The notes under the pieces: model-generated
The model's database searches: none
What the model was told of the DNA's origin: nothing
The model's input: the letters and a program-made list of their open reading frames with translations, nothing else
Position numbers and translations under genes: made by a program
Assembly (NCBI RefSeq): GCF_032118995.1
Contig: NC_092665.1
Coordinates: 15,768,012-15,832,011, forward strand
From: Asterias amurensis
Taxonomy: Eukaryota > Echinodermata > Asteroidea > Forcipulatida > Asteriidae
DNA length: 64,000 nucleotides
Reading direction: 5' to 3'
In this document: piece by piece, positions 1 through 64,000 of the stretch
Layout: every line of letters starts with the position of its first letter
Numbering within the stretch: position 1 is the first letter of the stretch

Positions 1-1055
1 AAGTCAGATAGGATGAATTAGCAGTAAGCACATGATGACCTAACCCATAGCACATGATTTCCTAAACCCAAATTGTAACTTCTATAAATAGTAGCACAGA
101 AGTATTTATTTCAGAAGGTGTGAAGTGTTTAAAACCATGTGATTTACCTGAGTCTCTTCAGTCGGAAATATTAATTGATTGAACTTGCTGGTGAGAAGTG
201 TTTAAAACCGTATGATTTACCTGAATCTCTTCAGTCGGAAACATTAATTGATTGAACTTGCTGCCTTTATTTTTCTCTGGGATCAAAATGCGTCGACGGT
301 TGTTTTCTCTTAAGCGTTTACGCCGAGTGAAGGTTAACATTTTTGTTGTCTCTTTAAGAAAGCTTATTTGAACTTGCTTTATGCTGATTTGTCTTAGGAT
401 TTTTTTTTTTTTTTTTTTTTTTTATATATTTTTTTTACCCATATACATGTAAACTGATGTGTGTTAGCACTGTATACTCAGTACTTTCCCGAGCTCTTTG
501 AAAACAAAAAACACAGGCATACTACTCTGGTGGGATTCGAACCAACTTTTTCTTTACATAGCTGGGGACAGTACATAGTATACAGTGCTACCACACATCG
601 GTGTATAACGGGTAAAAATATATATATATATTCTTTATCCCTGATGCAAATTTCCATCTATCCTAGGATTGTTACCAGATTTTGGGTTTAAGCAGAAAAT
701 AAAACAAAATACACCGGAAACTACTTTACAATTGCCAACTTTGAAGAAGTTTTCAGAATCTGTCTGACTTTGTCAGACAGAGTGTATAGTTTGGTTAAGT
801 TGAAAAAAAATATATATAACCACATACCAAATTGCCTCTTTTTTTTTCTCCTGGAGATGTGCCTGTATTTGTGTCGTTGACACTCATCAAATTACATTGA
901 AGGTGTTTGCCGTCTCTGATTATGTTTGACTTTCTTGGAAAGCATATTTACTCTTCAGCTTTCAATCAGTATCTGATAAGGGACTGTAAACATTGCTGTC
1001 CTAATTATGCCACTGTGAGGGTTTTTTATTTTATTTATTTAAACTTTTTTCTCAG
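1..1055. other. upstream of the first visible rap1gap exon
   Basis: No rap1gap exon recognised here. It holds the 72-bp tandem duplication (122-264), a T tract (403-424) and a tRNA-like B-box in reverse (GGGATTCGAACC, 532-543), probably part of an old SINE. Confidence 0.4.
122..264. repeat. 72-bp tandem duplication with exon-like features on the - strand
   Basis: Two copies about 72 bp apart, differing at a few bases. On the - strand each contains a short open segment (KFNQLMFPTEEIQ and KFNQLIFPTEETQ) ending at a CAG|GTAAAT donor; the copy nearer the left end also has a CTTCTCACCAG acceptor. Could be duplicated small exons or chance. Confidence 0.5.
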
Positions 1056-1100
1056 AGCGCCCAGGACCTTGACTTCTTTGAGCTTTTGCAGAAAATACAG
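1056..1100 (+). CDS. rap1gap: rap1gap exon 1 of those visible: GoLoco motif, first half
   Basis: Fifteen codons ([15 protein letters not shown]) between a pyrimidine-rich acceptor ending TTTTTTCTCAG and the donor GTATGT; phase 0 at both ends. This is the amphipathic first half of the GoLoco motif. No upstream exon is recognisable in the window. Confidence 0.9.
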
Positions 1101-2382
1101 GTATGTTGTCTTTTTAATTTTTTTCAAATAATAATCTTGTCTTTTTAATCTTTTCAAATAGTAATCTTTAATCTTTTACACAAATTCAGAAGTTCAATGT
1201 CACAGTTTGTCGACACTTCAAAAATTATAGGCTAGAGAAGAAAACAAACAACAAAACTCTACTGGAACACTGAAACAAAAGTTTAAAGGTATTACACTCC
1301 AGGATTGGTAGATATGACAAAATAGTCACAGACAGTGTTCATGTTTATTTCTGTGATCAATCATTTACATGAAATGATAAGTGAAAATTTGTGCTAAATC
1401 CGTTGTGTGAGATTTAATGATGATGTATTTTGAAATCCTGATAAGGTATAACACCTTTAAAACAGGAGTGAATGTGCACTTAACACCTTGCAGCAGAGTG
1501 TATTACAAGTCTTTATTATTATTAATATATATATCCTATTTTTAACTTAAGAAATCATTTGTAATTTTCTTTCAGAGTGATCGATTAGATGAGCAAAGAT
1601 GTTCCCTTCCCTTGGTACTACAGGTAAGACGATAAATATCTTAATCCTTTTTCCCCAACTTCCTCTTTGCGGATAAAGAAAGCCTTCTAGACAATTTATT
1701 TTGAGAGATTCAAGAGAGACATTGTTATTGACAAAGTAGGGAGACTGCCAACATCATAGATCAGTTTGTAAAGCGCCAGCAAATTAATGTTGCAGGTTCA
1801 AATCCCGCTCTAGTGACATATTTTTTTATTTTTTTTTATTTTTAGAAACCAACCATTCCATTCTAGAGCAGATAGGTGCACAATGTCGCAGTTGTCACAA
1901 TTAACATCCCCACCCTTACACACCCCCCCCCCCCCCCCCCCCCCCCCCGTCCTCCAGCAGGGGGGATTAGACAGTTAGCACGACCCATTAGTAGAAGTTG
2001 AATGTCCTGACACGCCCCTTTCCCTAATCCGAGGTCGCCCTAATCAGATCAGGATGCTTCGTTAGAAACAATAGAGATGTAATTAGGTCGGGTCTTTAGT
2101 GGAAACCTTTTTTAGTACTAATAAGATGAATGGTGGAAATACTTCATTATGTGCGTGCCATTGCTCTTTATCTTACGCTCTTTACCTGTCAGTGATAGAG
2201 GGTTTTAAGTCATGAGATGTTACCATTTATTTTGTCATCAAGTACCCTGTGTGAAATAGCATTAACTAATGCTACTTCTTTTTATACCACAGAGGGATCA
2301 GACTATTTTATCCTGAGCCTCAGTTTGATTTCATTGGTATGAATTGGCAGAAAATACTGAAGTCATGATAATTTTGATTCTG

Positions 2383-2422
<40 letters not shown>

Positions 2423-5400
2423 ACTGTCGTTTCATTTAGAAAAACTGTGTCTAAGGTGCTTTCTTTGGTGGTTCCCTTATTTTTCATTCACAACTGTGTC
2501 TTTGACTTGTGTGTTATATTTGTATGCATCCCAGTGAAAGAAAAGCTCTTGGTTATAATAAACAAATAATATTCTCCAATTTGTTAATTTCTCCATCAAT
2601 ATTTCTTGGGCTCTGAGGGTAGAAATGTACAATGTGAATATTTTGAAGAGAGTCTATTCTGTGCAGATGTTTCTCTAAATAAACAGAGAGATATTTCAGA
2701 GGATATCCCAGCAAAAAAGCAGCAGGAATCCCGAAGCCCCAAAGCTCACCTGATTACCCAAATAAGGAGACGATGTTTGCAAGGCTTGGGAAGGTACACA
2801 AACAATGGCTGATGCAATGAGCTCACCCAGCACCAGGGTTTCCAATATCAAGACAGCGTGTTCGATGCGTGACAGCTGCGTCAACACAGGGGTGCCTGAG
2901 AAACCAAGAATTATTGTTAAGACGCGCACGCTTCTTAAAGTTCACCCTCGAGCTCTTGTCAAATGTTACGGAAAGTGAAATAGATTTTCACCTGGTTGGA
3001 TGTTTTGCTTAGATTTGGCCTCGTCGGGTTCATATACCGCTGTTTCATGTGGTTTTTATTCGCTGTTGTAACGGCTCATCATTATGCCAAGTCTCAGTCA
3101 TGGGTTTATTTTTGTCTTGGCTACGGCCAGTCACAAGTTATTTTGGGTCTTGAGTTTTGTAGAGTCAACAAGTTATGTCAGCTCATGTCAAGTTATAAGT
3201 CACATTAGCACATCAAGTCAAGTCTTTTGACTTGTACGCCCTTGAGGTCATTGCTAGGCCAGCCTTAGTAAATTGTTCAGCTTCTTAAGCTACAAGGTAC
3301 TCAAGGGAACGCTACAAATTTTGTTCCTGAAAGTTGGTTTATATTTTTTGTTTTCACCAAAGGCAATCTCAGAGACTTCTTGCTGTCGAGTCAAGCCAAG
3401 TCATGTTTTTTTTTTTCAAGGCACAGAATCAACTCAACAACCAAGAGACACTTTTTAAAACTTAAGTCATTGGATTTAAGACTTAACAGGGTGTAAATCT
3501 GATGAACTTATTTAATGATTTTGAGGGTGTCAATCTTTTTGTTATGACTAATGTTCTGTTTCTCCTTCAGAGCGCTGGTTCGTCCCCGGCTGCCATCAAA
3601 GAAAGACTCAAGACCAAAAACTCAAACACCTACAGGATAAAAGAGGTAATTACAAGCCATGGATGAGAGTGGACAAATAAGAAAATTCCTGCAAAAAGAA
3701 AATTGCTGGACTTGGTTTTCCCTTTTTCTAGACCCAGAACCTCACAGATGTTGCAATTCAGAAGGTTTACAGACTGTGAATCACCAGAAATATAAAACTA
3801 CAGGTTTAAATAATGGACCTGGGGTGGATTTCACTAAGATTTATATATATAACCATTAGAGAGTCCCAGAACTAGTCATAAGTTAGGATTTGTGAAATCG
3901 GCCCCCTGTTCCCTTCTCCCTTATTGACTATACTTCTTTCAAGAAAATTTGAAGGCACCAGGAGATTTTGAGAGTATCCTAAAAATTATATTTAAAAACT
4001 ATTTCTTTTTTTCTTTTGCAGCTTTTAAAGAAAAATGGTCCCCATCCCAACATCATCCAGCCCCACAACGGCGGTTTCTGGATTGATGGTTTGGACATTG
4101 ACCCGTCGGGCGCTAACGACATTGTACCCGACCACTGTCCATTTACGTCAGATCGACTGGTACTCGAGTATGATGATACCAATGAAATGTACAGGAGACA
4201 TTTCTATGGGAAGGTTAGTAACAGAACGGTTGAAAAATACAAGGCAATCACAAAAGTAGATTTCTGATTTTCTCTCACTCACACTCCCTCCACACAATTT
4301 CATTTTTTTTTTTTTGGGGGGGGGTTGAGATATTGGTGAAAAACAAACAAGCTTGGTTAAGATTCTCACAAATAGGTTTTTCAAAAATTGTGACAGAATT
4401 GAAAAAAAAAAACAATGTTCAGATTTTCAATCAAGTTTCTAGGGTAATTCTTCTTTTCCCAACCCGTTAGTCCACTCCCCCGGATCACCTTCGTTTTTTA
4501 TTTCAGCTTTCTTGTCGCATCTTTCACCTACTTCGAAAACTCATCACTTCTCTTTCTTAGTAATTAAAAACCCACAATGCCTGCAGCAATTTCCTTTGCA
4601 AGTCAAAACGAGCCGGGCCGTGGCGTTATTGCATTACTGCCCAGGCATTGTTCGCATAGAGAGGCATTCACAGATGGTTTGAGCCTGAAGTTACAGGACA
4701 CGGCAAACCTTTACTCTGTTTTTTTTCCCCTTTCGTTTCTTCGGCATCATGACCTGTTTTCTCTGGAGATGTACTACGGGGGCGGGAAGCTACAGTACAA
4801 TGCCTCTTGTAGTCAGATCACAGGGTTCAGTTGCAATCGAATAGAAAAACACAACAAATTGGCAAAATGTGACCTTTCCTTAAAAAGTAGAAATTTTTTT
4901 CAGTTGGAAGGTTTTGCTTAATGATTTCAAATTTAATGAGACAGACCAATTAAATAGAAATTAAAAATAGAGAAGTGAATGTTCTTGCTTCCATTGACTG
5001 AGCTCCAATCACTTTGTAAATGAGAAGAATCAGCAAATGGACTTTTAAGAGTGCCATGAACATTATGATTATACATCCTTTCTTCAACTGCAGGAGCATT
5101 TTAACTACATAGCCCAGGATGAGTCCATGGGTCCAATAGTACTGTCTGTCAGGCAGGAGACCAGCAGTGGAGAAGAACAAATCAGAATACTACTCAGGTC
5201 AGTCACTCATCATGGTATGGGCTGTTAAAGGGGATAACTGTAAAAGGGGTAACCCGGTTTCAGCCCCAGTACTTCTGGGGCTGAAACCGAGCTCAAGTAA
5301 ACAAGTATTGCTTAACGATGCTCTGCTTAGCAAAAATAAGCAGGTTACCAGTTACAGAACATGATATTTTGTCTGGCGACTTTATTCTGGTAAGCAAGAT

Positions 5401-8400
5401 TTTGTTGTGCTTAGCTACTGTTTGAGCTCAAGTCACTCTAAGCAGCTCTATGACTGTAGAGCAGAGCATCAGACAGCTGACCAAATCATCTCTGAGCGCC
5501 CTGTCTATTGCCCTCTCAATGTCTGCATGATTTGATTGATGCAGATGTAGCAACTCGAGAGCACTCAGAGATCCAACTGTTCCCTATGTGTTTCTTAGCT
5601 TCACATGAAAGAAGAAAAAAAACTTCTCTTCACCCTGGAGTATATCTTAACTATGCAAAAATGACTCCTACAGTGCAGTTTAGAAGACTTATTACTAATT
5701 ACTAATTTGTTTTTGTGTATTTCATCAGACATCGGAGTGGTACCATTCATGATCTCCTTCCGTTGACCACATTTGGAAACTCGCTTGTGCCGTCCAAACT
5801 AGCCAAAGTAAGAAACTGCCTTATCATTGTAGTTATTGGCTTGTCATGGTTGAGTGGTCAAGAACACTGAACTCAAACTCTGGTGTTTCTGACTAGCAGA
5901 GTGTGGGTTTAAAGTTGTGATCTTGACATTTGTGTCATAAAGCTTGGTGGTTAACAGCCATGATATTCTTCCTACTTAAGTCTGTTTTCCAATTGTTTTT
6001 CCCTCAGAAAAATCAGTAAAACTGTGTATAATAAGGCATGGTAACTCAATCTTTTATTTATTTATTTTATGCCAATGGAAACTAAATTTCTGTATATTTA
6101 TGATGCGGACAATAAAATTCCACTTTATAAATTCTAAAATTCTTTTATTGATTTATTATAAACTAAATTTCTGTATTATTTTGATGCGGACAATAAAATT
6201 CTACTTCTAAATTCTAAAATGCCAATCTTCTAACAGAGCCTACACTATGTGTACAAGGTCAGCCCTAGTACTTGGAAAAATTACTGAATTTTGTCCAAGG
6301 ACCAAATACAGTGCCTGAGTTAACCATTATTGGTAATTGGGACGCAAAGCTGTTGGTCCCATGTGTTGTGTAATTCACATGAAAGAACCAAGTAGACTTG
6401 TCTTACAGAGAAGGTGTTTGTCGCAGGTGTTTTCTGGTATGGTTGACCGAGTCTCCCATCTCCATTAAATTGTGTTTTCGTTGAGGAAAAAAGAGCCTGA
6501 AGTAATTGTTTCTGTTTTTCTTTTTGAAGGTACTTTGTGAAACTATCACAACAGAAAGATTCCAGCCTGTACTCTTTCCAAAGGTAAGGATCAAAAACTG
6601 TTTAGTAATTTTTTTTTTTTTTTTTTTGGTGGTGTTTCGCGGCTGAGTGGTCTAATTCACCAGACCTAAGCTTTGGTGTTGACAGCACGAGAGTGTGGGT
6701 TCGTATCCTGGTCATGAAACTTGTGCCCTTGATCGACACAGTCTCTAAGTAGACCCAAGATAACTCAGAGATGATAAAATGTCAGATTTTTATCTGGATT
6801 CAGACTTTTTCAAAAGCCTACCCGGTAAACAAAAAATGCCGTACTTTGCTCCAGGTCCAATAAGTCAGGCTTTTTGATCTACTTCTCTCTAGCGCTGAAG
6901 ATACTGTTCATAAAAACTCCTTTGAATCTATAACTCCAGGGACTATCAAAATGTGGGAATGCCATCATTTCAACTTATCCTAAAGATCTGGATGTCAGCT
7001 TTAAACTTTTTTTTGTCAGAAATGACTCTCACCCCTGATATTTACAACATGCTGTTTTGACATCGATGTCATTTAATTCTTGGAAATGGCTTGTCTGGCC
7101 TTAGTTTCCAATACTATAAACACACACATGGAATGTTTTTATGTTTTCGTCTAGTTATTTTGAGACTGTAATAAATTTACAGGCTTCAGAACTCATAGAG
7201 GAAATGAGATACTTATAACATGCTGTTTTTGCATCTGATGAAGTATTTGTTGCTACGAAAGCTTATGCATTTTTTTTTTTTAAATAAAACTAGTTCTCAA
7301 CTGTTGGTTGGAATTTACCTATCTGTCCTTTAGTAGTTTTCAATACAGCAATGTTTTAGTATTATGTTTACAGATATCAAATAAAACCACAAGAGAAACT
7401 GACTGAGTAACTTTTAAATTATTTTGGGTTGAACAAAAACAAAATTGACTATATGTTTTCGTCTACCAAGTCTGCCGAGGTTAGTAATTACAAGAAACCA
7501 TGGTGATATAAATACTCTTTTCACTCAACAGGCTTCGGAACTCATAGTAACCTATGATGAACACACGTGTGTGAAGAACTTTAAGTTTGGTGTGATCTAT
7601 GAGAGGTATGGACAGACGACGGAAGAGGAACTCTTTGGAAATGTCAACAGCAGCACTGCCTTTGATGAATTCCTCGAACTCCTCGGCGAGAAAACAGAAC
7701 TGAAAGATTTTTCAGGGTAAATCTTAGTAATAATAATAACGATAACATTAACAAAATTTCTACAACGCCATTCCTATAACGCCATTCCGTCTACTTCCCG
7801 GCCATATCGTATTGGGCCCCCATGCCCCCTTTCAATGTAGGTTCTTACTTTTTATACCTGCCTTTTTCTGCGTTCCAGTCAACATTGAGGGGGGGGGGGG
7901 GGGTGAAGAATGTTTATTGTCAGGGGAAGTGGACAGGGGGTGGCCCAAGCATTTTCGCCGGGTCTGTGGCTAATGGTGTTCATTGATCTGATAAAGGGAT
8001 ATTGTTCCAAAGTTTAGGGCCTAGGTTTCGACAGCGGGGTACTATCACATCCTTATGTCTGACTTGACTCTGACTCGACACTTCACAACTTTTATTTTGG
8101 TGGTGTTAGGTTTCGAGGAGGTCTCGACGTCCAGCATGGACAGACAGGTGCACATTCCATCGTTGCCCAGCACCTCGATAGAAACATCATGTTCCATGTG
8201 TCTACGTTATTACCACACACAGAAGGAGACAAACAACAGGTGAGTTCAACTTTTAGTTTGATAAAATAAAATTATTTACAAAGCACCTTTTACAAAAGTT
8301 TCAGAGCACTGATTCAGAGCATCTTCTCATAAAAAAGTTACAATAACTAAGAAAATGAGTTTTTAACATGACATTAATGACGGATTCAAGAGATAATGCC

Positions 8401-11400
8401 GCACGAATGTGAAGAGGTACATTGTTCCGTAATGTAGGTGCGCTGACTTTAAATATTTGTCAAAAATAGTCAATGGGAAACTTTTGAATGCTAGGTGGCA
8501 GGTAAATTTGTGTCGTTTTCATATTTCCAAGCATGCGCACTAAAGAAAGAACAATAAGTTTACCTGGTCTGCTGCCACCCAGTGTCCTAAAGTCCCCAGT
8601 TGGTATCGATCTTCGTTAAACGTTTTATTTTCTGATTGTAGTTGCAGAGGAAGAGGCACATAGGCAACGACATCGTCGCCATTGTATTTCAAGAAGAGAA
8701 CACGCCGTTTGTTCCTGACATGATCGCGTCTAACTTCCTTCATTCCTTTATTGTGGTGCAGGCCATCGAGCCAAATACAGAAAACACCAGATACAAGGTC
8801 TGTATACCAGAGCTAAGAAGAAATTAATAATTTTTCTTTGTTATTATTTGCTTAGAGCATATTACACGATTTGGTTATTTTTACTCAAAAGCCATAGCAA
8901 AGAGTGTACCATACTTATAGCACCAGCTATCTCGTGGGGATGTTTTGGCCAGGGTCAGATCTGGCAATTGTTGTATGACAATTATGACTGCTACTCAATT
9001 CGTTCTATTTTCCCTTGGCTTCGCTCTGGGAAAGTAGAAGCATCAAGGATCAACTTAGTTTAAATAATAGCACTCGCAACTGGTTAGGTTTGCACTGTTC
9101 ATGAAAAAACAGTTTATTTGTAATAATATTATCTTCCACAAATTGATGTTGAGCCTCTTTAATGAGTATATTATTTCTTTCCATAGGTTGCTGTAACAGC
9201 GAGAGATGACGTTCCTTTCTACGGCCCAGCCTTGCCGAGTCCTTCAGTGTTTAAGAAGGGACCAGAGCTGAAGGAATTCCTGCTCACTAAGCTTCTAAAC
9301 GGAGAGAATGCTTGCTACAAAGCAGACAAATTCAGCAGCATACAGGTAAGCCTAACATTACTATTTACTTTTACAGATTTCTAGACTTGAAGAAGTTCGT
9401 ATTTTTGTACTTTAAAAGGTAGGGTCATAGATTGGTTCATTTCAGCTCATAATGCCGACTTACAGGCAAAATCATAAAGAAAGATCAAATAAATGTGAAA
9501 AATTACTTCAAAGGGAATCCTTTCTATAAATAGTTTAAACTAGCAGTATTTTTTACGATTCGTTAATGCTCATTTATTTTTTGAGCACTAACCATTCTTT
9601 GACCCTACACTCAATGCTAAAGATTTTTGTTTCCATCTTACCCTCGCAGGAGAGAACAAGGGCGGCTCTACTAGACTCCCTCTACGCTGAACTCAACACC
9701 AAAAATGAGGAGATATTCTGCTCAGTGACGTGTATAGACGCCTCAACAAGTCCAAGCATATTGGGCAAGGCAGACGTCAGCGCCGGGGGCCTGTGGCCAT
9801 CGTTCAAGAAGGCCTTCCGAGGAAGGAGTCAGTCTGTAGACACCAGCACCAGCCCAAGTCATAATAAGATGAATGGAAATATGATGTTTGCGGCTGAGAT
9901 ACCGGAAGAAGGCGAGGCTACAAGTCCACTGGTAAGTGTGAAATCGATTCTGTTTTTGAAGAGGTATTGCCAAACTCACAAGGATGGATGGCGCGAGGGC
10001 TACACTTAACTGATTTGAGCAGCCAACCCAAATCAACTGTCGCCAGGGACACATTGCTACCTACTCCTGAGGCTGTACCAAGATTACCTTCTTCACAGTC
10101 CAAACGGTTGCAGGCATCCACTAGGAGCCTGGGTGGGTGAGCAGTCTGCAATATCTTCCCAACTTTAATGAATCCTTTTTTGTATTTCCCTTCAGCAATC
10201 CAAGGGTAGTCGGAACCTAAGACTAAGCACAAGAAGTACAAGCAGTAACCAAAGCTATGGTAGTACTGGAGACAAGAAAGAACCAAAGAGAAAAAGGTAA
10301 TTACAAATCCCAACAAAGATTGTTTGTGTGTGTGTGGAGTGTCATGGCAGACTGGTCTAGCGCACTGAATTCGAGTTGTGGTGGTTGAGTCTGATCACAT
10401 TGTGGGTTCATATTTTGGTCCCGGAACTTGTGTCCTTAAGCAAGACACTTAACTGTAATTCTGAAAAGGGCCTGTGGTTGATAACTCTGTCATGAACTTC
10501 ATGAAGTCAGTTGTCAACCACCGGTTTTGTTCCGAACCAACATTACTAGAAAGAGAATTTTCACATGGTGTTACCACAAACCTCACCTAATTATACTTCC
10601 ACCATGCAAAGTTTTAAAACCAACTTAAAATGTTATTCCCACTACTACAGAGACAGCATGATGAGTCGGTCATCACATTCCTCAGAAAGTATCAATGGCA
10701 GCCAGGAATCGCACAAATCGTCCTCCAACTCTCTCAATAGCTCTCCTGATGTTGCACACTCGAGGACAACGAGGTACGTCCTTAAAACCAAACTTTCTGG
10801 CCCATCATCCCCAATCCCTAAAGCCTGTTACAGGCCGGTTTATAGTTGGTCAGCATCAAGATTTCCATCGCGTGACCATCGCGCGACCGACTATGAACCG
10901 GCCTTTATATTTTAACCTCCACCTGTGACCTCATACAGTTGTTTCAATCCGATGGGTACATGTTGAACAATACTGCACCATGGGGTGCTGTAACAACAGC
11001 ATGAAGTCACATGTGGAGGTTAAGTTGCGTTATGCCCTCGTACGCGCCATTCCTACCCATTAGTGATGCGTACCTTGGGCATTATCCTATACATAAAGAT
11101 ACTCAGCCAATAACTGTAAGCAATGCTTAATGTTTTCTTTACTCTTCCAATTTGTTGTCCGTGTTCAGAATCTACACATGTCGAGTATCACCAAGCCAAT
11201 CCTTGGACAGCTTCAACAGCGACGAGGAGCCACATGAACATGAAGATTCAGATACAGGCATGGTGAGATACCTTGTAAATATGCCTTTTGCAATTCTTAA
11301 ATATTTTTAAAGTTACTAACTTTAAAAGAGCTATATTGTAAATATGCCTTCTGCCGTTATTAATTTTTGAAATAAAACACAGACCCTACAAGTTGAAGGC

Positions 11401-14400
11401 GTCATCTGAACAGCCATGCTACATGGGGAAATTTACAGTTGACAGTTACAAGCAATCTTAAAGAATAAAACCATACACTCTTTCATCCTTCTCAAGTGTC
11501 TTGGTGACAGTAAGATACTGTCAGTAAAATGTCTCTTGTACTGCCAAAGTTTTTCCTTTAACTTGCAGTGCATTTGGTTCGCTCTGCCTGTAAAACTTGC
11601 CCAGTGTGGCATGGCCTTAATTAAGGATATAGCAACCACTTCCAGGCAATCTCCAAGAAGACAAGACATTCACATGTTTCTACCCAATTGCTTTTAACAT
11701 TTAGATACTGTTTGAAAAATGTATGTTGTGCTACCAAATTGTTCTTTGTGCAGTTGGTTGCCTCCAAGTTGACTCAATGTTGCCTGTGTGTCTTCATATA
11801 CAGCAAGAACATGGTTCATGGGATCCAAAAAGTTACTTTTGATCCCTTTCCATTGTTGGTACTCATAAAGTGTCATGGCTGAGTGGTTAAGAGCATCGAA
11901 TTCAAGTTCTGGTGCAGTCACCGGAGTGTGGGTTTAAATCCCGGTCGTGACACTTGTGTCCGTGAGCAAGATACTTTACTATAATTGCTTCTCTTCACCC
12001 AGGGGTATAAATGGGTACATGCGAGGGGAAGAGGTTGATATTAAGTATAAAAAGCCACAAGCGCCGTACAGGCAGCTCAGGGCTGTATACTCCCAAGGGA
12101 GCTGAGAAACATTAAAGGGATGTTATTGGCCCTATGACCAGGGCACTAATGTAAAGCGCATTGATATGGTTATTGTGAAATGCGCTAAATAAGAATTTGT
12201 TATTGTTATTACTACAGGGAAGTATGTCATCAGGTTGTATACCAAGCAGTAAAGCCAGTCCACTCAACCCTTGTCTATGTCCTGAAGGAAAGTGTACCAC
12301 AGCCTTGGAAATAGAAAGTAAGAATCACACAACACCCCCAGCTTGACCAAAGCAAAACATGTAGAATTTTCTAGAAAATTGTTGACATTGTTTTTAACTA
12401 TCAATTATTTATTTTGTATAATGCCTAATTGATAGGTCCATTTCAATGAAAAGGCATTAGTATTAGCCTACTGCACCATTTTAGAGCTTAAACATTTACC
12501 AATGTTTGATAAAAACACTCCCTTGTAATTATGTTATTTATTGCACTTTTATTAAAGGCAGTGGACACTATTGGTAATTGTCACCAATTGTCAATTGGTG
12601 TATCTCAACATATGCATAAAATAACTAACCTGTGAAAATTTGAGCTCAATCGCAACTTTTTTTCAGCCGAAATTTGACAAATTCACAAGGCTATAGCCTT
12701 GTCAATTTTTCAGCCTAAATTTGACAAATTCACAAGTTCTTGTGAACTTTTTCAGCCAAAATTTGACAAATTCACAAGGCTATAGCCTTGTATACTTTTC
12801 AGCTAAAGTTTGACAAATTTCAGCCAAAATTTGACAAATTCACAAGGCCTTGTAATCTTTTTAAGCCAAAATTTGACAAGTTTCAGCCAAAATTTGACAA
12901 GTTCACAAGGCTATAGCCTTGTACACTTTCCAGCAAAAATTTGACAAATTCACAAGGCTATAGCCTTGTAATCTTTTTAAGCCAAAATTTGACAAGTTTC
13001 AGCCAAAATTTGACAAGTTCACAAGGCTATAGCCTTGTATACTTTTCAGCTAAAGTTTGACAAATTTCAGCCAAAATTTGACAAATTCACAAGGCTATAT
13101 AGCCTTGTACTCTTTTTCAGCCAAAATTTGACAAATACACAAGGCTATAGCCTTGTACTCTTTTTCAGCCAAAATTTGACAAATTCACAAGGCTATAGCC
13201 TTGTACACTTTTTAGCTAAAATTTGACAAGTTTCAGCCAAAATTTGACAAGTTCAGAAGGCTATAGTCTTGTACACTTTTTCAGCCAAAATTTGACAAAT
13301 TCACAAGGCTATAGCCTTGTACTCTTTTTCAGCCAAAATTTGACAAATTCACAAGGCTATAGCCTTGTACACTTTTTCAGCCAAAATTTGAGAAGTTCAC
13401 AAGGCTATATAGCCTTGTGAACTTTTTCAGCCAAAATTTGACAAAATCACAAGGCTATAGCCTTGTAATCTTTTTCAGCCAAAATTTGACAAATTCACAA
13501 GGCCTTGTAATCTTTTTCAGCCAAAATTTGACAAAATCACAAGGCTATAGCCTTGTACACTTTTTCAGCCAAAATTTGACAAATTCACAAGGCTATAGCC
13601 TTGTACTCTTTTTCAGCCAAAATTTGACAAATTCACAAGGCTATAGCCTTGTACACTTTTTCAGCCAAAATTTGAGAAGTTCACAAGGCTATATAGCCTT
13701 GTGAACTTTTTCAGCCAAAATTTGACAAAATCACAAGGCTATAGCCTTGTAATCTTTTTCAGCCAAAATTTGACAAATTCACAAGGCCTTGTAATCTTTT
13801 TCAGCCAAAATTTGACAAAATCACAAGGCTATAGCCTTGTAATCTTTTTCAGCCAAAATTTGACAAATTCACAAGGCTATAGCCTTGTACACTTTTTAGC
13901 TAAAATTTTACAAGTTTCAGCCAAAATTTGACAAGTTCACGAGGCTATAGTCTTGTACACTTTTTCAGCCAAAATTTGACAAATTCACAAGGCTTATAGC
14001 CTTGTACACTTTTCAGCTAAAATTTGACAAGTTTCAGCCAAAATTTGACAAGTTCACAAGGCAATAGTCTTGTACACTTTTCCAGCCCAAATTTGAGAAG
14101 TTCACAAGGCTATATAGCCTTGTACACTTTTCCAGTCAAAATTTGAAAAATTCACAAGGCTATAGCCTTGTAATCTTTTTCAGCCAAAATTTGACAAATT
14201 CACAAGGCTATAGCCTTGTGAACTTTTTCAGCCAAAATTTGACAAAATCACAAGGCTATGGCCTTGTGAACTTTTTCAGCCAAAATTTGACAAAATCACA
14301 AGGCTATGGCCTTGTAATCTTTTTCAGCCAAAATTTGACAAATTCACAAGGCCTTGTAATCTTTTTCAGCCAAAATTTGACAAAATCACAAGGCTATAGC

Positions 14401-17400
14401 CTTGTACACTTTTTAGCTAAAATTTGACAAATTCACAAGGCTATAGCCTTGTACTCTTTTTCAGCCAAAATTTGACAAATTCACAAGGCCTTGTACACTT
14501 TTTCAGCCAAAATTTGAGAAGTTCACAAGGCTATAGTCTTGTGAACTTTTTCAGCCAAAATTTGACAAAATCACAAGGCTATAGCCTTGTAATCTTCTTC
14601 AGCCAAAATTTGACAAATTCACTAGGCCTTGTAATCTTTTTCAGCCAAAATTTGACAAAATCACAAGGCTATAGCCTTGTACACTTTTTAGCTAAAATTT
14701 GACAAGTTTCAGCCAAAATTTGACAAGTTCACAAGGCAATAGTCTTGTACACTTTTTCAGCCAAAATTTGACAAATTCACAAGGCTATAGCCTTGTACAC
14801 TTTTCAGCTAAAATTTGACAAGTTTCAGCCAAAATTTGACAAGTTCACAAGGCTATAGTCTTGTACACTTTTCCAGCCAAAATTTGAAAAATTCACAAGG
14901 CTATAGCCTTGTACACTTTTCCGCTAAAGTTTGACAAGTTTCAGCCAAAATTTGACAAATTCACAAGGCTATAGCCTTGTACTCTTTTTCAGCCAAAATT
15001 TGACAAATTCACAAGGCTATAGCCTTGTACACTTTTTCAGCCAAAATTTGAGAAGTTCACAAGGCTATAAGCCTTGTAATCTTTTTCAGCCAAAATTTGA
15101 CAAAATCACAAGGCCTTGTACACTTTTTCAGCCAAAATTTGAGAAGTTCACAAGGCTATATAGCCTTGTGAACTTTTTCAGCCAAAATTTGACAAAATCA
15201 CAAGGCTATAGCCTTGTAATCTTTTTCAGCCAAAATTTGACAAAATCACAAGGCCTTGTACACTTTTTCAGCCAAAATTTGACAAATTCACAAGGCTATA
15301 TATAGCCTTGTGAACTTTTTCAGCCAAAATTTGACAAAATCACAAGGCTATAGCCTTGTACACTTTTTAGCTAAAACTTGACAAGTTTCAGCCAAAATTT
15401 GACAAGTTCACAAGGCTATAGCCTTGTACACTTTTTAGCTAAAATTTGACAAGTTTCAGCCAAAATTTGACAAGTTCACAAGGCAATAGTCTTGTACACT
15501 TTTTCAGCCAAAATTTGACAAATTCACAAGGCTATAGCCTTTTACACTTTTCAGCTAAAATTTGACAAGTTTCAGCCAAAATTTGAGAAGTTCACAAGGC
15601 TATAGCCTTGTGAACTTTTTCAGCCAAAATTTGACAAAATCACAAGGCTATAGCCTTGTAATCTTTTTCAGCCAAAATTTGACAAATTCACAAGGCTATA
15701 GCCTTGTACACTTTTTCAGCCAAAATTTGAGAAGTTCACAAGGCTATAGCCTTTTAATCTTTTTCAGCCAAAATTTGACAAAATCACAAGGCTATAGCCT
15801 TGTACACTTTTTAGCTAAAACTTGACAAGTTTCAGCCAAAATTTGACAAGTTCACAAGGCTATAAGCCTTGTACACTTTTCCAGCCAAAATTTGACAAAA
15901 TCACAAGGCTATAGCCTTTTAATCTTTTTCAGCCAAAACTTGTACACTTTTCAACTAAAATTTGACAAGTTCAGCCAAAATTTGACAAAATCACAAGGCC
16001 TTGTATAGCCTTGTAAACTTTTTCAGCCAAAATTTGACAAATTCACAAGGCTATAGCCTTGTGAACTTTTTCAGCCAAAATTTGACAAGTTCACAAGGCT
16101 ATAAGCCTTGTACACTTTTTCAGCCAAAATTTGACAAGTTTCAGCCAAAATTTGACAAGTTCACAAGGCTATAAGCCTTGTACACTTTTCCAGCCAAATT
16201 TTGACAAGTTCGCAAGGCTATATATAGCCTTGTGAACTTTTTCAGCAAAAATTTGACAAGTTTCTGCAAAAATTTGACAAGTTCACAAGGCTATAGCCTT
16301 GTACACCTTTCAGCTAAAATTTGACAAGTTTCAGCCAAAATTTGACATGTTCACAAGTACACTTTTCCAACCAAAATTTGACAAGTTCACAAGGCTATAT
16401 ATAGCCTTGTACACCTTTTCAGCTAAAATTGTGAACTTTTTCAGCCAAAGTGAACAAGGCTATAGCCTTGTTCACTTTTTCAGCTAAAATTTGACAAGTT
16501 TCAGCCAAAATTTGACAAGCTCACAAGGCTTATTATAGCCTTGTGAACTTTATCAGCTAAAATTTAACAAAAGCTAAAATTTGACAAGTTTCAGCCAAAA
16601 TTTGACAGGTTCACAAGCCTTGTACACTTTTCAGCCAAAATTTGACAAATTCACTATGCGCCTTATACACATTTTCAGCCAAAATTCAAAGCCAAAGTTC
16701 ACAAGGCTATAACTTTTTCAGCTAAAATTTGACTTTTTCAGCCACAGTTTCACAATATTCACAAGGCTCTTGTACATATATATTTCAGCAAAAATTTGAA
16801 AATTACACAAGGTTATGCCTTTGTACACATTTTCAGCCAAAATTTGACGATTACAAGTTGAACCTTTTTTGTTTTTACAGATACCTTGTCCCAGCAGTTA
16901 GAGTTCATGAGAGCTGAGATTAACAAGTTAAAATCAGAGAAGCTCGATCTCATCAGAACAAACGTGGTAAGCATCGAATCTTTCTTTCTTTTCTCATCCA
17001 TGCTGCTCTTCATCTGTAATAAAATCACGCTCCATTTGCCAAGAGAACGGTCATGTACAATTGTTCACTTATGGGGCAGTGTAACAGAGGGAAGTACTTC
17101 ATGAATTCTGTATTTAGGGTTGAACAAATTTGAGACAAATTTATTGTAGCGGGATTTCAACCAACGATCTCCCGATTAACATGCTGGCTCAGCTAGAAGA
17201 GTACTGGCACGTTAATCCACAGGTCGTTGGTTCAAGTAAATTTGTCTTGATTCAAACCCCAAATCAACTGGACTTACTATTTAATTGTGGTGCCGTCGCT
17301 GAGCCACAAGCTGGGTCCGAGATCAGCATTGATGAGTAGAGATGACGGCTCAAACTCTGCCATAAAGATGTCAGCTAGGACCGGGGATGTAGGAGATCCC

Positions 17401-17952
17401 ATGGAGGTCCCAGCTGTCTGCTCGTGGATCTTTTCCTGAGGTGGAGAAAACAACGAGAAGAAAAACAAGTTAGAAGAAAGTTTGATTATTGATGACAAAT
17501 AAATGAATCTGAGTCCAATATCATGGCTCTGCTTTCTGCCGAGTTCAGCGCTAACAATCGCCATTCTACGCTCACTGTGCAACCCCCAAATTCTGCACAA
17601 GATGTGTAAGCAGAGAATCCCTACATGAAGTAGGCAAAAACACAAACATAAATCTCTGCAAACCTAAAAATATGCTATACTTTAGCGCAGAATTCGCTGC
17701 TTCCATAAGCGTAAAATCTTTGCTTACAGAGGAGCCGTGAAATTGAGCCCCGATCTCGGTCCATTTTGTGGTTACTTATAAGTTCTATCTCTTTTTTTTT
17801 TCCAGAGCTGGCAACATGACATCAAGAAGTTAAAAGAGAAGGAAATCCGCCACATTGCTGATTTGTCCAGTGCTCAGAAGGAGATCAGCAAACTACGGGA
17901 AATCCAAACTATTCAGAATACTGGGTACATCGAGGCGCTGTCGAGTGTCTAA
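1056..17952 (+). CDS. rap1gap: Rap1 GTPase-activating protein (18 exons, 5' end outside window)
   Basis: The product stimulates GTP hydrolysis by Rap1 and so switches off Rap signalling at membranes. Eighteen exons with GT-AG introns join in one frame to 719 codons and a stop. In order: a GoLoco motif (exons 1-2, core DEQR, binds Galpha-i/o-GDP); an N-terminal RapGAP region ([16 protein letters not shown]); the catalytic RapGAP domain (exons 7-11) with [28 protein letters not shown] and QRKRHIGND, whose Asn is the family's catalytic 'thumb'; a conserved RGRSQSVD serine site; a Ser-rich linker; and a C-terminal coiled coil (exons 17-18). The order and wording match vertebrate Rap1GAP closely. 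The C-terminal coiled coil is not something I recall from human Rap1GAP1. The start codon lies upstream of the window. The intron between exons 16 and 17 is swollen by a 4.2-kb minisatellite. Confidence 0.95.
1284..1463. mobile_element. MITE, about 180 bp
   Basis: Starts TTAAAGGTATTACACTCCAGGAT and ends with the imperfect inverse ATCCTGATAAGGTATAACACC then TTTAA. Non-coding; in a rap1gap intron. Confidence 0.55.
1576..1623 (+). CDS. rap1gap: rap1gap exon 2: GoLoco motif, second half
   Basis: Sixteen codons ([16 protein letters not shown]) between TTTCTTTCAG and GTAAGA, phase 0. The DEQR triad is the GoLoco signature whose Arg reaches the Galpha nucleotide; human Rap1GAP has RMDEQRCSFPPPL at the same place. 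Confidence 0.93.
1745..1815 (+). mobile_element. tRNA-derived SINE remnant
   Basis: GATCAGTTTGTAAAGCGCC (A-box-like) and GCAGGTTCAAATCCCGCTC (B-box) have tRNA spacing. No tRNA fold is complete. Confidence 0.45.
1923..1948. repeat. 26-bp C tract
   Basis: Uninterrupted run of C in a rap1gap intron; length is likely variable. Confidence 0.9.
2383..2421. repeat. 39-bp A tract
   Basis: Uninterrupted run of A in a rap1gap intron. Confidence 0.9.
2750..2895 (-). CDS. candidate antisense exon inside a rap1gap intron
   Basis: On the - strand, acceptor TTCTTGGTTTCTCAG and donor AATCAG|GTGAGC bound 146 nt with a single open frame (2 nt + 48 codons): [20 protein letters not shown], then [20 protein letters not shown]. 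The run is Leu/Ile/Val-rich and helix-like. Product not recognised; no partner exon found. It could be a nested gene's exon or an inserted gene fragment. Confidence 0.35.
3571..3645 (+). CDS. rap1gap: rap1gap exon 3: linker
   Basis: Twenty-five codons between TTTCTCCTTCAG and GTAATT, phase 0 at both ends. It encodes a basic Ser/Lys-rich linker ([19 protein letters not shown]...) between the GoLoco motif and the RapGAP region; the residues are less conserved than those of the flanking exons. Confidence 0.88.
3820..3907. mobile_element. short palindromic MITE remnant
   Basis: GGGGTGGATTTCACTAAGA at one end and TTTGTGAAATCGGCCCC at the other, with ACTAGTC inside. Fragment of the family seen better at 25340-25502. 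Confidence 0.5.
4022..4213 (+). CDS. rap1gap: rap1gap exon 4: N-terminal RapGAP region
   Basis: Sixty-four codons from [14 protein letters not shown] to RRHFYGK, flanked by TTCTTTTGCAG and [15 protein letters not shown] aligns with human QFGGYWIEG and YRRHFYGK with YRKHFLGK. Phase 0 at both ends. Confidence 0.93.
5094..5197 (+). CDS. rap1gap: rap1gap exon 5
   Basis: 34 codons plus 2 nt, beginning [10 protein letters not shown] and ending QIRILLR, between CTTCAACTGCAG and GTCAGT. It matches the human EHFNYYSLD...HLRLLLR segment of the dimerisation part of the RapGAP fold. Confidence 0.92.
5255..5289. repeat. perfect 15-bp-stem hairpin
   Basis: CGGTTTCAGCCCCAG, loop TACTT, then the exact inverse complement. 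In the rap1gap intron after exon 5. Confidence 0.7.
5729..5807 (+). CDS. rap1gap: rap1gap exon 6
   Basis: One base plus 26 codons ([12 protein letters not shown]...PSKLAK) between TTTCATCAG and GTAAGA; it completes the split Arg codon from the previous exon. It aligns with human CRTYHDVIPIS...QMAKL. Confidence 0.9.
5841..5945 (+). mobile_element. SINE, Leu/Ser-tRNA-like head
   Basis: GTCATGGTTGAGTGGTCAAG with GAGTGTGGGTTTAAAG further on: A- and B-box layout of a tRNA with a long variable arm. Same family as 6633, 10338 and 11868. Confidence 0.55.
6530..6583 (+). CDS. rap1gap: rap1gap exon 7
   Basis: Eighteen codons ([18 protein letters not shown]) between TTCTTTTTGAAG and GTAAGG, phase 0. 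It aligns with human VCEDVNVDRFYPVLYPK at the start of the catalytic domain. Confidence 0.92.
6633..6760 (+). mobile_element. SINE, Leu/Ser-tRNA-like head
   Basis: GCGGCTGAGTGGTCTAATTC (A box) and GTGTGGGTTCGTATCCTGGT (B box), followed by CTTGTGCCCTTGATC shared with the other copies. Confidence 0.6.
7183..7198 (+). other. decayed copy of the start of rap1gap exon 8
   Basis: GCTTCAGAACTCATAG preceded by an AG acceptor; 15 of 16 bases match the first bases of the real exon at 7532. Flanking TATGTTTTCGTCTA is also found at both places (about 7140 and 7453). After it the frame runs into a stop within 12 codons. Confidence 0.5.
7532..7716 (+). CDS. rap1gap: rap1gap exon 8: RapGAP catalytic core
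   Basis: 61 codons plus 2 nt, between TTTTCACTCAACAG and GTAAAT. It carries [25 protein letters not shown] and EEELFGNVN, all near-identical to vertebrate Rap1GAP. A decayed copy of its first 16 bases lies upstream at 7183-7198. Confidence 0.95.
8110..8239 (+). CDS. rap1gap: rap1gap exon 9: RapGAP catalytic core
   Basis: One base plus 43 codons between GGTGTTAG and GTGAGT, reading [32 protein letters not shown]. The human counterparts are GFRGGLDVTHGQTG and EIMFHVSTKLPYTEGD. Confidence 0.95.
8642..8797 (+). CDS. rap1gap: rap1gap exon 10: catalytic Asn thumb
   Basis: 52 codons between TCTGATTGTAG and GTCTGT, with [16 protein letters not shown] and [14 protein letters not shown]. The Asn of HIGND is the residue that replaces an arginine finger in Rap1GAP catalysis; it is present, so activity is expected. 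Confidence 0.96.
9187..9345 (+). CDS. rap1gap: rap1gap exon 11: end of RapGAP domain
   Basis: 53 codons between TTTCTTTCCATAG and [50 protein letters not shown]. It aligns throughout with human Rap1GAP. Confidence 0.95.
9650..9931 (+). CDS. rap1gap: rap1gap exon 12: post-GAP serine site
   Basis: 94 codons between TTACCCTCGCAG and GTAAGT. It opens [15 protein letters not shown] (human [15 protein letters not shown]) and holds [13 protein letters not shown], matching the human FKRVIRSRSQSMD basic/serine site, a likely kinase target. The rest is Ser/Thr/Pro-rich and poorly conserved. Confidence 0.93.
10196..10296 (+). CDS. rap1gap: rap1gap exon 13: Ser-rich linker
   Basis: 33 codons plus 2 nt between TTTCCCTTCAG and GTAATT. 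It encodes a Ser/Arg/Lys-rich disordered linker ending KKEPKRKR; accepted on splice sites, phase and position. Confidence 0.85.
10338..10470 (+). mobile_element. SINE, Leu/Ser-tRNA-like head
   Basis: GTGTCATGGCAGACTGGTCT and ATTGTGGGTTCATATTTTGG, then CTTGTGTCCTTAAGCAAGAC. Diverged copy of the family. Confidence 0.55.
10564..10640 (+). repeat. dispersed repeat, ATGGTGTTACC family
   Basis: ATGGTGTTACCACAAACCTC followed by TTCCACCATGCAAAGTTTTA. Related copies at 28788, 39301, 45460 (reverse) and 63326. Confidence 0.5.
10651..10773 (+). CDS. rap1gap: rap1gap exon 14: Ser-rich linker
   Basis: 123 nt between ACTACTACAG and GTACGT, starting by completing an Arg codon and ending in phase 2. Very Ser-rich ([16 protein letters not shown]). 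Phase fits both neighbours. Confidence 0.85.
11169..11262 (+). CDS. rap1gap: rap1gap exon 15
   Basis: 94 nt between TTGTCCGTGTTCAG and GTGAGA, reading [20 protein letters not shown] and then an acidic stretch. The phase fits both neighbours. Confidence 0.85.
11868..12210 (+). mobile_element. nearly full-length SINE, tail forms a splice acceptor
   Basis: Head with GTGTCATGGCTGAGTGGTTA and GTGTGGGTTTAAATCCCGGT; the first and last bases of the tRNA-like head pair (GTGTCA/TGACAC). The body reads GCGCATTGATATGGTTATTG, and the tail is TTGTTATTGTTATT. It ends 7 bp before exon 16 of rap1gap, so its tail supplies the pyrimidine tract. Confidence 0.65.
12218..12317 (+). CDS. rap1gap: rap1gap exon 16, acceptor adjoining a SINE tail
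   Basis: 33 codons plus 1 nt ([20 protein letters not shown]...), between TTGTTATTACTACAG and GTAAGA. Cys-rich, with LCPEGKC. The upstream pyrimidine tract is the (TTATTG)-like tail of a SINE, so the exon may be newly recruited or its old acceptor replaced. The phase fits both neighbours. Confidence 0.78.
12318..12551 (+). other. rap1gap intron 16, unique part
   Basis: About 230 bp of AT-rich DNA before the MITE end and minisatellite. Nothing recognisable. Confidence 0.5.
12552..12660. mobile_element. truncated TTAA MITE end adjoining the minisatellite
   Basis: TTAAAGGCAGTGGACACTAT followed at once by inverse-end sequence (GTGTATCTCAACATATGCAT, then TTTGAGCTCAATCG). The rest of the element is replaced by the 48-bp array. 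Same family as the copies at 43324, 47744 and 56092. Confidence 0.6.
12661..16855. repeat. 48-bp palindromic minisatellite, about 4.2 kb
   Basis: Some 80-90 units of about 48 bp: CAGCCAAAATTTGACAAATT, then the perfect palindrome ACAAGGCTATAGCCTTGT, then ACTTTTT. Variants lose the centre or extend it with TATA. The unit is 16 codons long, so several + frames read [15 protein letters not shown] repeats of 60-124 codons; these are chance, not genes. Each unit also carries CTTTTTCAG, a 3' splice-site look-alike in the sense of rap1gap transcription. Confidence 0.95.
16881..16966 (+). CDS. rap1gap: rap1gap exon 17: coiled coil
   Basis: 86 nt (2 + 28 codons) between TTTTTTGTTTTTACAG and [26 protein letters not shown] shows heptad-spaced Leu/Ile/Met. 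Its acceptor lies about 25 bp after the end of the 48-bp minisatellite. Confidence 0.88.
17330..17440 (-). mobile_element. Penelope-like reverse transcriptase fragment
   Basis: About 100 bp on the - strand read [20 protein letters not shown] followed by FMAEFE. This is the typical GTxMGSPxSPxLAxIFM block of Penelope-like element RTs. Only this block remains, inside the last rap1gap intron. Confidence 0.6.
17806..17952 (+). CDS. rap1gap: rap1gap exon 18: C-terminal exon with stop
   Basis: 49 codons including TAA, after CTTTTTTTTTTCCAG. The coiled coil continues ([20 protein letters not shown]) and ends IEALSSV-stop. A 3' UTR follows. Confidence 0.9.
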   Translation, partial: SWQHDIKKLKEKEIRHIADLSSAQKEISKLREIQTIQNTGYIEALSSV

Positions 17953-18092
17953 AAAGCCCTATACATACACCACTGGGAACACTTCAAGAAATACTCGCAG
18001 ACATTTTACGAGAAGGAGTAACTCTTACCTGACAATCCGTTCACTTCAAGGAAGGATCATAAAGGATAGCGAACTAGCAAAGGGCAGCAACT

Positions 18093-18161
18093 TCACCAAA
18101 TGACTTCACGGACTGCTGCGTCTTTCTGGAAGAACCCCCCTTCAAGATCCACATGATGTGC
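18093..18161 (-). CDS. last exon of an unrecognised convergent gene
   Basis: Acceptor GTACCCCTTCGCAG, then 22 codons reading AHHVDLEGGFFQKDAAVREV-I-W and a TGA stop. It joins in phase 0 with the exon at 18205-18274, giving one smooth protein-like C-terminus of 45 residues. I do not recognise the family. The gene faces rap1gap tail-to-tail, 141 bp from its stop codon. Confidence 0.6.
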   Translation of the reverse strand, partial: AHHVDLEGGFFQKDAAVREVIW

Positions 18162-18204
18162 CTGCGAAGGGGTACGTTTATCAATCTAAGAATAGTTAAA
18201 CCAC

Positions 18205-18274
18205 CTTTAACTCGGTGAGATTGTCCAAGATATGGAGAGGAACACCCTTGACATCACACTGAGCAAGGAAAGTT
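18205..18274 (-). CDS. penultimate exon of the unrecognised convergent gene
   Basis: Acceptor TTTGTGTTTCCAG and donor AAAG|GTGGTT enclose 1 + 69 nt reading TFLAQCDVKGVPLHILDNLT then ELK. The alternation of hydrophobic and charged residues and the phase match to the next exon support coding. It needs an upstream exon ending in phase 2. Confidence 0.6.
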
Positions 18275-18689
18275 CTGGAAACACAAACATTCTACAATCG
18301 GCTTTAACGATTCTCATAAGAACCAAGTTGCAGTGATGCTCTCTACTCTACGTTGTAAAGCTTTGCAAGGTGCGAAGGGTAAAAAAATACAAATATTTGA
18401 ATGGTTAAACGTTGTAATATTCTTGCCTCAAAGAGGCGATGGTTCTGAAAGTTGAGTGGGTGTAGAAGTATGTATCAGGTTTGAAGTCGTTCACTCAGCT
18501 TGTCATAAGCCCGAGAGCAGTTTGCAAGGGTCTCTTGCTAAATTGTAGCATGATTGTACAAGGACAACAATTTGTTCTACTTTCCATGGTCTCTTGCAAA
18601 GTCTTGTCAAACATTGCTACATTTTACAACCATGCTTAAATTAAACAAGGGACCACAGTTAAATTGCTGTTGTGTGCATAGCACTTAAA

Positions 18690-18960
18690 TGAGGTGATTC
18701 TTACTTACTATCTGCCGTCTATGCTTCTGTTAGCATGTAGGGCAGCTATGAAGTTGCTCCATTCTTGTCCGTTAAGGCCCAGTTTCGTTAAAGGTCCTCA
18801 TTTCACCTTCACAGCTCAACGCCAGGTTGTTTTGGGTCTTTCTGTCTGCCTTCTGGCATCCACTGGAGAGCTGTCCGGGTGACGTTAGCCGATCCATTTC
18901 CAACTTCTTTTCGGTGATTCTGTTCATTTTGAAAGAGATTGCAAAATAGGAAGAGACACA
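18690..18960 (-). mobile_element. LINE fragment, C-terminal end of the polyprotein
   Basis: Read on the - strand, one frame gives PKTTWR, then GPLTKLGLNGQEWSNFIAAL and HANRSIDGR-stop. This matches the usual tail of LINE ORF2 proteins (RPKTTWRR...DREEWR..V.AL). Two stops interrupt the frame, so it is a decayed fragment lying in the rap1gap 3' UTR. Confidence 0.6.
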
Positions 18961-19397
18961 ATTTCAAAATTCTTAGTACAAATGTGTATACAGAAGGGAT
19001 AGCATTATTTTCTCAAAAAAACATTCTGAACCATTACCGTCAGTTTTGTTTTTCCTTGTTTTCTTTTCTTTTTATCTTCTTCATCCATTTGCTTCCTTTA
19101 AAATGTACATAAACATTCGCCCCTGGGAAGGCATGTAAAGAAAACCTGCATTTGATTAAATCGTGCAGCCTGTAAAATACCTGTATTTATGATTGGAAGA
19201 GAAGTACACAGTTTGACCTCTAGATCCAGAGTACTATTTAAGTTTTAAAGTAATGACCAAGTTATTATTTTTGTTGTCTTCAATAATAATGTAAAGAAAA
19301 CCAGCCAAAACAGTGTTTAATTTATTATAGAATTGGTGATTTTGAAGCAGAATTTCTTTAATAATTTGTCATAATTTTTGTATAATGTTCAGTTGTA

Positions 19398-19403
19398 AAT
19401 AAA
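19398..19403 (+). terminator. AATAAA polyadenylation signal candidate
   Basis: AATAAA followed within 25 bp by a GT-rich stretch; a second AATAAA is at 19437-19442. Likely 3' end of rap1gap. Confidence 0.45.
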
Positions 19404-20453
19404 ATTGAATGTCTATTGTGATTCATGCGAAAATCAATAAATAGCGCCCCCTTTGTTTTGAAGGAAGAGAGTTCCATGAACTGTGGATAATTGAACTAGA
19501 GTGTGTTTTGGCGACCCTAACCAGAAACATTGGTTATCGGTTGAGCGGTTTTTTTTTTCGTATTCGGTTGAGTGCGATGACGATGCTGTTTAGACCAACC
19601 GGTAACAGACTTGTTGAGTCAGTTGGCATTGGTTGGGGTCGCCAAAATGCACTCCTGGACATGAATGAACAAGAACAGGCTGCGGCCATCTTTGTATAGT
19701 ACCCCAATTGCCAATACTGCTGACAATCAATGCATATGAAGGGACCAGCCTACTTTCTAGACTGATTTGGTTTGATGACATGTACATTCAAAGAACACGA
19801 TTGATGTATAAGTAACAACTGTTATAACCTTAAAAGTAATAACCTTTTTTTTGCAGTGTGGACCACATGAAATATTACTTCTAGAAACGCTGTCTGCATT
19901 ATGGGCAACTTAGTTTTTAAATTAGATAAATACTTAAATAGGCTGCAAGAAAATCAAACAATCAATGCAGCTTGTGTTGAGGTAGACCAAGGTATTGTCA
20001 AATTTTAGATTAACGTCTTTTGAAATGATGGTGTTAAATTTTCACTGAAGACTTAAACATAAACTGTGTTTGCTATAATGCAAAAACAAATAGTTAAAGT
20101 TTATTTAAATAATACATGATCTGAAGTGTGATGTAAAATTAATCCAGGGTATTGAACTTATTGTACATTGTTTTGTTTTTTTCCTTTTGTTTTTCGAAAT
20201 GGAGTGTAAATATTTTCATGGACTTATAAAACAAAATCTTGTGAGGTGTGTGCGTGTAAATAGAAATGTAAAAAATAATGGGATTGTTTAATTAGCTTCA
20301 CAGATTGTATCTGACATAAATATAGCTGTGAATAAAAAGAACAAAGTTTGTTTTGGAATGGTAAAACAAAAAACAATATTTAGTTACTTCTTCCCCTTTT
20401 ATTTTGAATCTATTAAAACTTTTAACGCTACAGTCATAGCATAAGAGACTTAC

Positions 20454-20506
20454 CACTTGATCAGCACAACTCCTTTTGCTCTCATGTTCCAAAGTACATC
20501 TATCTG
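20454..20506 (-). CDS. candidate internal exon of the convergent gene
   Basis: Between acceptor GTCGATTCCACCAG and the strong donor GTG|GTAAGTC, 17 codons plus 2 nt read QIDVLWNMRAKGVVLIKW-like. Joined straight to the 18274 exon it would form a TGA, so at least one exon between them is missing from this model. An alternative acceptor lies 3 bp further in. Confidence 0.35.
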
Positions 20507-20689
20507 CTGGTGGAATCGACAATCAATAGTGAGTTTTTAATTGTCACTAGACTATTTTTAGGGTGAACAAAAAAGAAAATTGGCGTAGACTTGTACCTAG
20601 CTTTACCATTTGTATAAAAGCTGCAAATGACTGTAAATAAATGGGCCGAATCAAGCTTGGGCTGAATTGCAATGGGGGCATTTGCTTAG

Positions 20690-21190
20690 TTTCTTGTATC
20701 GAGTGGTCTAGTGGTTAGACTGCAGGACTTGCAACCAAAAGGTTGTGGGTTCGAATCCTACCCAAGTTAAAGTTTCACAATGACTAGAGTAATTGTAGTC
20801 GCCATGGTCAAGTGGTTAGACTGCAGGACTTGCAATCACAAGGTTGTTGGTTTGAATCCTACCAAGCTAAAGTTAAACAATGACTAGAATAAGTATTGCA
20901 GTCACCATGATAAAGTGGTTAGACTGCAGGACTTGCAATCACAAGGTTGTTGGTTTGAATCCTACCCAAGTTGAAGTTTCACAATGACTAGAATAAGTAT
21001 TTTAGTCACTATGGTCAAGTGGTTAGACTGCAGGACTTGCAATCAAAAGGTTGTTGGTTTGAATCCTACCCAAGCTAATCGCTGGTTTCCGATGACTGGA
21101 ATAAGTTTTGTAGTAACCATGGTCTTGTGGTTAGACGTTGGACTAGAAATCACAAGGTTGTGGGTTTGAATCCTACCCAAGGTATGTTTC
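20690..21190 (+). repeat. five tandem tRNA-like units
   Basis: Five units of about 100-110 bp, each with GTGGTTAGACTGCAGGACTT or a variant (A box) and TTGGTTTGAATCCTACCCAA or a variant (B box), joined by AATGACTAGAATAAGTATT. The acceptor stems do not pair, so these are not functional tRNA genes; they look like a tandemly amplified SINE. Confidence 0.7.
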
Positions 21191-21899
21191 ACAATAACCA
21201 GAATAAGTATTGGCAGCATATTGCGCCACAGCACCTTGTAAAACATTACATGGTACTATGTCAAAGGAGTAGATCTCATAATTCAAATGTAGTCCCACAT
21301 ACAAGCACCTTGCAAGAAATGCTGAATGTTACAGCGCCTTGAGCATCTCTGAGAGCATCACTGAGAGACAGATATGACGTCTTAAAGGAAACCACTATTT
21401 ATTGTTGTATTTTGAAAAGATAATCTGAATGATGGATTTATCAAATAGAACTTTGTGAATGGTTTCGGTTGTTTTACTACACTATCCTATATAGCCTCTT
21501 GACCCAAAAGCTATCAAATTGAATTAATGTATGCCAATATTCAAATGAGCACATTCTTTATGGTTGACTAATCTATAGAGAAATGCCTTGGATTTAAAGT
21601 AATTCTTACATTATTTCGTTTAGCCTACAACTAAGTATGTAAAGCTCTGTGTACCATGAAGGATGGACGGACTTATGAGTTTGTAAGTTTGGATTGTTTT
21701 ACAACTACTGTTAATGGCTCTTGACCCCAAAAGCTATAAAGTTGATTCAAACGAGCACATTCTTTATGGATGAGTCATCAGTACAAGAAATGCTTTGGCC
21801 TTAAAGTATAGGTTTGTCAAAATATTGTAAAATTTCTCAATGTTTTGGGGGGTTATTTGGTTAGTTATAAAGTGCTGTGCACTTACATTATTCATCTTG

Positions 21900-22015
21900 C
21901 CCTACACAAAAGTATGACAAGGGCTGCAGGATCCAAAGGCACCTTGGTGGAGTTCCAACCAACAGCCTTCCTCACTTGAAGCAGTACTTTAACCACTAGA
22001 CCATTGAGCTCAACA
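21900..22015 (-). mobile_element. tRNA-like SINE remnant, reverse
   Basis: On the - strand GGTCTAGTGGTTAAAGTACT and GGCTGTTGGTTGGAACTCCA have A- and B-box spacing, related to the tandem units at 20.7 kb. Confidence 0.45.
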
Positions 22016-22343
22016 ACTGTTGACAAAGAGACAACAACAAATTTGAATCATTTAATAACAACAGGTTAATTTGAAGCATAGCAATGGATTTCATTATTAA
22101 ACTAAACTGATTGCAAATAGAGATATTTTACTGAGGTGAACTTACAATCCTTTCAACCAGTTAAAATCGTAAAATAATAACTTAGTTTTGTTATTGTTAA
22201 CAAAGGTTCATTGTCAAAGACCACGTAACCGTTGTTTACAACAAGAATAACCTTGTACATTCGTGAGGCCTTCTGGCCGGCAAGATACGACACTGGTCAT
22301 AATTTCCACATAAATTCAAAAGTTGTTCAAAATAATGACGACT

Positions 22344-22493
22344 GGGGTCAATTTTACAAAGATAGTTCTAACTATAAGGACTAGTCCTAGGACTCTTTAA
22401 AGTTTATTAAAAACTTAAGGCTAGTCCTAAGTTGGGGTGAGTAACCCGTCCTAACTCCAGATAAGCCTAGTCTTAACTCTTTGTGAAATCCAC
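22344..22493. mobile_element. short palindromic MITE
   Basis: GGGGTCAATTTTACAAAGAT to TCTTTGTGAAATCC with repeated CTAGTCCTA inside. Family of 25340-25502. Confidence 0.55.
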
Positions 22494-23168
22494 AACTCGT
22501 CTTGTTCTGAGGCAGTAATCATTTTGAGCAACATGCCCTTTGGAATTGTGTGGTTTTCCCCCAAATCCAAAATCTGCTTAACATAATTTTACATAAAATC
22601 TGACTCCACAAAATGGTAAGCATGGCAGACATTAGAAGCTTGTGGAGTTTTTAGTGCAAGGGGTGTATGGTTTAGTGACATACTACTAATGTTAAACTTG
22701 ATTAACTGTGTAATGTGCATTCATTGTATGTAGTACTTGCAGACATCATGTATGGTTACTTAAACCTTAATAAAACCCTTGTGAAACTTGTGATAATTTT
22801 GTAAGATGAAGATTATTTTCTAACCTAAACTTTTAAAAACTGCAGAGTACCTTTGCATTAAATCAGTGTTGCAAATTGAAATACAATGTCAGCTTGAACT
22901 CCAGCTGTTAAGGGCAGCAAATAAAAATTAAAGCGAAATTTAAGCTCTGTGTACATGTGTCATTTCTGAGTATAGTATTTGAAGAATTTAGATGAAACAC
23001 ATAATATATGTGTCCATTGTTCTGTTATAGTCTGGTGTCTGACTCGAGGCTAACAAATTAAGAATGACAGCTTTCAAATAAAAATGTATTACCAAGCATT
23101 GACGTTGGTACTAATGTAATAAATACGATTATGTGAATTCTTAAGTCTTACACTGAAAGTATACTTGC

Positions 23169-23316
23169 CTTTCGGATAATCTGTTTGACCTAAAGCTCCT
23201 GACAATTTCTGTAAAGGGTTTTATGATGTCATTGGGGTCAGATTGATGCGTGAAGGTTAACAATGTTGGTGTCATGTCTGCAAGAAGACTGCCACTGTCT
23301 GCATTCATACAAAGAT
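23169..23316 (-). CDS. candidate first coding exon of the convergent gene, GC donor
   Basis: A very good acceptor (TTTCCCCCTTTCAG) opens 148 nt that read, from an in-frame ATG at 23308, MNADSGSLLADMTPTLLTFT, then HQSDPNDIIKPFTEIVRSFR. The donor is AAAG|GCAAGT, a consensus GC-AG site. No product recognised. It is probably the same gene as the exons at 18.1-18.3 kb, because strand and order agree, but that link is inference. Confidence 0.45.
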
Positions 23317-23426
23317 CTGAAAGGGGGAAACAAGGCAAAATAAAAACATTGTTGAAAATTGTTTTACCTCAATGTTCTGACGTCATCAGGTATCAACATA
23401 ATAGTAAAATCAAGGGAGAATACTTT

Positions 23427-23805
23427 TAAAGGAACACGTTGCCTTGGATCGGTCGAGTTGGTCTTTGAAAAGCGTTCTTTGACCGTTTGTTATAAAATCG
23501 ATATGGTTAGAAAGATATTGTAAAGGTAGAATACAATGATCTACACAAATATGCCTCAAAATTGCACGGTTTTCTTTTTACCTCGTCGACTAACGCGGTC
23601 GGCCATTTATATTTGACTCCCATAAATGGCCGATCGTGTTAGTTCGCGACGTAAAATGAAAACCGTGCAATTTTGAGTAATAATTGTGTGGATCATTTTA
23701 TTCTACTTTTAAAACATCTTTCCAACCATATGCATTCAATAACAAACGGTTTCAAACGCTTTTTAAAGACCAACTCGTCCGATCCAAGGCAACGTGTTCC
23801 TTTAA
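23427..23805. mobile_element. long-palindrome MITE flanked by TTAA
   Basis: TTAAAGGAACACGTTGCCTT at the left and its inverse at the right; the arms stay complementary almost to the centre near 23615. TTAA at both ends suggests a piggyBac-type target (inference). Lies in the putative first intron of the convergent gene. Confidence 0.75.
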
Positions 23806-24002
23806 GAAACAGTCCCCTTGTCAACCGCATTATATAAATCAGTTCAAAGTACGTGCAACATCATTAGCTCAAAAGTCACATTTCATACTCACACATGTAC
23901 CATAGTTCCTATCCGGTTCCATGAACAGAACTTTTCTTGAAAACCACTTTTTGAAGGACATGACCCAAGAGATCCCCAACCGAAGCCAAGAGTAATAAAA
24001 CT

Positions 24003-24040
24003 CCCCCCCCCCCCAAAAAAAAAAAAAAAAAAAAAAAAAA
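24003..24040. repeat. C tract followed by A tract
   Basis: 12 C then 26 A. Confidence 0.85.
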
Positions 24041-24246
24041 GCAAATCAAAACAAAAAACTCTCCCGATCACTATAGATTTTGAACCTGCCAATTCTATAC
24101 TTCCCAAAAATACTAAAGTACATTTCCCACATAAATCAGCTACACATCGAGCAATTTTCTTCATCAATTTGATCAATTCATAGGTATTTATTCCAAGAAG
24201 AAGTTCAGCTACCTTTGGGAGTAGAGTATCACCCTGGCCTGGCGAC

Positions 24247-24254
24247 CCGGAAGT
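24247..24254 (-). promoter_or_regulatory. ETS-type site, possible promoter of the convergent gene
   Basis: CCGGAAGT on the + strand (ACTTCCGG on the -), a motif common in TATA-less housekeeping promoters. A donor-like AAAG|GTAGCT about 35 bp downstream on the - strand could end a non-coding first exon near 24213. Confidence 0.25.
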
Positions 24255-24477
24255 CCGTCTCTTTAAAGTGCCACATCACGAAGAAACACACAACTCGTCT
24301 TGTGATGAAATATAAATGAAATCCAACTTTCTTGAAATTCTCATACCTGCAACATCGGCAAAGAAATGTAACAAATAAGGTATGTTGGTGGTTACATACT
24401 CATACTCCGAGACCCTGGTGTATTTTCCTATTCCCCACCCTTACCCTCCCCTAACCTTACCCCAGCACTACCATGAG

Positions 24478-24503
24478 TGTCGGAGCATAGGGGCGTCGGA
24501 ATT
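24478..24503 (-). repeat. stray piece of the 16-bp minisatellite
   Basis: GTGTCGGAGCATAGGGG then CGTCGGAAT: the unit otherwise found at 33.6 and 34.4 kb. Confidence 0.45.
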
Positions 24504-25339
24504 TAAAGCATTCCCCATTCTGATTTAGGGTCAAACCATTATAAACAAATATAAACAAAATGGAAATTATCCAGAATACGCCATTAAATAAATTTGACGA
24601 GTATTGGCGACACTTTTTGTACTCGCATTTTAACATACCTATTTTAGGCTCATTTTCCCTGAAATGTTTGTTTCCAAATTATCCACTTGTCCCCCCCCCC
24701 CTACCAACATGCTCCCCTAGTCAGGACATGTTTCCCGTGCATGTTTCTTCTCAAGAAGTCAACTTTTATTACGAAAAAAAGTACGAGGAGCAACTCCGAA
24801 AAAATAAATTCAGCCCAGTTGTCTCGTGAAACACACCACCAAAGCATAATGTGTGTGTCTGGTAAATTGCGTGAATCGGGGCACCAGCCACAACAAAACT
24901 TATTGTAATTGGGGCTTATTAATTATGTTAAGCATTACTATAATGTGCTTAGCAAGGTTTGTGGAAATGCTTACCACATATTCTGCGCTTACGGCCAATG
25001 GAGTTATCTGCTTTTAGTCACTAAAGATATGCAAGAGTATAATTCCCAAGTTTATTTTTATAACACAAAGAAATAAAAAAGAAATGGAATCTGGTATCAG
25101 TTTGATTAAACTTTTTTTACCACTATCTTTATTCACATTTACATACTAATTTACATGTTTTATCCAGCTCTAAACTTCTGCGTTTTCAATTATGTTTTAT
25201 AAAGGAGTTACTGGTCGCGGAATGAGAAAGTACAGACATAATATTTACAGACAACAATCACATAAAGGTTTGGTTGTTGACAGAAACTTATCACCGCATT
25301 GTTTATCATTGTAATAGTGTAGCTCGATATTAAGGGGCA

Positions 25340-25502
25340 CTGGGGTCGATTTCACAAAGAGTTAGGACTAGTCCTAACTTAGGACTAGTCCTAGGAGATA
25401 TACAAATTGCATGGATAGTCCTAAGTTAGGGCGAGTAACTGGTCCTAACTCAAGATAAGACTAGTCTTGACTCTTTGTGAAATCCACCCCAGGACACGTT
25501 TG
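25340..25502. mobile_element. short palindromic MITE, best copy
   Basis: CTGGGGTCGATTTCACAAAG at the left and CTTTGTGAAATCCACCCCAG at the right, with several ACTAGTCCTA blocks inside. About 160 bp, no coding. Confidence 0.7.
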
Positions 25503-25514
25503 GTTAAAATGTCA

Positions 25515-25860
25515 AAGACGAGTTTCCTCACTTTGGATCCCAAAATATTAATAAAATGTTAGATCTGTGAAAATGTGGACTCCACTGTCCATCAAAGTTG
25601 CAAAAGAATAATTAACGAAAAAACACAATTATTGCACAAATGGGTGTGCTTTCTGATGCCTAATAAAGTGCTTCAGGACTGAGATCTTTTAGCATTTGAG
25701 TGCGAAATTACCTCTTTCTCAAAAACTATACGTTACTTCAGAGGGAGCCGTTTTCACGATGTTTTGTGCTATAAACAGCTCCCCATTGCTTGTTACTAAG
25801 TTGTTACGCAAAAAGTTATCTTTTAGTAATTGACAATGAAGTCTTTTAAAAACGACCAAA
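25515..25860 (-). mobile_element. decayed TTAA-family MITE
   Basis: Shares TCTTTCTCAAAAACTA, CAGAGGGAGCCGTTT and a spaced CAAAGACGAG block with the reverse of the 43324 copy, but both ends are worn. Confidence 0.4.
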
Positions 25861-26395
25861 GGTTTCTTTTAATAATAATATTTTATGGAAGTAAACTTGA
25901 CCACAAACTTGAAGCTGGTAAAAGTAACTGGTAAGCGGTTTGTGGTGAACCACATGTGGTTCGCGGGATACAACACCAACCTCAAACCGACCAAAACCTA
26001 AACAAACAAGCCTCAAATCTACATTAAGCGATCATCAAAATAAATAAATAACTGACTTTAAAAAAAAACAAAATCATTTTACTCATCAAACGATTAAGCT
26101 GCGCAGACCGGTGGAAGATTTCCACCCTTTGTTTTAACTTTGATTTCACAGAAAGAAATTGTGGCTTAACAAATGACTTCATCTGCAACACCAAAGTTTC
26201 CGTGTGGTTTATGGTTTAATAAACAAATTGCTTGAAAGTTAATGTTGAAGACTGATGACACTCTCATGTTTGAATAATTTACATTATTATAATTTATACA
26301 AAAGTCTATCAAAAATTACTGCAGACTGTTTTTTGTTGAAGATTATTCCTCCTACTAAGTTCTTAATTAGATCCTTTTCTTTTTTTAAAGGCACA

Positions 26396-28201
26396 TCAAA
26401 TCGGAGAGATTGCCGACACGTAGATTATTCTCGGTTGTTTGTGTTGGGTGTGGTCGACCACACCCACCCGGGAGGTCGACTTCTTAATAAACATCACTAT
26501 AATAATAAATGACATTACAGTAAACAAAACGGTCGCCCCGAACCAAGGAAAGTCATCATCAGATGGTTTTTGATGAGTATGAAACGGCAAGAAACTGGTT
26601 GTCGACGAAGCTGCAGTGACTGGGCTCTCATCCTGGGAAGTGACTGACTCGATGGTCGGCAAACTGGTAGGCGAAGGGGCATGGGAGTTGGTCGGCAAGA
26701 AGGCAGACACGACAGCGTTTGGCAATACGGTAGGCGAGTCTCTAGGCAAGATGGTGGTAGGCAACACGGTAGGCGAGTTGGTAGGCGAGACGGTAGGCGA
26801 GTTGGTAGGCAATATGGCGGTAGGCAAGACGGTAGGCGAGTTGGTAGGCAAGATGGCGGCCGGTAAGACGGTAGGTGAGTTTGTAGGCGAGTTGGCGGTC
26901 AACAAGACGGTAGGCAAGTTGGTAGGCGAGTTGGTAGGCAAGGCAGCGGTCAAAAAGACGGTCGGCGAGTTGGTAGGCGAGGCAGTGGTGGACAAGACGG
27001 TAGGCGAGTTTGTAGGCGAGTCGGTAGGCAAGATGATGGTAGGCAAGACGGCAGGCGAGTTGGTTGGCAAGACGGCGCTCAACAAGACGGTAGGCGAGTT
27101 TGTAGGCGGGTCGGTAGCCAAGATGGCGTTTGGCAAGGTGGTAGGTGAGTTGGTAGGCGAGTTGGTAGGCAAGATGGTAGGCGAGTTGGTAGGCGAGACT
27201 GTAGGCGAGTTGGTTGGCAATATGGTAGGCGAGTTGGTAGGCAAGATGGTGGTAGGCAAGACGGTGGTAGGCAAGACGGTAGGCGAGTTGGTAGGCGAGT
27301 CGGTAGGCAAGATGGCGGTAGGCAAGTCGGTAGGCGAGTTGGTAGGCGAGTTGGTAGGCAAGATGGCGGTCGGAAAGTCTGTAGAATCGGTAGTGGTTGA
27401 TTCTACAGGGTTGAAGTGAATCCGGCTGTTGAGCCGAGTTGTAAGAGTTTGCATTAAAGATACCGGTTTCTGTCGTACCGAAATCGGAGCAAAGACGCAG
27501 GACCGTTTTCTTGAGGGATAGCGAATGCTCGTGATATTGCATGAGATAACTACCCCGTCGTGGGCAAGGCTGGCCGTCAAGTTCAAGCTCCGAACAATCC
27601 TACCATCAGTACTGATCTCAGTGTTCCATAGCTCGTTTTGAACGTCCTCATTCATTGAAGTAATCATCAGATTTACCTCGGGGTAACCCAGCGACGATTC
27701 GCACCTGAGGGACAGGACATCGCCGGTGAAAATAGTTGTGTCTTCTCCCGGTGTACACTCCGGGTTTGTGTCGTCTGGAAAGGTATACACCGTAACTGTT
27801 AACTCCATTGTCTCAAGTACGAGATATTCATACGCCGAGGTGTGCTGGACGACAAGGCAGTGGTAGACTCCTCTATCACGCCCCTGGACGGACGAAATAC
27901 TCAGGGCGTTCTGCTTGTTCGGCGAACCATCACCCCGGCTGACCAAGTCTTCGGGCTCGACTAAGAACCTGCCTCCCGTTGTCAGTGTTTCGTTGTTCGA
28001 GTTGCGCCAGATTATAGACATATCAGAGCTTAAACCTTCACCCTGACAGTTCAGGTAAATGTTGTTCCCTTCTTCTACTTCGATGTTTTTCTGCAGCGGT
28101 AGATGGAGCACATTTAGCATAATTCCTTCTACACTGGTAGTGTACATGTACAACACACATAATATGAGAAACACTCCACAAACTTTCGTGTTCGATGCCA
28201 T
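26396..28201 (-). CDS. intronless Ig-family receptor with mucin-like stalk (type I)
   Basis: Probable cell-surface receptor of 601 aa in one exon. Residues 1-26 are a signal peptide. A V-like Ig domain follows (Cys52, Trp65, DRGVYHC ending at Cys115) with an RGD at 89-91. A second Ig-like domain carries the family signature: PxC at its start, a central Cys pair, and SCVFAPISV at its end. Residues about 265-530 are a Thr/Ser/Pro stalk of repeated NSPT and LPT units, likely O-glycosylated. One helix lies near 553-572 with a 27-residue tail ending RIIYVSAISPI. The ATG precedes the signal peptide directly. The - strand repeat makes long meaningless frames on the other strand. The ligand is unknown. 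An ATTAAA about 180 nt past the stop could end the transcript. Confidence 0.88.
   Translation of the reverse strand: MASNTKVCGVFLILCVLYMYTTSVEGIMLNVLHLPLQKNIEVEEGNNIYLNCQGEGLSSDMSIIWRNSNNETLTTGGRFLVEPEDLVSRGDGSPNKQNALSISSVQGRDRGVYHCLVVQHTSAYEYLVLETMELTVTVYTFPDDTNPECTPGEDTTIFTGDVLSLRCESSLGYPEVNLMITSMNEDVQNELWNTEISTDGRIVRSLNLTASLAHDGVVISCNITSIRYPSRKRSCVFAPISVRQKPVSLMQTLTTRLNSRIHFNPVESTTTDSTDFPTAILPTNSPTNSPTDLPTAILPTDSPTNSPTVLPTTVLPTTILPTNSPTILPTNSPTVSPTNSPTILPTNSPTNSPTTLPNAILATDPPTNSPTVLLSAVLPTNSPAVLPTIILPTDSPTNSPTVLSTTASPTNSPTVFLTAALPTNSPTNLPTVLLTANSPTNSPTVLPAAILPTNSPTVLPTAILPTNSPTVSPTNSPTVLPTTILPRDSPTVLPNAVVSAFLPTNSHAPSPTSLPTIESVTSQDESPVTAASSTTSFLPFHTHQKPSDDDFPWFGATVLFTVMSFIIIVMFIKKSTSRVGVVDHTQHKQPRIIYVSAISPI
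26636..27400. repeat. coding minisatellite of the mucin-like stalk
   Basis: Degenerate tandem units built on GGTAGGCGAGTTGGTAGGC (+ strand), in multiples of 3, encode the PTNSPT/LPT stalk of the receptor gene. Such arrays commonly vary in copy number between alleles. Confidence 0.85.
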
Positions 28202-28465
28202 AATACTGTTAAAATCTGTTTTGCGTTTACACCATGTATCTACTCGCGTAGGTTATGTTCTTTTGAGAAATTGCCTCACTACAGAATTAAACTCTTCTAT
28301 CGCAGAGTAAATTTATCGGAATTCGGGAAACTGCTCTGCTACGTTGACACCTCACCATGCGATGGCTCCAATCACATAACACTATTTCAATACAAGCTCA
28401 AAGTAGTAACGTCTCTTCCTGATCAAGACTTCGCGAAGTTGTGATTGTACAGCCGAGCATCATGG

Positions 28466-28472
28466 TTTTATA
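28466..28472 (-). promoter_or_regulatory. TATA box of the mucin-stalk receptor gene
   Basis: TATAAAA on the - strand, 265 bp upstream of the ATG at 28201, with immune-type sites just beyond it. A start site near 28440 is predicted. Confidence 0.5.
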
Positions 28473-28553
28473 ACCCTTCCGTGTTAAGAGGAACTTGATG
28501 ACCCGTGTTTCCCGGTATCCACGCTCCTGGAGTTACAGTGTCTTAAAGATAGA

Positions 28554-28564
28554 GGGGATTTCCC
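28554..28564. promoter_or_regulatory. NF-kB-type site
   Basis: GGGGATTTCCC fits the Rel consensus (GGGRNWYYCC) exactly and lies about 85 bp upstream of the TATA box. A second match, GGGGATTTCC, lies at 28874-28883 in a diverged copy of the same module. Confidence 0.45.
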
Positions 28565-28580
28565 ACGAAGAATATAGCAG

Positions 28581-28601
28581 TGACTCAGCCAGAGTCACGT
28601 G
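28581..28601. promoter_or_regulatory. AP-1 and E-box sites
   Basis: TGACTCA (28581-28587), a perfect AP-1 match, then CACGTG (28596-28601). Both sit directly upstream of the kB site of the mucin-stalk receptor gene. Confidence 0.4.
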
Positions 28602-29453
28602 CTTTGATCTGAGACGCAGAGTCAAGTGGTTGGCCAATGAGCTTTCATCACCAATGGTGAAACTTTAGACACGGGTGGAGGTAAACGGTACCACTATGTG
28701 TAAATCTCTTTTTGATTGGTTCTGAAAGGAACTGGTGTTGTAAATCTTTTCGTTCTTCAGAACACCACTCAGAGAGATGTTTAACATATGGCGCTACCGT
28801 AAACCTCGCCTGATTTCAAATTCTACTTGATATATGTTCCCCCGTATTCACACTGGGATTTTTGAAAGATGGGGGGGATTTCCTGCGAAGGATATTTTAG
28901 AAAGTACATATCTTAATAAAGCAAGATACAAATATCATGCTATTTATTTTTAACTTGCCTCTGCTGCATGCTCTTGTAGTGCAATTGTTTATTTTGTGCT
29001 TCTATTTATGATCTTTTAAAATATTAAATTAATAGTAGCACTTAACAGAGTTTATAGCAAGAGGTGTGTTATGCCTCCCTAGTGGAAAGTATTTTTGTAT
29101 TTTAGTCTTTGAATATCTTGTATTTTGTATTTGTACTTAAGTAAATATTTTTTATATCTTAATGTTTTTGCGTAATAAAAAAAAAATAGTATATATATTT
29201 TCTTATGCTCTGTAATTTTAAACGCAATTTAGCCTCTGGCTGCCAAGTTTGGATGTTTTTTAATAAACCAATAATAATAATTATAGTCTAATGACCATAG
29301 TCACGTGCTTTTCTCTGAGATGCATGCAGGACCAGTTGACCAATAAGCCTTCAACAAAAGTGGTGTAAATATGGTGTTGGGGGGGGGGGCTATTGGGGGG
29401 GGGGGGCTATAGTGAGAACCATGAGAAAATATGTGCTGGGGCTATTGTTTACC

Positions 29454-29901
29454 TAGCCTTTAGTCAAGGCGCACGCGGCACACCGAATGGCACGCACAAC
29501 CCCAAAAATGTAACGCACGAAAAAAGACTATCACCGCGAGCGGCGAAGCCGCGAAGCGCCTTTACCAACTCGTTTTGGGGCCTTATGTTTTTTCTTTACA
29601 TTTGCCAACGATTTTGGTGGGGGAAAATGTAATGCACAATGCATTAGCGTGGTGAGTTGCTGGCCAATAAGAAGCCATAATTACTTGCATGACGTCACAA
29701 GAACGTTCGATGCAAATTCGTTACATTTTCTCCCACCAAAATCGTTGACAAATGTAAAGAAAAACATAAGGCCCCCCAAAAACGAGTTGGTAAAGGCGCT
29801 TCGCGGCTTCGCCGCTCGCGGTGATAGTCGTTTTTCGTGCGTTACATTTTTGGGGCTGTGCGTGCTATCAGGTGTGCCGCAAGCGCCTTGACAAAAGGCT
29901 A
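29454..29901. mobile_element. Mutator-like MITE with long inverted repeats
   Basis: 448 bp bounded by TAGCCTTT...AAAGGCTA and flanked by a perfect 9-bp direct repeat TTGTTTACC (29445-29453 and 29902-29910). The inverted repeats exceed 150 bp and face each other around an AT-rich centre. Long inverted repeats with a 9-bp target duplication point to the Mutator superfamily. No coding capacity. Confidence 0.75.
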
Positions 29902-31723
29902 TTGTTTACCAAGAACAAACATTTGCAAGTCTGAGATATGCGTTTGTACTGAACAATTTATGTATTTTCCAAACACTCATAATAGGTTCATAATGGAAGA
30001 TGTTTTAAAAGTTGAAAACCGTTTCTTGATTATTGAATTACATTTCTAACCAATATTCAGAAGATGTTTCTACCTTGACCCATTGCATCAGCACCAAACA
30101 CTATAATTCGGTTAACCTTATCAACAAGTTACAAATTGTCATAAAAAAGGTGTCTTCCAAAGGCCGCTGTTGTATAGATTATACCAATTTTCGTCTCGCA
30201 TTGACCAATAATTTCTTATTTCTCAATTTTGAAGAAACCTACTGACAGAAGTGCCATTCTATGAGAAGAAACATTTATTGGGAATTCCCAAGACATTTCA
30301 GTTGACATTTGTACGACCCGGAAAGAGCTATATCTGAACAGGGTTAAGCTACATGTCCCGGGGTTCACATACCCCGGGGGAGGGGCTAATTTTGTTGTGA
30401 GTGTAAAGCCAGCATGGGGTGGTAGAAAAAGTCCCCAGCATTTTCCCCCGAGAAGCGGCTCAAAATTTCGAAATAACTAATTGACTGGGTGTTTTTGGGG
30501 GTCACGATGAAAGACGTCTTCTGAAGGGGAAATTTATGACTGACTGTAACCCTGCTTAGTCATGTTATATTGACCGTAATATGTACCAGAATTCAGGTTT
30601 CATGGAAGGTCATTTTAACAAGAAGTTCGGTTAGACAGCGCATCTCTAATATCAAAATACCCCTCGCCCCCTTAAAAAAGAAGAAGAAAAAAGCCCCCGC
30701 CCCCCTCAAAAAACCCTAAATGTGTACAAAACAACAGACAATTTTTTAAACAATTCTCTTGCCGTCCGTATGGGATGGTTGTTTTTATTTAAGTTATACC
30801 ATTACTTTCATACTTTAAACAAAAACTCATTTATTTATATCCAATGCCGTCAAACACAAGTAAAAAATAATATTAATAAGATATTAAACAAAATAATAGC
30901 CACAGCAGAAACGTCTCAAGAATGGGGTGGGGTGTCTTTGGGATGCCAGTATTTTAAAACGCAAATTTTTCTAGCATGGCCCGAGTTTTAGCAGCAAGAA
31001 GTTTTCTCTCAACTTTTTCTCTTCTGACAGATTAAGCTATTTCAAAACACACACACATTTTCGCTGATGACACAGACAATGCACACGATACATGTAACGT
31101 GCAACCTTAATTGCACTTGGCTAAAAACTGAGAGATAACGTCACAGGGCCCCGACAAGAATTCATCTTTTAGTTTCCCACTGATCATCACTGTTTTTCGT
31201 ACAATACCTTAAAATGAAATCATTCTCGAATACCCCACAAAACAAGCCATTTAAAAATCTAAGTCTAAAGCACCCAGGCCTGATACTTCACAGAATCATC
31301 GAAGGCGATTGCCTCCATGCCCCTGGTCATTCTTGCCTTGGTGCCATTGAAATGCTCCAATAGAAATTTAAAGTTTCCTGACCAATGATAAAATACCTTC
31401 GAGTGCTGGAAAAAAAAAGAAAACAATACCAGGCCTACTCCGAGAAGTATGAAACCAGGAGAGGCAAATTTCAATTTTTTTTGCGAGTCAATTATTTACA
31501 TTGACTTTTTACATGAAATAATACAAAGATTGAGGCATAATGATCTCTAGCCACGCCAATAAATTACAGAACTGATGACTCAACTCACAAAAATAATGCC
31601 TCTTGAATTGGCCCTCAGTTTGATGACCTGACAAACAAATAATAAACAAGTTTCAATAAAGAAGTAACATTCAAATATACATGTATTTCATCATAAGTCT
31701 CCACCTTTTATTGCAGAGTCATG

Positions 31724-32827
31724 TCACAGAGGAGAACTGCTCGATATAGTAACAACTGTATCTGGGTAAAACTGAGTGTTATCAATCCCATTCAGTCTCA
31801 AGTTCCCGTTTTTCGATTTCTGTTTCTCGATGAAGGCTTCTTGGGCCTTTGTCACCTTGTAAATGTCTCGGGCCTTTTTATATTTGAGGACTAACGCACA
31901 CGTGATGATGTTGATGGCAATAGCGAGGGCCAGCAGAGCAGCACAAACCAAAAACGCGTACAGCCAGGGGAAGCCTGATGAGATTTGTTGCATGGTTGGT
32001 TTGGGAGGTAAAGTAGAGAATTCTTCGGGACGAACGGTGACCATGGTGCTGAGGAGGCGAGTCGCGGGTGGTTGCGGTGCGATAGACGGTGTAGATACCG
32101 GCCTCTCGTTGACGGTTATCGGTCCGATGAAGCAAGTTCTTGTGTTTGACGGAAAGCGTGTGCTTGTTATACTGCACTGAACCACTGCCCCATCTTGGGC
32201 AAGTCTTGCCTCCCAGTTTAAACTACGTACGATTGTTCCTTCGTTACTTGTCACCGTGTTCCACTGCGTGTCACGAAATGTCACGTCGGACGGTGCGATG
32301 GTGACATTCACAGCGGGGTGACCCGGATATGTTGAACAAGTCATCGCCAACACATCGCCTATATTTACGGTCGTCGGCCCGCTCGGTGAACACTGTGGGT
32401 TGGTGTCGTTCGGAAAAGTGAATACAGTCAAAGTTACCTCTTCTGTTTCAATCACACGCTCCCCAAACTCCGGGTTATTCTCGACGATCCGGCAGCGGTA
32501 CAGACCCCTGTCCTCCTCCACCACCGGTGAGATGGCCAACGTACAAGCCTTGTCTAGAGACGTATCACCCCGTCCTCCAAGCTCTTCGGCGGTGAGTGTG
32601 AACCGGTCCGAAGTGGCAAGGTTCACGGTGCCGTGTTGCCAGATAACGTAGCTATCTGCTCCCAAGTCCCTGCCCTCACACCTCATGGTCACATTGTCCC
32701 CTTCTTCAAGATTGTCAACGTCGCCATCCTCAATGAAGATTTCAAGTGTCGTCTCTCCACTTGTACATGCTAGAAGATGTAACAGGACAAGCACCAAACA
32801 ATTCACCATCGATACTCTTGATGCCAT
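31724..32827 (-). CDS. intronless Ig-family receptor (type I)
   Basis: 367-aa predicted membrane receptor in one exon. The first ATG upstream of the signal peptide (MASRVSMVNCLVLVLLHLLA) is at 32827; the frame stays open further upstream but without another ATG. Domain 1 is V-like: Cys50, IWQHG with Trp63, RGD at 86-88, EEDRGLYRC ending at Cys112. Domain 2 starts FPNDTNPQCSPSGP and ends RTCFIGPITV, the family signature. A Pro/Thr-rich stalk, one helix (about 290-314) and a 53-residue tail with basic residues and two tyrosines (DIYKV, QFYPDTVV) follow. No canonical ITIM or ITAM. It is closest to the 26.4-kb gene. Ligand unknown. Confidence 0.88.
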   Translation of the reverse strand: MASRVSMVNCLVLVLLHLLACTSGETTLEIFIEDGDVDNLEEGDNVTMRCEGRDLGADSYVIWQHGTVNLATSDRFTLTAEELGGRGDTSLDKACTLAISPVVEEDRGLYRCRIVENNPEFGERVIETEEVTLTVFTFPNDTNPQCSPSGPTTVNIGDVLAMTCSTYPGHPAVNVTIAPSDVTFRDTQWNTVTSNEGTIVRSLNWEARLAQDGAVVQCSITSTRFPSNTRTCFIGPITVNERPVSTPSIAPQPPATRLLSTMVTVRPEEFSTLPPKPTMQQISSGFPWLYAFLVCAALLALAIAINIITCALVLKYKKARDIYKVTKAQEAFIEKQKSKNGNLRLNGIDNTQFYPDTVVTISSSSPL

Positions 32828-33570
32828 TTTGTATACAGTCCGTCTCAGAACCAACTTGAAACCTATAAAGCCACGTTTTAGACTTCTGAAGCTTTTGGCC
32901 GACGAACAATTTCTGAAGCGAGCCAAATCTGTGGCCGGATATTTAAAGGCTCCGTCAAGTGTTTACATTTCTACTCAATATTTCTTGGTATTTCCCAGTG
33001 TCATCTGTAATCCAGTTTGCCCCCGTATCCTTATCGCAGCCAGTATAATAATATTGGATGATTAACTCGAACAGTCTGGTATGGATTGTATGCCCTCGAA
33101 CCTTGACCCCAAACCGTGACCTCGCTCCTGATGACAGTCGCGTCCCCCGTCGGTGCATACATGTACTTTGTGTCGTGTTATGTTGGTGTGTCGTCATACC
33201 TGTTGAACTTTAAAGGGGCAGTCGGTTATGGATTTGTCCTTCATATTTCGAAGTTTGTCTGAATCAAAAAACATAACAACAAGGCCTTTAGCGCCAGAAC
33301 CGTTCAGTGATATTATACGATTCATTTCGTTTCAACCATGGATCAATAAATAGTTTATTGCTTCATGTTTCAACTTATTAATGTTTAATAAAAAACTCAA
33401 TCGCGGCATCAGCCGAATTTCAAATATATTCACAATAAAAGTATAAAACAAAATTGAAGAAAGCACAATGGAGTAGCAGCAAAGCGTATATAACAACAAA
33501 ACAATATAAATTTCCTTTTAATTGTTGTCAAAATTTCTGCTTCACTACAGACGAAAATATCATCACGAAG

Positions 33571-33762
33571 GTTACACACCTATATTCCGACACCCCTATG
33601 TTCCAACACCCCTATGTTCCGACAACTGAACCTATATTCCGACACCCCTATATTCCAACATCCCTATGTTCCGACAACTGAACCTATATTCCGACACTCC
33701 TATGTTCCGACACCCCTATATTCCGACACCCCTATGTTCCGACACCCCTATGTTCCGACAAG
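33571..33762. repeat. 16-bp minisatellite, left arm of inverted pair
   Basis: About 11 units of CACCCCTATGTTCCGA (variants TATATTCC, CCAACA, GACAACTGAA). Confidence 0.85.
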
Positions 33763-34407
33763 TTGTTTTCGCACATTATTACTCAGTTGATCAATAACAA
33801 AAACACAACTTGTATTACGCCAGGTTTCCCAGTAAATTTCGGCCGGGATTAGGTTTGAACATTCATAAAATGAATTTGTACTAATTTAAAAAGTGATGGA
33901 ATCACACATGCATTTCATTTTTTTTTGTGGTGGTTATACACATGAGTATGGCTCCCCGAGGTAGCTGGCAATAAAATACTCGGTACTTTGCTATTGTTAG
34001 GTGCGTGTCCGTGTTGATAACATTTCATGAGCCTTCAATCAGTAAAAATTCCAACCCTCTCCTGCGTTTATTGCGCCGATGTGTAATTTCTTTCTTTTGC
34101 CCCCCCCCCCCACAAAAAAAATAATAAAAAAATAAAAATAATAATAATAATTAACAATAATAATAAAAATACATAATTAAGTCCTACCACCCCCTCCATT
34201 ACTCAGTCCTCTGCTAAAGATACTAAAGTTGCTAACTTGTAATAGCAGAATAACACTTGTTATACAAACTAAACTACTTTGTGGGACTACGTCAAGATAG
34301 GTTACCGGTACGTTCATGGACCAAATTGCGGTCATGTGTAGTTTCTTCAAGTCACACCGTTTTTCTTTTAAAAACAAAATGGCTAACACAAAATATTGGT
34401 ACAGGTT

Positions 34408-34608
34408 GTCGGAACATAGGGGTGTCGGAACATAGGGGTTTTTGGGTCGTTGGAATATAAAGGTGTCGGAACATAGGGGTGTCGGAATATAGGGGTGTCG
34501 GAATATAGGGGTGTCGGAACATAGGTTGAGTTGTCGGAACATAGGGGTGTCGGAACATAGGGGTGTCGGAATATAGGGGTGTCGGAACATACATATGTCG
34601 GAATATAG
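34408..34608. repeat. 16-bp minisatellite, right arm, inverted
   Basis: About 12 units of TCGGAACATAGGGGTG, the exact reverse complement of the left-arm unit, 645 bp away. Includes the same longer spacer variants (TTGAGTTGTCGG). Confidence 0.85.
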
Positions 34609-35179
34609 AGCAGTCACCATCACGAAAAAGCCACACATCAGTTTAGCTGGCTTAGTAACGAAATGCACAAACTCACACAAACCACTGTTTTGCCATTCCT
34701 TTAAGAAATCACCCTCTACAACAATACCTCCAAGTTTTTAGTTCAACGTCTATGTGCCCCACTGATTCTTTTCACCAAGGGCCTAACCCACATGTATGCT
34801 TCTAAAAGAAAATCAAAAGGTGTGTATTGAAACGGAGTTGTCGCCCCAGAACGCTGCAAAATTAGTTATTTTTATGACTACTATTCAAAAAGCCGTGCGT
34901 AGGTTTGTTTTTTGTCTGGACGCAATGACTGCTCAGTCGTGCATGTATTCGTTAGAAAGCCTCGTCTGGGGCTACGACCTGTCAACTTATTTTACACAAT
35001 AGCGTGACATTTTACAAATAGAGGTTCAGGAATTCCTTTTTAAGGTGTTCAACAAAAGTAAAGTTCATGTGTCTTACGAGTAAAGGAAAAGTAAAATAAA
35101 TATCTTTACAATGGCGACGTAAGCAATTGAGGTGTGTACAGGTACCGCGCCTAGTCTGATTGCGTTACACGACTACCAA

Positions 35180-35194
35180 GGGGGGGGGGGGGGG
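35180..35194. repeat. G tract
   Basis: Uninterrupted run of about 14 G. Confidence 0.8.
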
Positions 35195-38012
35195 TCTGTC
35201 ACGTGTTTGAGGAAGAGAAGTGTTGTTTACTGTGTATTTGTTTTTGTTGACACATAATATGCTGTTTCTATTGTTTCCATCACACTATCCAGTTGGCCTA
35301 AATAATTATATCAGAGACTCATTAAACAAAATTTAACGCCATGAGAAAGCTATCATCAATTTTGGGTCTCAAAATTCATCACTGCAATAACCTTTTTTTC
35401 TGAAAGTTTGTGTATACTCAGCGCCTTGAGTACCTTGTTTGGTAGATACGTGCGCTATGTAAGACTTCGTTGTTATTAACCAGAACACAAGTATACCCAT
35501 ATTATAAACAACTCTATCAATGCTACACAGGACAGGTATACCGTATAAACACATAGGTATTGTGTCATCGATTGAGAATTGGAGTAGTTGGGTATTGGAA
35601 TAAGGTCTAACTTAAATTACAAGTTTTTTAGTTCTGGAAATAATTTCAAAGAGCTGTTTCTGAGCATGTTTTATGATCAAAACCTTTGTATTTTCCTTTG
35701 GGTGCAATTCCGGGATTCGCCTGCCGTGTGGCAGCTGGGGTAAAGGGTCGAATTCTAAGAATGAGCGGTATAAAGTATCGCGAGAGGAGGGCATACCGTC
35801 GCAGTATCGTGTCAAATTAAGTAAATCAACTTGATGGATATGGCTACCCTTGAACTTTGAGAGCAAACATGTTGTCATCGCTCTCAGGCAAACTTGGATT
35901 TATTATTCAAATAAACGCAAATGAAGTTGTCAATTTTCGACAGTGTGTTAGCGTGTCCTTGTATGAGTTTAATCACCTGTGTAGAACTGTTCATAAAATT
36001 ATTGACGATGTGTCTATATCCCCCTGGTGAATAAAGAATGACAAAGGACATAGGTGCCTCTCCGTTCCTCACCCCATCACTGAAACATCACGTATTCTTC
36101 TGAAACATCACGTATTCTTCTGTAGACGAGCTGAGTATACTGTTCGAAACGTAAAGACCAAACCGGCTCTTCTCAGAGCCAACAGTCACACAAAAGAGAT
36201 TCACACATGGTTGTACCCGCAAGTTTACTATTGATTTATATAGTTTCTTCCTATTTCTCCACACCATGCAAAGCTTCAAACTTCTATCACATTTTACATC
36301 AATTTACTTCACTGTGAATACTGCCATCTCACCCCTAAGGTAACAAAGGTTACATTTTTGTAGAACATTAAGCTGACCGAAGAATTGTTGATGTTATTAT
36401 TGTAACAGTTGTAGTTTTTTCAAACAAAGATTTAAGGGCCTGACGTTTCGATCCTAGCAGTCTTTAAAGGCTAAATGACAATGGCAAAACATGATTACAG
36501 TTACCTGGTCATGTTTATTGTGTTGTATTGTTATTTATCATATAAATGTATGTACCATATAATATGTCCTTTTGGTTAGTAAGCTTATTCCAGTTTCTAA
36601 GTTGTAGCTGTTATTAGTCGTTAATCGTTACAGACAGTCGTTGAAACAAAGAGAAATGTTGTTAGAGTGCGATATGATGAGGGGCGCCCTCATAGACAAT
36701 ACCACACTTTCATCTCACAACATACCAGTCCCGCGCCAGAAAAAACAGCACATTCTTTCGGTAACAAAACTGTTTACAGCTCTTTGAGATAAGCAACTAG
36801 GGTTGTTTTCAAAATATGTATATGTGTCATTTTTACTGAGAAATATGTCACGTAAGAAGCTGATATTTGTTTATTTGCTAAATACTTTAAAATGTTTTGC
36901 CAAAAGTCCAAAGGCCAGTGGTGTATGGTGGTCCACTGAATGGGGTCCATGACGCATACTTTTCAGCCACTAGTGTTATCTTGAGATAACCAAAAAATGC
37001 ATTATGATAATAAATGGAAATATGGTGTGTTTGCAAAGCGTTTCAATTCAAGGTTTCACAATAATATTTCTCTGAACCTGTAAATCTCTCTGATTCGAGT
37101 GAATCGATTCAAACAACATTTTGTTGACGAGTTGAGAGACAGAATGTATACGCACTGGCTTAAATGTATTATTCAAAATTGGAAATGATTAAAAAAACAT
37201 AATTGTATAAGTCTGAAAGCTTACTGATTTATATGAAGACAATATTCATAATCATTTTCTGGGAAATGTTTCCCTCTCCCTCAGAGAAAAGAAGTCATAT
37301 TGTGAGAAACCTATAAACACGCAACAGTCGATTTCTGTTGTTTACAACTTTTAACCTGAAATACAGACAATAATGTTTGCATGCTAAACAATGTGCAAGT
37401 TTTTCCACTATTTTTTTTATCCGACTCACAGAACGGTTTAAAGCCTAAAATTTCACAGGTTGGTCATTCCATGTTTAGTTGACCACACGATACATGGACA
37501 CTCTCTATGACCATTAATGTAAGCTCTACCAATCCAGATTGAATAATGATTCCCCTAGAATAGTCACAATGGCGTGTTGTTTGCGGCTCGATTTAAAATC
37601 ACCCGCAGATTCAGTATAATTGTATTTCTTCGAAGGAGGATGGAAATACCCACAAGATAACCCGGATTTCGAAGGAGCTGGTCATTAGACAACGAAATCT
37701 TCAGTGTAAAGATACCTTTCACTTTCATTTGTCTGCAAGTAAAAAGGGACTTCCCCCTTTTACAAGACCCCACTTCAACACGGCGGGGGGTGTACCCGTA
37801 TTGCGACACCACACTCCGTTATCATGCAAGGTGACACGCTGTTAGGATCTAAAACAGCATAATGGGTTATTTTTGGTTCAGGTGAGAGCAATATCGGCGA
37901 ATGGCACACAGGAGCCTTAAAGGGCAGGTATACCTTTGGTATCCCCTCTTAAAATTCATGGCAATACAAACATTGGTTACCAAAATAATAATAACGTGTA
38001 TTTATATAGCGC

Positions 38013-38359
38013 TTAAAGCCATTATACACTTTCGGTAAACAGTACAGCCAAAGGCCAACACTTCGTGCATCCCCACTTATATATATAAAATCGGAGTCGG
38101 GAGAAAATAACAGGAAAACCCACCCTTGTTTCCGCACGTTTCGCCGTGTCATGACATGTGTTTAAAATAAATCCGTAATTCTCGATATCGAGAATTGATA
38201 ACTGTTTTAATGTTTTCTCATAAAGTAAAGCATTTCATGGAATAATATTTCAAGAGAATTCTTTCACCATTACCTTCTGTAAACCCTGTAGGTTATTTGT
38301 AAATCTGTGAACTTTTTGTTTTCTTTTTTTTCTGTTCCGAAAGTGTCCAATGGCTTTAA
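38013..38359 (-). mobile_element. TTAA MITE, copy of the 51.1-kb element
   Basis: TTAAAGCCATTATACACTTT at the left and AAGTGTCCAATGGCTTTAA at the right. Internal sequence (CCACCCTTGTTTCC, CGTGTCATGACATGTGTTTA) is the reverse complement of the 51056 copy. Confidence 0.7.
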
Positions 38360-39300
38360 TACCAGGTTTCTAAGCGCTGAAACAAGAAGTGATGTACGAT
38401 ATTAACCCCCAAAAATTACAATTTGGTTAAAAGCCTACATAAGCATTTGATCTAAAATTTAAAGCATTTTGTGAAACATTTCACATTTGAAGTAATGTGG
38501 TTATCTAAAAAGTTGTCTTGCCCCCAAATTTTGATCTGAGACAGATTGTGTTTTTCTATTAGGGTTTCTTGCTGCATTATTCATTATATTATCTGTACGG
38601 GATAGCCACACAAGGCGTTTGTTAACAGAGATGCAGATGCATATATCAATGCGCATTACAATTGTCCCTATACTCACCTGGGGCCAATTTCATAGAGCTG
38701 CCCATTTTGCTTAAGCGCGAAAATAGCTCGCTTTTTTTATACATGTTACTGGCAAAAATGTCATGCCATATACATTGCCCGTGACTGGTATTTAGCTAAT
38801 GTTTACTAAGCGTACCAATTGAGTGGAGTCTTGGCCGGTAATTTGATTTTACTAAGCAAGGATTTTTTTTTGCAAATGAACTCGCGAGATCATAAAAAAA
38901 AAAAAAAAAACTTTCCCACCATGTTCTTACTATAAATTAAGTGCAAACATGTAAACATTTATATTTTCAATCTCATCAATGTGGAACATACTTAATGAGT
39001 AAACAACGTTAGCTTTTTAAAAGTATTTATTTCTTCAAAAGATAATTCTGTTTAACTAATTGTATAAACATTTTTTTATTAATATAAAAGCAGCCACGAA
39101 TATACAAAAATAACACCAAATTAAATACAATGAAATGAAAAAAGCGATGGAGAAACGAAAACAATAGCTGTGTGCATTTGTATTCAAAGTAATTAGCGTT
39201 TTTGTTAATCGTCTCCTGTCGGTAGCCATGCTTTTAATTAGCTAAACTGCAATCAGTGATTTAGTTTTCTGAACTACTAACTCAATTAGAGATTATCATT

Positions 39301-39360
39301 ACATGGTGTTACCGCAAACCTCAGTAGATCATAATTTCCCCCATACAAAGTTTAAAGTCC
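39301..39360 (+). repeat. dispersed repeat, ATGGTGTTACC family
   Basis: ATGGTGTTACCGCAAACCTC then CCCATACAAAGTTTAAAGTCC. Confidence 0.5.
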
Positions 39361-39454
39361 TATTTTGGTAGACAAAAAAAATTACAAAATACAAAAATCA
39401 AATTGAAATCTTTCCTTATAGTTATAATATCCTGTTACATTCAGCAAGAATGTT

Positions 39455-40552
39455 TTATTCTGATGAGAGAGCCACGTTAGCGTAGCCCCCCTGCTCTGCA
39501 TCGGGCACTTTTGCCCCTTCCTTGGGCATTTCAACAAGACTAAGTCCTTTTACTTTTCGCCTTTTCATCTTCTCACGGTCCTCCTCCATTCGTCTGCTTG
39601 TCACGAGGGCAATGATGATGACTATGGACAAAGTAGCGATCCCTGTGGACACCAAGAAGGCAATCAACCAGCCTCGACAAGCCTCACTAGGAATGGGAGG
39701 AAGGTCGGGTCTAGTGGACACGGGTGGTAGAATGGGGTTATTTGGAGCCGGTGAGGCAACACCGAGGGTCGGGTTGACTACTCTAGGGATTACAGTTAAT
39801 GGGCCGAGTTGGCATGATCGACGGAAAGCAGGGAAAATGGGGCTCTCTATGGTGCAGATGAAGAGCAACCCGTCGCCAGAGGGCGTCACATTATTAATCA
39901 AGAGCTCTTTGGATACAGTATCTCTGTCTTGAATGGTGGACCATGGATTTGCTCCGATGTTACTCAGTGTTAGTTTAACTTCAGGGTTACCTTTCTCCGA
40001 AGAGCACCGTAGAAGTAGTGCCTCACCCTCGGTAACATCCACGGGACCATCCGGTAGACACGTGGGACTGCCTTGGTTGGGGAAATACATCACAGACAAG
40101 GAAACAGTTTGGACAGCAACTATATTGAATGACATCGAATCACCCGGAACCTGGGTCTCAATGAGGCATGAGAAATCCCCATCATCACCTCTTTGAACCG
40201 GGGAGATGGTGAGATCGTACGCAATGTCTTTGGTTGAGTCGCCCCGACCGGGTAGCGATGCAAGCTCGACGGCAAACCTCGGGGTGTCGTACGGGTCCTT
40301 TAGAACCGTATCGCGGGCGACCACCTCCACCCCGTGCTGCCAAGAGACCACGTAGTCCGAAGAGGACGCCATCAGACCAGTAACCTCACATCGCAGGGTT
40401 AGGTTATCGCCTTCCTGGTAGCTAGTAAGGTCTGACAGTGTTCCACTCAAAACGACTATGTCAACCGTTTCACCCGTTGCATGCACCGCTCGGACAACGC
40501 AGCACAAGAGTAGCAGCTTCATCGCAATTGTGTCAAGTAATATCATCGCCAT
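39455..40552 (-). CDS. intronless Ig-family receptor (type I) with YANV tail
   Basis: 365 aa in one exon. The signal peptide is MKLLLLCCVVRAVHA; two in-frame ATGs (40552, and Met11 at 40522) are possible. Domain 1 is V-like (Cys55, SWQHG Trp71, RGD at 103-105, DDGDFSC ending at Cys129). Domain 2 starts SPTCLPDGP and ends RSCQLGPLTV, the family signature. After a Pro-rich stalk there is a helix (about 295-317) and a 48-residue basic tail ending GGYANVALSSE. Tyr357 sits in YxNV, the form bound by Grb2-type SH2 domains when phosphorylated; this role is inference. A TATATAAG lies only 2-9 bp upstream of the first ATG, favouring Met11 if it is the promoter. Confidence 0.87.
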   Translation of the reverse strand: MAMILLDTIAMKLLLLCCVVRAVHATGETVDIVVLSGTLSDLTSYQEGDNLTLRCEVTGLMASSSDYVVSWQHGVEVVARDTVLKDPYDTPRFAVELASLPGRGDSTKDIAYDLTISPVQRGDDGDFSCLIETQVPGDSMSFNIVAVQTVSLSVMYFPNQGSPTCLPDGPVDVTEGEALLLRCSSEKGNPEVKLTLSNIGANPWSTIQDRDTVSKELLINNVTPSGDGLLFICTIESPIFPAFRRSCQLGPLTVIPRVVNPTLGVASPAPNNPILPPVSTRPDLPPIPSEACRGWLIAFLVSTGIATLSIVIIIALVTSRRMEEDREKMKRRKVKGLSLVEMPKEGAKVPDAEQGGYANVALSSE

Positions 40553-40553
40553 A

Positions 40554-40561
40554 CTTATATA
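40554..40561 (-). promoter_or_regulatory. TATA box close to the YANV receptor start
   Basis: TATATAAG on the - strand, 2-9 bp before ATG 40552 and 32-39 bp before Met11 (40522). If it works as a TATA box, transcription would begin near 40525 and only Met11 could be used. Confidence 0.35.
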
Positions 40562-43323
40562 GTCTTGTTCCGGTTAAATCCCCTGTTACTCGCAAAATGT
40601 CATGTGAATAACTCCTGAAGAACAGTCCACAGCACTCACTATTGCCAAACATACAGTCGCTACAACTCAGTAAAAATAACAAATTCCGCAAACGAACTCT
40701 GCGCCAAAACCAACAATAAACTCCTATCTGTAATACACGGGTGCGGATGGCCTTTTGTTACACAATAAATACCCCAATTGAAAAGTATGTGTACCATGTT
40801 ATGTACTTTCTGAACAATGGTCTTAATTTTTTTTTTCAACCCTGAACTCTCTTTCATGAGAATACACAGTTATTCATGTTTAACCGTCTGGAACTTCGTT
40901 AAATATTTGTACCTACGTTGGTGGTAACACTTGACTGTTCACGAAGTACACAACCAATTTGTGACTATCTAGCTCAAATTTAGCAACAACAATGCTCAAA
41001 TTAAAAGGTGTTTGAGGGTTGAGACCGCTGTGTAATTAGATATTTTTCTTGGAGTCCATGAACCTGAACCAGAACTTTTCAAATCTGAGGTATTTCGCAG
41101 CTGTGGCAGTGATCGGTACTTGCAGAAGCCAAAGTCAAAACCAAAGCCAAAAGCAAAACCGAAACCAAAGCCAAGGCAAAAAGAACTTTATATCCCAAAA
41201 CAAACTAAAAGCTATGTTTTATGCATAATTTCACTTATCTGGAACAACAAAGCTAACCAAAATGCAGCACCTGTGTTCTAATACAGACCGCACACTCAAG
41301 CGTATGAGCAACATAGTGCATAGTTTCCTAACTAGATACAGCAACCACAACGGTCAAAAGGCAGAAATTATGCAGTAAATGTCTTTTGTAAGCTTATGAA
41401 TGAGATACCGTTTTAATAGTGTGACCTCTATAGCAATCTAGCTGGTAACCTATTTATGCTAAGCATGATTCGGCTGTGTTTAGCAAGTGTTTAGCATAAT
41501 AAAATCGGACCAGCCAAATTCCAAATTTTCGCAGCATTGGTCTCACTCCACATTTCTTCTTAGTATAAATACTCTATTTTGGGGACAAAAACATATCATT
41601 TTGTGTAAAACGGGTTGTGCCTGGTTTCCAGCATACCGCAGCAACTAAGATTTCCAGACTTATGTTTATCACTCATTGGTGTAACTTAACATATTTTGTA
41701 TCTTGATTGATCTAGAATTGGTTTCAAGTTTGTATTGTGATTTTTGTGTCTACATGATATAGGTAGGCAGTGCCTAAAATAGCGCCCTCTTGTGGATTTA
41801 CCTCCACCACAAACCTACGCACATACAGACTTGGGAATAATGTTCATCGTTCATTGCTAAATTCTTCGAAAAATGAATGTTCAATGATATCGGGGACATA
41901 GTACAGAAATAAAGCATATTAAATTGAGCCCATATAAACTTTATTTCGCACGTCCTTGAAAACTAATTGGAGACTATGTGGTCACAAGGTGGCAGCAGAC
42001 TCCAGTACCGGGAAAATACATGAAACGAATGCAGCCACAGAGCTAAATTACATATCTGGTTTGTCACATAACATGTCTGCTGCACTTACTTTACAGCGTC
42101 CCCCGTAAACAACAATTAAAGTTTGGAACTTGGGCACAAAAAATTATTGTAATTTTTAACATTACAGCATTGATTACGAAATATTTATCATGATAAATTC
42201 AGTTCAATTTTGTATTCCTTTCAGTATTGGTGGTGTACTAATAATATCACCCACTGGAAATATTTCTGTATCCTGTCACATTTTGCACAAATTTTTACCT
42301 CAACAAATATCTCAATGAGTAAATAAGATACTTATTTATTTTATAACGAATGAAAAGTTGTGGCAGAATACAGACATCATTATCCCCTCCCCCCCTCCCC
42401 ACGCACACAAACCCAAAGCAACATGGTGCTTACCCATATCTCTTCGGTGTATGTACATGTAGTGTGTTGCATCGCTGACTCAACAGTGTAGCATAGAAGT
42501 CAAAACAACTAACATTCCTTTACGGTTGAACTTGCGTTTTTATCTCCTAAGCATCACCAATGTCACGTCTCAAACATTTCTTACAATAATCCTCATAGTT
42601 TATAGCTGCAACATGGCGACTTATGTAGTCCAATCCCACGATTTCGTACACAAACCTAACACATAAAGTATTCCCTTGTGGCGAGTTTGCCGAGTTCCCA
42701 AGACGGGAAGATCATCCAAACAAACAAAACACAATTCTCGTTGTAGACTTGATTTCAAGGCTGATATCGCGGTTATTCCTCTGCATCGGCTATGATAAAC
42801 GCCCCCACATTATCAGCTATCACGCGCCCCAACTCGCAATCTGTGATCGTAGGCTATAACGATTGAGGTTAATCTCACAAGAGGGCGCTATTTCAGGCAA
42901 TAATGGATTGGTTATCGGGGTTAGACTAAAAGTCACGATCACAGACTTGGGACCAAGTCTATTCCCGTAGCTTTTTCATAATTATAAAGAACAGACCACG
43001 AGTCCCAGGACAATTTGAATGGTTACCGTTAAACAATGTATTGTCCGTACGGATTACAATGGAGGTTCTTCCAGGTGCGTACATACAATTGCAAACAATG
43101 GGCAGAATCTTGCGGCTACATCTTGACTCGGGCACGACCCTTGACTTGGTCACTGCGGTACAACGAAACTAGTAACACATTTTGTACAATATTTAATTTA
43201 CAAAATGTGAAAAGAGTTCAAATATGGACTGAAGTCGTGAGTTTTAAATTCCCTGACCACAATTTCCCTGCAGTAAAATGGAACTTTTGTACAAAACCTT
43301 TATTTGAAAAGAGTTCTATGGAC

Positions 43324-43698
43324 TTAAAAGGCAGTGGACACGATTGGTAATTACTCAAAATAGTTATAAGCATAAAACCTTATTGGTAACGAGTAATGGG
43401 GAAGAGGTTGATAGTATAAACATTGTGAGAAACGGCTCCCTCTGAAGTGCCATAGTTTTCTAGAAAGAAGTAATTTTCCACAAAATTGATTTCGAGACCT
43501 CAGATTTAGAATTTGAGGTCTCAAAATCAAGCATCTGAAAGCACACAACTTCGTGTGACGAGGGTTTTTTCTTTCATCATTATCTCGCAACTTCGGCGAC
43601 CGATTGAGCTCAAATGTTCACAGGTTTGTTTTTTATGCATATGTTGAGATACACCAACTGTGAAGGCTAGACTTTGACAATTACCAATAGTGTCTTTA
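43324..43698 (+). mobile_element. TTAA MITE (GGCAGTGGACAC family)
   Basis: About 375 bp from TTAAAAGGCAGTGGACACG to AATTACCAATAGTGTCTTTAA, with TGAGGTCTC/GAGACCTCA inverse repeats inside. Non-coding. Confidence 0.75.
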
Positions 43699-45459
43699 AG
43701 TCGTGAGTTTTAAAACAAGAATTGAAAATGGTGTCAAAAGAGTTCAATATTCCACATGATATACATTTGAAACCAAATTTTGAATACTGGATACGAGAGA
43801 CACAATTGAGTGTCACAGGATGTAAAGCATGTGTATTAAAAGTCGACTTGACACTTTAATTTTGTCATAATCGGTTCGTTTCACAATCAGCCACAGATGA
43901 CTTGTTTTTTGTGTGAGCCAAACTGATCTGTGTCAATCTATAGAGACATGTAGACAAAGTCAAACTTTATAAAACAAAAGAACTTTTGAAAAATGAGTCT
44001 GTGGTGCTGGACAACCAACTGCTAAGTCCGAAGCTAAAGTTCAACCACGAGAGGGCTCACTTCCAGGCGTGAGGAGGGTGATGACGGTCTTATTACAATC
44101 CCGTAGAGTTAATCCGTTTTTTTTTTTATAAACAGATGTCTGTTTCTAAATTGTCGCAACTTACATAATACACATCCCTGAATAATAATAAACAACTACA
44201 CCAACATTTCCCAAAATACATAGCTTTCCCCCTTGTAGGACCAACTCATAGTCGACTAATTAATTATGCCGCACCCAATAGTTCAACGGAATGACAATTA
44301 CCGGAGACGATTGTATTTTTTGTTTACAGCAAAATGGTTGTCTTCTTTAATATTATGGATCGGAAAGTGTATACATCAACAATAATTTGAAATGTTACCA
44401 AGGATGACAAACTTACGAAAAATACATCAAGTTATGAATTTAAAACAATCCATGTCCATAAAGTGTCCCATACGTCAAAGTTACACATACAAAGATAATG
44501 GACTGACAATATAACCGAAGTCTTTCTCGAAGGCAAACTGACAAAACATAAAGTCTTCTTGTCTCCAAGAAAGACGATGCCAGGGTCGAATCGTCATTCC
44601 ATTACTTATTATATTCCATATAAAATATACCATAGATCTTTTTGGTTGGTATGAAGCAGTTTGCAATAGCTCTATTTTCTTATACATGAAAAGAATAACC
44701 ACTATTACAAGTTATTTATTTGTAATATACAATCCAACTAGAATTTGTAATAGCTCTATTAAGCCTTTTTGAGATATGGCGGACACAATGCTACAACACT
44801 ATAAGATGTGGGTAAATTTGTGTGTATACACCCAAACCAAACAGTACACTCCTAGAGATCTTTATCATGCTGTCTCCATCTTGGTCATGTTCCTGGTAAC
44901 GGATAACAATAATGAATGCTAATAGTCAATATGCAAATAGGAACCAGACTATTTTGTTCTTCCAGCCTCGGTTTGGTTACATTGATAACAGTGGGCAAAA
45001 TTCAAGATGACTGCACCATGATGTAGGTCTTTAATAGCCACCATACCTCAACAAAGCTTATAATAATACAGCACATTATTATAAATCACAGAAAACAAAT
45101 GTTAAAATTTCAATACCGTCAAAGCTTGAAGGGGGGGGGGATTCCCCTTTTATTTTCCATGACCTCATAGCAATCAATCACCTCTATTTCAATTTGGATT
45201 TTTTTGTGCCGGCCTCGAAACCACCGAACCGTTCAGTGAAAAGGGAAACTCTATTGAAATATTAAATGCATTATTTGCGTAACCGATACACGGCTTTACA
45301 AACGTGTGACCGTGAGAATGTCTGGATCTGCCAAGCAGCATAATAGTGCTTACCAAATTTAAATGCTAAGCATGAAATAGCAGTGATCAAATCACAAACA
45401 CAATTACTTGGTGTTTGGCCTCATGATAAAATCTTTTTTTGAAATAAGCTTGGCTTAAG

Positions 45460-45519
45460 TAGGATTTGAAACTTTGCATGGTGGAAATACGATATAGAAA
45501 GGTTTGCGGTAACACCATG
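45460..45519 (-). repeat. dispersed repeat, ATGGTGTTACC family, reverse
   Basis: Reverse complement reads ATGGTGTTACCGCAAACCTT, then TTTCCACCATGCAAAGTTTC. Confidence 0.5.
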
Positions 45520-45852
45520 TAATAACTATCTCTATCTGAGTTAGGGTGGTTCTTGGCTTTGCATTGTGCTTATAGAAGATTGAGTTGCACCCGTCTGCTT
45601 AATAAACAAAAAATATATCACAATAGAGGACAAACATTAAAAAACAACTAAGTTCTATCGTACAATGCATATAATATAATAAATGATGAATTGTACAAAA
45701 TGATCGCTTTGTGTATCGCATACAATATAAGGCCAGTGAAACGACAATCTTAGAAATAATCATGTTTAAATGTAAAGCTTGTCAAATTGTTTATACCATG
45801 CAATCACTACTGTTACAGACTGAACAACATTTCGAATATCAGTTTAGATTTA

Positions 45853-47728
45853 CCCCCTTACAAAGTCACGCCTTACAAAGTCACCCCTTTACAAAGTCAC
45901 CCCTTACAAAGTCACCCCTTACAAAGTCACCCCCTTACAAAGTCACCCCTTACAAAGTCACCCCTTACAAAGTCACCCCTTACAAAGTCACCCCCTTACA
46001 AAGTCACCCCTTACAAAGTCACCCCTTACAAAGTCACCCCTTACAAAGTCGCCCCTTACAAAGTCACCCCTTACAAAGTCACCCCTTACAAAGTCACGCC
46101 CTTACAAAGTCACCCCTTACAAAGTCACCCCTTACAAAGTCACCCCTTACAAAGTCACCCCCTTACAAAGTCACCCCTTACAAAGTCGCCCCTTACAAAG
46201 TCACCCCTTACAAAGTCACCCCTTACAAAGTCACCCCTTACAAAGTCACCCCTTACAAAGTCGCCCCTTACAAAGTCACCCCTTACAAAGTCACCCCTTA
46301 CAAAGTCACGCCCTTACAAAGTCACCCCTTACAAAGTCGCCCCTTACAAAGTCACCCCTTACAAAGTCACCCCTTACAAAGTCACCCCTTACAAAGTCAC
46401 CCCTTACAAAGTCACCCCTTACAAAGTCGCCCCTTACAAAGTCACCCCTTACAAAGTCACCCCTTACAAAGTCACCCCTTACAAAGTCACCCCCTTACAA
46501 AGTCACCCCCTTACAAAGTCGCCCCTTACAAAGTCACCCCTTACAAAGTCACCCCTTACAAAGTCACCCTTACAAAGTCACCCCTTACAAAGTCACCCCC
46601 TTTACAAAGTCACCCCTTACAAAGTCACCCTTACAAAGTCACCCCTTACAAAGTCACCCCTTACAAAGTCACCCCTTACAAAGTCACCCCTTACAAAGTC
46701 ACCCCTTACAAAGTCACCCCCTTACAAAGTCACCCCCTTACAAAGTCACCCCTTACAAAGTCACCCCTTACAAAGTCACCCCCTTTACAAAGTCACCCCC
46801 TTACAAAGTCACCCCTTACAAAGTCGCCCCTTACAAAGTCACCCCTTACAAAGTCACCCCTTACAAAGTCGCCCCTTACAAAGTCGCCCCTTACAAAGTC
46901 GCCCCTTACAAAGTCACCCCTTACAAAGTCACCCCTTACAAAGTCACCCCTTACAAAGTCGCCCCTTACAAAGTCACCCCTTACAAAGTCACCCCTTACA
47001 AAGTCACGCCCTTACAAAGTCACCCCTTACAAAGTCGCCCCTTACAAAGTCACCCCTTACAAAGTCACCCCTTACAAAGTCACCCCTTACAAAGTCACCC
47101 CTTACAAAGTCACCCCTTACAAAGTCGCCCCTTACAAAGTCACCCCTTACAAAGTCACCCCTTACAAAGTCACCCCTTACAAAGTCACCCCCTTACAAAG
47201 TCACCCCCTTACAAAGTCGCCCCTTACAAAGTCACCCCTTACAAAGTCACCCCTTACAAAGTCACCCTTACAAAGTCACCCCTTACAAAGTCACCCCCTT
47301 TACAAAGTCACCCCTTACAAAGTCACCCTTACAAAGTCACCCCTTACAAAGTCACCCCTTACAAAGTCACCCCTTACAAAGTCACCCCTTACAAAGTCAC
47401 CCCTTACAAAGTCACCCCCTTACAAAGTCACCCCCTTACAAAGTCACCCCTTACAAAGTCACCCCTTACAAAGTCACCCCCTTTACAAAGTCACCCCCTT
47501 ACAAAGTCACCCCTTACAAAGTCGCCCCTTACAAAGTCACCCCTTACAAAGTCACCCCTTACAAAGTCGCCCCTTACAAAGTCGCCCCTTACAAAGTCGC
47601 CCCTTACAAAGTCGCCCCTTACAAAGTCGCCCCCTTACAAAGTCACCCCTTACAAAGTCGCCCCCTTACAAAGTCACCCCTTACAAAGTCGCCCCCTTAC
47701 AAAGTCGCCCCTAACAAAGTCACAGAGT
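45853..47728. repeat. 15-bp satellite array with higher-order duplication
   Basis: About 125 copies of CCCCTTACAAAGTCA (variants: GTCGCCC, one extra or missing C, one extra T). Because the unit is 15 bp and lacks stops, two frames stay open for over 640 codons; codon order drifts between TKSPL, PYKVT and LQSHP at each 1-bp change, so this is not a gene. A block with the same order of variants recurs about 698 bp apart (46561 and 47259). Confidence 0.95.
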
Positions 47729-47743
47729 AAAACCTTCATCTTT

Positions 47744-48132
47744 TTAAAGGCAGTGGACACTATTGGTAATTACTCAAAAACAATTATTATCATAAAACCT
47801 TTCTTGGTGACGAGTAATGGGGAGAGGTTGATAGTATAAAACTTCTGAGAAACAGCCCCCTCTGAAGTGACGTAGCTTTTGAGAAAGAAGTATTTTTCCA
47901 CGAAGTTGATTTCGAGACCTCAGATTTAGAATTTGAGGTCTCGAAATCAAGCATCAGAAAGCACACAACTTCGTGTGACAAGGGTGTTTTTTTCTTTCAT
48001 TAATATCTCGCAACTTCGACGACCGACTGAGCTCAAATTTTCACAGGTTTGTTATTTCATGCTGATCTTGAGATACACCAAGTGAGAAGACTGGTCTTTG
48101 ACAGTTACCAATAGTGTCCAGTGTCTTTAAAG
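47744..48132 (+). mobile_element. TTAA MITE directly after the 15-bp array
   Basis: TTAAAGGCAGTGGACACTAT to AGTGTCTTTAA; best-preserved copy of its family in the window. It starts about 16 bp after the last repeat unit. Confidence 0.75.
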
Positions 48133-48608
48133 TATTCCGAATATCCTTTGATTCATTATCACACCTATACGTTACTCAATAACTTGAAGTATAGTGGTAT
48201 ACTATTTCAAATATCAATAGATTGGTATATCAATATCCTGGTAAACATCAACACATAGTTTTGAAAAATCCTTCTCCTGTGTATTTCAGGTAGATTCACA
48301 AAAAGCCTCGTTATTACAAGTCTCCCACAAGTGACTGAAGATTTTTGCATTTTGACGCACACCGTCAACGGCTGAAATGTATGTCGCAGGTTTAAAAAAA
48401 TTCTAGAGGTTGGGGTCTTATTGTTTGACTGAAAATAATGCTAAATTCAGAAGTACAAAAATATCAACATTGTGCATACAACGAATTGACAAACAAACAC
48501 AGTTATTATAAACAAAACTAAATATTATGTCCGTTAATTCTTGTTGCTAAAGTAGCTGTTTAAACTAAAAAACATTGGGCATCTCACCGACAATTTGCTA
48601 ACTTTTTT

Positions 48609-49817
48609 TCAATCGCTATAAAAATCTCCTTCACCTACTGCCTCAGCTAACTGCTGCTTCAGGTCCGCGTCCCAGTACCCCCCTACCTCAGGTTCATCCT
48701 CACGTTGAAATGACGTCCCGGGATTCCCTTGATCCTCGTAGATATTCGGCTCGATCTCGACGATGGGCAAGACGTCACGGTCAGCACCGTCTTCAGAAGA
48801 GAACCGATCATCTTCAGCTGGGTTGGGTTCGTCACTGCCGTCAGGGGTCTGTCGATCGAGCTCAACGTCGGTCTGCTTCAGCCGTTTTGAAGACTGCCTT
48901 CTTCGGATGGTGCCGCTGAAGAAACCGCCGAAGTTGAGGAGGTATTTCTTTGGTTTGTATCGGCAGCAGATGGTGTGGATAAGGAGGAAGAGGAGGAGGA
49001 GGAGCATGAGGAGCAAGAATGCACCCACTACGATCACGATGAGTACAGCAGTTGGTAGGGCTGGCTCTCCGGTAGGTTGGATCAGAGGCTGCTTGGGTGT
49101 GGTTGGGGCTGGAATGACCGTCAATGGACCTATCTTGCAAGAAAGAGACGTCCAGTTTTGATTCTCCGGAGTTATTGAAAAACAGAAAAAAGTGACTCCT
49201 TCATCTGAAACTTTGACACTCTTCTGCAACCGTGATCCAGGTTCGTTTCCTGCTTGAGTTGAATTAATTTCTTCCCAATCTGGCCTTTCTACGGTACTGT
49301 TCGTATCACTGACCAATGGGGTTCTTTCATCGATGACCGTGCTACATGTCAGAATGTCTCCCTCGTTCACAACGGCCGGACCGTCTGGGAAACAGACTGG
49401 AAACTCTTCTGTTGAGTTTACAGTAAGACGCCCTTCTCTATTTGTAATTACAGTTTTATTGTCTTTCCTAATAATGACACACAGGTAAGACCCAGCATCA
49501 GTTGATGTCAGTGTGGTGATTGTTAGGTTTTGAGAATGAAGTGTCGACGTTTCTTTATCCAGATCAACAGGGCTGACGGAAATTCTATCATCTTCCATGA
49601 CTTCAGAGTAAGAAGGACTGACATAATGCTGCCAGGTAAACATGTGTACATCCGGATCAAAGCCAGTAGCCAGGCAGGTTAGAGTTACAGTGCCGTTCGT
49701 GAATGGTTGCTGTGGATAAACTGATACTCTGGAGACAGTGACCTCACAATGACCCGGGGATGGAAGACAAAGCAAGAAGATGACGAAACAACTCACGATC
49801 AAGTGGAGAATGCCCAT
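48609..49817 (-). CDS. intronless Ig-family receptor (type II), long acidic tail
   Basis: 402 aa in one exon. The first ATG (49817) begins the signal peptide MGILHLIVSCFVIFLLCLPS; the frame is open upstream only through a GTG. Domain 1 is V-like (Cys48, FTWQH with Trp62, STDAGSYLC). Domain 2 starts EEFPVCFPDGP and ends LSCKIGPLTV. A short Pro/Thr stalk, a long Leu-rich helix and a tail of about 110 residues follow. The tail has KKYLLNFGG near the membrane, an acidic stretch, EIEPNIYEDQG, GGYWDADLKQQLAEAV and FYSD at the end. These are shared with the 52.8-kb paralogue. Adaptor unknown. Confidence 0.88.
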   Translation of the reverse strand: MGILHLIVSCFVIFLLCLPSPGHCEVTVSRVSVYPQQPFTNGTVTLTCLATGFDPDVHMFTWQHYVSPSYSEVMEDDRISVSPVDLDKETSTLHSQNLTITTLTSTDAGSYLCVIIRKDNKTVITNREGRLTVNSTEEFPVCFPDGPAVVNEGDILTCSTVIDERTPLVSDTNSTVERPDWEEINSTQAGNEPGSRLQKSVKVSDEGVTFFCFSITPENQNWTSLSCKIGPLTVIPAPTTPKQPLIQPTGEPALPTAVLIVIVVGAFLLLMLLLLLFLLIHTICCRYKPKKYLLNFGGFFSGTIRRRQSSKRLKQTDVELDRQTPDGSDEPNPAEDDRFSSEDGADRDVLPIVEIEPNIYEDQGNPGTSFQREDEPEVGGYWDADLKQQLAEAVGEGDFYSD

Positions 49818-50445
49818 GTTGAGAAGGTTGAAATCCACACGATGCTTTCAAGCCACGTCTATTGTCTCAAATTAACAGTGGAAACAAAATTCAAGTTGCG
49901 TCTTCGGCACAAGAATGTAAAAACAGTTAAGTCAGTCCAATCGTTTGAAATAAGTTGCTTTCATTGAAAAAAAATGATCAAATGAATTATGTACAAAAGG
50001 CAGATTCTATAAAAGAGGTTATCATAGATAACTCTGTGTGCAGTTTGAATGGTTTTCAAAATGAAATCACCCACCAATCACTCAAAAACGTAGAACAATT
50101 GTCTCTAAAGAAGTATCTGGACTGATGTATCATGTACACTAAAGGCCTTGCCTGGATTGTACTGCTCTTCTTTATGGACTCCACAAGTGAATTTAAAATC
50201 ACATCAACAGTAGATCGTCTGGTCTGTTGAGAGCAGTATGAATTCAAGCATTTATACTTCACGTTAAAACAACAACCGATGAAAAAATATATAATTTGAC
50301 TAAAGGGTAGATTCTTTACAATTTGTGAAGTCTGGTGTGATATGTTTACATCTGTACCTACGTGTACGTGAGTTCAGTTATTCGTGTGCAATGAGCCGTA
50401 GGAGGAAACTTCATGGTAATAATAATAAACTGTAAGATGGGAGAC

Positions 50446-50453
50446 CTTATATA
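50446..50453 (-). promoter_or_regulatory. TATA-like box upstream of the 48.6-kb receptor
   Basis: TATATAAG on the - strand about 630 bp upstream of the ATG. Blocks between it and the gene recur upstream of the 52.8-kb paralogue (for example GTAGATTCTTTACAA). Confidence 0.3.
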
Positions 50454-51055
50454 GATGTGTTACATTGAAAGGTGTTTTCTTTTCAATACCATCGAAATAC
50501 GACCCAATGAAAGAAACTTGCATCTGTACAAACAGTATTACACAATAGTCTGGAATGGTACATCAAAGGCATGTTTGTATTACAAGGGTCCATGAATAAA
50601 ACGTTTTGTGACGTACTGTGACGTATTTTTAAAGACAACAATCTGTTAAATCTGATCTCAGTGGTTTAGTGATGATTTGTTTAAAACGAGAAAAAATAAA
50701 CGATGGCCTTTAAAACTTAATAAACAATGTCAGATTAAGTTGTAAACATTCTTAATGAAATCAAATACCTTAGTATGAAACTTTGTTTTACAACTTCGCC
50801 AGTAATGCATAGCTGAATACCAACAAGCCAGAACCAGTTTTTTTACATCATTTAATATACATAATTAAACTAATTACAGTCAAAACAGTCCATCAATTGT
50901 TATCGCTCTTCTGACCACTCATAACCTTTTCTGGCGATTGACCAAAATGGCAATCCTCAATAAAAGTGGATTTAAAAGAACATTAAAAAATGTCCCACAC
51001 TATTAGTAGTAAAGTATAGAAATTAATCCCCATCTATTATAGCAAAACATAGAGC

Positions 51056-51422
51056 TTAAAGCCATTGGACCCTTTCGGTTTAGAAAAAAAATAACAGATT
51101 TACAAATAACTTACAGGGTTTACAGAAGGCAATGGTGAAAGACTTCTCTTGAAATATTATTCCATGAAATGCTTTACTTTCTGAGAAAACAGCAAAACAA
51201 TATAAATTCTCGTTAACGAGAATTACGGATTTATTTTAAACACATGTCATGACACGGCGAACCGCGCGGAAACAAGGGTGGGTTTTTCCGTTGTTTTCTC
51301 CCGACTCCGATGACCGATTGAGCCTAAATTTTCAAAGGTTTGTTATTTGATATAGAAGTTGTGGTACACAAAGTGTGGGCCTTGGACAATACTGTTTACC
51401 GAAAGGGTCCAATGGCTTTAAA
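51056..51422 (+). mobile_element. TTAA MITE (GCCATTGGACCC family)
   Basis: TTAAAGCCATTGGACCCTTT to AAAGGGTCCAATGGCTTTAA: near-perfect inverted ends of over 20 bp. No coding. Confidence 0.8.
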
Positions 51423-52781
51423 CCATACCTGCCAGACAATTCAAAGAATGATATAATTTCTCATGAATTGGTACATGAATCATGCAGTGTTATTCACATA
51501 AATTATTTAACCTTTGAAAACACCGGCAAATCATTAATCAGTATTGCAGTAAAATTGTATTATTTTTTTGGGGGGACTTCGTCTACTTCAATATTGCATT
51601 TCTGTTACTACGACATAAGCTTAGTTTACAACTATAATCAGCTGAAATGTTTCTCATCAATAACATTCATTATTGTTTTATAAGAGTTGTTGAACTACTA
51701 TTATCCTCGAACATCTAGTGCATCAAAACCTGACCTTTAACCCCTTTTAGATCTAGCTGCGAAATATAACTCTGTACTGATGACGTCACTGTTTGTTTAC
51801 TACACTGCTTAACTGCTATAACTGGTACGCGTTGCAATTCCGACAGTTGTGCAGCGACACAATGGTGTCCCATTCTTCTGCAAAGTGGTAACCAAATTGT
51901 GACGTCATCCGTACTATAAGGTCAGTGGACCTCGTCAATGGACAAGTAAAAGTCAGCGATCCACATAGAGTAAATATTTCATTTGAATGAACGAGGGAAC
52001 CAACGTATCCACATAGGTTGGTATTTTAATAAAACTTCCATGGCCATAACCACTCGGAAATACACAAGAAAAAAACAAAAAAAAAACACGCCAACTTGGA
52101 GAAATGCAAAAACCTTTTGCCAATTTCGCATTTTTTTTTTTGGGGGGGGGGCAGCATTAACGATGGATCAAACTCAAACTTAGAATCACACAGAAAGCCA
52201 CATTGACACGCTGAGCTGATGAAAAAAAAAAGACTCTTAGAAAGTCCAAATGTATGCAATCCAGCAACTGATTAGACTGTGCTGTTTTGTTTTGGACGTA
52301 TTATCACTTGTGCAGCCATTTTGTTTGCCTATAAATTAAAACTTCCAAACTGAGGCTAAACGTTTGAGTGGGCCCTTATCGTGTGTCATTGATGTAGATT
52401 CTATAGTTGTTACTTACAAGAAACTTGACATTGCCAAGATAACTTCAAGTAATCCCGCCCCCGATATATCTATCATTTCTTTTAAAGTAAAGTATTTAAG
52501 AGACACCCTTGGCAAATACTACTTCCGAATTGTAGTATATCATTACTTTAAAAAATACTTTTGACCACGATGCTCTTGGTTATAATATATTCCAATACAC
52601 AAAGTAATAATCATGTTATAGTTCAATCAATAGCAAACAATATCACACAAACTTTCTGGACCTCTTTTGTGTTTTCACACTTTCCCTTTGTCTTTTTGCA
52701 GGCCTTTTGTGTCTCCTTCAGCCCCCCCCCCCCCCGACTAAGAAACATTGGTCATACCTCTGGTACACGTCGTCAACGTTT

Positions 52782-53978
52782 TCAGTCACTAAAATCATCA
52801 TCTTCATCCACAGCATCAGCTAACTGCTGCTTCAGGTTCTCATTCCAGTAGGCATCTTCCTCAGGATCCGTCTCACGTTGAGAAGACGTCCCTGGATTCC
52901 TCCGCTCCTCGTAGATGTTCGGCTCGATCTTGACGATGGGCAAGACGTCATGGTCAGCACCGTCGTCGAATGAGAACCTTACCTGACCATCTTGAGCCAT
53001 TGGGCTGGGTTCGTCGCTGCCATCGGGGTTCTGTCGATCAAGCTCTACTTCGGCCTGATTCGGGTGTCTGGACGTTCTTTTCCGGATGGTGCTACCGAAG
53101 AAACCGTCGAAGTTAAGGAGGTATGATTCTTCGCGACAGCAACAGCAGATGATTATGATGAGGATGATCACCAGAAGCAAGCCTGCACCCACCGCGATGC
53201 CGATGATTACAGCAAGGGGCAGGGCTGGCTGTCCGGTAGGTTGGATCAAAGGCTGTTTAGTTGTGGGTGATCGAGTGACCGTTAACGGTCCTATCTTGCA
53301 GGAAAGAGACGTCCAGTTTTGATTCTCCGGAGTTATTGAAAAACAGAAAAATGTGACTCCATCATCTGAGACTTGGACACTCTTCTGCAACCGTGATCTA
53401 GATTCGTTTCCTGCTTGAGTTGAATTAATTTTCCAATCTGGCCTTTCTACAGGTTCTTTTGTATCACTGACCACTGGGGTTCTTTCATCGATGACCGTGC
53501 TACATGTCAGAATGTCTCCCTCGTTCACAACTGCCGGACCGTCTGGGAAACAGACTGGAAACTCTTCGGTCGAGTTTACAGTAAGACGCCCTTGTCCATT
53601 TGTAAGTATAGTTCCTGCAGTGTTGTTCGCAACAATGACGCACAAGAATAACCCTTCATCTGATTTCGTGAGGTTGGTGATTGTGAGACTTTGGGAATAA
53701 AGTTTCACCACTTCATCAATTAGATTATCAGGGCTGAAGGACATTCTGTGATCCGGTATTACATTGACGTAAGACGAGTTGTAAGATCTTAGCCAGGTAA
53801 ACATGTGAGCGTTGGGGTCAAAGCCAGCCGCGGAGCATGTAAGAGTAACATTACCATTTTCAACTGGTTGCACTGGGAAACTGGAGACAGTGGGCTGACT
53901 GACTTGACATTCACTCGGTGATGGAAGACAAAGCCAGAAAAAGACGAAACAGCCTCTAATGATAGAAATAATTCCCAT
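52782..53978 (-). CDS. intronless Ig-family receptor (type II), long acidic tail
   Basis: 398 aa in one exon, starting at the first ATG (53978) with signal peptide MGIISIIRGCFVFFWLCLPS. Domain 1 is V-like (TLTCSAAGF, FTWLR, KSDEGLFLC) and diverged from the 48.6-kb gene. Domain 2 (EEFPVCFPDGP to LSCKIGPLTV) is nearly identical to that gene and to the partial gene at 63.4 kb. Helix: LAVIIGIAVGAGLLLVIILI, then a Cys cluster. The tail repeats EESYLLNFDGF, EIEPNIYEERR-like and LKQQLADAVDEDDDFSD. The conserved IYE[ED] could be an SH2 target after phosphorylation (inference). Confidence 0.88.
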   Translation of the reverse strand: MGIISIIRGCFVFFWLCLPSPSECQVSQPTVSSFPVQPVENGNVTLTCSAAGFDPNAHMFTWLRSYNSSYVNVIPDHRMSFSPDNLIDEVVKLYSQSLTITNLTKSDEGLFLCVIVANNTAGTILTNGQGRLTVNSTEEFPVCFPDGPAVVNEGDILTCSTVIDERTPVVSDTKEPVERPDWKINSTQAGNESRSRLQKSVQVSDDGVTFFCFSITPENQNWTSLSCKIGPLTVTRSPTTKQPLIQPTGQPALPLAVIIGIAVGAGLLLVIILIIIICCCCREESYLLNFDGFFGSTIRKRTSRHPNQAEVELDRQNPDGSDEPSPMAQDGQVRFSFDDGADHDVLPIVKIEPNIYEERRNPGTSSQRETDPEEDAYWNENLKQQLADAVDEDDDFSD

Positions 53979-55061
53979 TTTGGAAGGTCGAAAATTTCGC
54001 GATACTTTCGGTCCACGTTTCTGTATTTTCAAAAGAAATTCGATCGTGTTTTTCAGCTTCACGACACAAAACAGTCAATCCAGTTGCAATAAACCCTCAA
54101 TCTCGGTAGTTTTTACTGGTTAACGAATATGGTCCATCCAATGTGCATCATAGAGTACACGCCAACGCAACCAAATACATCAGCAACGGGGTGTGTAGTT
54201 CGAGTTTCTATCGAATAAAACCTTTAACCAATCACTCAAAGATGCAAAAACAGTCGTCACTTGATGAGACGAATTTGTTGAAAGAATCCTTCAATCACAC
54301 CCTGCCATTGACTGTGTTATGATATATTTCCTTGTGAACCAACATGCCAAGTACAACGTTAGGCCATGTCGGGGCGGCGAGCAATATGTCTGCCGGCAGT
54401 CGGAAAGTACATTTATGAAGCAGCGATGCAAAACCTCATTTGAATAAAAGTAGATTCTTTACAAATTGTCAAATCTGGTGCGATTTAGGGATCTTTTCAT
54501 CAACAGGTTGCGGGAAATCATGTATTCGTGTGCAGTGGACTGTAGAAGTGACGTCATGGTACCGACATAGAACACGATAAGGATAATATCGAAAGCTATT
54601 TGAAGTATGTGAAGTATAACTCAATAAGGCATTGGGTGTATTTATCTTAAATGATTACTTTCTATGACCATTTCATGAAATCGGTGAGAGAATAATTTTG
54701 TGCTCATGAATAAAAAATAAGTTGTATTTATATAGAAGCCTTTAGAAAGATCGACAGACGCTAAAACATGAATAAATTCAGTAGGCCTACGTGGAATAAA
54801 CCTATTGGAATGGCTCTTTATTCTACATCTCAGCAAAAATACAATCAGAAAGACTGGTTTCATGCTTGAACACTCTGAAAGGAGGAACACACTGGTGTAT
54901 TACCATCACAGGGACTTGCTACAAACCTATGATTGTGAAGAGGTTTTAACGAGAATGCTTCTCCATAGCTTGAAACCAACTTAACATGTGCATAGGGGAG
55001 TGGGGTTAAGGTTGGGGTAGATGGAACAGTGTTTCTGGGATTTTCATTTCTCTGTCCTTAT

Positions 55062-55208
55062 CTAAGGCTGAATCCAAATAGGCGGCTACGGCTACGGCTG
55101 TTGCTAAAGGTGTTGCTAAGGTCGTCCTATGCCTCAACACATAATGACGCGGACATTTAGCCGTAGCCGTAGCAGCTGTAGCCGCTAATTCGGACACAGC
55201 CTTAGAAT
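55062..55208. mobile_element. small palindromic MITE
   Basis: TAAGGCTGAATCCAAATAGG at one end and CGCTAATTCGGACACAGCCT at the other; GGCTACGGCTACGGCT is mirrored by AGCCGTAGCCGTAGC. Confidence 0.65.
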
Positions 55209-56091
55209 CCTGACTTGGACCAAGACAGATAAACCCTATAGGCTGCAAGAAGGGGGTAATAAATGGGGGCGGAGATAGGAATAGGCGGGACATTCTTCTA
55301 CTTGGTTACATTTCCGATGGCCCAACTTAAGTGACAAATAACAAAAAAAACTTATTTTTGTTTAATACTTTATGCAGACTCTTTATTAAAGCAAAACAAA
55401 AAATGAAACAAAATTAAAACATGCACAAAATGCTATACTTTTGTAGCTTTCAAAATTTCTGGATAATATAAACAATTACAAAATACGAGTGAAGTAACAT
55501 ACGCGTGCTAGACGTTAAGACCTATTATAATACAATATTATTTTCTTGTGTATTGATAGTGTCAAACGAGGCAATTTATGGCCAACGGTTTCGAAGACAT
55601 TTCCAAGAAAATTATCACTTTAAACATGTAACCCTTTGTTCAGAAAATCTATTTAAAAAATACATATATATATATATTAAAAATCCGGGCCGTCTCGGAT
55701 AATAAGGTTCTTTAAAAAATTCTTTATTTGTTTTATATTTTTTCCCTTTCAAAGTGTTTCTTCTGACACAAATGGTTGTCTCCAAGTTGCAGTAAAATGG
55801 TCCTTCATAACAGAACGCTCGTTCTTATGTTTGAAATAGAAAAAGTAAACTGATTCAATTGCGATGTGCCATTTTATTTTTTACTGCACTTGAATTAGAC
55901 CTATACATGAATACCCAGGGTATCATATTTGACTAGAATCCACCGCAGTTCAGACAGACAGAAAGGTTAAAAGTTATGTCTTTGGTTATAAGTAAAATAC
56001 AAAAATACTTAATTCAACAAAATGTACAGCGCAAATCACAGCTTGATTAAAACAAAAAGTATGTGTTTCACTGAGTAAAATAAACCATTGC

Positions 56092-56460
56092 TTAAAGGCA
56101 GTGGACAATATTGGTAATTACTCAAAATAATTTTTAGCATAAAAACTTACTTGGTAACGATTAATGGGGAGAGGTTGATAGTATAAAACAATGTGAGAAA
56201 CAGCTGCCTCTGAAGTGGAGTAGTTTGTGAGAAAGAAGTAATTTTCCACGAATTTAATTTCGAGACCTCAGATTTAGAACTTGAGGTCTCGAAATCAAGC
56301 ATCCGTGACCAGGGTGTTTTTTCTTTCATTATTATCTCATAACTTCGACGACCAATTGAGTTCAAATTTCCACAGGTTTGTTATTTTATGCATATGTTGA
56401 GATACAGCAAGTGAAAAGACTGGTCTTTGACAATTACCGATAGTGCCCACTGTCTTTAAA
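56092..56460 (+). mobile_element. TTAA MITE (GGCAGTGGACAC family)
   Basis: TTAAAGGCAGTGGACAATAT to CCCACTGTCTTTAA, with the same internal GAGACCTCAGATTTAGAAC block. Confidence 0.75.
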
Positions 56461-56667
56461 CTGTGTTCTGCATACTGCGTGAACTCTAACTTATACATGG
56501 AAGTATGTTGTTGTAGTAAGTTACAACAATTTTTATTTATTTTATTTTTAATTTTATTCTTCGGACAAGCAAAACAATAAAACAAGCACAGGCCGTCCAG
56601 GGAAGGGCAAAAGTAAAAAAACTGTCATCAAAAAAGATTTGCCCTCCCAATATTGTAGCCAAGAATA

Positions 56668-57022
56668 AAAAAGAAACTGGACACCTTTGGTAGTTGTCAA
56701 AGACCAATATTTTCACTTGGTGTAAGCCAACATCAGTATAAAATAACAAACCTGTAAAAATGTTGGCTCAAAGTTGCAAGAAAATAATGAAAGAAAAAAA
56801 CACCCTTGTTGCAGTGGTCGTGCTTTTAGATGGAAATATATGAATAAAAAGCTGCACGAGAGTCTTTTAATATTTTAGTGAGAACTTGCCTCTTTCTCAA
56901 AAACTCAACTTCAGAGAAAGTAGTTTTTCACACTGTTTTATACCATCATCATTATACTTGCAGCTTTCCGTTGCTCGTTATTAAGTTAAGTTTTTATGCT
57001 AATACATTTTGAGTAATTACTT
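56668..57022 (-). mobile_element. diverged reverse copy of the TTAA MITE
   Basis: Begins GACACCTTTGGTAGTTGTCA and ends TTTTGAGTAATTACTTA; the inside matches the reverse complement of the family in patches. Confidence 0.5.
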
Positions 57023-57686
57023 AACGTGTCAAGTGAATTTAATTACATGCTGTTTTTTAAAGCACAACCAACAAGCCAACTTCAGCCTTGTATATTGTTA
57101 GGGTGAATTTTAGTCTTGATTTCCTTATAATACTCAACCCGACTGATGAGCCCAAACTTTTTAGGGGAACCACCAGTTCATTCCCATGATATTTTGGACA
57201 TGTTAGTTGTACGAAAGAAAATGTGCAAAACGCATTACTAATGCAGTGGTGTGAAAAGGCGTTTTGTAGTATTCAACTCTATTGTACTGCTGAATGACGA
57301 GCAGTGCTGGGAACGAGGTGAACAATAACAACAACACCGATCTCAGGGTTAACTTATATTGTAATTCATAAATCTGCTAAACACACGAAGTTGCTAATAA
57401 TCACAATTCTAGATAATTGTGCTGATGCATATGGGGTGTACAAAAACACCATCTCTGGGTTAACATATCCTTATAATTTTTAAAATATGCTAATTGCAAA
57501 TGTTTACAAACAATCACATCACTATTGGTGTTGCAGAATACCAGCTAAAATACAACGCACATGTACAGCAAACGCGCCTGGTTCCTTACTATTTTTTTTG
57601 GCTAGCAATATTTAACCAGTTTAGCGGCTGTTCTTCGATTTAAGTGAACTTTGTGAACTGGAGATATTTTGAGCCAACTTTTAGTT

Positions 57687-59240
57687 TTACACGCGAATGT
57701 CAGCATACAGAGTTTCTTGCGGATTTACCAATTGTTTGTTTTCGTCTTGTCCTTCTTTCTCAAGATCGAGGTCGGCATAGACGACTGTCTGGGAAGACCC
57801 TTGCTCAATCTTATCGGAGATCTCTTCACGTCTTGAGAACTTCTTGGGCTTCCTCACCGGCTGTTGAGGTTGTCCAGTCGTGTCTGCACTCCGCGAAGTG
57901 CCTCCACTGGTGTCTGCGTTGTTAACACGGGGCTTGTTCACCTGAGCGTTAATCTGTGGTGTTTGTTGCCGAGGATCCGACGCACCAGGACGGCCTCTCT
58001 CGCTATGGTTTCGTCCGGTGGCTGCATGGGTTCGGTCGGTGTTATCGTGCGGTTTTGGGGGAATTCCAACGCTAGGCTCCCGGTCGGACGGATGCTTATA
58101 TTCATTGTTGATATTAGCACCAGCTTCTGCAATGTTCAGGTTTAGACGCAGGGAAATGTTCATGTCTGGCTCACGGGTTACGATAGATGATTCTGCGTAT
58201 ATTTTTGACTCAACTCCCGGTCGACCAGGCTGTGAGACACCCACCGACTGCTCTTCCAGGACAGAATTGTAAGAAGGTGGCACTTCATCCCTGTCCCTAC
58301 TTATCAGTTCATTGGGACTCCTGGTATCTTCACGAGCATGTGGGGTTTTCTGGGAGCTGCCGCAGTCGATGAGGTAGTCTTTGGGGTGAAACCATCGCCT
58401 AGTTTCACATCGACAACACAGTGTATGTATTGCGATAATAACGATAAGGACGACCACGCCAATGACAATACCGGTGATTTGACCAGCAGACAGTCTTGAT
58501 TTTATTTTGGGTGTTATTGTGGGTTCGATGTCAACAACTTTCAAAGGTCCAATAATGCAAAACAGATTCATGTCAGACGACGGTAAGTTTGCAACGCAGA
58601 TATACGTTTGTAAATTATCCGATGATGTAACATTTTTTATTAACAGAGCTATTCCACCATGCTGATATGAGTAGTAGAGCGTCCATTCATCATTATCTGC
58701 ACTAATCGATGCAGTTGCGTTACCAGATGTACTGCAGGAGATGAAACTTCCAGTGTTTACTGTCCCCGGACCGTTTGGAGTGCAGAACGGGAAGGCATCT
58801 CTGGGGTACACAGACAAAACTAGTTTTTTGTCTAAGACCCCCACAAAGGACATCTCACCAGTTGGATGAATAAGATTGCATTGGTATGTTCCTGTATCAG
58901 TTGTCTTTACTTCAGTGAATGTTAGATTGAAGGTTGAAATCAAACCCTTTGTGAAGCTAACCAGATATCGCTTATTTCTATAAACAGACAAGTCCGTACT
59001 GGTAACACCGAAACTGCCTGACCCCTCTTTATACCACGATAGAAAATGAGTTGAAGCATCGAAACCAGCAACATGGCAGAGGAGACTGACCGTAGTTCCC
59101 TCCCGCTGCACCATCATGTTGGGAGAAACTTCAAGAGTCATTGAAGGATATGACTGACAACGAACCGAGAATATCAGCAAAGAAAACATCAATGCTAAAA
59201 ACCAAACACCTTTCACAATGTCTCTACGTTGATCCTCCAT
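57687..59240 (-). CDS. intronless Ig-family receptor (type III) with ITIM- and ITSM-like motifs
   Basis: 517 aa in one exon; ATG 59240 begins MEDQRRDIVKGVWFLALMFS, a signal peptide ending near Cys28. Domain 1 is V-like: Cys55, LSWYK with Trp69, TTDTGTYQC ending at Cys121. Domain 2 has Cys153 (FPFCTPNGP), Cys169, Cys215 and Cys228 (NLFCIIGPLKV). One helix at about 250-272, then a 240-residue tail. The tail has KDYLID, PPSY at 321-324 (WW-domain type), and at its end VVYADL (Tyr488, V-x-Y-x-x-L, an ITIM) and TLYADI (Tyr512, T-x-Y-x-x-I, an ITSM), 24 residues apart. In vertebrates this pair recruits SHP phosphatases (PD-1 type). An inhibitory role here is inference. The 61.2-kb pseudogene is its closest relative. 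Confidence 0.9.
   Translation of the reverse strand: MEDQRRDIVKGVWFLALMFSLLIFSVRCQSYPSMTLEVSPNMMVQREGTTVSLLCHVAGFDASTHFLSWYKEGSGSFGVTSTDLSVYRNKRYLVSFTKGLISTFNLTFTEVKTTDTGTYQCNLIHPTGEMSFVGVLDKKLVLSVYPRDAFPFCTPNGPGTVNTGSFISCSTSGNATASISADNDEWTLYYSYQHGGIALLIKNVTSSDNLQTYICVANLPSSDMNLFCIIGPLKVVDIEPTITPKIKSRLSAGQITGIVIGVVVLIVIIAIHTLCCRCETRRWFHPKDYLIDCGSSQKTPHAREDTRSPNELISRDRDEVPPSYNSVLEEQSVGVSQPGRPGVESKIYAESSIVTREPDMNISLRLNLNIAEAGANINNEYKHPSDREPSVGIPPKPHDNTDRTHAATGRNHSERGRPGASDPRQQTPQINAQVNKPRVNNADTSGGTSRSADTTGQPQQPVRKPKKFSRREEISDKIEQGSSQTVVYADLDLEKEGQDENKQLVNPQETLYADIRV
57690..57791 (-). other. ITIM-like and ITSM-like tail motifs
   Basis: The last 33 codons of the receptor: TVVYADLDL (Tyr codon 57777-57779) and ETLYADIRV (Tyr codon 57705-57707). 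Both satisfy published consensus patterns, (I/V/L/S)xYxx(I/V/L) and TxYxx(V/I). Confidence 0.75.
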
Positions 59241-59383
59241 GGTCGTATGTTGACTACGCCGTGAAGTAAAAAATCAGTAATGGATGGAACACGACTCAAC
59301 TTCTGTAGACTCACTGAAAGTTTAGTTTCTTTATCGGTCTTACTGATTATATTGTTCACCATTGGACTGTTTAAACCTTCTTG

Positions 59384-59389
59384 TATATA
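59384..59389 (-). promoter_or_regulatory. conserved TATA-like box of type III receptors
   Basis: TATATA about 145 bp upstream of the ATG. The same box (62495-62500), followed by the same CAGTCCAATGGTGAAC-type block, lies about 143 bp upstream of the 61.2-kb copy. Confidence 0.45.
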
Positions 59390-60806
59390 GCATGAGTATA
59401 TTCCGTCATCAATTTGAACGTGATTTGGTTGATGTCAACCTCGCAGTTTGGTCCAAGTCTCGAAACTGATTTACTGTACTCTGTCTGCGCATACAAAGTA
59501 AACCCAACATTATTATAATACGGGATTAGTTGCGTCGTTATTTTTCAAAGACCAGTTTCCTTGTTATGAACACTTTTTACGCAGTTGTGAAGTTTAGGGT
59601 CATGACCTCTGTTGTGTGTACCTTTCTTAGGTAAATATGTGGGTGGGTAGTATAAGAATGCCATTTGAGTTTACGGTTTCTCCTTTCACACACACACACC
59701 TCTATCAACACTAGAAAAGTTAAAACTGCATCATTTACTTGAAATGTTTATCATCTCAACGGTGGTACTAAAATCCAAACTGTCTTCAAAAGCTCTTATG
59801 TAAACTATTGCAAGAAATATGATTTCCAACAATCCATAACTGCACTGCAAACCTATTTAGCATACATCAGTGTGTACAGAGAATGCAGTTTGTGTGAACG
59901 CGTATGAGGTATGAACCAACCTGTCAGATTGAACCATTCATGTGAAACCAACCCTGAATTACGCCAATGGTTTCCGTCATGGCGGCTTGCTACGCAGCAA
60001 CACATTGGGATTGGCTCCTTGGAATGTGTCCCCCTTATCTTTTGACAACTTTGTGTGTATTGATTATTTTGTTAATGTCTTGTAAAACTGTTGAAGTTGT
60101 AGCTGCACTATTTTCTAAGATGAAGGTTCCATCCTCATACAACTTAAGGAGGATGAGACTTCAGTTCCCCTCAAGCCAGTTTGGCAAGACTTATGTAGAT
60201 TTGAAAACATAAAATAAAAATAACTATTTTTTTTCATTGTGCTCATGCAAACAAATTTAAAAGGAAAATTGTTTTTCAAAAGTGTATTTTAATAATTATA
60301 TATTTATTGATACGTCTAGTAAAATTAATTTAAAAACAAATCTAAAATCACAAATGAACAATAAAAAAGACCTCCAACATTACTCGAAGTCCTGTCAGAT
60401 TTCAAAATGTGCATCGTTACCCTAAAAGAAGTGTTATCCATTCTCTGACATCATATCTGAGTAATTGTTATCGTTAAACAGAAAAAACAGCTCTTGTTTG
60501 TGTAATTCCGAAAGTGGAAAACACTTCAACAAAAGATTTCTTTCAAAAACCAGGTACTTTTAAACCATTCTGTATTGATTAAAACGTCCTGTAAAACTAC
60601 TTAAAAAAAGACAATATAAAAACATGAATGAAACATAAAATACCGCCACCGATATAAACTCTTATGATATATTTTCAGATTTCCAAATGTTCATAGATAC
60701 ACAGTTTTCAATCGTTTATGATATCAAATTGGAATATTTAATACAAAAGCTGTTGCACCCGCAGGTTACTATTGTTGACTTGTTCAATCAACGTACAGTC
60801 TTAGAC

Positions 60807-61171
60807 TTAACGGCACCGGACACTATAGGTATTAACTCAAAACAATGGTTAGTATACACATTCACTTGATCTTGAACAATGGATAGCCATCGGTAGTATA
60901 ACACATTGTGAGAAATGGTCCCCTTTAAAGTAAAGTGGTTTTGGGGGAAGAGACAATTTCTCACTCAAAAATGAAATGCTTTTTTTTAAAGCCTTTTTAG
61001 GCATCTGAAAGCACACCATTTTTTGCAACAATAGTTGTTTTTTTCTTCCATTATTCTCTTACAACTTTAATGATCGATTGAGTCCAAATTTTCACCGATT
61101 TGTTATTTTATGCATATAAGTGAGAATACTGATCTTTGACTATATATTCCAATGAAGTCCAGTTCCTTTAA
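60807..61171 (+). mobile_element. decayed TTAA MITE
   Basis: TTAACGGCACCGGACACTAT to AGTCCAGTTCCTTTAA, with worn internal blocks. Confidence 0.45.
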
Positions 61172-61215
61172 AGTTTGAGTCATGTGTACGGTGTAAATCA
61201 ATGCCAAGAGTTCGA

Positions 61216-62352
61216 TCAGCTAAGTTTAAGTTCTGCATACTGAGATGGTTTCTCGTATGCAGTGTCCAACTCCATGTAAGGATCTGCTTCCCTAGTGCTG
61301 GCATCTTTCTCGTGTTCAACGGGTTGAATAGAGGGAAGACCAGGCTGGGGGTTTTCTTTCAGGGTCGAACAGTATACATGAGGCACATCATCTCCTTCCT
61401 TACTCATCGGTACATCAGGTGGACTCCTTGAAGCATCTTCTTGTGCCTGTGGGGTTTCCCGGGAGCTGCAGCAGTCAATGAAGAAGTCTTTTGCGAGCCT
61501 CCACCTTCTTGCGTCGAATCGGAAACACATAACATGTATTGCAACGAGAATGATGAAGACGACCAGTCCTAAGATGATACCAGCGATTTGACCAACAGAC
61601 AGGCCTGATGTTACGACTGTTGTACCGGTAGGCCTAGTTGGTATCGTGGGTGGTGTTGTGGATTCGATGTCAACAACATCCAAAGGTCCAATAGTGCAGG
61701 ACAAATTCATATCAGACGACGGTAAGTTTGCAACACAGATGTACGTCTGTGAATTGTCCGAAGTTGTAACATATTTTGAGAAGACCGCCCCACCCTGCTC
61801 ACCTCAGTAGACCACCCAGTCTCCATGTTCTCCAGTAATCGATGGAGTTGCAATACCAGATGTACTGCATGAGATGGCCCTTCCAACAGTTAATGTCTCC
61901 GGACCGTTTGGACTGCAGGACGGGAATGCGTCTCTGGGGTACACTGACAAAACTAGTTTCTCGTCTAAGACCCCCACAGCAGACATCTCACCAGTTGGAC
62001 GAATAAGATTGCATTTTTATGTTCCTGTATCAGTTGTCTCTACTTCAGTGAATGTTAGATTGAAGGTTGAAATCACACCCTCTGTGAAACTAACAAGATA
62101 CCGCTGATCGCTAACATACAAATCCTTACTGGTAACGGTAAAGATACCCAAGATGAACCAAGACAGGTAATAAGAAGCATTAAAACCAGACACCTGACAG
62201 AGAAGACTGACCGTAGTTCCCTCCCGCTGCACCGTCATATTGGGAGAAACTTCAAGAGTCATTGACCGACAGCGGACTGAGAATATCAGCGAAAAAAACA
62301 TAAGTGCTAAAAACCAAACACCTTTCACATTGTCTCTACGTTGGTCCTCCAT
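61216..62352 (-). pseudogene. type III Ig-family receptor copy with ITAM-like tail, two in-frame stops
   Basis: A full-length relative of the 57.7-kb gene, 379 codons in one frame with no frameshift, but interrupted by TAA at 62017-62019 (a Tyr codon in the paralogue, just before the domain 1 Cys) and TGA at 61804-61806 in domain 2. The signal peptide (MEDQRRDNVKGVWFLALMFF), both Ig domains (LSCTIGPLDVV at the end), and the helix (GQIAGIILGLVVFIILVAIH) are otherwise kept. The tail is short and ends DPYMELDTAYEKPSQYAELK: YMEL and YAEL are 9 residues apart, matching YxxL-x(6-12)-YxxL, the ITAM pattern. It is either a recent pseudogene, a null allele, or carries assembly errors. Confidence 0.75.
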
Positions 62353-63401
62353 GGTCGTGTGTTGACTACACTGTGAAGTAAATATTCGGTAATTAATGGA
62401 ACGCCACTCAACTTTGTAGCCTCACTGAATGTCTAGTTCCTATATTAGTATTTACTGTAATGTTCACCATTGGACTGTTCAAACCGTGTGGCATATATAG
62501 CATGAGTTTATAAATCAATCATATATCAACTTGAAAGTGATTTGTTTGATGACAACCTCGCAGTTTGGTCACAGTCTCGAGACTGAGTTGCTGTACTCTG
62601 TCTGCGCACGCAAACTAAACTCAACGTCAATAATACGGGAGTAGTTGCGGCGTAAGTTTCCTTGTTATGAACCATTTTTACGCAGTTGTGAAGTTTAGGG
62701 TCGTGACCTCTGTTGTGTAGTTTTCTTAGGTAAATTCGAGGGTGCGAGTGAATAATGTGTTATATTATACGTTTTTTCCTTTCATACACCAAAATATATC
62801 AACACTGGTTTCAACTGCTCGGGGATACTGAAACGGTAAATATTTTTTTTAGTACAGTAAAGAATATTTTGGCAAGGTTTTGAGTTTCAGCAACTTGTGA
62901 TTGTTCTTTGAGAAACTGTTGATGCAATATTTAATATAAATTACGAAATAACACATTTTTTTCCGGGAGAAAAAAATTGTAGTTTTTGTAAGTAAGACTC
63001 CTTTCTTATAAAATTAAGTTAAGTATGGTCACCATAGCTCTGATTAGTGACGTAACCAGAGGAAAGGGAATCATGGAATTTGTCACGTTTCGAAATTTGT
63101 AGCACATTGTCAACCTCCATAACGCGGTCAAGAGTTTAAAAGTAGCATGTGGAAGTACAGCTATTAAAGGTTTGGTGTAAAACCATGTGGATATCCTTTT
63201 TTTTTTTAGTGCCAACCATCAAGTCCAGTATTCTCCTGAAGACAATTGGAGCATGCTTATCGAAACGTTGAGTCGTTAACCATCGGTTCTTTTAAAACCT
63301 TTACTAATAAAAACAGAGACATCAACATGGTGTTACCGCAAACCTCTCTTATAAAATTATACAGAAGTTTGCAATATTTCCCAAAGTGTATTCATTACAA
63401 T
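62353..63401. other. intergenic: duplicated type III upstream DNA
   Basis: 62353-62735 is a diverged copy of the DNA upstream of the 57.7-kb gene (TATA box, CCAAT-like block, and a CTGTACTCTGTCTGCGCA block). A dispersed repeat copy lies at 63326-63346. No gene seen. Confidence 0.5.
63326..63346 (+). repeat. dispersed repeat core, ATGGTGTTACC family
   Basis: ATGGTGTTACCGCAAACCTC, identical to the copy at 39303. Only the core is kept. Confidence 0.45.
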
Positions 63402-64000
63402 TTAATACACGCGTATCGAAGTAGCATAAATATGGGATGGATTTTGCTGGTTTGGCCCCTTGTCTGAGGTTGTATTACTTGTCCTTTTACGTCGGTACAC
63501 AAAGTATGAGACGAGGATGGTAACCAGACCAACAAGAAGGATTAAAGGGATTGTTATACCAGTAATTACACCGACAGCGAGGCCAGGTTCGTCAGTAAAA
63601 ACTGTTGAAGGTGTTATTTTTGTGGTTGGGTAGGGGATGATGGTCAAGGGTCCTATCTTGCAGGAAAGAGACGTCCAGTTTTGATTCTCTGGTGTTGCTG
63701 AAAAACAGAAAAATGTGACTCCATCATCTGCAACTTTGACACTCTTCTGCAACCGTGATCCTGAATCGTTTACTGCTGGAGGAGTCTTGACCCAATCTGG
63801 CCTTTCTACAGGTTCTTTTGTATCACTGACCACTGGGGTTCTTTCATCGATGACCGTGCTACATGTCAGAATGTTTCCCTCGTTCACCACTGCCGGACCG
63901 TTCGGGAAACAGACTGGAAACTCTTCGGTCGAGTTTACAGTAAGACGCCCTTGTCCATTTGTAAGTATAGTTCCTGCAGTGTTGTTCGCAACAATGACGC
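63402..64000 (-). CDS. intronless Ig-family receptor (type II), partial, short tail
   Basis: The last 199 codons of a receptor that runs off the right edge. From the edge it reads the end of domain 1 (VIVANNTAGTILTNGQGRLT), then domain 2 (EEFPVCFPNGP to LSCKIGPLTI), nearly identical in DNA to the 52.8-kb gene. The stalk, helix (VGVITGITIPLILLVGLVTI) and tail differ completely: the tail is about 32 residues, basic, and ends SHIYATSIRVY. That ending resembles the IIYVSAISPI end of the 26.4-kb gene more than its own sub-family. Confidence 0.85.
   Translation of the reverse strand, partial: VIVANNTAGTILTNGQGRLTVNSTEEFPVCFPNGPAVVNEGNILTCSTVIDERTPVVSDTKEPVERPDWVKTPPAVNDSGSRLQKSVKVADDGVTFFCFSATPENQNWTSLSCKIGPLTIIPYPTTKITPSTVFTDEPGLAVGVITGITIPLILLVGLVTILVSYFVYRRKRTSNTTSDKGPNQQNPSHIYATSIRVY

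Follow-up and report, generated by a model that had tools for sequence, protein, structure and literature searches.

Single-coding-exon two-Ig membrane receptor loci in tandem in the sea star Asterias amurensis, a putative immune or self-recognition cluster

A row of similar single-frame loci in the genome of Asterias amurensis raises the question of whether they form a genuine receptor family and, if so, what its members may do. Within the window, by which we mean the whole 64,000-nucleotide stretch analysed, eight homologous loci (R1 to R8) lie between 26396 and 64000, all on the minus strand, and the array of receptor loci is real. Each locus encodes, in one frame, a leader, a V/I-type Ig domain (D1), an Ig-like second domain (D2), one helix and a tail. 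When the eight proteins were searched against the entire window with tblastn (E up to 0.01), matches were confined to these loci. R1 to R6 are intact from ATG to stop, with 365-601 aa, and frames of this length are not chance products, given that ATG frames reached at most 231 aa in 100 random sequences of 38 kb each from an order-1 Markov model. Not all loci are intact, as R7 carries two in-frame stops (TAA at codon 112, 62017-62019; TGA at codon 183, 61804-61806). Thus, the array proposed in the initial annotation stands, but its count of seven genes and one partial gene becomes six intact genes, the pseudogene R7 and R8, which is cut by the window edge.

All seven loci that have an N-terminus begin with a hydrophobic leader (judged by hydropathy only, with no signal-peptide predictor), and one later hydrophobic helix occurs in all eight, also by hydropathy. 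The shared plan of leader, D1, D2 signature, single helix and variable tail was borne out by frames, Pfam, alignment and the cysteine pattern. This supports reading the loci as one family of two-Ig membrane receptor genes in tandem, each with a single coding exon, a common D2 signature and a variable tail (coordinates in the table).

The coding parts are indeed uninterrupted, as had been claimed for the genes as a whole; ahead of them a 5' untranslated intron may lie. In the alignment of the 5' flanks of R4 and R5, the conserved part opens directly behind an AG, about 42 bases upstream of the ATG, a boundary compatible with such an intron. In R6 and R7 conservation extends some 450-470 bases upstream of the ATG, and CTATATA was seen by eye upstream of both, although a stricter TATA pattern matched only R7 of the two. 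Neither the AG boundary nor the upstream conservation settles where transcripts would start. All seven readable starts (R1 to R7) have, by eye, A at -3 and G at +4. On the plus strand, the gene next to the array, for which the initial annotation gave 18 exons, lies in several exons and encodes a Rap1 GTPase-activating protein, with 4 of the 10 frames tried matching Rap-GAP models and a PDB match as well. Among the other frames of at least 75 aa between 18.3 kb and the window end, 39 of 43 were scanned with Pfam (the four left out lie in tandem repeats), with two weak matches, TonB_N and Vpu, each in one of the 39. Rfam at gathering scores and a tRNA scan found nothing in the window.

Table. 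Positions of the receptor loci and their parts in the window
Feature	Position	Strand	Evidence
R1, intact, 601 aa	26396..28201	-	single frame; Ig_3 E=7.7e-10
R1 parts: leader, D1, D2, long Pro/Thr/Ser-rich repeat stalk, one helix, short tail	26396..28201	-	
Minisatellite coding the R1 stalk, NSPT/LPT-type repeats	26721..27384	-	Tandem Repeats Finder
R2, intact, 367 aa	31724..32827	-	single frame; Pfam; ectodomain model
R3, intact, 365 aa, YANV in tail	39455..40552	-	single frame; Pfam; motif scan
R4, intact, 402 aa	48609..49817	-	single frame; Pfam
R4 D2, four-Cys pattern, putatively homogenised with R5	49116..49400	-	dS, silent-codon tests
R5, intact, 398 aa	52782..53978	-	single frame; Pfam; ectodomain model
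R5 D2, four-Cys pattern, putatively homogenised with R4 and R8	53277..53558	-	dS, silent-codon tests
R6, intact, 517 aa, long tail	57687..59240	-	single frame; Pfam; motif scan
R6 D2, four-Cys pattern	58536..58790	-	cysteine pattern; weak PDB matches
R6 tail, ITIM-like VVYADL	57768..57785	-	motif scan
R6 tail, ITSM-like TLYADI	57696..57713	-	motif scan
R7, pseudogene, sister of R6	61216..62352	-	in-frame stops; alignment
R7 tail, ITIM-like SQYAEL, behind the stops	61228..61245	-	motif scan
R8, window-edge cut: D1 end, R4/R5-type D2, different helix and tail	63402..64000	-	
R8 D2, four-Cys pattern, putatively homogenised with R5	63639..63917	-	dS, silent-codon tests

The two ectodomain regions are predicted to have the Ig fold, with a B-F disulfide, which places the family in the immunoglobulin superfamily. 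The Pfam scan covered eight queries (R7 by its last 164 codons only, R8 in part): D1 exceeded the Ig_3 cut-off in all six intact genes, a second Ig stretch was found in R1, R2, R3 and R6, and D2 of R4, R5 and R8 had no Ig match. A four-cysteine pattern is present in D2 of all eight loci, and D2 of R6 searched alone gave three weak PDB matches, the best (E=0.076) to an NCAM domain. The ectodomain models of R2 (mean pLDDT 82.6, pTM 0.57) and R5 (78.3 and 0.54) are beta sandwiches, with Foldseek matches to Ig proteins that include two-Ig receptors. In the PDB, R5 finds its best sequence matches in a sponge receptor tyrosine kinase and cell recognition molecule (8qpx, 8ovq; E=1.5e-7 over query 19-159 and E=3.1e-7 over query 19-134); the array has no kinase domain, and the likeness is at the Ig level. 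Searches with the R5 ectodomain gave 2 pattern matches in viral contigs and 30 in bacterial and archaeal genomes, none confirmed, in collections that would hardly hold an animal family.

These matches bear on whether the family might instead consist of Ig proteins of the adhesion or guidance type (like Kirre/Rst, DIP, Robo or JAM) that expanded in tandem and serve development rather than immunity. The R2 model has Rst D1-D2 as its best Foldseek matches and SYG-1 D1-D2 in the top ten, the only PDB match of R2 alone at E up to 0.01 is DIP-eta (0.0023), and a family profile best matches Dscam, MDGA1, Robo2 and two DIPs. However, the TM-scores to Rst and SYG-1 are about 0.4 with identity below 20%, which marks them as general Ig matches, and R6 is closer in sequence searches to antibody and T-cell-receptor-like V domains. 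The array also contains recent duplicates, a pseudogene and mosaic tracts, which are unusual among developmental adhesion genes. We consider a developmental family unlikely. A J-like FGxG motif at the end of the V domain is a trait of IgVJ-C2 proteins; D1 of R5 ends in NGQGRLTV and that of R4 in NREGRLTV, and R6 is without such a motif.

The mosaic tracts concern D2. Between R4 and R5, whose D1 domains are 53% identical, dS is 0.72 in D1, 0.19 in D2 and 0.58 in helix and tail; for R5 and R8 the values are 0.18 (D2) and about 2.7 (helix region), with an uncertain alignment of the two tails, whose homology is in doubt. Codons for the same residue differ silently less often inside the tract (7 of 85 for R4/R5, 6 of 93 for R5/R8) than outside it (52 of 174 and 28 of 43), with tracts for the Fisher tests picked after the divergence plot had been viewed. 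For R4/R5, a permutation test on the longest run was not significant (p=0.15); a 40-codon window test gave p=0.0095. Silent differences are mildly clustered in R6/R7 too (p=0.009 and 0.02), for which we do not claim conversion. That pair has no D2 dip (dS 0.35 versus 0.37 in D1), which makes a silent constraint acting on D2 in general improbable. Given the silent-site likeness of D2 in R4, R5 and R8, and given that R8 couples an R4/R5-type D2 to a different tail, these comparisons suggest gene conversion or module swapping of D2 among the three.

The family had also been described as rapidly evolving, which is only partly upheld. In the strict sense it fails, with D1 dN/dS at 0.51 (R4/R5) and 0.32 (R6/R7); since no domain as a whole exceeded 1, strong positive selection on whole domains is ruled out. 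Nominal ratios above 1 occurred in 4 of 59 thirty-codon windows, and the ratio was undefined in 6 more.

We scanned the tails for ITIM and ITSM patterns. R6 ends in an ITIM-like and an ITSM-like motif, the second tyrosine 24 residues after the first, and thereby resembles paired immune receptors. Its nearest sister, the pseudogene R7, has one ITIM-like motif; the scan found none in the other five intact genes (R1 to R5) or in R8. At least two such motifs occurred in 2.7% of 20000 shuffled R6 tails and a single one in 24%, and the last 60 codons of R6 had no match in the PDB. By eye, no receptor helix has a charged residue suiting an ITAM adaptor, and no sister in the window combines a near-identical D1 with a charged helix or an activating tail; further genes may follow outside it. 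Tandem, diverging Ig surface proteins would also fit, in a general way, gamete recognition receptors; the R6 tail points to leukocyte-type signalling, and we regard a gamete role as highly improbable.

We suspect, with a probability of roughly 55%, that these are tandem-duplicated type I receptors with one coding exon, in which D1 serves ligand binding, D2 forms the stalk, signalling depends on the tail and conversion has shaped the family, and that they serve immunity or self-recognition. In this scenario, the membrane-distal D1 would most likely bind the ligand, and D2 would be a stalk domain, probably with a second disulfide joining its first and last strands. The tail would determine the signal: R6 may be inhibitory, in that phosphorylation of its ITIM-like and ITSM-like tyrosines would let them recruit SH2 phosphatases, and sisters with other tails could transmit different signals or serve as decoys or in adhesion. 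The family would gain members by tandem duplication, followed by gene conversion that copies D2 while D1 and tail differ. What the sequence displays directly is the array with its architecture and homology, the cysteines of D2, the mosaic of silent-site divergence, the motifs and the pseudogene; surface expression, ligand binding by D1, the disulfide pairing, phosphatase recruitment and the immune or self-recognition role are what we infer from sequence and models. The cluster looks like one of germline-encoded immune or self-recognition receptors, and the R6 motif pair, the conversion-like mosaicism and the pseudogene in the array add weight to the immune reading.

A bolder proposal, to which we give only a small chance, is an invertebrate paired-receptor or self-recognition cluster of single-exon genes in which gene conversion in the germline reshuffles the modules for ligand binding, stalk and signalling, with no introns between them. 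In an echinoderm, such a cluster would be a candidate source of the receptors for coelomocyte allorecognition. Paired Ig receptors, inhibitory and activating, are known above all from vertebrates; a single-exon version would add another example, its simple genes being convenient for cloning, expression and genotyping, and would make it possible to ask whether conversion swaps modules in a receptor cluster of an invertebrate.

Among the literature matches listed, no paper describes a single-exon two-Ig receptor family; the main Hydractinia Alr and the 2006 sea urchin immune-genome papers fell outside the search, so a known family may have been missed. Sea urchin genes with Ig domains plus a helix may go under the name IgTM, which occurs among the matches listed in one paper, as an antibody trade name. 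The paired Ig receptors of vertebrates (SIRP, Siglec, CEACAM, KIR) are encoded by multi-exon genes with spliced modules. The array is like them in its clustering, related ectodomains, differing tails and, in some members, ITIM/ITSM motifs, but differs in that its genes have one coding exon and no activating member was identified.

Gene conversion or concerted evolution is described for Siglec-11/16 and CEACAM. For the other comparisons we rely on published accounts (PMC11999971, PMC12065747, PMC13428168, PMC7916673, PMC9763293, PMC2632668, PMC1988830). The amphioxus VCBPs have two V-type domains, a C-terminal chitin-binding domain and several exons, and are clustered and polymorphic; the word "transmembrane" is absent from the main text of that account. 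Our Pfam scan of eight queries (R7 by its last 164 codons, R8 partial) found neither a chitin-binding nor a sushi domain, and without the former, and with a single coding exon, the receptors are not VCBPs. The amphioxus ectodomain 5xpw, V plus C2, is named AmpIgVJ-C2 in a review, and R6 matches it with phmmer (E=1.5e-5) over 33-191 of 218 query positions, a span that takes in part of each domain, a likeness of ectodomain sequence only and at the general Ig level.

Two allorecognition systems are compared here by description only. Hydractinia Alr is a linked family of 41 Ig members with V-set and I-set domains and ITIM/ITAM motifs, and the array, a two-domain family, is likewise a linked set of Ig receptor genes. 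The Botryllus FcoR are encoded at one locus and are Ig receptors whose tails carry ITIM or hemITAM motifs, to which the array is similar in the ITIM-like tail of R6. A polymorphic allorecognition cluster of the Hydractinia Alr or Botryllus fuhc kind, with D1 pairing with another D1 or with a linked ligand, would agree with the linkage and motifs of these genes and with accounts of allorecognition by sea star coelomocytes. FcoR, however, has a V domain, a sushi domain, two C2 Ig domains and a helix, that is, a sushi and three Ig domains where the array has two Ig-like domains and no sushi, and we think such a cluster quite unlikely. ITIM-type motifs in invertebrate recognition genes have been reported from Hydractinia and Botryllus.

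The eight homologous minus-strand loci (R1 to R8) are a real tandem family of single-exon membrane receptors with two Ig domains, mosaic domain histories, and one ITIM/ITSM-like tail. Each of R1 to R6 is one uninterrupted frame of 365–601 codons, in agreement with the intronless coding proposed in the initial annotation. Chance is ruled out as the source of six frames of such size: across 100 simulated 38-kb sequences (order-1 Markov), ATG frames reached 231 codons at most. Of the proposed seven genes and one partial gene, six are intact and one, R7, is a pseudogene because of an in-frame TAA (codon 112) and TGA (codon 183); the partial gene is R8.

Receptor loci and neighbouring gene in the window
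Feature	Position	Strand	State or evidence
Rap1GAP exons	5049-8824	plus	4/10 frames tried matched Rap-GAP models
R1	26396-28201	minus	intact single frame
R2	31724-32827	minus	intact single frame
R3	39455-40552	minus	intact single frame
R4	48609-49817	minus	intact single frame
R5	52782-53978	minus	intact single frame
R6	57687-59240	minus	intact single frame
R7	61216-62352	minus	in-frame stops, pseudogene
R8	63402-64000	minus	partial, cut by window edge

The left neighbour encodes a Rap1 GTPase-activating protein in several exons, and further exons probably lie beyond those tabulated. Repeats in the window include a large array (12659-16686; 48-base unit and multiples) containing the palindrome-like CAAGGCTATAGCCTTG, a minisatellite (45854-47723; 15-base unit, ~123 copies, 95% match, strong G/C skew), and two long foldback or MITE-like palindromes (23426-23805 and 29454-29901; ~84% self-complementary). 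A tandem array with a 104-base unit (20704-21212) looks tRNA-derived (SINE-like) by eye; ARAGORN called no tRNA in it.

Hydropathy predicts a leader at the start of all seven loci with an N-terminus, and one later helix in all eight. The membrane-distal V/I-type domain (D1) exceeds the Pfam Ig_3 cut-off in all six intact genes. A second Pfam Ig stretch falls within the second domain (D2) of R1, R2, R3 and R6; no Pfam Ig match was found in D2 of R4, R5 or R8. When R6 D2 was searched by itself against PDB, the matches were weak and numbered three, the best at E=0.076. The common signature claimed for this domain is evident as four cysteines at near-constant spacing in all eight loci. The inner two are probably the usual B-F pair; the outer two would be placed in the first and the last strand, probably joined by a second disulfide. 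AlphaFold2 ectodomain models of R5 (mean pLDDT 78.3, pTM 0.54) and R2 (82.6, 0.57), for which the input alignments covered seven of the eight loci, are strand-rich along their whole length. The R1 stalk is a Pro/Thr/Ser repeat coded by a minisatellite.

R4/R5/R8 and R6/R7 form close groups, and R1 to R3 a looser one, bonded mainly by D1 (identity 39% for R2/R3 and 27% for R1/R3; 19–25% between groups). In D2, R3 is no nearer to R2 (32%) than to R5 (35%). Silent divergence (dS) between R4 and R5 is 0.72 in D1, 0.19 in D2 and 0.58 in helix and tail. R5 and R8 are identical over the final 21 D1 codons, with dS of 0.18 in D2 and ~2.7 in the helix region. For R4/R5, 7/85 same-residue codons inside the chosen tract differ silently, versus 52/174 outside it (Fisher p=6e-5); for R5/R8 the counts are 6/93 versus 28/43 (p=9e-13). 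The tract limits were chosen after inspection of the data, and therefore permutation tests weigh more: p=0.0095 (R4/R5) and 0.0005 (R5/R8) for so few differences in a 40-codon window, and 0.15 and 0.0009 for the longest run. R6/R7 has no dip of dS in D2 (0.35 versus 0.37 in D1). Mild clustering of silent differences is seen in this pair too (p=0.009 and 0.02); testing a tract at codons 1–45 gave no signal (6/32 versus 49/192, p=0.51). The simplest reading is that D2 was copied among R4, R5 and R8 by gene conversion or unequal exchange, while D1 and the tails differ. A dispersed ~0.37-kb repeat could favour unequal exchange. Its whole or partial copies lie at 43324-43694, 47743-48133, 51272-51423, 56091-56461 and 60806-61174, with inverted copies at 25492-25837 and 56670-57030, and some are in 3' flanks of receptor genes.

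Evidence of selection is weaker. For R4/R5, dN/dS is 0.51 in D1 (95% 0.31–0.82) and 0.26 in D2 (0.09–0.70); for R6 and the pseudogene R7, it is 0.32 (0.17–0.56) and 0.62 (0.31–1.24). In thirty-codon windows over three pairs, its point estimate exceeds 1 in 4/59 and is undefined in 6/59.

The tails vary, as had been noted. R6 ends with VVYADL and TLYADI, which match the ITIM and ITSM patterns at a spacing of 24 residues; at least one such motif occurs in 24%, and at least two in 2.7%, of 20000 shuffles of this tail. R7 has SQYAEL downstream of its stops (at least one motif in 11% of its tail shuffles). A motif scan found none in the tails of R1 to R5 and R8, where other tyrosines are present. 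This combination resembles that of paired receptors, but no activating member was identified among the eight loci.

Sequence searches place R5 nearest to two PDB structures of sponge proteins. The nearest matches of R6 are V domains of antibody and T-cell-receptor-like type, with amphioxus IgVJ-C2 in 12th place, and the single R2 match at E up to 0.01 is DIP-eta. When predicted folds are compared, Rst D1-D2 comes closest to R2 (TM-scores 0.43–0.47), while the nearest of the listed matches of R5 are mostly antibody fragments (0.3–0.44). These matches are general Ig resemblance and assign no family. For the array, we infer an immune or self-recognition role as the most probable reading. VCBPs, unlike these receptors, have a chitin-binding domain and several exons. 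Botryllus FcoRs also have ITIM tails, but their Ig domains number three and they carry a sushi domain. The Hydractinia Alr family comprises 41 linked genes, whose domains are of the V-set and I-set types.
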